Shown here: piece by piece, positions 1 to 35,151 of the stretch
Numbering within the stretch: the first letter of the stretch is position 1
Layout of the letters: each line of letters opens with the position of its first letter
Assembly: GCA_003137075.1 (NCBI GenBank)
Contig: PLES01000179.1
Coordinates: 1-35,151 of the forward strand
Length of the DNA: 35,151 bases
Direction of reading: 5' to 3'
DNA from: Solirubrobacterales bacterium
GTDB taxonomy: Bacteria > Actinomycetota > Thermoleophilia > Solirubrobacterales > Solirubrobacteraceae
Made by a program: the position numbers and the translations under genes
Notes under the pieces: generated by a model
Seen by the model: the letters and a program-made list of their open reading frames with translations, nothing else
The model's database searches: none
What the model was told of the DNA's origin: nothing

Positions 1-356
1 CGCTGCATCTCGCTCGTCGGGCGAACGATGTCGTCCAACAGGCTGTTGACGGAGGCGATGCTCTTCGACCAGCCGTGACCTGACCCCTGGGACGGGATCC
101 GCTGGGAGAGCCTGCCCTCCTTGCCGACCACTCTGCTGACCGTCGTCAGCTCGGTTTCGAGTACCTCATGGGCGGCGATCACCTCGTTGAGATGATCGGC
201 GATCTTGCCCGCCATGCCGGTCCACTCCAGCGGCATGCGCACGGCGAAGTCGCCGCGTCTCACCGCGGCCAGCACCTGCAGCAGTACCACCTGGTCCAGC
301 GCGTCGCCGGGGTCTGCGCTCAGATGGCCGTTGGCAGCCTGTTCCACGGCACTCAT
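1..356 (-). CDS. HAMP-domain protein, N-terminus of a probable sensor histidine kinase (partial)
   Basis: Reading leftward from an ATG at 356 gives 118 codons with no stop before the window edge, so the gene is cut off. The N-terminus has no membrane segment or signal peptide. It begins MSAVEQAANGHLS and continues with LLQVLAAVRRGDFAVRMP, followed by GKIADHLNEVIAAHE and LTTVSRVVGKEGRLSQRI. This is the pattern of tandem soluble HAMP repeats (GDFAVRMP, then N-x-V, then a GR-SQR start of the next repeat). Such arrays are known at the N-termini of large cytoplasmic hybrid histidine kinases of actinobacteria and myxobacteria, which sense osmotic or redox stress. The kinase domain itself lies outside the window and is inferred. 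No clear Shine-Dalgarno precedes the ATG; the frame stays open upstream but I see no better start. Confidence 0.75.
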   Translation of the reverse strand, partial: MSAVEQAANGHLSADPGDALDQVVLLQVLAAVRRGDFAVRMPLEWTGMAGKIADHLNEVIAAHEVLETELTTVSRVVGKEGRLSQRIPSQGSGHGWSKSIASVNSLLDDIVRPTSEMQ

Positions 357-907
357 CGGGCACCGTGCCCACGAGTCGTGGGCTGGCCAAATGTGGCAAG
401 CGACGCGGGTGCGTTCGGGTCGCCGAGCAGTAGAACACGCATACCAACCTCCGAATCCGATCCAGGAACCTCGGAAGGTCAGTTCTTACGACCGCCATTT
501 CAGGCTGCACGCAGGCTCTAACCGACACGCGAGCGGATTGCGGCTCCACCGCAAGACCTCGCATTGGAGCCAGTCACCCGACACACATCTATAAGCACAC
601 CCAGGCTACGCCCCGGCGCTGATAAGTCAAGCTTGCCGAGGACGCCTGCAGCAAGCTGTGCAGAGACTGCCAGCCGCTCACGCGAGCGAGCGCCGCGCCT
701 GGCGCCCGATATCGGCGCTACGCTGTGTCATGGAGGGCACTCCCGCGCGGTCGGCTTCGTTCGTTTTGGGGCCTGCATCCCGGTCTGACTTCCGTGGTTT
801 CGTTCTGTACGGAGACCCGGGGGTCCACATGTACCAGATGGACACAGTGCTGGATGCAACACCGCTCGATGCGAAGCTTCGACTACGGAAGTCGCATAGG
901 AGCGCCG
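357..907. other. Gene-poor interval with no convincing coding region
   Basis: About 550 bp separate the HAMP gene start from the stop of the next gene. The short open frames here show no recognisable domain and overlap one another on both strands, so I regard them as chance. Near the right end a palindrome at 872-881 (CGAAGCTTCG) and a small stem at 880-884/890-894 (CGACT/AGTCG) lie just past the stop of the MpsC-like gene. They could be its terminator, though no T-run follows. The HAMP gene promoter must lie in the left part, but I cannot point to it. Confidence 0.4.
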
Positions 908-1288
908 TTAGCTGTCGGCATCCTGATCTCGTGGCTCGAGCATGAACAGCTCGATTTCCATGTCGGGGCCGATGTGCTGGTTAGAGATGAACGCAAGCAC
1001 GTTGCGGCCCGACAGGCGCTGCACCGCGCTGATGAACGTTTCCTGCATGGCGGACTGGAAGGCGCTGCGCGTCTCCTGAACGATCGTGGTGCGCTGCACC
1101 TCGATCATGGTCTTCTCGACGTCGGTGTAGATCCCGCCCAGTACGCAGATCAGCACCTCATCGCTGAGCAACAGCGTCTTGGCCGTCACGGGGACACGGT
1201 GGTAGTAGCGCTCGTGCAACGCCACCATCGCCTCTGTCACGGCGGCGAGCAACGGATCGCCGCGCAGAGGAGCATTCGGGACGCTCAT
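908..1288 (-). CDS. MpsC/DUF2294 family protein
   Basis: A 126-residue soluble protein of the DUF2294 family (Pfam now names it MpsC, after the Staphylococcus Na+-dependent membrane-potential system). The whole length matches the family: an N-terminal helix (VTEAMVALHERYYHRVPVTA), the core LLLSDEVLICVLGGIYTDVE, and the C-terminal LSGRNVLAFISNQHIGPDME ending in IELFMLEP. There is no membrane segment. The ATG at 1288 has a good AGAGGAAGG ribosome site upstream. It is transcribed divergently from a paralogue at 1428-1829. No MpsA/MpsB-like membrane partner lies next to it, so a role in ion transport is not supported by context. In actinobacteria such genes are often free-standing and their function is unknown. 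Confidence 0.8.
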   Translation of the reverse strand: MSVPNAPLRGDPLLAAVTEAMVALHERYYHRVPVTAKTLLLSDEVLICVLGGIYTDVEKTMIEVQRTTIVQETRSAFQSAMQETFISAVQRLSGRNVLAFISNQHIGPDMEIELFMLEPRDQDADS

Positions 1289-1427
1289 GGCGACCTTCCT
1301 CTAGTCCTCCGGTGGGTTTGCGCGCGCGAGGCGAAGGGCGAACCCGACGGGCGTACTAACAGTGAGTGTACTTCCGGCTGGGGTACGCTCTGATGATCAT
1401 TAACCTGCGACCGCAACCAGCGCGACC

Positions 1428-1829
1428 GTGACGCCGCCTGACGTCGGCAGCCAGTCGCGCGCACACGGTGATGTGCTCACCGAGATTTCGGACGGGCTGG
1501 TTGCCCTCTTGAAGGAGTTCTACGGTCGCGGACCGACCCAGGCCAAGTCCTATTACCAGGACGATCTGGTCGTTTGCATATTGAGGGGCGGGTTCTCACG
1601 AGTGGAGCAGACCCTGCTCGAGGGTGGCCGTGGAGCGATCGTGATCCAGCAACGCCTCGAGTTTCAAGAGCTGATGCGTGAACGCTTCGAGGCAGTGATC
1701 ACACACGCGACCGGCCGGGAGGTGATCGGCTTCATGAGCGGCAACGAGCAGGATCAGAACATGATGTGCGAGGTCTTCATCCTCGCGCCGACCGATCTCA
1801 TCGCCGGCGACGACTCTCCCCGCGCCTGA
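1428..1829 (+). CDS. MpsC/DUF2294 family protein, paralogue of the neighbouring gene
   Basis: A 133-residue soluble protein with GTG start at 1428; the nearby ATG at 1393 is out of frame. It aligns along its length with the divergent neighbour: LTEISDGLVALLKEFYGRGP, then DDLVVCILRGGFSRVEQTLL, and TGREVIGFMSGNEQDQNMM ending FILAP. Identity is clearly partial, so this is an old duplication or two separately acquired members rather than a recent copy. Function is unknown. Its TGA stop at 1827-1829 abuts the stop of the convergent RHH gene at 1830-1832, the two together forming TGATCA, so no room exists for a separate terminator. Confidence 0.78.
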   Translation: MTPPDVGSQSRAHGDVLTEISDGLVALLKEFYGRGPTQAKSYYQDDLVVCILRGGFSRVEQTLLEGGRGAIVIQQRLEFQELMRERFEAVITHATGREVIGFMSGNEQDQNMMCEVFILAPTDLIAGDDSPRA

Positions 1830-2030
1830 TCACTGCTCTGCCGGCGGCCGCCCCCGCTTGGGGAGCGGCCCTGCTCTCTTCGGCATGCGACCGGCATCGG
1901 TCAGCGCTCGCCGAAGCAGAACCTCGATCTGGGCGTTGACGCTGCGCAGTTCATCGGCCGCCCAACGGCTCAGCGCGTCGTGCACGCTCGGGTCCATCCG
2001 CAACAACAGCTGTTTGCGATCCTGAGCCAC
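1830..2030 (-). CDS. Arc-family ribbon-helix-helix DNA-binding protein
   Basis: A 66-residue protein with a typical ribbon-helix-helix fold. The strand [15 protein letters not shown] is followed by helices [19 protein letters not shown], including the N-x-Q-I-E-x-L-L-R segment characteristic of Arc/MetJ-type repressors. The basic, proline-rich tail ([15 protein letters not shown]) probably adds nonspecific DNA affinity. The gene starts 12 bp after the SPFH gene stop and is surely in the same operon. The pairing of an SPFH protein with a small Arc-type protein recurs in actinobacteria. It is a likely autoregulator acting at the palindrome 3017-3030 upstream of the SPFH gene. No toxin gene is adjacent, so an antitoxin role is unlikely. 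Confidence 0.85.
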
Positions 2031-2042
2031 GAACCCAGCTTG

Positions 2043-2963
2043 TCAGTACAGCGAGCCGGTGTTGACGACTGGCGACGGCGGTTGATCCCCGCAGAGCACC
2101 ACTAGGAGGTTCGAGACCATCGCAGCCTTGCGCTCCTCGTCAAGCTGGACGATGTCGCGCTCACTCAACTTCTCAAGCGCCATCTCGACCATGCCCACCG
2201 CGCCCTCGACGATCTGCGAGCGCGCCGAGACCACGGCGCTGGCCTGCTGGCGGCGCAGCATCGCCTGAGCGATCTCCTGCGCGTACGCGAGATGGCTGAT
2301 GCGAACCTCGATGATCTCGATGCCGGCCAGCGCCACGCGTTCCGCCACCTCGTGGGCGAGCTCGCCCGCGACGATGTCAGTCGATCCGCGCAGCGACGTT
2401 CCGGTGCCGCCGGCGTCGTCGTACGGATGTGTGGTGGCGACGTGCCTCAGCGCTGACTCCGCCTGCACCGCAATGAAGTTCACGAAGTTCTCGACTGCGT
2501 ACAGCGCGCGCGAGGTATCGGCGACCTGCCAGACGACGATCGCGGCGATCTCCACCGGGTTGCCGTCGGCGTCGTTGACCTTGAGATGGTTGGTCTCGAA
2601 GTTCCGCACCCGGACACTCAGAGTGCGCCGGTCGCTCAACGGGATCAGCAACCAGAATCCGCTCTTGCGGATGGTGCCGACGTAACCGCCGAAGAACCGC
2701 ACGACCTTGGTCTGGCCCGGCTGCACTATCACCAGCGCGCTGACGAGCAGGCTTGCGCAGAGCACCAGGACGACGTCAACGACCACCGCGTGCTTGCCGA
2801 TCAAGATCGCGCCGGCGACGGCGGCAACCGCGAGTACGACACCGACCCACCCGTTGATTGCCCAGGCTGGCCGCTCGTGGATATCGACGCGGGAGCCTTC
2901 ATGCCCGACCGGAGCCGCCTCGGGCTGGCGGTACGGCTGATCTGACTGTTCTTGTTGACTCAT
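2043..2963 (-). CDS. SPFH (band 7/stomatin-like) membrane protein
   Basis: 306 residues. The N-terminus (1-35) is polar, then two hydrophobic segments follow (about 35-55 and 62-80: [18 protein letters not shown] and [20 protein letters not shown]). The SPFH domain starts at [20 protein letters not shown] and contains [19 protein letters not shown] and the conserved [25 protein letters not shown], then an [18 protein letters not shown] coiled-coil region. These proteins form large membrane-bound oligomers in lipid microdomains and protect the membrane. The gene leads an operon with the RHH gene. Divergent or stress-type control is suggested by the operator-like palindrome about 54 bp upstream of the ATG. 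The assignment to SPFH is firm; its cellular role here is inferred from the family. Confidence 0.92.
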
Positions 2964-3016
2964 GACCCCTCCCGGGAGTCGCCCTTGCAGGAAGACGTAT
3001 AGGAAAACTGTTATCT

Positions 3017-3030
3017 AAGTGATATCACTT
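3017..3030 (-). promoter_or_regulatory. Perfect palindrome, candidate operator of the SPFH-RHH operon
   Basis: The 14-bp sequence AAGTGATATCACTT is a perfect palindrome, located 54 bp upstream of the SPFH start. It is flanked by a second nested pair, AGGAAAA at 3001-3007 and TTTTCCT at 3029-3035. The AT-rich stretch stands out in a GC-rich region. Ribbon-helix-helix proteins bind short palindromes as dimers of dimers, and one is encoded by the second gene of this operon, so autoregulation is the simplest reading. Binding is inferred, not shown. Confidence 0.6.
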
Positions 3031-3163
3031 TTCCTGCCGTTGTCAAGCTGCGCACGAGACGCGCGACTGTCGAGCGAAAAGGGCCGCGGAGCGCGCCGGT
3101 CACCGTCGGAGACAAACATCAGGCCCAGCCTCAATCTGGCCCCGATGCGGGACGAGATACGGC

Positions 3164-3211
3164 GACTCGGGGGACTTACTCGGGCCTACGCCGAGTTTCT
3201 CCCCCAAAGTC
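3164..3211. repeat. Conserved two-tier hairpin repeat, copy A
   Basis: An outer stem (GACT at 3164-3167 with AGTC at 3208-3211, GGGGG at 3169-3173 with CCCCC at 3201-3205) encloses an internal TT/TT bulge. Above it is an inner 6-bp stem, ACTCGG at 3178-3183 with CCGAGT at 3191-3196, and a 7-nt loop. Copy B at 29091-29133 has the same architecture and nearly the same stem sequence but a different loop. This copy lies downstream of the desaturase gene and upstream of the SPFH promoter. It may act as a terminator or a REP-like element. Confidence 0.8.
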
Positions 3212-3256
3212 GGGTGGGACCACAGGGGGCGCCACCCGGGCGGGCGGCGCGGCGAC

Positions 3257-4354
3257 TCAGGCCGCCGGAGCGGACACAGGCAGGGCCGCCGCCTCGCGGA
3301 AACTCACAAGACGGCCGGAACCCTCGTCCCAGAGCTTCAGCCTCACGGCACGCAGGCCGTCCCGTAGAGAGAGCGTCGGCACATTGTGGAAGACGGCGTT
3401 CTCATCATGCGCGCGCTGCAGGTTGTAGTTCGGGATCCGCGCGTTCAGGTGATGCACGTGATGCAGCCCGATGTTGCCCGAGAAGAACTGGAGCACCGCC
3501 GGCAGCTTCAAATAGGAGGCGCCGCGCAGGGCGGCGTCGGCATAGGTCCACTGCTCGGCGCTCTGCCAGTACGCGTCCTCAAACTGGTGCTGGACGTAGA
3601 ACAGCCAGATGCCGCCTGAACCGGCCAGCAGCGAGGCCGGGAACCAGATCACGAGGAAGTTCCCGATTCCGATCCAGACGCAGAGCCCGCTGATCACGAG
3701 CAGCAGTGCCAGGTCCGTACCGAGCACGCTGTTGCGCATCCGTGGGCGTTGCGAGCGCGACGCGATCCGTGGTCCCACCATCATCGCGATGATCGGGCCG
3801 AGGCCGAACATGACCGCCGGATGCCGGAAGAGTCTGTAGGCGCGCCGCTCGCGCGGCGTCTTCGCCCGGTACTCGGCGACCGTGAGCGTCGGCACGTCAC
3901 CGACGCCGCGGCGGTCAAGGTCGCCGGAGGTCGCATGGTGGACCTTGTGGTCGTGGCGCCAGCGATTGAACGGCGCGAACACGAACAGTCCGAGCACCGC
4001 GCCGAGCCAGGCGTTCGCGCGCCTCGAGCGGAACATCGACCCGTGGGTGCAGTCGTGAAAGACGATGAAGGTCCGGATCAGGAAGCCGGCCGCTGGGACC
4101 GCAAGCGCCAGTGTGATCAGAACCGAGACACGTAGAGCGAAGTACATCGCGACCGAGAGCGCCAGATATGGCAGCACCGAGGTCGCAAGGTCCTGCAGGC
4201 TGCGCGCCAGCCGGGGCTGCGCGTACGTGAACAGCAGCTCGTTCCAGGAGGGCTGCTGCGAGCCTTGGAACGCGACTTCTAAAGGAACGACGTCCGCGTC
4301 GTCCGCGTACGTTGCTGTGTTGCCACCACTGCCCTGCTCTTGAGGCTTCTGCAT
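3257..4354 (-). CDS. Membrane fatty acid desaturase
   Basis: 365 residues with the three histidine boxes of the membrane di-iron desaturases: HDCTH at 100-104, HDHKVHH at 134-140 and HHVHH at 298-302. Hydrophobic spans sit around 60-95, 115-127, 183-193 and 215-245. The enzyme would introduce a double bond into membrane acyl chains, as in the acyl-lipid delta-12/omega-3 type, which resembles it in box spacing. The electron donor is not encoded nearby. The gene is single, with its 3' end followed by hairpin repeat A. Upstream lies a 169-bp gap after the GntR gene. It appears unrelated to the catabolic genes next to it and probably serves membrane fluidity. Substrate and position of the double bond cannot be read from sequence. 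Confidence 0.93.
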   Translation of the reverse strand: MQKPQEQGSGGNTATYADDADVVPLEVAFQGSQQPSWNELLFTYAQPRLARSLQDLATSVLPYLALSVAMYFALRVSVLITLALAVPAAGFLIRTFIVFHDCTHGSMFRSRRANAWLGAVLGLFVFAPFNRWRHDHKVHHATSGDLDRRGVGDVPTLTVAEYRAKTPRERRAYRLFRHPAVMFGLGPIIAMMVGPRIASRSQRPRMRNSVLGTDLALLLVISGLCVWIGIGNFLVIWFPASLLAGSGGIWLFYVQHQFEDAYWQSAEQWTYADAALRGASYLKLPAVLQFFSGNIGLHHVHHLNARIPNYNLQRAHDENAVFHNVPTLSLRDGLRAVRLKLWDEGSGRLVSFREAAALPVSAPAA

Positions 4355-4523
4355 GACGCTCCAGACGGGTTGTGCGATTGATGCCCAATCGCGCCAAGGG
4401 TCGGAGCGAGAAAGTTCTCAATGAATACCGGGCCGATGATAACCGCGGTCACCTCAGATCGGCAATCAGGTTTGTCGGCCGAGGACCGGATTTCTCAAGC
4501 CAGCATGCAAATCGATCAGGTGC

Positions 4524-5231
4524 TTATGTGCGCTGCTTGGGCAGCTCACCGCCGGCGTCGACCACGGCCGCCTTGAGGTTCACGGGGTCATAGCCGGGCT
4601 CAAGCAACTCCGAGACCTCGAGCCCGGTGCGCGCCAGGTGACCGGCGAGCAGGGCAGCGGCTTTGTCGCCGTCCCGCGACTTGCAGGCATCGAGGATGTC
4701 GCGGTGCTGCGGCGTCGCCCAGGCGCTCGGCCCCTGCCCGATGTGCAGGCGCCGGTAGCGCTCGGCGTGGTCAAACATCTGTGCGAGCACGAAGTTGACG
4801 CGGACGCCGGCGTGCTCAGTGAGCGTGCGATGGAACTTGTGATGTGGCACCGTCCAGCGCCGATAATCCTTCTCATCGGCGTAGTGCGCCATCTCTGCCA
4901 TGTGACCTTCGAGCCGCGCGATGTCCTCCGAGGTGATCGTCGGCAGCGATAGTCGCAGCGCCTCTGCCTCAAGAGTGACCCGCATCACGCAGAGCTGCTC
5001 GAGGTCCTCGGCGGTCATCGGTGCCACGCGCACGCGGCGGTTCGGCTCACCCTCGACCAGGCCCTCGCTCTGCAGCATCCGCAGCGCTTCGCGCAGCGGC
5101 GTACGACTGATGCCAAGCTCTTCAGCCAGCACCACCTGCGACATCACCGCGCCGGGCGCCAGATCGCCATCGAGGATGGCGCCGCGTACGCGCTCGTAGA
5201 CGTCTTCTGTGTTCTGACCGTTTTCGGGCAT
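4524..5231 (-). CDS. GntR family transcriptional regulator, FCD (FadR-type) subfamily
   Basis: 235 residues. The N-terminal winged helix-turn-helix (about 8-75) reads VYERVRGAILDGDLAPGAVMSQVVLAEELGISRTPLREALRMLQSEGLVE, typical of GntR. The C-terminal all-helical FCD ligand-binding domain (about 85-220) carries the conserved histidines in HHKFHRTLTEHAG, HRDILDAC and AGHLARTG, which usually hold a metal and a carboxylate ligand. It is the last gene of a cupin-SDR-SDR-GntR operon, starting 17 bp after the SDR. That operon has a copy of the shared 29-bp operator-like element in front of it, so the protein is the leading candidate to regulate itself and the five other operons with this element. 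The inducer is probably an acidic pathway intermediate. Confidence 0.92.
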   Translation of the reverse strand: MPENGQNTEDVYERVRGAILDGDLAPGAVMSQVVLAEELGISRTPLREALRMLQSEGLVEGEPNRRVRVAPMTAEDLEQLCVMRVTLEAEALRLSLPTITSEDIARLEGHMAEMAHYADEKDYRRWTVPHHKFHRTLTEHAGVRVNFVLAQMFDHAERYRRLHIGQGPSAWATPQHRDILDACKSRDGDKAAALLAGHLARTGLEVSELLEPGYDPVNLKAAVVDAGGELPKQRT

Positions 5232-5248
5232 CGAGCCTCTTTTACCGG

Positions 5249-6022
5249 TTATGCGCCGAGCATGCTGTAGCCGCCGTCGGCGATCATGTATGAGCCGGTG
5301 ATGTGGTGGGCGTCGTCACTTGCCAGGAACAGCGCCGCCCCAGTCATCTCCTCCGGCTTTGGGATCTTCCCAGCCGGGGTCCCGGACAGCACAACTTCGC
5401 GCCGCCCAGCCAGCCATTCGGGGCGCGCCAGCAGCGCCTCGGTCTCCATGAACCCCGGGGCGAAGGTGTTGATGCGCACCTTCGGACCGAGTGCCTTGGC
5501 GTAGGACTTGGTGATTCCCAGCAGGCCGTACTTGCCTGCCGCGTACTGCGGGGCACGCGGGCTGCCTCGCACGATCACGGTCGAGCCGACGTTGACAATC
5601 GCGCCGCCGTCACCGTCGGCCATGCGCTGGCCGAACTCATGCACCATCAGCATCGTGCCCTTGATGTCGACCGCCAGCACGTGGTCAATCGCCTCCTCGG
5701 TGACCTCGGTCCACGAGGACTGCCCGGATGCCATCTCGCCGACGTTGTTGATCAGAACGTCGATCCCGCCGAACTCGCCGAAGGCGTAATGCGCCATGCG
5801 CTTGATGTCCTCCCAGGAGGTGATGTCCGCCTGGATCAGCTCCGCCTCGGCGCCGATCTCACGCACGCGTTCAGCCGTGCGCTCTGCGCCCGCGGATGAG
5901 TTGCGGTAGTGGATCAGGACCTTGCTGGCCCCCTCTTCCGCCGCCCGCACAGAGAGCGCAGCGCCGAACCCGGTGCCCGCCCCCGTGACCATGAACTTCC
6001 GACCCGCAAACCGCTTTTCCAT
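5249..6022 (-). CDS. SDR family NAD(P)-dependent oxidoreductase
   Basis: 257 residues, the normal length of a classical short-chain dehydrogenase. The cofactor motif TGAGTGFG lies at about 14-21, NNVG at about 90, and the catalytic residues fall in NVGSTVIVRGSPRAPQYAAGK (Ser, Tyr and Lys all present). The C-terminus GSYMIADGGYSMLGA matches the FabG-like subgroup. It would oxidise an alcohol or reduce a ketone of a pathway intermediate; the substrate is not evident. It is the third gene of the cupin-SDR-SDR-GntR operon, 24 bp after the previous SDR, and has a GGAGAGA-type ribosome site. Confidence 0.9.
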   Translation of the reverse strand: MEKRFAGRKFMVTGAGTGFGAALSVRAAEEGASKVLIHYRNSSAGAERTAERVREIGAEAELIQADITSWEDIKRMAHYAFGEFGGIDVLINNVGEMASGQSSWTEVTEEAIDHVLAVDIKGTMLMVHEFGQRMADGDGGAIVNVGSTVIVRGSPRAPQYAAGKYGLLGITKSYAKALGPKVRINTFAPGFMETEALLARPEWLAGRREVVLSGTPAGKIPKPEEMTGAALFLASDDAHHITGSYMIADGGYSMLGA

Positions 6023-6046
6023 GTCTCTCCTCGTACCGCGAGGCGG

Positions 6047-6793
6047 CTAAACGATCGTCCGGCCGCCGTCGATGTAAAGAACCTGACCGGTGATAAAGCT
6101 CGCGCGCGGCGAGCTCAGGAACAGCACCGGGTCGACAACCTCCTCGAGCTGACCGAAGCGCCCGGCCGGGATCAGCGCGACCAGCGCCTCGCGCTTCTCG
6201 GGATGATCGCTCAGATACTGTCGGGTCAAGGTGGTGTCCATGTAGCCGGGGGCGACCGCGTTGGCGGTCACCCCATGCTCGGCGTTCTCGTGCGCGATCA
6301 CGCGCATCAGCTGGTTGATGGCGCCCTTCGTGGCCGCGTATGGGCCGTGCAGCTTGTGGCCGCTGCGGCCGGCGACGGAGGAGAAGAAGATGATGCGCCC
6401 GTGTCCCTGCGCCTTCATCCCGACCACCGCTTCGGTGGCGGTGTGGAAGGCGCTGGTGAGGTTGACCGAGATGATCCGGTCCCAGTCGTCCGCGCTGTAC
6501 TGCTCGATCGAGCGACGGTCGTTGATCCCGACGCAGTGCACGAAGACGTCAAGGCCGCCAAGGCGCTCGCGCACGTCGCCGACGGCCTGCCGGGCCGCCG
6601 GCGCCTGGCTGAGGTCGGCGGCGACGCGGACGCTGACCCTGGAGTCGAGCGCGGCGAGCGCCGAGTCACTCAGATCGGTGACGCCAACCTCTGCCCCGGC
6701 CGCGAGAAAGCCGTCAACGAGGGCAGCACCCAAGGTGCCGGCACCGCCGGCCACGAGCACGCGCTGACCGGCGAGTCCAAGCCACTCAGGCAC
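6047..6793 (-). CDS. SDR family NAD(P)-dependent oxidoreductase
   Basis: 248 residues. The Rossmann motif VAGGAGTLG is at about 14-22, followed by HCVGIND in place of NNAG. The catalytic set lies in FFSSVAGRSGHKLHGPYAATKGA (Ser, Tyr, Lys). The C-terminus ITGQVLYIDGGRTIV is the usual SDR ending. It is a second, clearly different SDR in the same operon as 5249-6022. Its start overlaps the end of the cupin gene by 8 bp, so translational coupling is likely. Two SDRs in succession suggest two alcohol/ketone steps, or epimerisation by oxidation and re-reduction, but this is inference. Confidence 0.9.
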   Translation of the reverse strand: MPEWLGLAGQRVLVAGGAGTLGAALVDGFLAAGAEVGVTDLSDSALAALDSRVSVRVAADLSQAPAARQAVGDVRERLGGLDVFVHCVGINDRRSIEQYSADDWDRIISVNLTSAFHTATEAVVGMKAQGHGRIIFFSSVAGRSGHKLHGPYAATKGAINQLMRVIAHENAEHGVTANAVAPGYMDTTLTRQYLSDHPEKREALVALIPAGRFGQLEEVVDPVLFLSSPRASFITGQVLYIDGGRTIV

Positions 6794-7124
6794 TGGGCGG
6801 CCCCTCGCGGTAGGTGTAGACGTTGATCGTTACCGCAGGCCCATCCGTGGGCACGCTGGCTGAGTGCGGCGTGCCACCGGGAAGCGTGGCGAGCTGGCCC
6901 GCAGTCAGGCGGACGCTCTCCCCGTCCACAACGAAGTCAATCGTCCCCTCAAGCACCTGGGTGATCTGATCCTGCGAGTGCTGATGCTCTTCCCAGCTGG
7001 TGCCGGCGCCATAGCGGTAGAGCGTCGCAGTCAGCTGAGGCGTGTGGATGGTTGAGCCGAAGATCCCGGGACGCACCTCCGTGAACTCCTGCTGCTCCCA
7101 GTCGATCGCCTGTGGCGTGTCCAT
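6786..7124 (-). CDS. Small single-domain cupin protein
   Basis: 112 residues forming one cupin barrel. Motif 1 is TSWEEHQHSQDQITQVLEGTI (about 50-70), with the HxH pair and a Gln instead of the usual Glu ligand. Motif 2 is LPGGTPHSA (about 87-95) with its His. Such proteins are metal-binding isomerases, dioxygenase relatives or sugar-type ligand binders. It is the first gene of the cupin-SDR-SDR-GntR operon, with a GGGAG ribosome site, and the shared operator-like element lies only 15 bp before its ATG. Function is unknown; a tautomerase or stability role in the pathway is possible. Confidence 0.85.
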   Translation of the reverse strand: MDTPQAIDWEQQEFTEVRPGIFGSTIHTPQLTATLYRYGAGTSWEEHQHSQDQITQVLEGTIDFVVDGESVRLTAGQLATLPGGTPHSASVPTDGPAVTINVYTYREGPPSA

Positions 7125-7139
7125 AACCGTCTCCCATTA

Positions 7140-7168
7140 TTGCATACAGTTTGCCAAGCCGTCCACAG
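7140..7168 (-). promoter_or_regulatory. Shared 29-bp regulatory element, copy 1 (cupin-SDR-SDR-GntR operon)
   Basis: On the plus strand the near-palindrome TTGCATACAG (7140-7149) is followed 19 bp later by a second CAG (ending 7168, in CCACAG). On the gene strand this reads CTGTGG-N13-CTGTATGCAA, followed by TAATGGGAG and the cupin ATG. The same two elements at the same distance occur before five other operons in the window. The TGTATRCA core is the kind of site bound by FCD-type GntR regulators, and one is encoded by the last gene of this operon. Confidence 0.75.
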
Positions 7169-7174
7169 GACGGC
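7158..7174 (-). terminator. Small hairpin after the ketopantoate reductase gene
   Basis: GCCGTCC at 7158-7164 pairs perfectly with GGACGGC at 7168-7174 around a 3-nt loop. It lies 18 bp past the stop of the upstream gene. Only a weak T-rich stretch follows on the gene strand, and it overlaps the distal part of the shared regulatory element, so its role as terminator is uncertain. Confidence 0.4.
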
Positions 7175-7192
7175 AGAATGTTTTGGGTCGTC

Positions 7193-8113
7193 TCAGCGGG
7201 TCCAGCTGTGCTCGAGCCCTAAGATCAGCTCGACGATCGCGGCGTTCAGCGGAGCTGGCACTCCCAGCTGCGTAGCCTGGCTGACGATCCCGCCGTTGAG
7301 CGTCTGGATCTCGGTGCCACGCCGGGCGCTGACGTCCTGGAGCATGCTGGGACGGTGGTTGAAGTTGGTCTTGCCGGCGGTGTCGATCAGCACTGCCGGG
7401 TCGTCCTCGAGCGTGATGCCAAGCGCGTTCGCGACTGCGCGTCCTTCCTCGATCAAGGCGCCGGCCAATCGCCGCGAGGGTGCGTGTTCGCAGAGCTGGC
7501 CATGGGTGAGACCGGTCAGTGCGCAGAGCGGGTTGGTGGAGCAGTTGAACAGCAACTTGGTCCACTGCGCACCACGCGCGTCGGCCATCGCGCTGGTCTG
7601 CATGCCACAGCTGTTAAGCAGCACCGCGAGCCCTGTGATCTCCTCCGTCGTGGCCGGCTTTGGCTCGAACGGACCGATCCAGGTCGGCCCGGGAGCGTGC
7701 AGGTGGATCACGCCGGGCTCGAGTAGTTGTACGGCCGGCAGCGTGATCCCGCGCATCACGCGCGGCACATGCTCGGCGATGATCTCCTCGTTGCCGATTC
7801 CGTTCTGGACGCTGCAGACGACGCCGTCCGCGAACAGCTGGGCCGTCGCCTTGATCGCCGGCTCCGTGACGGTTCCCTTGGTGGCGAGGATCCCGATCGA
7901 GCACGGTGGGATTGCGGCGGCGTCGGTTCGTGCCTGCACGCGTCCGACAAGCTCAACTGACCCGGTTATGCGCAGACCGTTCTGGTTGATCGTCGCGACC
8001 TGATCCTCGGAGGTGTCGTAGGCCCAGACCTCGACCTCAGGCAGTTGCGCAAGGTGGGCGGCGTAGAGACCGCCGATGGCGCCGCAGCCGACGATGCAGA
8101 TCCGCGTGGGCAC
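7193..8113 (-). CDS. Ketopantoate reductase-like (2-dehydropantoate 2-reductase family, ApbA/PanE)
   Basis: 306 residues from a GTG at 8113 (VPTRICIVGCGAIGG). An earlier in-frame start would run deep into the preceding gene and encode non-homologous residues. The Rossmann motif GCGAIGG is at about 9-15, the ILATKG strand follows, and the C-terminal domain has QWTKLLFNCSTNPLCALTG with the conserved Lys and Asn and HRPSMLQDVSARRGTEIQTLNGG, both diagnostic of the family. In biosynthesis the enzyme reduces ketopantoate with NADPH. In catabolic clusters homologues reduce other 2-oxo or beta-hydroxy acids, which fits the setting better since no other pantothenate gene is present. The gene starts 7 bp after the stop of the HbpS-like gene, so the two form one transcript. 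Confidence 0.9.
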   Translation of the reverse strand: MPTRICIVGCGAIGGLYAAHLAQLPEVEVWAYDTSEDQVATINQNGLRITGSVELVGRVQARTDAAAIPPCSIGILATKGTVTEPAIKATAQLFADGVVCSVQNGIGNEEIIAEHVPRVMRGITLPAVQLLEPGVIHLHAPGPTWIGPFEPKPATTEEITGLAVLLNSCGMQTSAMADARGAQWTKLLFNCSTNPLCALTGLTHGQLCEHAPSRRLAGALIEEGRAVANALGITLEDDPAVLIDTAGKTNFNHRPSMLQDVSARRGTEIQTLNGGIVSQATQLGVPAPLNAAIVELILGLEHSWTR

Positions 8114-8120
8114 GAGCGGC

Positions 8121-9116
8121 TCAGTCCGCCGGCAATACAGCGGCGGCGAGCCGGCCGCAGACTGACGGCGGCGGCCCGGCGATGCCGAGACCGGCAACGA
8201 CGATGCCGTCTTCAAGGATCGGCAGACCGCCGGGCGAAGACAGGATCGGATATGGCAGCGCCGCCGCCAAGCGCTCCAGCTGACCGTCCTCCGGGTACAG
8301 CTCGCCCAGCTTCTCACTCGCCACCCCGAAGGTCGCGGCGGTCGCGGCGACGGCCTCGGCCACGACCGGCGAGGCCGCAACGGCGCCGTCCATCCGGTCG
8401 AGCTGGATCGGGTCGCCGCGACGGTCGACGATCGCAAGCGAGACCAGCAGTCCCTGCTCTGTGGCGGCAGCGATCACGCGGCCTGCGAGCGCGAGCGCCC
8501 AGTGGTGCTCATCCTGGTCCTGCGCCGCCGGTGCCGGTGCCATCCCGAGCCCCGGACCGGGGTTCTCTGGGAACGAGCCGTAGGCGTTGATCCAGCGCTC
8601 GAGGTCGTCACCGTGCTGCCCCACGTACGGCCGGCCGAGCGCGTAGTGGACGAGCAGATCCTCCCCGTTCGACGGTTTCCCGTCGGCGATCAGCTTCTCA
8701 GGATCTGAGCCCGGATAGCCGACGAACGGCCCGATGCCGGCCCCCGATGCCGCGATGCCGGCGATCACCGGGCGACTGGGATCGCCGTGCTCATGGATCA
8801 GCATGCCGCCAGCGCCGGGGAAGATCGCCTCGGGCGAGCAGACCGTGAAACCGCTGACCATCGGCGCCGGGATCATCCGCATGCGTCCGAGGTGCTCGAC
8901 GCTCGGAATCTGCTGGGTCGCCGCGATCCAGGCCTTGGAGCGCGCCCGGGTCATGCCGCCGGCGCCGCCGTGATCCATGCGCGAGCCCGAGACCAGCGCC
9001 CCGGTTCCGCCGATCACGACGATTGAGCCGCGCATGCCGATCTGCTCGGCCTTGTCGATTGCACGTGCGATCAGCGCGCGAGCGTCGCTGAGCGGTAGGT
9101 CAGTGGTGCGACTCAT
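8121..9116 (-). CDS. Tandem HbpS/GlcG-like (DUF336, haem-degrading family) protein
   Basis: About 331 residues from the ATG at 9116 (MSRTTDLPLSDA); an ATG nine bases earlier at 9125 is possible. The protein contains two copies of the HbpS/GlcG domain. The first (about 5-160) has LIARAIDKAEQIGMRGSIVVIG, SRSKAWIAATQ-type sequence and AIFPGAGGMLIH. The second (about 205-330) has LALAGRVIAAATEQGLLVSLAIVDRRGD, ASPVVAEAVAATAATFG and ILSSPGGLPILEDGIVVAGLGIAG. Single-domain members form octamers that bind haem or small organic compounds, and they often occur in catabolic operons. A two-domain version is unusual. Catalytic function is not known. It is cotranscribed with the ketopantoate reductase-like gene and divergent from the methyltransferase. 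Confidence 0.85.
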   Translation of the reverse strand: MSRTTDLPLSDARALIARAIDKAEQIGMRGSIVVIGGTGALVSGSRMDHGGAGGMTRARSKAWIAATQQIPSVEHLGRMRMIPAPMVSGFTVCSPEAIFPGAGGMLIHEHGDPSRPVIAGIAASGAGIGPFVGYPGSDPEKLIADGKPSNGEDLLVHYALGRPYVGQHGDDLERWINAYGSFPENPGPGLGMAPAPAAQDQDEHHWALALAGRVIAAATEQGLLVSLAIVDRRGDPIQLDRMDGAVAASPVVAEAVAATAATFGVASEKLGELYPEDGQLERLAAALPYPILSSPGGLPILEDGIVVAGLGIAGPPPSVCGRLAAAVLPAD

Positions 9117-9126
9117 GCCGAGCAAA

Positions 9127-9155
9127 CTCTACACAGGTTGGCAAAATGTATGCAA
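9127..9155 (+). promoter_or_regulatory. Shared 29-bp regulatory element, copy 2 (methyltransferase / HbpS-like divergent promoter)
   Basis: CTCTAC at 9127-9132 and ATGTATGCAA at 9146-9155 have the 19-bp offset seen in the other copies. Between the elements TTGGCAAA is shared with copy 1. It lies 10 bp before the methyltransferase ATG and 10 bp from the ATG at 9116 of the divergent gene, so it could control both. Confidence 0.65.
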
Positions 9156-9165
9156 GGATGCAGGC

Positions 9166-9945
9166 ATGAGCGGAAGCGAACATTGGGGGCAGCGGCCCCG
9201 CGACTGGGCGGAACTCGCCGAACCATCAAACCACGTCCTGTTCACGACGGTGCTGGCTGCGCTCGCGCTGGCGCCGGGCGCGAAGCTGCTCGACATCGGC
9301 TGCGGTTCGGGCTACGCGCTGGCGCTCGCCGCCGAGCAGGGAGCAAGCGTCACCGGGCTCGACCTGACCCCGGAGCTGCTGGCGATCGCAGCCGAGCGCG
9401 TGCCGAACGCGACGCTTGTGGAAGACGGCATGGATCGTCTGCCATTCGTGGTTGGGCGCTTTGACGCGGCGGTCGGCTTCAACGCGTTCCAGTTCGCCGA
9501 CGACCCGGCAGCCGCCGTACGCGAAGCCGCCCGCGTCGTGCGAATCGGCGGGCAGGTCGCGGCAACGACCTTTGCCGAACCCGAGCGCAACGAGTCAACC
9601 GCGCTGCACCTGGCGCTCGAACCGCTGCGCGGCAGCGCTCCGCAGAGCGGCCACCATCTGCCCTACGGCCTCTCGGCGCCGGGCGGGCTCGAGCGGCTGC
9701 TCAGCGACGCCGACCTCGAGGTGACGCAGTCAGGCGAGGTCCCGGTCGTCTGGGCGCATCCCAGTGCGGAACTCGCGGTCCGGGCCGTGCTCGCCTCCGG
9801 CGGCGGCGCGATGGCGATCGCGGCGGCCGGCGAGGCCGCCGCTGCGCAGGCGCTGCTCGACGGTGTGAAGCCGTTCACGCTGGCCGACGGTCGCGTGGAG
9901 ATGCACAACGTCTTCCGCTTCGCGATCGGCGCCAAGCGCCACTGA
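9166..9945 (+). CDS. Class I SAM-dependent methyltransferase
   Basis: 259 residues from the ATG at 9166 (MSGSEHWGQRPRDWAELAEP). The longer open frame begins inside the divergent gene and is not needed. Motif I is KLLDIGCGSGYALALAAEQGASVTGLDLTPELL (about 43-75), motif post-I is the D of GLDLT, and motif II is RFDAAVGFNAFQFADDP, with ARVVRIGGQVAATTF following. This is the UbiE/COQ5-like Methyltransf_11 fold. The substrate is unknown. A methyltransferase in a degradative cluster might modify a toxic intermediate or be unrelated in function, but it shares the regulatory element with the catabolic operons. Its 3' end is followed by a strong bidirectional hairpin. Confidence 0.88.
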   Translation: MSGSEHWGQRPRDWAELAEPSNHVLFTTVLAALALAPGAKLLDIGCGSGYALALAAEQGASVTGLDLTPELLAIAAERVPNATLVEDGMDRLPFVVGRFDAAVGFNAFQFADDPAAAVREAARVVRIGGQVAATTFAEPERNESTALHLALEPLRGSAPQSGHHLPYGLSAPGGLERLLSDADLEVTQSGEVPVVWAHPSAELAVRAVLASGGGAMAIAAAGEAAAAQALLDGVKPFTLADGRVEMHNVFRFAIGAKRH

Positions 9946-9954
9946 CGTAAAGCG

Positions 9955-10000
9955 TTCGTCCGACCTGGACTTCGTTATTTAGAAGTTCAGGTCGGACGAA
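9955..10000. terminator. Strong bidirectional hairpin between convergent genes
   Basis: A 19-bp stem (TTCGTCCGACCTGGACTTC at 9955-9973 with its complement at 9982-10000, one G-T type mismatch) surrounds the AT-rich loop GTTATTTA. It lies 9 bp after the methyltransferase stop and 11 bp after the stop of the convergent FMN reductase-like gene. It is therefore well placed to terminate both transcripts, though neither side has a long T-run. Confidence 0.8.
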
Positions 10001-10011
10001 ACCGCGTCGCC

Positions 10012-10941
10012 CTAACTCCCAGGCGTGATCCGGCGCTCGTATTGCGCGTAGACCGAAGCCCGCCGCTCGATCTCCGCGGCCAGCGCACCTTGGATCTGTC
10101 CGGTCTCCTGCACCTCGACAAAGTGCTCACGCTTTTCGGTCAGTCCGATCACCGACTTCTCCAGGCCGGCCGGATCGTCGAACGCGACCACAGCCTGACC
10201 GTCGGCAACCGAAAGCCGCCCGGCGGCCCCACAGGTGACGCACTCCACAGCGGTGCCGTGGATCTCAACCGCAGAGAGGTGGCACAGCGGGCAGAGCCCA
10301 GGCTCGCCGCGGTACTCGACCTGCTCGAACGGCCGGCCGAGCTGCGAGCCGACGCTGCGCCCGACGCGGGCGGCGTTGACCAGGGCGGCGGCGTCGAGCA
10401 CAACGGCCCTGGGCATGCCGGCGCCGCCGACCAGCAGCTGATCGGCGACGGCGATGTTCGAGGAGAACATCATCTGGTGCATCAGCGGCAGCGCCAGCCC
10501 GCGCCACTGCGTGGTGAGGGCGCCGCCGACGGCGATCAGCCCCGCGACCCGCGGGCGAAAGACGCGCTCGTCATACGGGAACGCGACCGGTGGGGTCTCG
10601 CCGGCCTGGAGCATCGATCGATAGTTCTCGGCAAAGACCACATCGGCGGCCGGGCCGGAGAGGCGGTCGGCCACGAGCTTCAGCTTGCCGGGGATCGTGC
10701 GCGAATAGATCGGCGCGGAGACGATCAGCCCGTCGCTCTCCATTACCTGGTCCCAGAGCCAAGCGCCGTCATCCTCGGTCGCGACCGCGACCGGCCCCAC
10801 AGGCCGGGTGGGCAGGGTGAGATCGTCGAGTCGCAGCAGGCTGACCTGGGCGCCCTCATCCTCGGCGGCGTGCAGCGCGACCTTGAGCAGGATCTCGGCG
10901 CTGCCGTCGGGGTTGCCGGCGCTCAAGCCCAGCACTCTCAC
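10012..10941 (-). CDS. NADPH-dependent FMN reductase-like flavoprotein with C-terminal Cys4 zinc-ribbon-like insert
   Basis: 309 residues. The first 200 form a flavodoxin-like NADPH:FMN reductase domain: VLGLSAGNPDGSAEILLKVALHAAEDEGAQV, APIYSRTIPGKLKLVADRL and the FRPRVAGLIAVGGALTTQW strand. Residues around 215-240 contain CPLCHLSAVEIHGTAVECVTCGAAGRL, a CxxC-CxxC pair resembling a rubredoxin or zinc-ribbon knuckle, followed by a helical tail. The start overlaps the stop of the flavin monooxygenase gene by 4 bp (ATGA). The likely role is to supply reduced flavin, or to reduce a quinone or other pathway compound. The metal-binding appendix is odd for the family. Confidence 0.85.
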   Translation of the reverse strand: MRVLGLSAGNPDGSAEILLKVALHAAEDEGAQVSLLRLDDLTLPTRPVGPVAVATEDDGAWLWDQVMESDGLIVSAPIYSRTIPGKLKLVADRLSGPAADVVFAENYRSMLQAGETPPVAFPYDERVFRPRVAGLIAVGGALTTQWRGLALPLMHQMMFSSNIAVADQLLVGGAGMPRAVVLDAAALVNAARVGRSVGSQLGRPFEQVEYRGEPGLCPLCHLSAVEIHGTAVECVTCGAAGRLSVADGQAVVAFDDPAGLEKSVIGLTEKREHFVEVQETGQIQGALAAEIERRASVYAQYERRITPGS

Positions 10942-12182
10942 GCGCTCACCCCAGTCGGCTCAGCCGGCGAAGGTCCGCGCAGGCCGCCACCGCCGAAGCG
11001 GTTGTGGTCAGCGGCGATCTCCATCAGGGGGTAGGTGGCTGCACGCATCTGATCCTCATAGGCCGCGACCGCGTACAACAACCCACGCTCGCCGCGATCA
11101 GCGGCCAGTAGCTGATCCCGCAGCACCGCTGCGTTGTGCATCGCCATGTTGGCGCCCTTACCGAGCGTCGGCAGCATCGCGGTGATTGAGTCGCCAAGGT
11201 ACGTGACGCGCGAGGTCTGCCACGGAGGGGTTGGGTCGAGGCGCCGGAACGGGTGCGAGAAGAGCGTCGCCGGATCAATCCGCGCTACCAGGCCCTGCAG
11301 CACGGGATGCCATCCGGCGACCGCCGCGATCATCGTCTCATGCATCAGTCGCGGGGTCTCGGGTGTCCACTCCGCGAGCGGCGGCACCTCGACCCCGGGC
11401 GGGATCGCACCGTTGAGCATGAAGTAGGGCTCAGCCTCATCGAAGCTGCCGGCGACGCCGAGCTCGGCCGCAGCCTGCTTCAGCGGCTGGCGCGGGTCCC
11501 AGTGGCCGACGCCCATCATCGTCCCGCGACCATCGGAGATGATCGCGAAGCCCGCGTCCCAGATCGCCTGTGGCAGCTCTGCCACCGCCTCCTTGGTCAA
11601 CGGCGAGCGCCCGAACAAGCCGAGCGCGCCGACCGGTGACGGGATTATCTCGACCTCTGGCATCAGCTTTCTGCGAACCGCAGATCCGACCCCGTCGGCC
11701 GCGACCAGCACGTCACCCTCGAACCTGGACCCGTCGGCCAGCACCAGCGTCACACCGCCGTCGCTGAGCTCGACATGCGCGACCTCAGCGCCGTGATGAA
11801 CGACGTCGTCGAGCCCGGCCAGCAGGATCTGGCGGAAGCTGCGGCGGTCAATGTTGGTCGGCGGCCGCTCGCCCGTCGCCGCCTCACCGAAATGCGGCAT
11901 CGAGGTAAGGACGTTGCCGCCGGGGTCGAGCACGACCGACTGGTCGTGGCCCGACATCGTCTGGCCACAGGCGCGCTTGAAGAGCTCGTAGAGCTCGGGT
12001 GCGAGACAGGCCTCAAGGCCCTGATCGCCCTCGACATCGAGGTTCAGCAGGTAACCCGTGCGCCAGCGATCGAGCGGGTCGCGCTCGAAGAGCAGGCACT
12101 CGACACCCTCGCGGCGCAGCCCCTGCGCGAGCGTCAGGCCGGCGATGCCGCCGCCGGCGATCAGGACCTTGATCGAAGCCAT
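10938..12182 (-). CDS. FAD-dependent aromatic monooxygenase (PHBH fold, PF01494)
   Basis: 414 residues from the ATG at 12182 (MASIKVLIAGGGIAGL); upstream in-frame sequence is low-complexity and overlaps the bicupin gene. The dinucleotide motif is GGGIAGLTLAQGLRREG at about 8-24 with the acidic end FERD. The DG motif appears as VLVAADGVGSAVRRKL (about 160-175) and the GD motif as YLGDSITAMLPTLGKGANMAMHNAAVLRDQL (about 305-335), lacking the usual GDAAH histidine. Such enzymes hydroxylate phenolic rings using NAD(P)H and oxygen. It sits between a bicupin dioxygenase-like gene (10 bp upstream) and an FMN reductase-like gene, arguing for ring hydroxylation followed by oxygenolytic cleavage. The exact substrate is unknown. 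Confidence 0.9.
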   Translation of the reverse strand: MASIKVLIAGGGIAGLTLAQGLRREGVECLLFERDPLDRWRTGYLLNLDVEGDQGLEACLAPELYELFKRACGQTMSGHDQSVVLDPGGNVLTSMPHFGEAATGERPPTNIDRRSFRQILLAGLDDVVHHGAEVAHVELSDGGVTLVLADGSRFEGDVLVAADGVGSAVRRKLMPEVEIIPSPVGALGLFGRSPLTKEAVAELPQAIWDAGFAIISDGRGTMMGVGHWDPRQPLKQAAAELGVAGSFDEAEPYFMLNGAIPPGVEVPPLAEWTPETPRLMHETMIAAVAGWHPVLQGLVARIDPATLFSHPFRRLDPTPPWQTSRVTYLGDSITAMLPTLGKGANMAMHNAAVLRDQLLAADRGERGLLYAVAAYEDQMRAATYPLMEIAADHNRFGGGGLRGPSPAEPTGVSA

Positions 12183-12192
12183 CTCGGCGCTC

Positions 12193-13212
12193 CTAGACGA
12201 AGACGATGTCGAGTTCAGCGGCCGCAGCCGCCAACTTGTCGCGATCAACGGCGCGCGCTTGCTCCGGGAAGATCCGCTGCTCTGCGATCTGGCCGGCAAC
12301 TTCGTGGAAACGCTCGACGCCCGCCGGGCCGTACATGCTCGCGAAGCGCGTCAGCTGTGCCTCCATCGCGTAGCTGTGCTCGCTGCCCGCGGGGATGCTG
12401 AAAAAGTCGCCTCGGGTCAGCAGGTGCTCCTCACCGTTGACGGTCACGCGCAGGCGCCCGTCCAGGCAGTAGATCGCCTCGTAGGTCTTTTCGTGTGCGT
12501 GCAGCGGGATCGCGGGCGAGCGCGGGCCTTCGGTGACGGTCATGCCGAGCTGGCCGTCGCTTTCGGCACCGGTCATCAACTGGAAGGCGATCTGGCCGAA
12601 GAGCTCGTGGCGCGGCCCCTCACCGGCTCGCAGGAAGTAGGCGCTGGCGCTCCCGGGCAGCCGGTCATCGGGGCCGGTGCCGGCATCCGGGTAGGGCTCC
12701 TGCGGGAAGTACTTCATCGCGAACCTGGCCTCGGCCTCACCGAACTTGGCGAACGGCGGCGGGCTGTTGTCAACCTGGGGATAGGCCGGCCCCGCGTAAG
12801 GGGTGCCGGTCAGGTCGAAGAAACGGTCCCAGCCGGCCGGGGCGATCGGCCCCATGAACTGGCTGTAATGCCCGTGGAACTGGTAGGCGTGCAGCACGCC
12901 GGCGGGAACGCTGGCGACGTCACCGGGGTGCAGGATGCGGCTGACGCCGTCCGCCCAGACCTGAACCTGGCCACGGACACAGAAGAAGTAGTCATGCTCG
13001 TTGTCGTGGCGGTGCATCGGGATCGGGCGCCCGGCGGGGCCGACGGCAGTCATCGCCGACATCGCACCGGCGGTCTCCTCGGTACCGGCCAGCGCACGGC
13101 CGACCTGGCCTAGAAGCAGGTGTGCGCGACCGTCGCCGTCGGCGAGGTAATACGGCACCGGCTCACCCGGAAGCTCCCGGAAGGGCAGCGTTGTATCGAC
13201 TCGAAATGACAT
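12193..13212 (-). CDS. Bicupin protein, quercetin 2,3-dioxygenase-like
   Basis: 339 residues with two cupin barrels, the arrangement of quercetin 2,3-dioxygenases. Barrel 1 has HRHDNEHDYFFCVRG and GDVASVPAGVLHAY (about 67-110). Barrel 2 has HAHEKTYEAIYCLDGRL and GDFFSIPAGSEHSYAM (about 240-295). In the pattern HxH-x4-E-x6-G, barrel 2 keeps the Glu, whereas barrel 1 has Asp at that position (with a Glu two residues earlier). If metal-dependent, the enzyme might cleave an activated C-C bond of a flavonol or related enediol ketone. It is the first gene of an operon with a flavin monooxygenase and a flavin reductase. The shared regulatory element is 28 bp before the ATG. Confidence 0.85.
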   Translation of the reverse strand: MSFRVDTTLPFRELPGEPVPYYLADGDGRAHLLLGQVGRALAGTEETAGAMSAMTAVGPAGRPIPMHRHDNEHDYFFCVRGQVQVWADGVSRILHPGDVASVPAGVLHAYQFHGHYSQFMGPIAPAGWDRFFDLTGTPYAGPAYPQVDNSPPPFAKFGEAEARFAMKYFPQEPYPDAGTGPDDRLPGSASAYFLRAGEGPRHELFGQIAFQLMTGAESDGQLGMTVTEGPRSPAIPLHAHEKTYEAIYCLDGRLRVTVNGEEHLLTRGDFFSIPAGSEHSYAMEAQLTRFASMYGPAGVERFHEVAGQIAEQRIFPEQARAVDRDKLAAAAAELDIVFV

Positions 13213-13240
13213 GACCCTCTCCTAGGCCTCGTTTCCAGTA

Positions 13241-13269
13241 TTGTATACAGACTGATCAAATGCGTGCAG
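13241..13269 (-). promoter_or_regulatory. Shared 29-bp regulatory element, copy 3 (bicupin operon / divergent SDR)
   Basis: TTGTATACAG at 13241-13250 contains the perfect palindrome TGTATACA. The second CAG ends at 13269, 19 bp further. It is located 28 bp from the bicupin ATG and 4 bp from the divergent SDR ATG, so a bound regulator would cover the SDR promoter or start as well. Confidence 0.75.
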
Positions 13270-13273
13270 AACT

Positions 13274-13963
13274 GTGATGAAGCGTGTAGCCGCGGTGACC
13301 GGCGGCGCGGGAGCGATCGGCGGGGCTATAGCGCAGCACCTGCGCGACAGCGGCCACACCGTCGAGGTCCTGGACCTCAACGCAGAGTCTCCCGTCAACC
13401 TCGCCCAGCAGGGCGAGGTTCAAGGCGCCGCGGCGAGCCTGCTCGAGCGCCATGGGCGGATCGACGTGCTGGTCCATGCCGCCGCAGCCTTCGACCAGGC
13501 GAACCTCGCCGAGCTCGACCTGGCCAGCTGGCGCCACGTCCAGGCGGTCAACGTCGAGGCGGCGCTCTGGCTCGCGCAAGCGTTCGCCCCGGGCATGGCT
13601 CAGAGCCGTTTTGGGCGCATCGTCTTCGTCGTCTCGGACACCGTCTGGGACCCGCCCGCCGAAGAACTGCTGCCCTACGTGGCGAGCAAGGCGGCGCTGA
13701 TCGGAGTCGCCCGTTCACTTGCCAGGGCGCTCGGCAAGGATGGAATCACCGTCAACTGCGTCGCGCCCGGACTGACTCGCACACCGGCCGCGCAGGCCGG
13801 GATGCCGCAGGCTTCCTTTGAAGCCGTGCGCGCGCGAATGGCGATCGACCGCGACCTGCTGCCGTCCGACATCGCCGCGGCCGTCGGCTTCCTGAGCTCG
13901 GACGCGGCCGGGGCGCTTACGGGGCAGACCCTGTGTGCGGACGGCGGGCTGGTCCTGCGTTGA
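13274..13963 (+). CDS. SDR family NAD(P)-dependent oxidoreductase (short)
   Basis: 229 residues, somewhat shorter than usual because the segment after the first Rossmann unit is missing: VTGGAGAIGGAIAQHLRDSG leads straight to EVLDLNAESPVNLAQQGEVQG, then HAAAAFDQ. The catalytic residues are intact in FVVSDTVWDPPAEELLPYVASKAA (Ser, Tyr, Lys) and the C-terminus is LTGQTLCADGGLVLR. The compact form resembles dihydrodiol-dehydrogenase-like or cyclohexadienediol-type SDRs. It diverges from the bicupin operon over a shared regulatory element. Its 3' end overlaps the convergent BBE gene by 47 bp. Confidence 0.87.
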   Translation: MMKRVAAVTGGAGAIGGAIAQHLRDSGHTVEVLDLNAESPVNLAQQGEVQGAAASLLERHGRIDVLVHAAAAFDQANLAELDLASWRHVQAVNVEAALWLAQAFAPGMAQSRFGRIVFVVSDTVWDPPAEELLPYVASKAALIGVARSLARALGKDGITVNCVAPGLTRTPAAQAGMPQASFEAVRARMAIDRDLLPSDIAAAVGFLSSDAAGALTGQTLCADGGLVLR

Positions 13964-15302
13964 GCTGCGCGCCCGGCGCAATCAGGTAAGAGCAGAAGCG
14001 CCCTTCGGGATCGCGGCGCGCGCGGACCTGCTCGAGTCGCGCGAAGTTCTCGTCTGAGAGGAAGCGGTCGGAGCGGCGGATGAAGTCGGTGTCGCCGAGA
14101 TACACGCCTTTGCCGAGCTCCGCGAGCCGACGCGTGTGGTCGACGACCCACTGTTGGTGGTGCTCATCGTCGGCGGCGTCGGGCCAGATCGCGTAGGTCG
14201 CCACGTAGGCGCGCCCCTCGACCGAGAAGGCCATATCCGGCAGTTCCCGGTTCGGCGACCAGCCGTACCAGATCGAGAAGGAGTGCTCGGTCGGCAGTTG
14301 CGACCAGAGATTTCTGAGCAGCGGCGCCAACTCAGGGCCGCGAGCGTCGGTCCAGGTGCAGTCCGCGGCGTAGCGATAGCCCTCGGGGTTCTGTGCACCC
14401 TGGGCGTCGTTCTCGGCCTCGACGGTGGTCGGGCCGCGCTCGTGCCCGATCGCCCGGTCGGCGAGCGGGCAGGCAGCAAGTGGCGCCAGCACCCGCTCCG
14501 CCTCCTGTTCGCTCTCGCACATCGCGGTGGTATGCAGCAACAGCACCGGTGGACCCTGCGGGCGCGGAACCCGGGTAGCCGCGATCACCGGCTCCACCAC
14601 GCGGTCAAGACTCGGCAGGAGCTCGTCTATCCAGGCCAGCAGATGTTCGAGCTCGGCGAGCTCGAACATCCAGGTGTCGTGGGTCATCGCCTTCGGCAGC
14701 GGATAGGTACGCAGATAGAAGCGCGTGATGACGCCCATGAAGCCCGGGCCGGCGCCGCGCGCGGCCCACAGCAGATCCGTGTTCTGGGCCTCATCGGCGT
14801 GTACCAGCTGACCATCCGCGGTGACCACATCTATCGCGACGACGCGCTCACAGGCCCATCCGTAACGACGCGAGTTCCAGCCCTGCCCGCCCTGCAGCAG
14901 GAAGCCACCAAGCCCGACGCTCGGGCAGTGCCCGCCCGGGAAGGCGGCGCCGTGTGAGCTCAGGAAGGGAGTCAGCTCGGTCCCGCCCTGGACGGCCGGG
15001 TTGACGGTGGCGATCCCGCTCGCGGGCTCAAAGGTCATGTCGCGCATGCGCCCCAGATCGATCAGCAGCGCCTCGTCGCGTAGGCTCCACGCGGCCCAGC
15101 TGTGGCCACCGGAGCGGACCGAGACCTTGAGTCCTCGCGCACGCGCGAGACGCACCCCGGCAATCACGTCCTCTTCGTTCTGCGCGAGCAGCACCGCCGC
15201 CGGGTAGCGCTCGGGCCGGCGGGCGTTGAAGACGCGGCCGACGCGTGCATCTTCGTAGCCGGGCTCGCCGCGCCAGATGATCTCGCCGCTGAAGCCGCTC
15301 AC
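13917..15302 (-). CDS. FAD-dependent oxidase of the berberine bridge enzyme (BBE) family, bicovalent FAD type
   Basis: 461 residues from the GTG at 15302, which overlaps the preceding stop by 4 bp; the longer open frame is a shadow of the SDR gene. The PCMH FAD-binding domain (about 30-210) includes KVSVRSGGHSWAAWS, whose His is the 8-alpha attachment site, and FPGGHCPSVGLGGFLLQGGQGW, whose Cys is the second attachment site. This predicts a doubly linked FAD. The C-terminal BBE-like segment reads FLSDENFARLEQVRARRDPEGRF. Such enzymes oxidise alcohols, including polycyclic or glycosidic ones, to ketones or acids with oxygen as acceptor. It is the third gene of a VOC-SDR-BBE operon. A 47-bp tail overlaps the convergent SDR gene. 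Confidence 0.9.
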   Translation of the reverse strand: MSGFSGEIIWRGEPGYEDARVGRVFNARRPERYPAAVLLAQNEEDVIAGVRLARARGLKVSVRSGGHSWAAWSLRDEALLIDLGRMRDMTFEPASGIATVNPAVQGGTELTPFLSSHGAAFPGGHCPSVGLGGFLLQGGQGWNSRRYGWACERVVAIDVVTADGQLVHADEAQNTDLLWAARGAGPGFMGVITRFYLRTYPLPKAMTHDTWMFELAELEHLLAWIDELLPSLDRVVEPVIAATRVPRPQGPPVLLLHTTAMCESEQEAERVLAPLAACPLADRAIGHERGPTTVEAENDAQGAQNPEGYRYAADCTWTDARGPELAPLLRNLWSQLPTEHSFSIWYGWSPNRELPDMAFSVEGRAYVATYAIWPDAADDEHHQQWVVDHTRRLAELGKGVYLGDTDFIRRSDRFLSDENFARLEQVRARRDPEGRFCSYLIAPGAQLNAGPARRPHTGSAP

Positions 15303-16066
15303 GAGATCAGTGACTGCCCGCCGTCGACGATGATGTCGACGGCGTTGAGGTAGGCGGCGTCGTCTGAGGCGAGGAAAAGTGCGACCGTTGCAACGTCCTT
15401 GGGTACGCCGAGGCGGCCGAGCGGATGGCTGTGCAGCATCTCGTGGACCGGGTGGCCGGGCTCGTCGAGGAAGGGCTCGATCTGCGGCGTCACGATCAGG
15501 CCGGGGCTGATCGAGTTGGCACGGATTCCGTGCTGTGCGCCCGACGCCGCGAGGTGACGGGTCATCGCCAGCACGCCGCCCTTGGCGGCGCCGTGGCCCG
15601 ATTGCTCGATGAAGGTTGCGCCACGGTGGGCGGAGACCGAGGCGGTGTTGATCACGACCCCGCCCCCGCGCGCGATCAGGTGTGGCCACGCGGCCTTGGT
15701 GACCGTGAAGATCAGGTCGAGTTCGTTGTGCAGCGTGAACCGCCAGTCGTCCCAGCTCATCTCCGTGAACGGTCCGACGCGCGGCGCCGAGGCGTTGTTG
15801 TAGAGCACGTCGATACCGCCGGCCAGCTTGGCGACGCCATCGACCCATTCGGCCGCGGCAACGGGGTCGGCGAGGTCGACCGGAGCGGTGCTCTGCATCT
15901 CCCCGCCTGCCGCGCGGATCTCGTGCGCGACCGCCTCGGAGCGCTCGGCGTCGAGGTCGCAGCCGTACACGCTTGCGCCCTCCTGTGCGAATAGGCGCGC
16001 CGCGGCGGCCCCCTGGCCGCCGGCCGTTCCGGTGATCAGCACAACCTTGCCGTCAAGACGTCCCAT
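15299..16066 (-). CDS. SDR family protein with catalytic Tyr replaced by His
   Basis: 255 residues with the standard SDR layout: TGTAGGQGAAAARLFAQEG (about 12-30), CDLDAE, NNASAPRVGPF, and C-terminus YLNAVDIIVDGGQSLIS. In the active-site segment NTASVSAHRGATFIEQSGHGAAKGG the Ser and Lys are present. The residue 13 after the Ser, normally Tyr of YxxxK, is His (HGAAK). This is clear in the DNA, where CAC stands at the codon. Known variants with a changed Tyr are often poor dehydrogenases or have other activities, so a non-redox or altered role is possible. It shares a 1-bp stop/start overlap with the VOC gene and 4 bp with the BBE gene. Confidence 0.87.
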   Translation of the reverse strand: MGRLDGKVVLITGTAGGQGAAAARLFAQEGASVYGCDLDAERSEAVAHEIRAAGGEMQSTAPVDLADPVAAAEWVDGVAKLAGGIDVLYNNASAPRVGPFTEMSWDDWRFTLHNELDLIFTVTKAAWPHLIARGGGVVINTASVSAHRGATFIEQSGHGAAKGGVLAMTRHLAASGAQHGIRANSISPGLIVTPQIEPFLDEPGHPVHEMLHSHPLGRLGVPKDVATVALFLASDDAAYLNAVDIIVDGGQSLIS

Positions 16067-16473
16067 CAGTCACGCTCCACAAGTTCGATGAGGTTGCCCT
16101 CTGGGTCTGCCAAGAATGCGAAGCGGACGCCGGGCTCCGGTGAGGGCGAGGGCGGCACCTTCGTTGTAGCCCCGGCGGCAAGCGCCGCTTCGAAGAGCGG
16201 GCCGATGTCCAGCGCCTTGAACGCGAAGTGCCCGTACCCGCGCCGCCCGATCGCCTCGATCGGGGTCGCGCCCTGCAGCCCCGCGACCGACGCCTCGTGT
16301 TGGAAGAGCTCGAGTCGCATTCCGTTCTCGTGGATCAGCATGAGACCGCGGATCGGGTGCGGAGTCAGCTCAAAGGCGAGCTGGCGACTGAATCCGAAGG
16401 CATCTTCGTAGAACGCCTCGGCGGCGCCGAGGTCGGCCACAGAGAGCCCGACGTGATCAAAACCGATCTCCAT
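16066..16473 (-). CDS. VOC/glyoxalase-fold metalloprotein
   Basis: 135 residues forming the paired beta-alpha-beta-beta-beta units of the vicinal oxygen chelate fold. The four expected metal ligands can be placed: His at 7 (FDHVGLSV), Glu in MRLELFQHE (about 55), His in GYGHFAFKA (about 81) and Glu in NLIELVERD (about 132). This matches glyoxalase I, methylmalonyl-CoA epimerase and related isomerases more than extradiol dioxygenases, which are longer. It is the first gene of the VOC-SDR-BBE operon, with the shared regulatory element 13 bp upstream. The reaction is not known, but isomerisation or C-C bond chemistry on a pathway intermediate is plausible. Confidence 0.88.
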   Translation of the reverse strand: MEIGFDHVGLSVADLGAAEAFYEDAFGFSRQLAFELTPHPIRGLMLIHENGMRLELFQHEASVAGLQGATPIEAIGRRGYGHFAFKALDIGPLFEAALAAGATTKVPPSPSPEPGVRFAFLADPEGNLIELVERD

Positions 16474-16486
16474 CCCGTGGCGAGTA

Positions 16487-16515
16487 TTGCATACAGAAGT
16501 TCATTACGTGTACAG
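16487..16515 (-). promoter_or_regulatory. Shared 29-bp regulatory element, copy 4 (divergent VOC operons)
   Basis: TTGCATACAG (16487-16496) is followed by TACAG ending at 16515, 19 bp further on. It fills most of the 49-bp gap between two divergent VOC genes, 13 bp from one start and 7 bp from the other GTG. Both operons are therefore probably controlled together. TACAGT at 16511-16516 could also be a -10 box for the rightward gene, giving an almost leaderless message. Confidence 0.75.
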
Positions 16516-16522
16516 TTTGGGC

Positions 16523-17053
16523 GTGCCTTCGTTGCCGCCAATTCACCACGTCGGTTACGTCGTTGAGGACCTTCGCAGCGGCGTTGAGCGGTTTGCCAAG
16601 GACTTTGGCGCCGGACCCTTCTTCGGGATGGAGCACATGGTCTTTGACGAGGTCACCTACCGCGGCGTGGCGGCCGTCTACGACCACTCCTCGGCGTTCG
16701 GGTGCTGGGGTCCGATCCTGGTTGAAGTGACCCAGGTCCACGACGCCCAGCCGGCCGCTTTCCGCGAGACGCTGGTCGCTCCTGGCACGGGGCTCGGCCA
16801 TATCGGCGTGCTGACGCCATCACTTTCGCAAGAGACGGAGCGCCTTGAGGCGCTGGGGCTGACCGCGTTTCACACCGGCAGGACCGGACCGGCGTCGGCC
16901 GTCTGGTTTGAGGGCGGGCCGCTCTTCGGACACCCGATCGAGGTCTTGCAGGAACGCGATGAGATCCTCGGCTTCTACGCGATGGTGCGCGCAGCGGCGA
17001 TCGGCTGGGATGGCAGCGAGCCGCTGCGGATCATGACCGGCCCGCCTGAATGA
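16523..17053 (+). CDS. VOC/glyoxalase-fold metalloprotein, second type
   Basis: 176 residues from the GTG at 16523 (VPSLPPIHHVGYVVEDLRSG); a TTG further upstream lies within the regulatory element. The protein looks like the Glyoxalase_4 group. Candidate metal ligands are His in IHHVGYVV, Glu in PILVEVTQ, His in GLGHIGVLT and Glu in HPIEVLQER. It differs clearly from the 135-residue VOC protein on the other side of the promoter. It starts a three-gene operon with a flavoprotein and dienelactone hydrolase, overlapping the next gene by 4 bp (ATGA). Epimerase or lyase chemistry is possible; the substrate is unknown. Confidence 0.87.
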   Translation: MPSLPPIHHVGYVVEDLRSGVERFAKDFGAGPFFGMEHMVFDEVTYRGVAAVYDHSSAFGCWGPILVEVTQVHDAQPAAFRETLVAPGTGLGHIGVLTPSLSQETERLEALGLTAFHTGRTGPASAVWFEGGPLFGHPIEVLQERDEILGFYAMVRAAAIGWDGSEPLRIMTGPPE

Positions 17054-18501
17054 GCTTGCCGGAGGAAGTTGACGTACTGGTCGTGGGCTTCGGCGCTGCC
17101 GGCGCCGCCGCGGCGATCACCGCGCACGACGCGGGCGCAACCGTCGCCGTGCTTGAGAAGGCATCGCTGGGCGGCGGCAACTGCCTCCACTCCGGCGGCT
17201 TCCTCTTTGAGGTCGACGGCCCCGGCGCGATCGACCACCTCGACGCGCTCTGCTTCGGTAAGACCGACCGCTCGGTGTTGAGCGCCTACGCCGACGGGCT
17301 GCCCGAGGTCTCGCCGTTTCTGAACTCGCTCGGCGGCGCCACCGCGGCGGTCGAGATCGGCGCCTTCGGCGGCATGCTGCCGTCCTGGCCGAACTTTCCC
17401 GGAGCCGGTCACGCCCGCTACCGGCAGTTCACGCCGGCCGACAAGCGTGAGCGTCCGGGCATCGGGCTCTGGCGGCTGCTGCAGCACGCGGTCTGCGACC
17501 GCGACATCCCGGTGGCGTTTGACGCGCCCGCGCTGGAACTGAAGTTCGATCAGCAGCGGCGGGTCGTTGGTGTGGTCGTTGAATGCGGTGGCGCTGCCCG
17601 CGAGGTCGGGGTCCGCGGCGGCGTGGTACTGGCCAGCGGCGGCTTCGAGGCCGACCAGGAACTCTGCGACACCTACCTGCCGCTGTCGGTGGTCTCCGTC
17701 GGCCATCAGGCGAACACCGGCGACACGCTGGCGCTGACCGCGCAGGCGGGCGCCGCGCTCTGGCACATGAGCGCGTTCTTCGGCTGGCTCTCATTCGTTC
17801 ACCCCGAGTACCCGGCCGCGTTCACGCTCGACGTGCACGCGCCGAGCTTCATCTACCTCGACGGCGACGGGCGCCGGTTCGCCGACGAGACCGGCTGGGA
17901 GGTCCACGACAAGGTGCGCTCGGTGACCGCCTACATGCCGCGGCGCGAGAACCGGCCGCAGATGCCCGGCTGGATCGTGTTCGATGAGGCCGCGCGTAAG
18001 GCCGGACCGCTGCACGGGATCGTCGGCAGCCCCAACGGCTACGAGTGGAGCGCTGACAACTCGGCTGAGGTGCAGGCCGGCTGGATCCACCGCGCTGAGA
18101 ACTCGGCCGAACTCGCGGCGGCCACCGGGCTCGCTCCGGCGATCCTGCGGCGCACGCTCGCTGACTACGCCGCCTCGGTCTCAGAGAGGCGCGACGAGCT
18201 CTTTGGCCGCGCACCGGCAACACTCGCGCCGCTGGTGGCGCCGCTCTACGCGATTCAGATGTGGCCGGGCGTCGCAACGGCGTCGGGCGGCCCGCGGCGC
18301 GACGCCTTGGCGCGGGTCCTGCGCCCCGGCGGCGAGCCGGTTCCAGGGCTGTTCGCGGCCGGCGCCGCCGGATCTATCTGGGGCCATCTGACCGAACACG
18401 GCGGCGGCCTCACCGACGCGATCGTCTTTGGCCGGATCGCCGGGGAGCAGGCCGCGCATGCGGCGCGGCCGGCGCTGAGCACACAACAGGAGGCTGTATG
18501 A
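17050..18501 (+). CDS. FAD-binding dehydrogenase (fumarate reductase/3-ketosteroid-delta1-dehydrogenase-like)
   Basis: 483 residues of the FAD_binding_2 family. The N-terminal motif VDVLVVGFGAAGAAAAITAHDAG (about 6-28) is followed by LEKASLGGGNCLHSGGF. VVLASGGFEAD lies at about 193-203. The C-terminal GLFAAGAAGSIWGHLTEHGGGLTDAIVFGRIAGEQAA is diagnostic. Members reduce or introduce an alpha-beta double bond next to a carbonyl, as in fumarate reductase, urocanate reductase and KstD. There is no secretion signal and no flavocytochrome domain, so it is a cytoplasmic enzyme. It overlaps both neighbours by 4 bp and so is tightly coupled to the VOC and dienelactone hydrolase genes. In the pathway it might dehydrogenate a ring or reduce an enone; the direction is not known. 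Confidence 0.9.
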   Translation: MSLPEEVDVLVVGFGAAGAAAAITAHDAGATVAVLEKASLGGGNCLHSGGFLFEVDGPGAIDHLDALCFGKTDRSVLSAYADGLPEVSPFLNSLGGATAAVEIGAFGGMLPSWPNFPGAGHARYRQFTPADKRERPGIGLWRLLQHAVCDRDIPVAFDAPALELKFDQQRRVVGVVVECGGAAREVGVRGGVVLASGGFEADQELCDTYLPLSVVSVGHQANTGDTLALTAQAGAALWHMSAFFGWLSFVHPEYPAAFTLDVHAPSFIYLDGDGRRFADETGWEVHDKVRSVTAYMPRRENRPQMPGWIVFDEAARKAGPLHGIVGSPNGYEWSADNSAEVQAGWIHRAENSAELAAATGLAPAILRRTLADYAASVSERRDELFGRAPATLAPLVAPLYAIQMWPGVATASGGPRRDALARVLRPGGEPVPGLFAAGAAGSIWGHLTEHGGGLTDAIVFGRIAGEQAAHAARPALSTQQEAV

Positions 18502-19238
18502 ACCCCACCGTGATTGAAGTCCAGACGCCGCGCGGCACGATGCCCGTGCATCTGCACCAGCCGGAAGGCGATGGGCCGTTCCCGCTGGTGGTGCTGTACA
18601 TGGACGGTCCCGGGATCAGGCCGGCGCTGCACGGCCACGCCGAACGCCTGGCGCACGCCGGTTACGCGGTCGCGATGCCCGACCTCTACTACGCGTTCGA
18701 TCCGGCCGACAAGCCCGATGTCGACAAGCTCGCGGCCGGCGAGGGCGCGGAGTTCGGGCGCATGGGCGCGATCGTCGCGCGCGTCAACGACGCCGAGGTG
18801 CTGGCCGACACGCGCCTGATGCTCGAGGCGCTGCCCGGCGCGGACCAGCCGTGGGGCTGCGTCGGCTTCTGCATGGGCGGGCGGTTTGGGCTGCGGGCCG
18901 CCGAGGCTTTTGCGCAGGAGGTCGCCGTCGCTTCGCTGCTGCACCCCTCGCAGCTCGTCACCGACCGGGCCGACTCGCCGCACCTGGCGCTCGGTGCCGT
19001 CGATGCGTCGCTCTACCTCGGCTTCGGGGAGAACGACCACGTGACGCCGCTCTCGGTGATCCCGCCGCTGCGCGAGCAGCTGGAGGAACATGCAATCTCT
19101 TATCGGATCGAGGTCATCCCCGACGCCGATCACGGCTTCACGATGCCCGGCCTGCCGGCCTACAACGAGACCGCCGCCGAGCTGGCATGGACCGGAACGC
19201 TCGCGGCGCTCGCGGAAGCGCTGCCGGCGGGCGGTTGA
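18498..19238 (+). CDS. Dienelactone hydrolase family protein
   Basis: 246 residues from the ATG at 18498, preceded by AGGAGG at 18488-18493. The extended frame upstream lies inside the flavoprotein gene and is not coding. The alpha/beta hydrolase has the family nucleophile Cys125 in GFCMGGR, with Asp180 in GFGEND and His212 in DADHGF completing the Cys-Asp-His triad of dienelactone hydrolase. It would open a lactone such as an enol-lactone of the pathway, giving an oxo acid. Its presence supports a lactone intermediate, perhaps formed by the BBE oxidase or flavoprotein. It is the last gene of the VOC-flavoprotein-DLH operon. Confidence 0.92.
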   Translation: MNPTVIEVQTPRGTMPVHLHQPEGDGPFPLVVLYMDGPGIRPALHGHAERLAHAGYAVAMPDLYYAFDPADKPDVDKLAAGEGAEFGRMGAIVARVNDAEVLADTRLMLEALPGADQPWGCVGFCMGGRFGLRAAEAFAQEVAVASLLHPSQLVTDRADSPHLALGAVDASLYLGFGENDHVTPLSVIPPLREQLEEHAISYRIEVIPDADHGFTMPGLPAYNETAAELAWTGTLAALAEALPAGG

Positions 19239-19313
19239 GCCCCAGCAGCCCAGCGCAGGCTGCCCACGCGTGGTCGTTTACACCGCGCGTGGCGATTCGG
19301 CCACACGGAGCGG

Positions 19314-19420
19314 ACAACTCCTACCGCCAGTCGCGCTCGCCGGGATCGTTCGGGGTTGTGCCGCTGTAGGCCTACCAACTCCGAACCGCTCGCCTCACGC
19401 CGGCAAACGGTAGGAGTTGT
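19314..19420. repeat. Inverted repeat spanning a convergent intergenic region
   Basis: ACAACTCCTACCG at 19314-19326 has a perfect 13-bp inverted copy, CGGTAGGAGTTGT, at 19408-19420, with 81 bp between. GTAGGCCTAC, a perfect 10-bp palindrome, lies inside. The whole sits in the 230-bp gap between the dienelactone hydrolase stop and the convergent alcohol dehydrogenase stop. The gap holds no other gene. It may fold into a large structure at transcript ends or be the remains of a small mobile element. Confidence 0.6.
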
Positions 19421-19468
19421 GCGGGCCAGGACGGCGCTCGCGTTCGGCGCTGGTGGGCTTCTCGCGAG

Positions 19469-20575
19469 CTAGGCGAAGCTGATCACGCTGCGGATCCCGT
19501 CCTGGGCCTCCATCAGCTCAAAGGCGCGATTGACGTCGCGCAGCGACAGGCGGTGCGAGATGAACGGCTCGACGTCGATCTCCCCGGCGAGATAGCGGTT
19601 CACGAGCTCCGGGACCTGGTCGCGGCCGCGCAGGCCGCCGAACGAGGAGCCGGCGATCCGCCGGCCCTGGATCAGCCAGCGCGGGATTACGTCGAGCGTC
19701 TCACCCTTGCCGGCGACCCCGGCGACGGTGCAGAGCCCCCAGCCCATCCGCGCCGACTCCACGGCTTGACGCATGACGTCGACCCGGCCGGTCGCTTCAA
19801 AGGTGTAGTCGGCGCCGAAGCCGCGGGTCTCGGCCAGGATCCGTTCGACGATCTCAGGGCCCGCCAGCCAGGTGTCAGTTGCGCCCTGCCCGACGGCCAA
19901 CTCGAGGCGGTCCGGCGAGAGGTCGACGCAGATGATGCGGCCGGCGCCCTGCAGCCTGCAGCCCGCAACCGCGCCGAGCCCGACCATGCCGGCGCCGAAC
20001 ACCACACAGGTCGCGCCGCGCCTGACCCCGGCGGTGTACATCGCGGCGCCGAGCCCGGTCGAGAGGCCGCAGGCGAAGAGGCAGGCGGCCTCGAGCGGCG
20101 CTTCCGGGTTGACCTTTGCGAGCGCGATCTCCGGCATCACGGTGTACTCGGCGAAGGTCGAGGTGCCCATGAAATGCCTGATCGGTTCGCCGTCGCGAGA
20201 GAGGCGCGTGGTGCCGTCCGGCAGGTATCCGAGGTTCTGCTGCGCACGGATCGCCAGGCAGAGGTTGGTCTGGCCGCTGAGGCAGTGCTCGCACTCGCGG
20301 CACTGCGGCGAGAACAGCGTGACGACGTGATCGCCGACCTTCAAAGACTCAACTGCGGGACCGACCGCCTCGACGACGCCCGCGCCCTCATGCCCGAGCA
20401 CGGTCGGCGCGTAGCCCGACGGGTCGACCCCTGACGCCGTGTAGAGGTCGGTATGGCAGACGCCACACGCGACCAGCCTGACCAGCACCTCGCCGGCCTT
20501 CGGTTCGTCCAGATCGACATCTGTGATCACCAACGGCTCACCGAACTGCTCGAGCACTGCGGCCGTCATCCGCAC
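19469..20575 (-). CDS. Zinc-dependent alcohol dehydrogenase, class III-like
   Basis: 368 residues of the medium-chain family. The catalytic zinc ligands are Cys40 (CGVCHTD), His62 (GHEGAG) and Cys169 (FACGLSTG). The structural zinc loop is C92-x2-C95-x2-C98-x7-C106. The coenzyme motif VVFGAGMVGLGAVAG is near 190-205. The sequence resembles S-(hydroxymethyl)glutathione dehydrogenase and benzyl-alcohol dehydrogenase relatives. It could oxidise an aromatic alcohol or detoxify formaldehyde; without thiol-cofactor genes nearby I cannot choose. It lies 86 bp after the transporter permease gene on the same strand and could belong to the same transcript. Confidence 0.9.
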   Translation of the reverse strand: MRMTAAVLEQFGEPLVITDVDLDEPKAGEVLVRLVACGVCHTDLYTASGVDPSGYAPTVLGHEGAGVVEAVGPAVESLKVGDHVVTLFSPQCRECEHCLSGQTNLCLAIRAQQNLGYLPDGTTRLSRDGEPIRHFMGTSTFAEYTVMPEIALAKVNPEAPLEAACLFACGLSTGLGAAMYTAGVRRGATCVVFGAGMVGLGAVAGCRLQGAGRIICVDLSPDRLELAVGQGATDTWLAGPEIVERILAETRGFGADYTFEATGRVDVMRQAVESARMGWGLCTVAGVAGKGETLDVIPRWLIQGRRIAGSSFGGLRGRDQVPELVNRYLAGEIDVEPFISHRLSLRDVNRAFELMEAQDGIRSVISFA

Positions 20576-20661
20576 GCCGGCGCCTCCTCTCGCGTCTTGC
20601 TTCGCAGCGACTCTAAGCCGTTAGACGGCGGACTCCGCGCGATCCGTGGCCTGCGACGCGC

Positions 20662-22719
20662 TCAGACGTGGTGGGGCTGCTCGACCGCGGGCCTGGCTTC
20701 GGCCGGCTGCTCTGACTCAGCGGCGGGCGTTTTAGTCGTGACGGTCCCGTGGATGCGTGCGACGACCGCGTCCTGCAGCTTGAAGTACAAGACCGCCGGA
20801 CCCTTGCCGGTGGTGGTGCTCATGACGCCGTCCGGGTTGGCGATCGCCGTGACGATCAGCGCCAGGCCGGCGACGATCGTCTGGTACTTGCCGATGCCGA
20901 AGCGCTCGTCCAGGAAGGTCACAGCCAGCCCAATCGAGGACATCATGATCCCGGCGAAGACAGCGCCCGAGATGCGGCCGATGCCGGCCACATAGACCAC
21001 CGCCAGCAGGCCGAGCGAGGCGAAGGTCGCAAAGCCGTCGGCGGTGAGCGTGCCCTGCTGGTAGCCGGTCAGCGCGCCACCGATGCCGGCGATGAAAGCG
21101 GCGATCCCGAAGGCCATCAGCTTCGCCTGGGGAACGTTGATGCCGACCGACGCGGCCGCGCGTTCGTTCGAGCGCACAGCAAGCAGCATGCGTCCGGCGG
21201 CGCCGCGGCGCAGGCGCGCTACCAGCAGGCCCATCAGGATCACGACGACCAGCACCATGATCCCGAAGATCAGGCGTGGATAGTCATGGCCCTCAGCGAT
21301 CGAGAGATCGATGCCGAGCAGGTGCGGGGGCTTGATCGGCAGACCGACAAGCCCGCCCGCGAAGCCCTGGCTGTTGAAGATCAGCGCGTCGGCCGTGAAG
21401 GCGGCGCCCAGGGTCACGACTGCGAGGTTGACCCCCCGCAACCGTAGCGCCGGCAACCCCACGAGGATCCCAACCGGCACCGCACAGAGGCCGGCGAGGA
21501 TCAGAGAGAACGGGAAGCCAAGACCCCAGCCGTGCGAGATGTGACCGAGCATGAAGCCGCCGACACCGGCGAAGGTCATCTGCGCCAGCGAGACCTGGCC
21601 GACGTAACCGGTCAGCAGCACCAGCGAGAGCGCGATGCAGACCACCGTCAGCGACGAGATGAAGGCGTTGCGCAGCGACCCCTGCAGCAGCAGCATGATC
21701 AGCGTTCCGGCGATCAGGCAGAAGGCCGCGCTTGCCATTGGGTTCTTTGGCCGCGCGACCGACGGGTTGCGCTGCGTCATCGCCTCGCCGCGGGCCAGCA
21801 GGCTGCGAGCGCGGGTGGTCATCGTCAGGATGATCAGGATGAACGGCAGCGCGTCGGGAATGTCGCCGTGCGGGAACCAGGTCCACTGGGACTGGAACTT
21901 GATGATCTCCGACTGGCCCATCCCGAGCAGGATGCCCGCCAGTGCCACCAGCCAGAACGAGCGGAAACCGCCGACCAGCGCGACCCCGAGGGCGGGCACG
22001 ATGAAGAGCGTGTATGAGGTCGGATCGAGGTTCGCGACCGGGGCGATCAGGATCCCGGCGGCGCCCGCCAAAACGGTCGCGATCACGTAGTTGATGGCGG
22101 CGACACGGTTGGCCGAGATCCCGATCAGGGCAGCACCGCGATCGTTTTCAGCGCCGGCCTGTGTGGCGAGCCCGAAGCGCGTGAAGCGGTAGATCAGCCA
22201 GAGTGCGATGGCCAGCACGACCACGATGCCGGTGAAGAAGATCCGGTCAGAGGGGAAGGTGAGGCTGCCGATCGTGATCGGTGTGGTCGGCAGGATCGGC
22301 GGCGTGGTCTGCGAGGTGGTGCCGAAGTTGAGCACGCCGATCGCTTCGAAGGTGAGCATCACGCCGACGGAGGCGGCGATTCTGGTCAGCGGCGCCGCGA
22401 ATCGCAGCGGCCGGTAGATCAGGAAGTAAAGGACCGCGCCGAGCAGAGCCGCATAGACGAGCGAGATCACGATCGCCAGCGTTGTATCGATGCCGGTGGA
22501 GCTGATCCTGATGTGGTCTGGCACAACGATCAACGGCAGCGGCAGGACGCCTTGCGAACGCAGGTTCACAAAGACGTAGGCGATGAACATCGCCACTGCG
22601 CCGTGGGCGAAGTCGACAACGCCGCCGCTGCGGTACTTGAGCACCAGGCCCAAGCCGAGAATCGCGAAGGTGGCACCGGAGCCGAGGCCGAGGATCAGGA
22701 AGAGTAGGTAACTGGACAT
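20662..22719 (-). CDS. Fused LivH-LivM branched-chain-type ABC transporter permease
   Basis: 685 residues joining two permeases normally encoded by separate genes. The LivH half (1-about 290) starts MSSYLLFLILGLGSGATFAILGLGLVLKYRSGGVVDFAHGA and ends around GMGQSEIIKF. The LivM half (about 325-650) starts near NPMASAAFCLIAG and has LLTGYVGQVSLAQMTFAGVGG and GLPALRLRGVNLAVVTLGAAF. At least fifteen hydrophobic segments are visible. It forms the membrane channel with the ATPases LivG and LivF and the binding protein encoded upstream. The family imports amino acids but also aromatic acids, which would suit the catabolic surroundings. A stable GC-rich stem separates it from the binding-protein gene. 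The C-terminal 50 residues are a hydrophilic tail. Confidence 0.92.
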   Translation of the reverse strand: MSSYLLFLILGLGSGATFAILGLGLVLKYRSGGVVDFAHGAVAMFIAYVFVNLRSQGVLPLPLIVVPDHIRISSTGIDTTLAIVISLVYAALLGAVLYFLIYRPLRFAAPLTRIAASVGVMLTFEAIGVLNFGTTSQTTPPILPTTPITIGSLTFPSDRIFFTGIVVVLAIALWLIYRFTRFGLATQAGAENDRGAALIGISANRVAAINYVIATVLAGAAGILIAPVANLDPTSYTLFIVPALGVALVGGFRSFWLVALAGILLGMGQSEIIKFQSQWTWFPHGDIPDALPFILIILTMTTRARSLLARGEAMTQRNPSVARPKNPMASAAFCLIAGTLIMLLLQGSLRNAFISSLTVVCIALSLVLLTGYVGQVSLAQMTFAGVGGFMLGHISHGWGLGFPFSLILAGLCAVPVGILVGLPALRLRGVNLAVVTLGAAFTADALIFNSQGFAGGLVGLPIKPPHLLGIDLSIAEGHDYPRLIFGIMVLVVVILMGLLVARLRRGAAGRMLLAVRSNERAAASVGINVPQAKLMAFGIAAFIAGIGGALTGYQQGTLTADGFATFASLGLLAVVYVAGIGRISGAVFAGIMMSSIGLAVTFLDERFGIGKYQTIVAGLALIVTAIANPDGVMSTTTGKGPAVLYFKLQDAVVARIHGTVTTKTPAAESEQPAEARPAVEQPHHV

Positions 22720-22762
22720 GCGTTTCTGAGACTGATGGAAGTCGCGACTTTAAGCCCGCGAT

Positions 22763-22790
22763 GTGAGCCCGCCCAGCGGGGCGGGCTCAC
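22763..22790 (-). terminator. GC-rich hairpin between the binding-protein and permease genes
   Basis: GTGAGCCCGCCC at 22763-22774 pairs perfectly with GGGCGGGCTCAC at 22779-22790 around the loop AGCG. It lies 17 bp after the binding-protein stop and 43 bp before the permease ATG. Within transporter operons such stems usually stabilise the binding-protein message or partly terminate transcription, allowing excess binding protein. No T-run follows, so full termination is unlikely. Confidence 0.75.
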
Positions 22791-22807
22791 AGTCGCTTGC
22801 TCAGTGG

Positions 22808-24052
22808 CTAGAGCCCCTTGAAGTAACCCTTCGAGGTGATCCAGGTGTTCGGGTTGGCGATGACCGGCGCCGTGCCCTTGATCTGCTCAATGACGTAGTA
22901 GTCGTTGCAGATCGAGACTGCCTTGGCAACGGCCTTGCCGTTGCAGGTGTACGAATGCGACATGAAGTTCGCATGGTTGGAACCGGTGGTGAACGCCTTC
23001 AGGATTGAGGCGCTGGTCGGCTTGCCCTTGACCGTGTCAAGCCCGGCACGCACGTTCATGACCGTGGCGAACCCGGCCTCAGCGATCGAGTCGATCGCAG
23101 TGTTCGGCGCGGCCCACTTCTTCATGGCTGCGAGGAACAGGTCGAACTGCGAACCACTGCGCTCGAACGGGCTTGCGATGTACATGCCCTGAGCGGCACC
23201 GGCGGCCGATGCGATCGCCTGCGGCGAGGTGCATGGGTCGATGCCGACGATCTTGCCGCTGTAACCGAGGCTCTTGAGGTCCTTGAGGACGACGCCGCAG
23301 TTGTTGGGGATGTCGACGTAAACGACGTCCGGGTGGTCGGCGATCGCCGACGCGACCTCAGGTGACGGGTCAGGCGTAGTCGGCGGAATGCCGATTGTGT
23401 CGACCGTCGTGACGCCGGCGGCCTTCATCACCGGCGGGATGATGTGCAGCCCGGCGATCTCACCCTGCGAGTTGCTGAAGTAAAGGACAACGGCCGTCTT
23501 GGCCTTGAGCGTCTTGGCCGCGTATACGGACGCCGCGGCGTTGTCACCGAGGCTGACCGACCAGAACTGAATTGAGTTCTTGGCGTTCTGCTCAACCGGG
23601 GTGAACGGGATGCCGCCGAGGTAGTCCAGGCCTGCACGCTCGTAGACGGGCTCGGAACCGGGCGTGCCGCTGTCGGCCGCGCCGAGGATGGCCAGCGGCT
23701 TCTTGGCAACGAGTTCGCTGGCGCAGCGGGCGCTGGTCGGTGCCGTGCCGTCGCCGATGCAGTCGGCGAGCTTGATCGGGTGGCCGTTGATGCCGTCCAT
23801 GTACTCGTTGACGTAGTCAGCGGCTGCGATCTCAGCCTGGCGTGCTTCCGGGAACGTCACCTGGCCGGTCTCATCGTTGATCAGACCGAACGTGTACGGG
23901 GTTCCGGTGGCCTTGTGGACCGCGCCGAACGGACTCGATGCCGCGGCGTGAGCCGCGGCGTGTGTTGAGGCACTGGCGCCGCCCACGGCGACAGCCAGTG
24001 CCGCAACGCCGACCATCGCCGTAGCGGCGATCGGCATACGGAATGACTTCAT
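22808..24052 (-). CDS. ABC transporter substrate-binding protein (LivK/periplasmic-binding type I)
   Basis: 414 residues. The N-terminus MKSFRMPIAATAMVGVAALAVAVGGASAS is a Sec signal peptide with a likely Ala-x-Ala cleavage near residue 30. No lipobox cysteine is visible, although monoderm bacteria normally anchor such proteins as lipoproteins. The mature part has TPYTFGLINDETGQVTFPEARQAEIAAADYVNEYMDGINGHPIKLADCIGDG and continues with type I binding-protein strands such as VVLYFSNSQGEIAG and VVYVDIPNNCGV. It captures the substrate for the LivGF-LivHM transporter. The start overlaps the LivF stop by 4 bp (ATGA). Substrate: unknown, perhaps an aromatic or other carboxylate. Confidence 0.9.
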   Translation of the reverse strand: MKSFRMPIAATAMVGVAALAVAVGGASASTHAAAHAAASSPFGAVHKATGTPYTFGLINDETGQVTFPEARQAEIAAADYVNEYMDGINGHPIKLADCIGDGTAPTSARCASELVAKKPLAILGAADSGTPGSEPVYERAGLDYLGGIPFTPVEQNAKNSIQFWSVSLGDNAAASVYAAKTLKAKTAVVLYFSNSQGEIAGLHIIPPVMKAAGVTTVDTIGIPPTTPDPSPEVASAIADHPDVVYVDIPNNCGVVLKDLKSLGYSGKIVGIDPCTSPQAIASAAGAAQGMYIASPFERSGSQFDLFLAAMKKWAAPNTAIDSIAEAGFATVMNVRAGLDTVKGKPTSASILKAFTTGSNHANFMSHSYTCNGKAVAKAVSICNDYYVIEQIKGTAPVIANPNTWITSKGYFKGL

Positions 24053-24819
24053 AACAACCTCTCCTCACTTCGATTATTTGCTGTCTCTGAAAGTTCGTCT
24101 GCGGCTGCCTCGCCGAGGTAACTGGCGGTGACCAGCTTGCGATCGGCCTGAAGCTGTTCGGCCGGCCCCTCCAGCACGATCCGACCGTGAGTCAGTACGT
24201 AGGCGCGGTCTGCGATCTCAAGCGCGAACGCCACGTGCTGCTCGACGAAGAGCACCGCGGTGCCCAGTTCGGTGGCGACGCGGCGCAGGATCGGCAGCAG
24301 CCGTTCGACGATCACCGGGGCTAGCCCGAGGCTCATCTCGTCGACCAGCAGTACGCGCGGGCGGCTGATCAGCGCGCGGCCGACGGCCAGCATCTGCTGC
24401 TCACCGCCTGACAGCAGACCCGCTCGGCGGTCAAGGCATTTGTCGAGCTCAGGCAGCATCTCAAGCAGCTCCTGCTGGCCGACGCCGTCCTTGGAACGAG
24501 CCAAGCGCAGGTGCTCACGAACGGTCAGGCCGAAGAACAGCGCCCGGCCCTCCGGGACCAACGCCAGCCCCTCGCGCGCCAACAGGTGCGTTTGGCGCCC
24601 GACGATCGACTCGCCGTGCATCGTGATCGTGCCCGCCATCGGCTCGTGCAGACCGGCGATGGTCTCGAGCGTCGTCGTCTTGCCGGCACCGTTCGGTCCG
24701 AGCAACGCGACCACCTCACCCGGCGCCACATGCAGCGAGACGCCGCGCACGACCGGGCTTCCAAAGTAGCCGGCGTCAAGGCCGTCGACGCTGAGCGCCG
24801 TCGCGGTGGCCGTGGTCAC
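24049..24819 (-). CDS. livF: Branched-chain-type ABC transporter ATPase LivF
   Basis: 256 residues. Walker A is LGPNGAGKTTTLETIAG (about 39-55), the signature is LLSGGEQQMLAVGRALISRP (about 136-155) and Walker B is VLLVDEMSLGLAP, with the switch His in FVEQHVAFA. The short length and the MSLGLAP motif mark LivF rather than LivG. It is the energy-coupling subunit, partner of the ATPase encoded upstream and the fused permease downstream. It overlaps the LivG gene by 4 bp and the binding-protein gene by 4 bp. The name refers to the subfamily; it does not imply that leucine is the substrate. Confidence 0.92.
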   Translation of the reverse strand: MTTATATALSVDGLDAGYFGSPVVRGVSLHVAPGEVVALLGPNGAGKTTTLETIAGLHEPMAGTITMHGESIVGRQTHLLAREGLALVPEGRALFFGLTVREHLRLARSKDGVGQQELLEMLPELDKCLDRRAGLLSGGEQQMLAVGRALISRPRVLLVDEMSLGLAPVIVERLLPILRRVATELGTAVLFVEQHVAFALEIADRAYVLTHGRIVLEGPAEQLQADRKLVTASYLGEAAADELSETANNRSEERLL

Positions 24820-25622
24820 GATCCGCTCCCAGCTGCGGTTGTGGCGACCGGAGTTCCATGGCTGCCGAGGTAGGCCTCCAAGACTCGCGGGTCCTCGCGG
24901 ATCTCAGCGGGCGAACCCTGCGCGATCGCGTGACCAAAGTCGAGCACCATCAGGCGGTCACAGACGGCGAGCACGAGGCTCATGTCGTGGTCAACCAGGA
25001 AGACCGTGACGCCGTGCTCGTCAGGCAGGGAGCGCAGGCGCTGTCCGAGCGCGAGGCTCTCATCGGTGTCGAGCCCCGCGGCGGGCTCGTCCATCAGCAC
25101 CAGTCGCGGCTTCTGGGCGAGCGCCCGGCCGACGCCGACAAGCTTGCGCTGCCCGTGCGAGATCTCGCTCGGGTAACGGTCGACGACGCCACCGAGGTCA
25201 CAGACGTCGATCGCCCAGTCAACGTTCGTGCGGTCCGGGGCACGCGCGGGCAGGAAGAGATCGCGCAGCGCCAGCATCACGCCGGCGCGCTCACTCGCGA
25301 CCAGCAGGTTCTCATCGACGGTCAGGTCGTCGAACAGCTCGACCGACTGGAAGGTGCGGGCCAGTCCGAGCCGCGCGCGGCGGTGGGCGCGCATGTTGGT
25401 GATGTCCCTGCCATCGAAGTTGACGCTGCCGCCCGAAGGCGCCTGGTACCCGGTAAGCGCATCAATCATCGAGGTCTTGCCGGCGCCGTTTGGCCCGATC
25501 AGCCCGAAGACTTCGCCCTCGGCGACGCTCACGTCCACGTCGGCGACCGCGACAACGCCGCCATAGGCAACGCGCAGGCTACGGACGTCAAGCAGCGGCA
25601 TTTTGGGGGTTAAACCGGTCAT
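24816..25622 (-). CDS. livG: Branched-chain-type ABC transporter ATPase LivG
   Basis: 268 residues from the ATG at 25622, which has GAGAGGA just upstream; an internal ATG at 25601 is also possible, and longer starts would cross the promoter element. Walker A is IGPNGAGKTSMIDALTG, the signature is the modified ISHGQRKLVGVGRAL and Walker B is LVLMDEPAAGLD, followed by the switch FLVDHDMSLV. NMRAHRRARLGLARTFQ is typical of LivG. It leads the transporter operon LivG-LivF-binding protein-LivHM, with a variant of the shared regulatory element 39 bp before the start. That ties uptake to the catabolic regulon. Confidence 0.92.
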   Translation of the reverse strand: MTGLTPKMPLLDVRSLRVAYGGVVAVADVDVSVAEGEVFGLIGPNGAGKTSMIDALTGYQAPSGGSVNFDGRDITNMRAHRRARLGLARTFQSVELFDDLTVDENLLVASERAGVMLALRDLFLPARAPDRTNVDWAIDVCDLGGVVDRYPSEISHGQRKLVGVGRALAQKPRLVLMDEPAAGLDTDESLALGQRLRSLPDEHGVTVFLVDHDMSLVLAVCDRLMVLDFGHAIAQGSPAEIREDPRVLEAYLGSHGTPVATTAAGSGS

Positions 25623-25661
25623 GGATCCTCTCAAGGGCACTCCCTCAGCGCCCCGGCGAAA

Positions 25662-25690
25662 CTGTACACAGTTTTGCGTGATGCGTCCAG
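25662..25690 (-). promoter_or_regulatory. Shared 29-bp regulatory element, copy 5 (ABC transporter operon, variant)
   Basis: AACTGT and ACAGTT, a perfect pair of 6-bp arms with a 2-bp centre, lie at 25660-25673. A second CAG ends at 25690, 19 bp beyond the CAG at 25671. On the gene strand this is CTGGAC-N13-CTGTGTACAG. The core differs from the other copies (TGTACA instead of TATGCA) but geometry and orientation agree. It is 39 bp from the LivG start. Confidence 0.6.
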
Positions 25691-25764
25691 TCATTGACAT
25701 AGCACGCATGTTGCCGTTCGATTAGCGCATCTGCCGCGCGCTGCAAACGGGGCCACAGAGAGTC

Positions 25765-27204
25765 TTATCCAGCGACTCCAAAGACGGGAAAGGTTTCTGG
25801 TTGTGCAGCCGTTAAGCCGGGCCAGCCGGGATCTCCGTCATGCACGAACCGCGCCCAGGCCGTGCGGAGTTCGGTGGCCACCGCCGCGGCCCCCTTGGCC
25901 TGGCCGCCGAGACGCTGCCCCGGTCCGCCGTCGTCCCAGGTGCCGAAGAAGAGCGGCGTCTCAACTGTGTGGGTCGCGCCGAGTTCAGGACCAGCGCCGG
26001 GATGGTCGACCCGATAGCGGTAGACGCGGCTGCGTCCCGCTACGGCTTCGGTGCGCGCCGCCGCCCAGCCGGCCAGCGGCTCCGCGATCATCGCGTCGGT
26101 CGCGATCTCGACCAGCAGTGAGAGCGGGTCGGTCGCGGTGCCGCGCTGGCCGGCACGCTGCCGGTATTCGGCGAGCACGCCGTCCGCCTGGTCTGTGTGA
26201 AAGAGGTGGCCGACGATGCCGGGGATTCGCTCCCGCGGTGGCGGCGGCCGCCAGGGCGAGCGGAAGAAGAACGTTCCCTCCTGGCCGGTGTGACCGACCA
26301 GCACATCGACCTCGGGGCTCGCGCCCGGGTCAGCCAAAGGTGAAACCGGAAGTGTTGCGGGATCGAGCGTCGGCAGGGCGCCGCCGCGGCTTCCGCGCCA
26401 GGCGGGGTCGTCAAGCAGCGCCTCGTGGGTGGCAACCAGCTGATCCGCGTCGAGCGCGCGCATCCGTTCGGCATCGAAGCCGTCGCTCAGCCCGGCTGCT
26501 TCGGCGACGGCCTGTGCCCAGCTGGCCGCGACCTCGGGCGCCTGGGCGACATCACCGAACGGCGGCGAGGCGAGCAGCGCCCGTTGAAAGAGCCCCTTGG
26601 CCGCGGGCGCGACCAGCAGGTCCGCGGCACAGAGCGCCCCGGCCGACTGCCCCGCGAGCGTCACGCGCTTGGGATCGCCGCCGAAACCCGAAACGTTCTC
26701 GCGCACCCACTGCAGCGCGGCGACCTGGTCAAGCAGCCCCCAGTTGGCGCTCGGGTCGCCGGGCTGCTGCGCCAGATCCGGGTGACCGAGCCAGCCGAGC
26801 GTGCCGAGCCGGTAGTTGATCGTGACGACGACCAGATCCGCGGCCTGGGCGAGGCGAGCGCCGTCGTAGAGGCTCGCGGAGCCGTTGCCGATCGCGAAGC
26901 CGCCGCCGTGGATCCAGACCAGGACCGGCCTTGAGGCGGTCAGCGACGGTGTAAAGACGTTGAGGTTGAGGCACTGCTCGGCCGTCGGCGGCGTCTCGCC
27001 GTGCGTGAAGGTCGCCACCGCCCGCTCTGGCTGCGGAGCCGCGGGACCGCGGGACGTGGCGCCGCGGATTCCGGACCACCCAGGCTGGGTGGTAGGCGGC
27101 GTCCAGCGGGACGCCGCCGCGAAGGGGACGCCCAGGAACGCAAAGCCTTGCTCGGTGGTCCCCCCTTGCAGCAGACCACCGGACGTCTCGACGACGGGCA
27201 CCAA
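25765..27204 (-). CDS. Type B carboxylesterase
   Basis: 479 residues from the TTG at 27204, or 478 from the adjacent GTG at 27201, just after the stop of the preceding gene. The family marks are CLNLNVFTP (about 78-86), the oxyanion hole IHGGGFAIGNG (about 98-108), and the nucleophile Ser187 in LAGQSAGA. The acid and His are probably in the later segments, with GATHTVETPLFFGTWDD near residue 405 a good place for His and Glu. There is no signal peptide, so it acts in the cytoplasm. It would hydrolyse an ester such as an acylated phenolic or methyl ester. It follows a FAH-family gene with which it is cotranscribed. Confidence 0.92.
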   Translation of the reverse strand: MVPVVETSGGLLQGGTTEQGFAFLGVPFAAASRWTPPTTQPGWSGIRGATSRGPAAPQPERAVATFTHGETPPTAEQCLNLNVFTPSLTASRPVLVWIHGGGFAIGNGSASLYDGARLAQAADLVVVTINYRLGTLGWLGHPDLAQQPGDPSANWGLLDQVAALQWVRENVSGFGGDPKRVTLAGQSAGALCAADLLVAPAAKGLFQRALLASPPFGDVAQAPEVAASWAQAVAEAAGLSDGFDAERMRALDADQLVATHEALLDDPAWRGSRGGALPTLDPATLPVSPLADPGASPEVDVLVGHTGQEGTFFFRSPWRPPPPRERIPGIVGHLFHTDQADGVLAEYRQRAGQRGTATDPLSLLVEIATDAMIAEPLAGWAAARTEAVAGRSRVYRYRVDHPGAGPELGATHTVETPLFFGTWDDGGPGQRLGGQAKGAAAVATELRTAWARFVHDGDPGWPGLTAAQPETFPVFGVAG

Positions 27205-27205
27205 C

Positions 27206-28087
27206 TCAGCTCGCGGCTGCCGCCTCCGAGGTGATCGGAGCGAGATCCGGATGCCCCTCTGCCCAGGAGATGACGGGGTTGCGCAGGACTCCGACGCCCT
27301 GCACCTCGGCCTCGACGACGTCGCCGGGCTTCAGATAGAGCGAGGCCGCATCCTCGCTGAAGCCGGCCACACCGGCGACGGTGCCGGTGGAGATGATGTC
27401 GCCCGGGCTGAAGCCCATCGACGAATAGTGGCTGATGATCTCCGGCACGGTCACCGCCATGCGGCTGGTGTGCGAGACCTGGCGGCTCTCGCCGTTGACG
27501 CGCAGCTCCATCGAGAGGTTCTGCACGTCCGGGATCTCGTCCTTGGTGACGATCCAGGGTCCGATCGGCACGAAGGTATCGATGCTCTTGGACAGGCAGA
27601 AGACGCCCGACTTCATCTCCACGCGCTGGATGTCGCGGGCGGTGATGTCGTTGAAGACGATGTACCCGGCGATGTAATCCTCAGCCTCCTCGGGCGAGAA
27701 GAACTTGCCGGCCTTGCCGATCACGACGGCCAGCTCGAGCTCGTAGTCGAGCTCGTTGGTCATGCCCTCGGGGTAGATGATCGGGTCGTCCGGGCCGATG
27801 ATCGCGTCGACGTTCTGAAAGAAGACGATCCAGGGCAGCACCGGATGCGACCAGTTGACCCGCGTTGATTCCTCGTGGTGCTCACGGAAGTTGCCGGCGG
27901 TGTGGAAGAACTTCTTGGGGATGATCGGAGCGCGCAGGTGAACCTGGTCGAGCGGCGTTTCGCGCCCGGTTGGCTCGACCTCGCCCTGCAGCTCGAAGTA
28001 GCGCCGCATGTCCGGCACGTCGAGCTCGATCACGGTGCCGTCGACGACCTTGCCGACCCGCCCGTCGTCATACGTCACCAGCTTCAT
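27206..28087 (-). CDS. Fumarylacetoacetate hydrolase (FAH) family protein
   Basis: 293 residues. The N-terminal part (1-70) is the small domain (MKLVTYDDGRVGKVVDG). The catalytic FAH domain carries ELDYELELAVVIGKAG with the metal-binding glutamates, and YIVFNDITARDIQRVEMKSGVFCLSKSIDTFVPIGPWIVT with the Asp and conserved Lys. GDIISTGTVAGVAG follows. These proteins hydrolyse or decarboxylate beta-diketo acids and oxo-enoic acids formed by ring cleavage. It heads a two-gene transcript with the esterase and diverges from a second FAH gene. The two FAH proteins are not close paralogues, so they probably act on different intermediates. Confidence 0.9.
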   Translation of the reverse strand: MKLVTYDDGRVGKVVDGTVIELDVPDMRRYFELQGEVEPTGRETPLDQVHLRAPIIPKKFFHTAGNFREHHEESTRVNWSHPVLPWIVFFQNVDAIIGPDDPIIYPEGMTNELDYELELAVVIGKAGKFFSPEEAEDYIAGYIVFNDITARDIQRVEMKSGVFCLSKSIDTFVPIGPWIVTKDEIPDVQNLSMELRVNGESRQVSHTSRMAVTVPEIISHYSSMGFSPGDIISTGTVAGVAGFSEDAASLYLKPGDVVEAEVQGVGVLRNPVISWAEGHPDLAPITSEAAAAS

Positions 28088-28141
28088 ATCCTGCTCCCTT
28101 GCTGTATTCGTGGCCGCTGCGACCGGCGACCGCGTGCGTAA

Positions 28142-28170
28142 CTATAGACAGAAACTCGAACTGTATGCAA
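28142..28170 (+). promoter_or_regulatory. Shared 29-bp regulatory element, copy 6 (FAH gene at 28223)
   Basis: CTATAG at 28142-28147 and CTGTATGCAA at 28161-28170 reproduce the 19-bp register. TAG follows the palindrome, as TA does in copies 1, 3 and 4. It lies between two divergent FAH genes, 52 bp before the rightward start and 54 bp from the leftward start. Confidence 0.75.
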
Positions 28171-28222
28171 TAGTCGCTTCTGCTTACTAAGTTGTAGCGG
28201 GGGCATAACGAGAGGAGACCAG

Positions 28223-29041
28223 GTGCGTTTTGCATCGGTCATGCACGGAGAAACGCCACTTGCGGTGGCGATTGAGGGAGACCACGGGGTACCGCTGGTC
28301 GGCATCTCGGAGTTGGGCGTCGACACGCCGCTGTCGGTCTTGAAGGCCGCGTCGCTGGACCGTGCCGGAGCACTGCCGCTGGATGCGATCCGCCACCGGC
28401 CGCTGGTACCGAACCCGCGCAAGGTGATCTGCGTCGGGCTGAATTACGTCGAGCACGTGCACGAGAGCGGGCGCGACGTGCCTGACTACCCAGTCTTCTT
28501 CACGAAGTTCGCGAACTCACTGATCGGCGCGTTTGACGACATCGTCTGCCCACCGGAGTCGGAGACGATCGACTACGAGGGTGAGCTGACGGTCGTGATC
28601 GGTGAGCGGGCCCGGCGAGTCTCGCGCGCGGATGCGCTGGATTACGTGGCCGGCGTCACGGTCGGCAACGACGTCAGCATGCGCGACTACCAGAACAAGT
28701 CGCACCAGTGGCTGCAGGGCAAGGCCTGGGAGGCCGCGACGCCGATCGGTCCGCAGTTGGTCACGCTCGACGAGGTCGGCGACCTCAGTGCTCTGACGTT
28801 GCGCACGACCGTGAACGGGAGCGTCGAGCAGGAGGCCTCGACCTCGCTGATGATCTTCGACGTGCCGACCCTGGTCAGCACGCTGTCGGAGTTCACGACG
28901 CTCGAGCCCGGCGACCTGATCCTGACCGGCACCCCGAGCGGCGTCGGCTTCCGGCGCGAGCCGCCGCTGCTGTTGGGCGCCGGTGACGTCGTGATCGTCG
29001 AGGTCGACGGCGTCGGCCGGATTGAGAACACCTGCGTCTAG
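28223..29041 (+). CDS. Fumarylacetoacetate hydrolase (FAH) family protein, acylpyruvase-like
   Basis: 272 residues from the GTG at 28223 (MRFASVMHGETPLAVA), with AGAGGAG upstream. The FAH domain has VICVGLNYVEHV, FTKFANSLIGAFDDIVCP, TIDYEGELTVVIGERARRVS with two metal-binding glutamates, and VGNDVSMRDYQNKSHQWLQGKAWEAATPIGPQLV with Asp and Lys. GDLILTGTPSGVGF follows. This layout is close to fumarylpyruvate/acylpyruvate hydrolases and 2-oxo-hept-3-ene-dioate type enzymes. It would cut a ring-cleavage product into pyruvate- or fumarate-like pieces. It is a single gene carrying the shared regulatory element. Its 3' end is followed by hairpin repeat B, which may terminate it. Confidence 0.92.
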   Translation: MRFASVMHGETPLAVAIEGDHGVPLVGISELGVDTPLSVLKAASLDRAGALPLDAIRHRPLVPNPRKVICVGLNYVEHVHESGRDVPDYPVFFTKFANSLIGAFDDIVCPPESETIDYEGELTVVIGERARRVSRADALDYVAGVTVGNDVSMRDYQNKSHQWLQGKAWEAATPIGPQLVTLDEVGDLSALTLRTTVNGSVEQEASTSLMIFDVPTLVSTLSEFTTLEPGDLILTGTPSGVGFRREPPLLLGAGDVVIVEVDGVGRIENTCV

Positions 29042-29090
29042 GTACTGGCGCGGGGGCGCGCGGGGCCGATTCCGGGAGCTCTTGCTCGTC

Positions 29091-29133
29091 TCTGGGGGAG
29101 TTACTCGGTCCAGGGCCGAGTTTCTCCCCCAGA
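29091..29133. repeat. Conserved two-tier hairpin repeat, copy B
   Basis: An outer 10-bp perfect stem (TCTGGGGGAG at 29091-29100 with CTCCCCCAGA at 29124-29133) is followed by a TT/TT internal bulge. The inner stem is ACTCGG (29103-29108) with CCGAGT (29116-29121) and a 7-nt loop. Apart from the loop, the stem core matches copy A at 3164-3211 almost base for base. It lies between the stops of the convergent FAH and aldehyde dehydrogenase genes, fitting a bidirectional terminator. Confidence 0.85.
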
Positions 29134-29183
29134 GTGCGGCGGGCGGGCGGCAGGCGGTAGGCGGTCCGTCTAGTTCGGTGCCG

Positions 29184-30650
29184 CTAAATCGGGTATTCGC
29201 GGGGCTCGTCCTGGATCGTGATCCAGCGCAGCTCGGTGAACTCCTCAGCGGCCCACTCGCCGCCGAAGCGGCCCCAGCCGCTGGCCTTGACGCCGCCGAA
29301 GGGGACCTGCGGCTCGTCGTGCACCGTGGCGTCGTTGATGTGGCACATGCCGCTCTGGATCTGACGCGCGACCTGCTGCGCGGCCTCGACATCGGCCGAG
29401 AAGATCGCGGCGGCAAGACCGTACTCGGTGTCATTGGCGACGCGGATCGCCTCCTCGACACTGTCGACCTCGACGATCGAGACCGACGGGCCGAACGACT
29501 CTTCGCTGTAGATCCGCATCTCAGAGGTGACGCCGCGCAGCACGGTCGGCGGGTAGACGAGACCGTCGGGCTCGCCGCCGGTGAGCTTGACCGCGCCCTT
29601 CTCAACGGCATCGTCGACCAGCGTGGAGACGCGATCCAGCGCGGCGCGGTTGATCAGCGGTCCGATCTGGGTCGACTGCTCGCGCGGGTCTCCGACCGTC
29701 AGCTTGCCCGCGCGCTCCGCGAGCTTCGCGGAGAAGGCATCGGCCACCGTGCGGTCGACGATGATCCGCTCGGTCGACATGCAGATCTGGCCCTGGTGCA
29801 TGAACGCACCGAAGTTCGCGGCTGCGGCCGCCGCATCGAGGTCGGCGTCGGCGAGCACCAGGAACGGAGCCTTGCCGCCGAGTTCAAGCACGACACGCTT
29901 GAGATGGCGGCCGGCCTTCTCCGCGATGATCCGCCCGACGTGGCTTGAGCCGGTGAAGTTGACGCGGCGTGTGGCCGGGTGGGCGATCAGCGCCTCGACG
30001 ACGTCGGGGGCATCGGAGAGTGCGTTGGTGACGAGGTTGACGACGCCGGCCGGCGCGCCCGCCTGCTGCAGGCACTCGATGATCGCGCCGTGCGTGCGTG
30101 GGCACTGTTCGGAGGCCTTCATCACAACCGTGTTGCCGTAGGCCAGCGGCGACGCGATCGCGCGGGTACCGAGGATCACCGGTGCGTTCCAAGGCGCGAT
30201 GCCGACGACGACACCGGCGGGCTGGCGCACCGCGAGCATCCGCTTGCCGGGGATGTGCGAGTGAATCTCCTGGTCATGGACCGCCTGCGCGTGCACGCCG
30301 GCCTCACGCAGCATCCCGGTCGCAAGCATGATGTTGAACATGCCCCAGCCGAAGGTGCCGCCGGTCTCCTCGGCGACGACTCCGGCGATCTCCTGCTGGC
30401 GCTCCTGCATGATCTCGGCGGCACGCTCGAGGATCGAGCGGCGCTCTGCCAGCGAGGTCTGCGACCAAGCCGGGAAGGCAGCCTGCGCGGCGTCGACCGC
30501 ACGACGCGCGTCAGCGACGGTGGCCGCGGCGCCGACCGAGGCAACCTCATCGGTAAAGGGGCTCCGCACCTCGAAGGTCGCGCCAGAGCCGGCTCCGACC
30601 CACTCGCCACCGATCAGCAACTGCTGTTGGGCAATCCCGGACACGCTCAT
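29184..30650 (-). CDS. Aldehyde dehydrogenase, vanillin/benzaldehyde dehydrogenase-like
   Basis: 488 residues from the ATG at 30650, preceded by AGGAGAG; the longer frame runs into the divergent regulator promoter. Catalytic Cys290 lies in GAFMHQGQICMSTERIIVD, the general base Glu256 in VVLELGGKAPFLVL, and Asn155 in APWNAP with Lys178 in VVMKASEQCP. The GQICMSTER version of the active site is shared by vanillin, benzaldehyde and salicylaldehyde dehydrogenases. The enzyme would oxidise an aromatic aldehyde to the acid with NAD(P)+, giving a vanillate-like substrate for the O-demethylase gene at 34235. It is divergent from a GntR regulator and convergent with an FAH gene. Confidence 0.92.
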   Translation of the reverse strand: MSVSGIAQQQLLIGGEWVGAGSGATFEVRSPFTDEVASVGAAATVADARRAVDAAQAAFPAWSQTSLAERRSILERAAEIMQERQQEIAGVVAEETGGTFGWGMFNIMLATGMLREAGVHAQAVHDQEIHSHIPGKRMLAVRQPAGVVVGIAPWNAPVILGTRAIASPLAYGNTVVMKASEQCPRTHGAIIECLQQAGAPAGVVNLVTNALSDAPDVVEALIAHPATRRVNFTGSSHVGRIIAEKAGRHLKRVVLELGGKAPFLVLADADLDAAAAAANFGAFMHQGQICMSTERIIVDRTVADAFSAKLAERAGKLTVGDPREQSTQIGPLINRAALDRVSTLVDDAVEKGAVKLTGGEPDGLVYPPTVLRGVTSEMRIYSEESFGPSVSIVEVDSVEEAIRVANDTEYGLAAAIFSADVEAAQQVARQIQSGMCHINDATVHDEPQVPFGGVKASGWGRFGGEWAAEEFTELRWITIQDEPREYPI

Positions 30651-30787
30651 GTTCTCTCCTCTGCTCTGATCCGCTGCGAAAGTCGCTCTCGATCGTAACC
30701 ATCCGGCCCGCCGCGCGGGAGACGCATCCCGGCCGCGCGCAGCCTTCGAGCTGGCAGATCGCTCGGCAATCTCTTCGTCGTGCAGCG

Positions 30788-30799
30788 ATTTTCGAAAAT
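30788..30799. promoter_or_regulatory. AT-rich palindrome in the aldehyde dehydrogenase/GntR divergent region
   Basis: ATTTTCGAAAAT is a perfect 12-bp palindrome, 24 bp before the GntR ATG and 137 bp before the aldehyde dehydrogenase start. It is unlike the shared TTGYATACAG element. It may be an operator for the adjacent regulator or simply part of an AT-rich promoter. Confidence 0.4.
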
Positions 30800-30823
30800 A
30801 CGTAGCAAAATGAAGCTCAACCG

Positions 30824-31582
30824 ATGAGCCCACGGCCGATCTCACAAGGACTTGCGGCGACCCTCGGGTTGCGCCAGATGATCATCGAGGGCGAGCTTGT
30901 CGCCGGCGATCGTGTCTCCGAGCTTGGCCTGGTCGAGCGCCTGCAGGTTTCGCGCACGCCGCTGCGACTGGCGCTTGCCCAGTTGGAACACGAGGGGCTG
31001 CTGGAGGCTTTGCCCGGCGGTGGCTTTGCGGTGCGGTCGTTCTCGAGTCAGCAGGTGGCGGACGCGATCGAGCTGCGCGGGGTGCTGGAGGGCACCGCAG
31101 CGCGCCTGGCAGCGGAGCGGTTCAGCGGTCACGCGGGACTCGCCGAACTGGTTGGGGTCGTCGCCCGGATTGACCGCATGCTGCGCCCCGGCCAGGGCGG
31201 TGTCGAGGACTTCGGCCTCTACGTGGAGCTCAACGAGCAGTTCCACGATGAGCTCTTTGCGCTGGCCGCCAGCGACCCGCTTCAACACGCTTACGAGCGT
31301 GTGCTGGCGCTTCCGTTCGCCTCGCCGAGCGCGTTCATCATGCTCCAGGCCGAGCTGTTCACCGGATGGCACGACACGCTCACCGTCGCCCAACACCAGC
31401 ATCGTGAGATGCTCGACGCGATTGAACGCGGCGAGGGTGCGCGTGCCGAGGCGATCGCGCGTGAGCACGCGCGGCTGGCGCGGATCAACCTCGACGCCGC
31501 GCTGCGCAGCGAACACGCGCTCACCAAGCTTCCCGGTGGCACGCTCATCCGCATCGAGGATGAGTCAACGCCGCTGCCGTAA
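30824..31582 (+). CDS. GntR family transcriptional regulator, FCD subfamily (second)
   Basis: 252 residues. The winged HTH (about 8-70) includes GLRQMIIEGELVAGDRVSELGLVERLQVSRTPLRLALAQLEHEGLLEAL. The FCD domain (about 80-225) has EQFHDELFALAASDP, HQHREMLDAIERGEG and AIAREHARLARINLD with candidate metal-binding histidines. It is a different branch from the GntR protein at 4524-5231. Its position between the aldehyde dehydrogenase and the O-demethylation/one-carbon operon suggests it controls one or both. The 12-bp palindrome at 31645 before that operon and the palindrome 30788 before its own start are candidate sites. The ligand may be a vanillate-type acid, by analogy with VanR regulators of the same family. 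Confidence 0.92.
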   Translation: MSPRPISQGLAATLGLRQMIIEGELVAGDRVSELGLVERLQVSRTPLRLALAQLEHEGLLEALPGGGFAVRSFSSQQVADAIELRGVLEGTAARLAAERFSGHAGLAELVGVVARIDRMLRPGQGGVEDFGLYVELNEQFHDELFALAASDPLQHAYERVLALPFASPSAFIMLQAELFTGWHDTLTVAQHQHREMLDAIERGEGARAEAIAREHARLARINLDAALRSEHALTKLPGGTLIRIEDESTPLP

Positions 31583-31644
31583 CCCTGGCGCACGAGGGCC
31601 GACGGCGGCGGCGCTGCGGGTGCTCTGATCCAACCCTAGCCATC

Positions 31645-31656
31645 GTTGCATGCAAC
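31645..31656 (+). promoter_or_regulatory. Perfect palindrome before the one-carbon/O-demethylase operon
   Basis: GTTGCATGCAAC is a perfect 12-bp palindrome 80 bp before the MTHFR start. Its TTGCATGCAA resembles the TTGYATACAG core of the six shared elements but with GC in place of one half, and the second element at 19 bp is not conserved. CGTACAC follows at 31659. It may be the operator for the GntR regulator at 30824. Confidence 0.5.
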
Positions 31657-31736
31657 CGCGTACACTTGCGAGTGACGGTGTGTCATGCCGTCGGCGCGCT
31701 GACTGAGCGCGCCTGAGGAGAGCGAGGGGAATCAGC

Positions 31737-33284
31737 ATGCCAACTCTGCGTGAGAGGCTGGAAGCGCCGGGCGCGTTTGTAATCGCGGCTGAGCTGGTGA
31801 CGAGTCGTGGCGTGATGGCCCAGCACACCGGCCAGGCGCTGCACGAGATCTCTCACCAGCTGGCAGAACACCCAGGGATTGACGTGCTTTCGATCACCGA
31901 CAACCCCGGTGGCAACGCGATGATCGCGCCGGACATGCTCGGCAACCGCATGCGCGAGCTTGGGCAGGAGGTGATCCTGCACTTCGCCTGCAAGGACATG
32001 AACCGCAACGGGATCGAGAGCCGCGCCTGGAAAGCGGCATCCGCCAACCTCAACAACATCCTTGCGCTCTCGGGCGACTACCCGATCGCGGGTCACACCG
32101 GCGCCGCCGCGCCGGTGTTCGACATCGACTCGGTCGGCCTGCTGGAGATGCTCAGCGACATGAACGCCGGGGCGCAGGAGACAAGGGCCCCGGACGGTCA
32201 TCTGATCGCGACGGACTTCTATGCCGGTTGTGTGGTCACCAACCACAAGCTGCACGAGCGCGAGGTCATGCCCCAGTACTTCAAGCTCGCTAAGAAGGCC
32301 CGCGCCGGCGCCCGCTTTGTCTTCAACCAGGTCGGCTGGAACGTGCGCAAGGACGACGAGCTGTTGCGCTGGGTCCACGCGCAGGGGCTCGACCTGAAGA
32401 TGGTCGCGAACGTGTACCTGTTGACGCGCGGCGTAGCCCGCGTCTTTCACAGCGGCAGGGTGCCGGGCGTGGTCGTCTCCGATGCGCTGCTGGAACAGGC
32501 CGAGCGATACGGCGGCGGCGAGGACAAGGGCCGGGCGTTCTTCGTGGACCTGGCCGCCAAGCACGTTGCCGTCGCACGCGGGCTCGGGTTCAACGGCGCC
32601 TACATCGGCGGTCATATGCCGATCGAGCGGTACAGCGAGATCCTCGATCGCGCCCTCCAATACAGCGGCGACGACTGGATCGAGGCCGCCAAGGACCTAC
32701 GTTACGACCGCCCCGGAGAGTTCTACCTGTACGGCCAGGACCCGCGGACCGGGCTCTCCGACGGGCAGCGTCGCCCCGAGTATCTGGAGCGTAAGGCCAA
32801 GCGTCAGACCGACCTGCCGGTCCCGGTCAGGTACCGCCTGAGCCGCCGCATGCACAACGCCGTCTTCGCACAGGACGCACCGCTGTTCGACCTCGGCACG
32901 AAGCTCTACAGCAAGCTCGAGGATGCGCCCAAGTCGGTCCAGCGCGCCGCTCACCTGGCCGAGCAGGCGGCGAAGGTGCCGATGTTCAAATGCCAGGACT
33001 GTGGCGACTGCTCACTACCTGACATCGCCTACGTCTGCCCTGAAGGTCCGTGCGCGAAGAACCAGCGCAACGGACCCTGCGGCGGCACGCGCGACGGGAT
33101 CTGCGAGGTCTACGACACCGAGTGCATCTGGGCACAGGCCTATGAGCGCCTGAAGGCGTACGGCGAAGAGGAGCAGATGCTCGACGGGCCTGTCGTAGTC
33201 AAGGACAACGCGCTACGCGGAAGCAGCGCCTGGGCCAACACCTTCCTGCATAGAGACCACAGCACCAAGAATGAGGACCACTAA
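31737..33284 (+). CDS. MetF-type methylenetetrahydrofolate reductase with C-terminal Cys-rich MTHFR_C domain
   Basis: 515 residues from the ATG at 31737, with GAGGGGA upstream. The N-terminal MetF TIM barrel (about 5-310) includes AELVTSRGV, DVLSITDNPGGNAMI, HFACKDMNRNGIESRAWKAAS, ILALSGDYP and ARFVFNQVGWN. The C-terminal domain (about 418-500) is cysteine-rich: CQDCGDCSLPDIAYVCPEGPC and GPCGGTRDGICEVYDTECIW, the MTHFR_C/MetV-like pattern that probably holds a metal cluster or zinc. In this setting it most likely runs in the oxidative direction, turning 5-methyl-THF made by the O-demethylase into methylene-THF. The gene is followed directly by purU (TAA then GTG). Confidence 0.92.
   Translation: MPTLRERLEAPGAFVIAAELVTSRGVMAQHTGQALHEISHQLAEHPGIDVLSITDNPGGNAMIAPDMLGNRMRELGQEVILHFACKDMNRNGIESRAWKAASANLNNILALSGDYPIAGHTGAAAPVFDIDSVGLLEMLSDMNAGAQETRAPDGHLIATDFYAGCVVTNHKLHEREVMPQYFKLAKKARAGARFVFNQVGWNVRKDDELLRWVHAQGLDLKMVANVYLLTRGVARVFHSGRVPGVVVSDALLEQAERYGGGEDKGRAFFVDLAAKHVAVARGLGFNGAYIGGHMPIERYSEILDRALQYSGDDWIEAAKDLRYDRPGEFYLYGQDPRTGLSDGQRRPEYLERKAKRQTDLPVPVRYRLSRRMHNAVFAQDAPLFDLGTKLYSKLEDAPKSVQRAAHLAEQAAKVPMFKCQDCGDCSLPDIAYVCPEGPCAKNQRNGPCGGTRDGICEVYDTECIWAQAYERLKAYGEEEQMLDGPVVVKDNALRGSSAWANTFLHRDHSTKNEDH

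Positions 33285-35151
<1,867 letters not shown>

Follow-up and report, generated by a model that had tools for sequence, protein, structure and literature searches.

A GntR repressor very probably controls a seemingly phenolic-degrading gene set in an actinobacterium through six 29-bp elements. They lie in a stretch of 35,151 nucleotides from a Solirubrobacterales bacterium, the whole of which is referred to here as the window. Judged from the sequence, each element is probably a double operator of the FCD-type repressor GntR1 that overlaps a promoter and is released by a catabolite.

Six double elements in the window

The elements are present at 7140, 9127, 13241, 16487, 25662, and 28142. Each consists of two 10-bp near-palindromes offset by exactly 19 bp, so that both the six elements and their invariant offset, as claimed in the original prediction, are confirmed at 6/6 sites. 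At 7140..7168, the layout on the gene strand is CTGTGGACGG-N9-CTGTATGCAA. The strong box centers on CTGTATRCAR and fits by sequence the palindromic operator consensus of the GntR family, NyGTM-N0-1-KACNy. G3 and C8 are found in 17/17 sites; this set omits three of the 20 listed sites (G410 LivG, the end of G410 C65, and G024 before x18255) because their orientation or partner was ambiguous, and the list of 20 never held the LivG sites of G295 and G413 or the G036 arrays. The palindrome TTGYATACAG proposed earlier fails at 9127, where the strong box is TTGCATACAT. Third boxes in the window are only weak (scores of 2.9 at 25662 and 2.6 at 28142), and none is claimed. The features are as follows.

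7140..7168, minus strand: predicted double operator of the cupin-SDR-SDR-GntR1 operon (start 7124), from sequence
9127..9155, unstranded: predicted double operator in a 49-bp divergent region, hbpS-like gene (9116, minus) / methyltransferase (9166, plus)
13241..13269, unstranded: predicted double operator, bicupin operon (13212, minus) / SDR (about 13277, plus)
16487..16515, unstranded: predicted double operator in a 49-bp divergent region, VOC-SDR-BBE (16473, minus) / VOC2-FAD2 (about 16523, plus)
25662..25690, minus strand: predicted double operator of the Liv-type ABC importer operon (LivG start 25622)
28142..28170, unstranded: predicted double operator, FAH1-carboxylesterase (28087, minus) / FAH2 (28223, plus)
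4524..5231, minus strand: GntR1, FCD (VanR-type) regulator and presumed repressor at the six sites (Pfam GntR and FCD, Foldseek, co-occurrence with arrays)
6786..7124, minus strand: cupin, first gene of the GntR1 operon (Pfam Cupin_2); 72-79% identity in G008, G017, and G410, 70% in G295
8121..9116, minus strand: divergent HbpS-like gene (Pfam HbpS-like); 50% to the G410 orthologue
12193..13212, minus strand: bicupin, quercetin 2,3-dioxygenase-like (phmmer to 2h0v, E 6.2e-53)
13277..13963, plus strand: SDR divergent from the bicupin (Pfam adh_short_C2, 7.5e-43); start codon chosen by us, alternative GTG 13274
16523..17053, plus strand: divergent VOC2 (Pfam Glyoxalase_4, 3.2e-7), 65% identity in G024, 68% in G413, 55% in G295; the FAD2 start (17050) lies within its 3' end; start codon chosen by us, alternatives TTG 16517 and TTG 16532
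30824..31582, plus strand: GntR2, another FCD GntR, considered non-cognate from its distribution in relatives (below)

The gaps to the start codons are 15 bp (cupin), 10 bp (methyltransferase), 28 bp (bicupin), 13 bp (VOC-SDR-BBE), 39 bp (LivG), and 52 bp (FAH2), in agreement with the predicted 10-52 bp. The palindrome had also been said always to face the downstream gene. At 4/6 sites, the weaker box faces a gene as well, namely the divergent hbpS-like, SDR, VOC2, and FAH1 genes, which the original prediction did not name. The proposed spacing of two helical turns does not hold, since 19 bp falls about 69 degrees short of two turns (21 bp at 10.5 bp per turn). The gene set suggests catabolism of flavonoid or phenolic, possibly methoxylated, compounds of the plant type. 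If the operons are as drawn, the regulon would comprise about 23 genes, including an importer, in a little-known actinobacterial lineage.

Exclusivity, spacing, and conservation of the arrays

A sequence-only model of the six elements matches just those six at E<=10 in the 3.86-Mb genome. The model was trained on the same six sites, and its result shows exclusivity; the matches inside genes that had been feared when such a matrix scan was proposed did not occur. In 13 loci of relatives selected by protein match only, the untrained word TGTATACA gives 19 bp as the top box-to-box offset, with 31 pairs against a mean of 1.62 and a maximum of 10 at other offsets. The window's box matrix gives 12 pairs at 19 bp in these loci, where other offsets have a mean of 0.20 and a maximum of 1. 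This test repeats earlier counts that were not fully blind because they included L124 and L125, both fetched owing to window-model matches and left out here. No distinct 19-bp peak is seen in 16 loci of 40-50% relatives. A control set, 68 loci (1.08 Mb) surrounding FCD genes of more distant kinship, has no 19-bp peak either; it includes AT-rich genomes and thus has higher counts per offset.

A secondary offset of 38 bp is also present, and some relatives carry three boxes in a row at 19 bp. These arrangements bear on a pure promoter motif, that is, a -35/-10 pair of an alternative sigma factor without any operator. Such a motif would account for the invariant spacing and the fixed order of the boxes, but it would not be expected to form three-box arrays, to occur at just six sites in a genome, or to have two near-palindromes resembling the FCD 10-mer, and we consider it very improbable.

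Arrays precede orthologous genes in relatives, so the lack of conservation feared in the original prediction did not occur. Upstream of these genes, the pair of boxes recurs in the same order and with the 9-bp linker, although the flanks have diverged. Arrays are located before the cupin in 5/5 loci examined, including those of G008, G017, G410, and G295, and before the bicupin in 6/6, including G024, G295, G413, and two G410 loci (one with a partial bicupin). The divergent VOC / VOC2 arrangement is repeated with its array in G024 (L124), FAH1 adjoins an array in G295 and G413 too, and an array precedes hbpS-KPR in G410 (L209). LivG has three boxes in G413, a weak array in G295, and a partial one in G410 (C313); four other LivG loci examined have no array. 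The regulon is uneven, and the methyltransferase, FAH2, and VOC are poorly conserved targets. No array precedes the methyltransferase in G410 and G295 or VOC in G295, G413, and two G410 loci, and none is close before FAH2 in G008, G024, and G017. Five further matches of a second model, R2, were inspected: one precedes hbpS-KPR, another lies about 240 bp upstream of a PBP gene, and three (G410 C133, G410 C166, and G295 C3) have no clear target.

GntR1 as the likely owner of the sites

GntR1 has a GntR winged helix and an FCD domain (Pfam 6e-17 and 2.2e-22). Its predicted structure has a pLDDT of 90 and a first helix starting at residue 8, and Foldseek against the PDB matches the model to McbR, PmiR, Atu1419, and TM0439. 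H134, H176, and H198 are invariant. H130 occupies the D/N place of the metal motif D/N-x3-H in 13/13 GntR1-family rows; this place is D or N in 5/5 PDB relatives among the matches listed.

The GntR1 gene is itself within a target operon. The model trained on the window only, which serves as the independent test of co-occurrence, matched 3/60 other genomes at E<=1 (G008, G024, and G036), and all three are among the five genomes with a GntR1 relative of at least 52%. G001 (67% GntR1) and G256 (59%) have no array at E<=10; in G001, GntR1 is preceded by a single strong box that lacks a partner at 19 bp. The R2 survey is partly circular, as R2 was trained partly on sites of genomes that it later matched. 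R2 has no match at E<=1 in 14/21 family genomes with a GntR1-family protein (E<=1e-60), and it misses some of its own training sites, such as the G295 cupin site.

It is improbable that another regulator, either GntR2 or one encoded elsewhere, owns the sites. GntR2 is also of the FCD type and encoded nearby, it has a 74% orthologue in G008, and a lone TTGCATGCAA is located before the MTHFR gene at 31646. However, GntR2 is unmatched at E<=1e-20 in the array-bearing G410, G413, and G036, and its relatives in G017, G024, and G295 (49-52%) are on other contigs, whereas GntR1 or a relative is encoded on an array-bearing contig in seven genomes (G000, G008, G017, G410, G413, G295, and G036). Array occurrence thus tracks GntR1 rather than GntR2. 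The earlier proposal that one local GntR uses a common set of operators is supported by exclusivity, by conservation before orthologues, and by this co-occurrence. For an FCD-GntR group with no function named here, this provides a defined, though predicted, operator and a likely substrate class.

A proposed repressor over overlapping promoters

In the proposed mechanism, two GntR1 dimers would bind side by side, presumably cooperatively, one at the strong CTGTATGCAA-like palindrome and one at the weaker palindrome 19 bp away, with a third dimer site at some related promoters. For the main gene, a -35-like TNNACR may be supplied by the weaker box, which at sites flanked by a second gene usually also has an outward TANNNT as a possible -10. 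The strong box may provide TTGCAT as the -35 of the divergent gene, and its edge the -10 of the main gene. Bound repressor would keep RNA polymerase off, in both directions where genes diverge, and transcription from the overlapping promoters may be partly leaderless. A pathway catabolite, probably a flavonoid or phenolic, would free the repressor, and the importer, the enzymes, and the repressor itself would be induced. The two boxes themselves were also tried as -35 and -10 and rejected; 19 bp is a misfit, and offset hexamers within the boxes fit.

The original prediction offered a pair of half-sites and a promoter overlapped by an operator as alternatives; probably both are true, as the boxes are palindromic and -10-like hexamers are found at fixed places on the box edges in 11/17 strong sides. 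They fail in 6/17; one of these is the G410 cupin, where just 6 bp separate the box from the ATG. An outward TANNNT is present on the weak side at 6/7 sites with a close divergent gene and at 1/10 others (Fisher p 0.0037, a value that overstates the case because the sites are related by descent and "divergent" was assigned knowing the sites). The far-side ORFs at the G017, G295, and two G410 sites are unassigned and have no Pfam match. The start codons of four divergent genes are 7 bp away from the element: VOC2 (window and G024), the SDR, and G413 FAH1.

Alternatively, the elements may be operators only, with promoters elsewhere and the hexamers as by-products of TACA-rich half-sites. We regard this as unlikely, although it has several points in its favor: the half-site TACAG already gives the TA of TANNNT, six strong sides have no -10, and Shine-Dalgarno-like stretches precede the window cupin (GGGAG) and the methyltransferase (AAGGA), which also speaks against leaderless starts there. 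It is harder to reconcile with the T at position 33, which is outside both palindromes and present in 12/17 sites, and with the divergent regions around 9127 and 16487, which at 49 bp are too small for other promoters unless these are inside genes.

Some GntR-family members activate transcription, and GntR1 might recruit RNA polymerase to promoters downstream of the elements. Several elements, however, end 6-15 bp short of the start codon. This leaves no room for an intervening promoter, arguing for repression, and activation seems most unlikely.

Returning to repression at overlapping promoters, we tentatively suggest a bifacial form of the switch, a possibility that we hold at somewhat less than even. 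One sequence would combine a tandem operator with two largely leaderless promoters placed back to back, and each palindrome would double as the -35 of one gene and the -10 of its neighbor. A single two-dimer assembly would then silence the genes on either side of a 49-bp region, with polymerase spacing and dimer packing jointly setting the 19-bp period. The strict tandem palindromes offer a clean test case for the packing of GntR dimers along DNA, and joint evolution of operator symmetry and promoter symmetry, as a single element, could be examined in the two 49-bp regions. Bidirectional prokaryotic promoters have been described in which one pseudo-symmetrical element drives divergent genes (PMC12825309); the arrangement here would instead place two putative back-to-back promoters inside the double operator of a repressor.

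Among FCD regulators, Atu1419 of Agrobacterium fabrum is described as a VanR-type repressor of phenolic (hydroxycinnamate) catabolism (PMC7797058). Its operator is the 10-bp palindrome ATGTATACAT, in which G3 and C8 are essential and their change abolished binding, and its palindromes overlap the -10 or sit between -35 and -10 (PMC7797058). The system here shares the FCD GntR, the 10-bp palindrome with G3/C8, and an apparently phenolic-type gene set. Asn137, a Zn ligand of Atu1419 in an N-x3-H motif (PMC7797058), corresponds by motif to H130 of GntR1. A single Atu1419 tetramer can form a loop between its sites, which are separated by 190 or 109 bp (PMC7797058), whereas the two or three boxes here follow one another at 19 bp. 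E. coli NanR is also an FCD GntR repressor, and three of its dimers bind cooperatively side by side, about half a turn apart, on the repeat operator (GGTATA)3, through a 32-residue N-terminal extension (PMC8012715). Adjacent dimers on a repeated operator are likewise predicted here, but the palindromes are at 19 bp, the motif is different, and in GntR1 the first helix already begins at residue 8. Suvorova et al. reported in 2015 that GntR-family palindromes can be accompanied by weaker half-boxes at 7-12 nt from their center, and proposed that these recruit further subunits; in the same work, GT-N2-AC spacing is known in the FadR subfamily and the consensus is NyGTM-N0-1-KACNy (PMC4494728). 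In the elements here, the main palindrome likewise has a weaker companion, but this is a full second palindrome centered at 19 bp. The closest known systems are Atu1419 and NanR, and the present layout is a conserved variation on a known type of switch.

Tandem palindromes at a 19-bp step

The original prediction placed a two-part element of 29 bp before six operons, and all six elements lie exactly at those coordinates. On the strand of the genes named then, each consists of two boxes joined by a nine-base linker: a 10-base box upstream (around CTGTAnACAG; the weak box) and, downstream, the better palindrome of each element (the strong box). The downstream box is CTGTATGCAA in three elements and CTGTATACAA, ATGTATGCAA, and CTGTGTACAG in the remaining three. 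The 19-bp offset is indeed invariant in all six, and the start codons fall within the claimed 10-52 bp. At four of the six sites, a second gene lies on the other side of the element, so that up to ten transcription units adjoin the six elements.

Elements and adjoining genes in the window
7140-7168: cupin-SDR-SDR-GntR1 operon, start codon at 15 bp
9127-9155: methyltransferase (MT), 10 bp; divergent hbpS-like gene, ATG 9116, 10 bp away
13241-13269: bicupin operon, 28 bp; divergent SDR, ATG 13277, 7 bp away (start chosen by us among alternatives)
16487-16515: VOC-SDR-BBE operon, 13 bp; divergent VOC2-FAD2, GTG 16523, 7 bp away (VOC2 start chosen by us among alternatives)
25662-25690: LivG importer operon, 39 bp
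28142-28170: FAH2, 52 bp; divergent FAH1-carboxylesterase, start 28087, 54 bp away

Two of the four divergent intergenic regions span 49 bp, and the element lies near their middle. An ORF without a Pfam match (18255-19133) overlaps the 3' end of FAD2 by 247 bp in antisense; in the relative G024, a stretch 49% alike similarly overlaps FAD2.

R1, a model built from the six sites by sequence alone, was run at E<=10 against the whole genome (3,863,644 bases, 181 contigs). It returned six matches, all of them the window sites, which shows their exclusivity for a model trained on these same six. As an independent test of spacing, box pairs in relatives' loci were tallied at every offset of 10-60 bp. 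Six loci around orthologues of GntR1 (at least 66%) held 7 pairs at 19 bp, where other offsets averaged 0.10; the second-commonest offset was 38 bp (2 x 19; 2 pairs). Four stretches of 52-59% relatives held 3 pairs at 19 bp against 0.1. No distinct peak was found in 16 loci of 40-50% relatives (3 pairs at 19, 3 at 18), and 19 bp was outside the six commonest offsets near more distant FCD genes (68 loci). These counts include L124 and L125, two loci fetched on account of R1 matches; a repeat on 13 loci chosen by protein match only omits both. There, the window's box matrix gave 12 pairs at 19 bp (elsewhere mean 0.20, maximum 1), and the untrained word TGTATACA gave 31 (elsewhere 1.62 on average and at most 10, at 21 bp). 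Arrays of three boxes, each 19 bp from the next and the strong one central, are seen at L028 2930-2977, L031 11666-11713, L125 7733-7780, and L124 4050-4097. In L033, from a relative further removed (4787-4817; GntR1 about 49%), two boxes stand 21 bp apart, hinting that spacing may shift among subfamilies.

Core targets and the presumed regulator

Conservation of the sites in relatives depends on the target: it holds for cupin, bicupin, and FAH1, is mixed for LivG, and mostly fails for VOC, MT, and FAH2. An array lies upstream of cupin in 5/5 loci examined (the window's genome G000, G008, G017, G410, G295) and of bicupin in 6/6 (G000, G024, G295, G413, and two in G410, one a partial gene). It adjoins FAH1 (at least 79%) in 3/3 (G000, G295, G413) and the hbpS-KPR operon in the window and G410. 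Boxes accompany LivG in four of the eight loci examined: G000 has a clear array, G413 three boxes, G295 a pair of weak boxes 19 bp apart, and G410 contig C313 one strong box with half a partner; no array was found at G024 C32, G017 C142, G017 C124, or G410 C331 (43-51% alike). For VOC, G000 and G024 carry an array, and none was found in G295, in G413, or at two loci of G410. For MT, an array is present in G000 and none was found in G410 or G295; G413 and G024 are outside this count, the upstream DNA lying beyond the contig end. FAH2 has one in G000, its nearest in G008 is about 257 bp away beside cupin, and none was found in G024 or G017; in G295 and G413, FAH2 follows bicupin. From this distribution, the core comprises cupin-SDR-SDR-GntR1, bicupin, and FAH1. 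Linkers and flanks have diverged, while box positions are nearly constant (VOC -42/-23 in both G000 and G024).

Two FCD regulators are encoded in the window.
4524-5231, minus strand: GntR1 (VanR-type), the presumed repressor
30824-31582, plus strand: GntR2

Among 61 genomes, R1 matched only G000, G008, G024, and G036 at E<=1. A GntR1 relative of at least 52% occurs in 5 of the 60 other genomes (G001, G008, G017, G024, G036), which include all three matched ones (chance 10 in 34,220 by a simple calculation). R2, a model of 17 sites including those of relatives, was run against 146 family genomes and matched 10 at E<=1. All seven genomes with a match under 0.4 have a GntR1-family protein, a co-occurrence that is partly circular; the other three matches (E 0.42-0.62) are in genomes where no such protein reaches E<=1e-60. 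A GntR1-family protein at this threshold is present in 21 family genomes; 14 of these gave no R2 match at E<=1, and two of the 14, G001 (GntR1 67%) and G256 (59%), gave none even at E<=10. GntR2 is 74% alike in G008 and 49-52% in G017, G024, and G295; no match at E<=1e-20 was found in G410, G413, or G036. GntR1 comes fourth in an operon preceded by an array, so autoregulation is expected. A lone perfect palindrome, TTGCATGCAA, lies before the MTHFR gene (31646-31655) and is possibly an operator of GntR2; it was not seen in a 200-bp stretch spanning the start of the MTHFR orthologue in G017.

Proposed binding and probable promoter overlap

The predicted structure of GntR1 (pLDDT 90) matches the FCD structures McbR, PmiR, Atu1419, and TM0439. 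At the FCD metal site, all 13 aligned GntR1-family proteins have His (H130) and five displayed PDB relatives have Asp or Asn, suggesting a four-histidine site. G3 and C8 of the strong box are kept in 17/17 sites; PMC7797058 reports that changing this pair abolished binding of Atu1419. The weak box keeps C8 in 17/17 and G3 in 12/17, so its better half is the one adjoining the strong box, as a second dimer beside the first would need. Two such dimers, 19 bp apart, would sit about 69 degrees off a common face. After several elements, the start codon follows too closely for a promoter to fit between, which makes repression the simple reading of GntR1 action.

The element probably overlaps a promoter. 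T33, outside both boxes (alignment numbering), is retained in 12/17 sites (binomial p 9e-6 at 20% T, uncorrected and with related sites). With A29, it gives a -10-like AAnnnT at 28-33, and TACAAT or TACAGT is found at 25-30 in other sites. Either form is present on 11/17 strong sides and absent from 6/17. An outward-facing TANNNT stands at 25-30 of the weak side in 6/7 sites with a close divergent gene versus 1/10 others (p 0.0037); in those six, 18 bp separates it from the strong-box TTGCAT. The single other is the G008 cupin site, where FAH2 is divergent at about 257 bp. The far side was inspected in five of the ten: one has no ORF and four have ORFs lacking a Pfam match, which may include an unrecognised divergent gene.

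Leaderless mRNA is common in actinobacteria. The distance from the element to the weak-side start codon is 7 bp for VOC2 (G000, G024), SDR (G000), and FAH1 (G413), and three of these four read TANNNT-N6-start, the layout that a leaderless mRNA would have. However, the window's cupin and MT have Shine-Dalgarno-like sequences, and the G410 cupin begins 6 bp from the box; leaderless starts are likely for a subset of genes.

Pathway and comparison with known systems

The nearest solved structure to bicupin is quercetin 2,3-dioxygenase (2h0v, E 6.2e-53). The window's last gene (34235-35149; the contig runs on to 35677) matches the vanillate/3-O-methylgallate O-demethylase LigM (5x1i, E 3.3e-149). 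Its neighbours are MTHFR-like and formyl-transferase-like; with this tetrahydrofolate-dependent O-demethylase, they make up a one-carbon unit beside the regulon, and this end of the window is without an array. Together, bicupin, LigM, carboxylesterase, FAH hydrolases, flavin monooxygenase, and the Liv-type importer suggest breakdown of (methoxylated) flavonoids or phenolics. Methylene-THF has been proposed as the effector of Atu1419 (PMC7797058), so folate intermediates are one, speculative, candidate inducer.

In the open-access papers searched, no FCD regulon was found whose palindromes follow one another at 19 bp, and none for this gene set. Already known are repression by a VanR-type FCD protein through a 10-mer that overlies promoters (Atu1419), repeats on which several dimers bind next to one another (NanR, PMC8012715), and weaker half-boxes close to GntR palindromes (PMC4494728).
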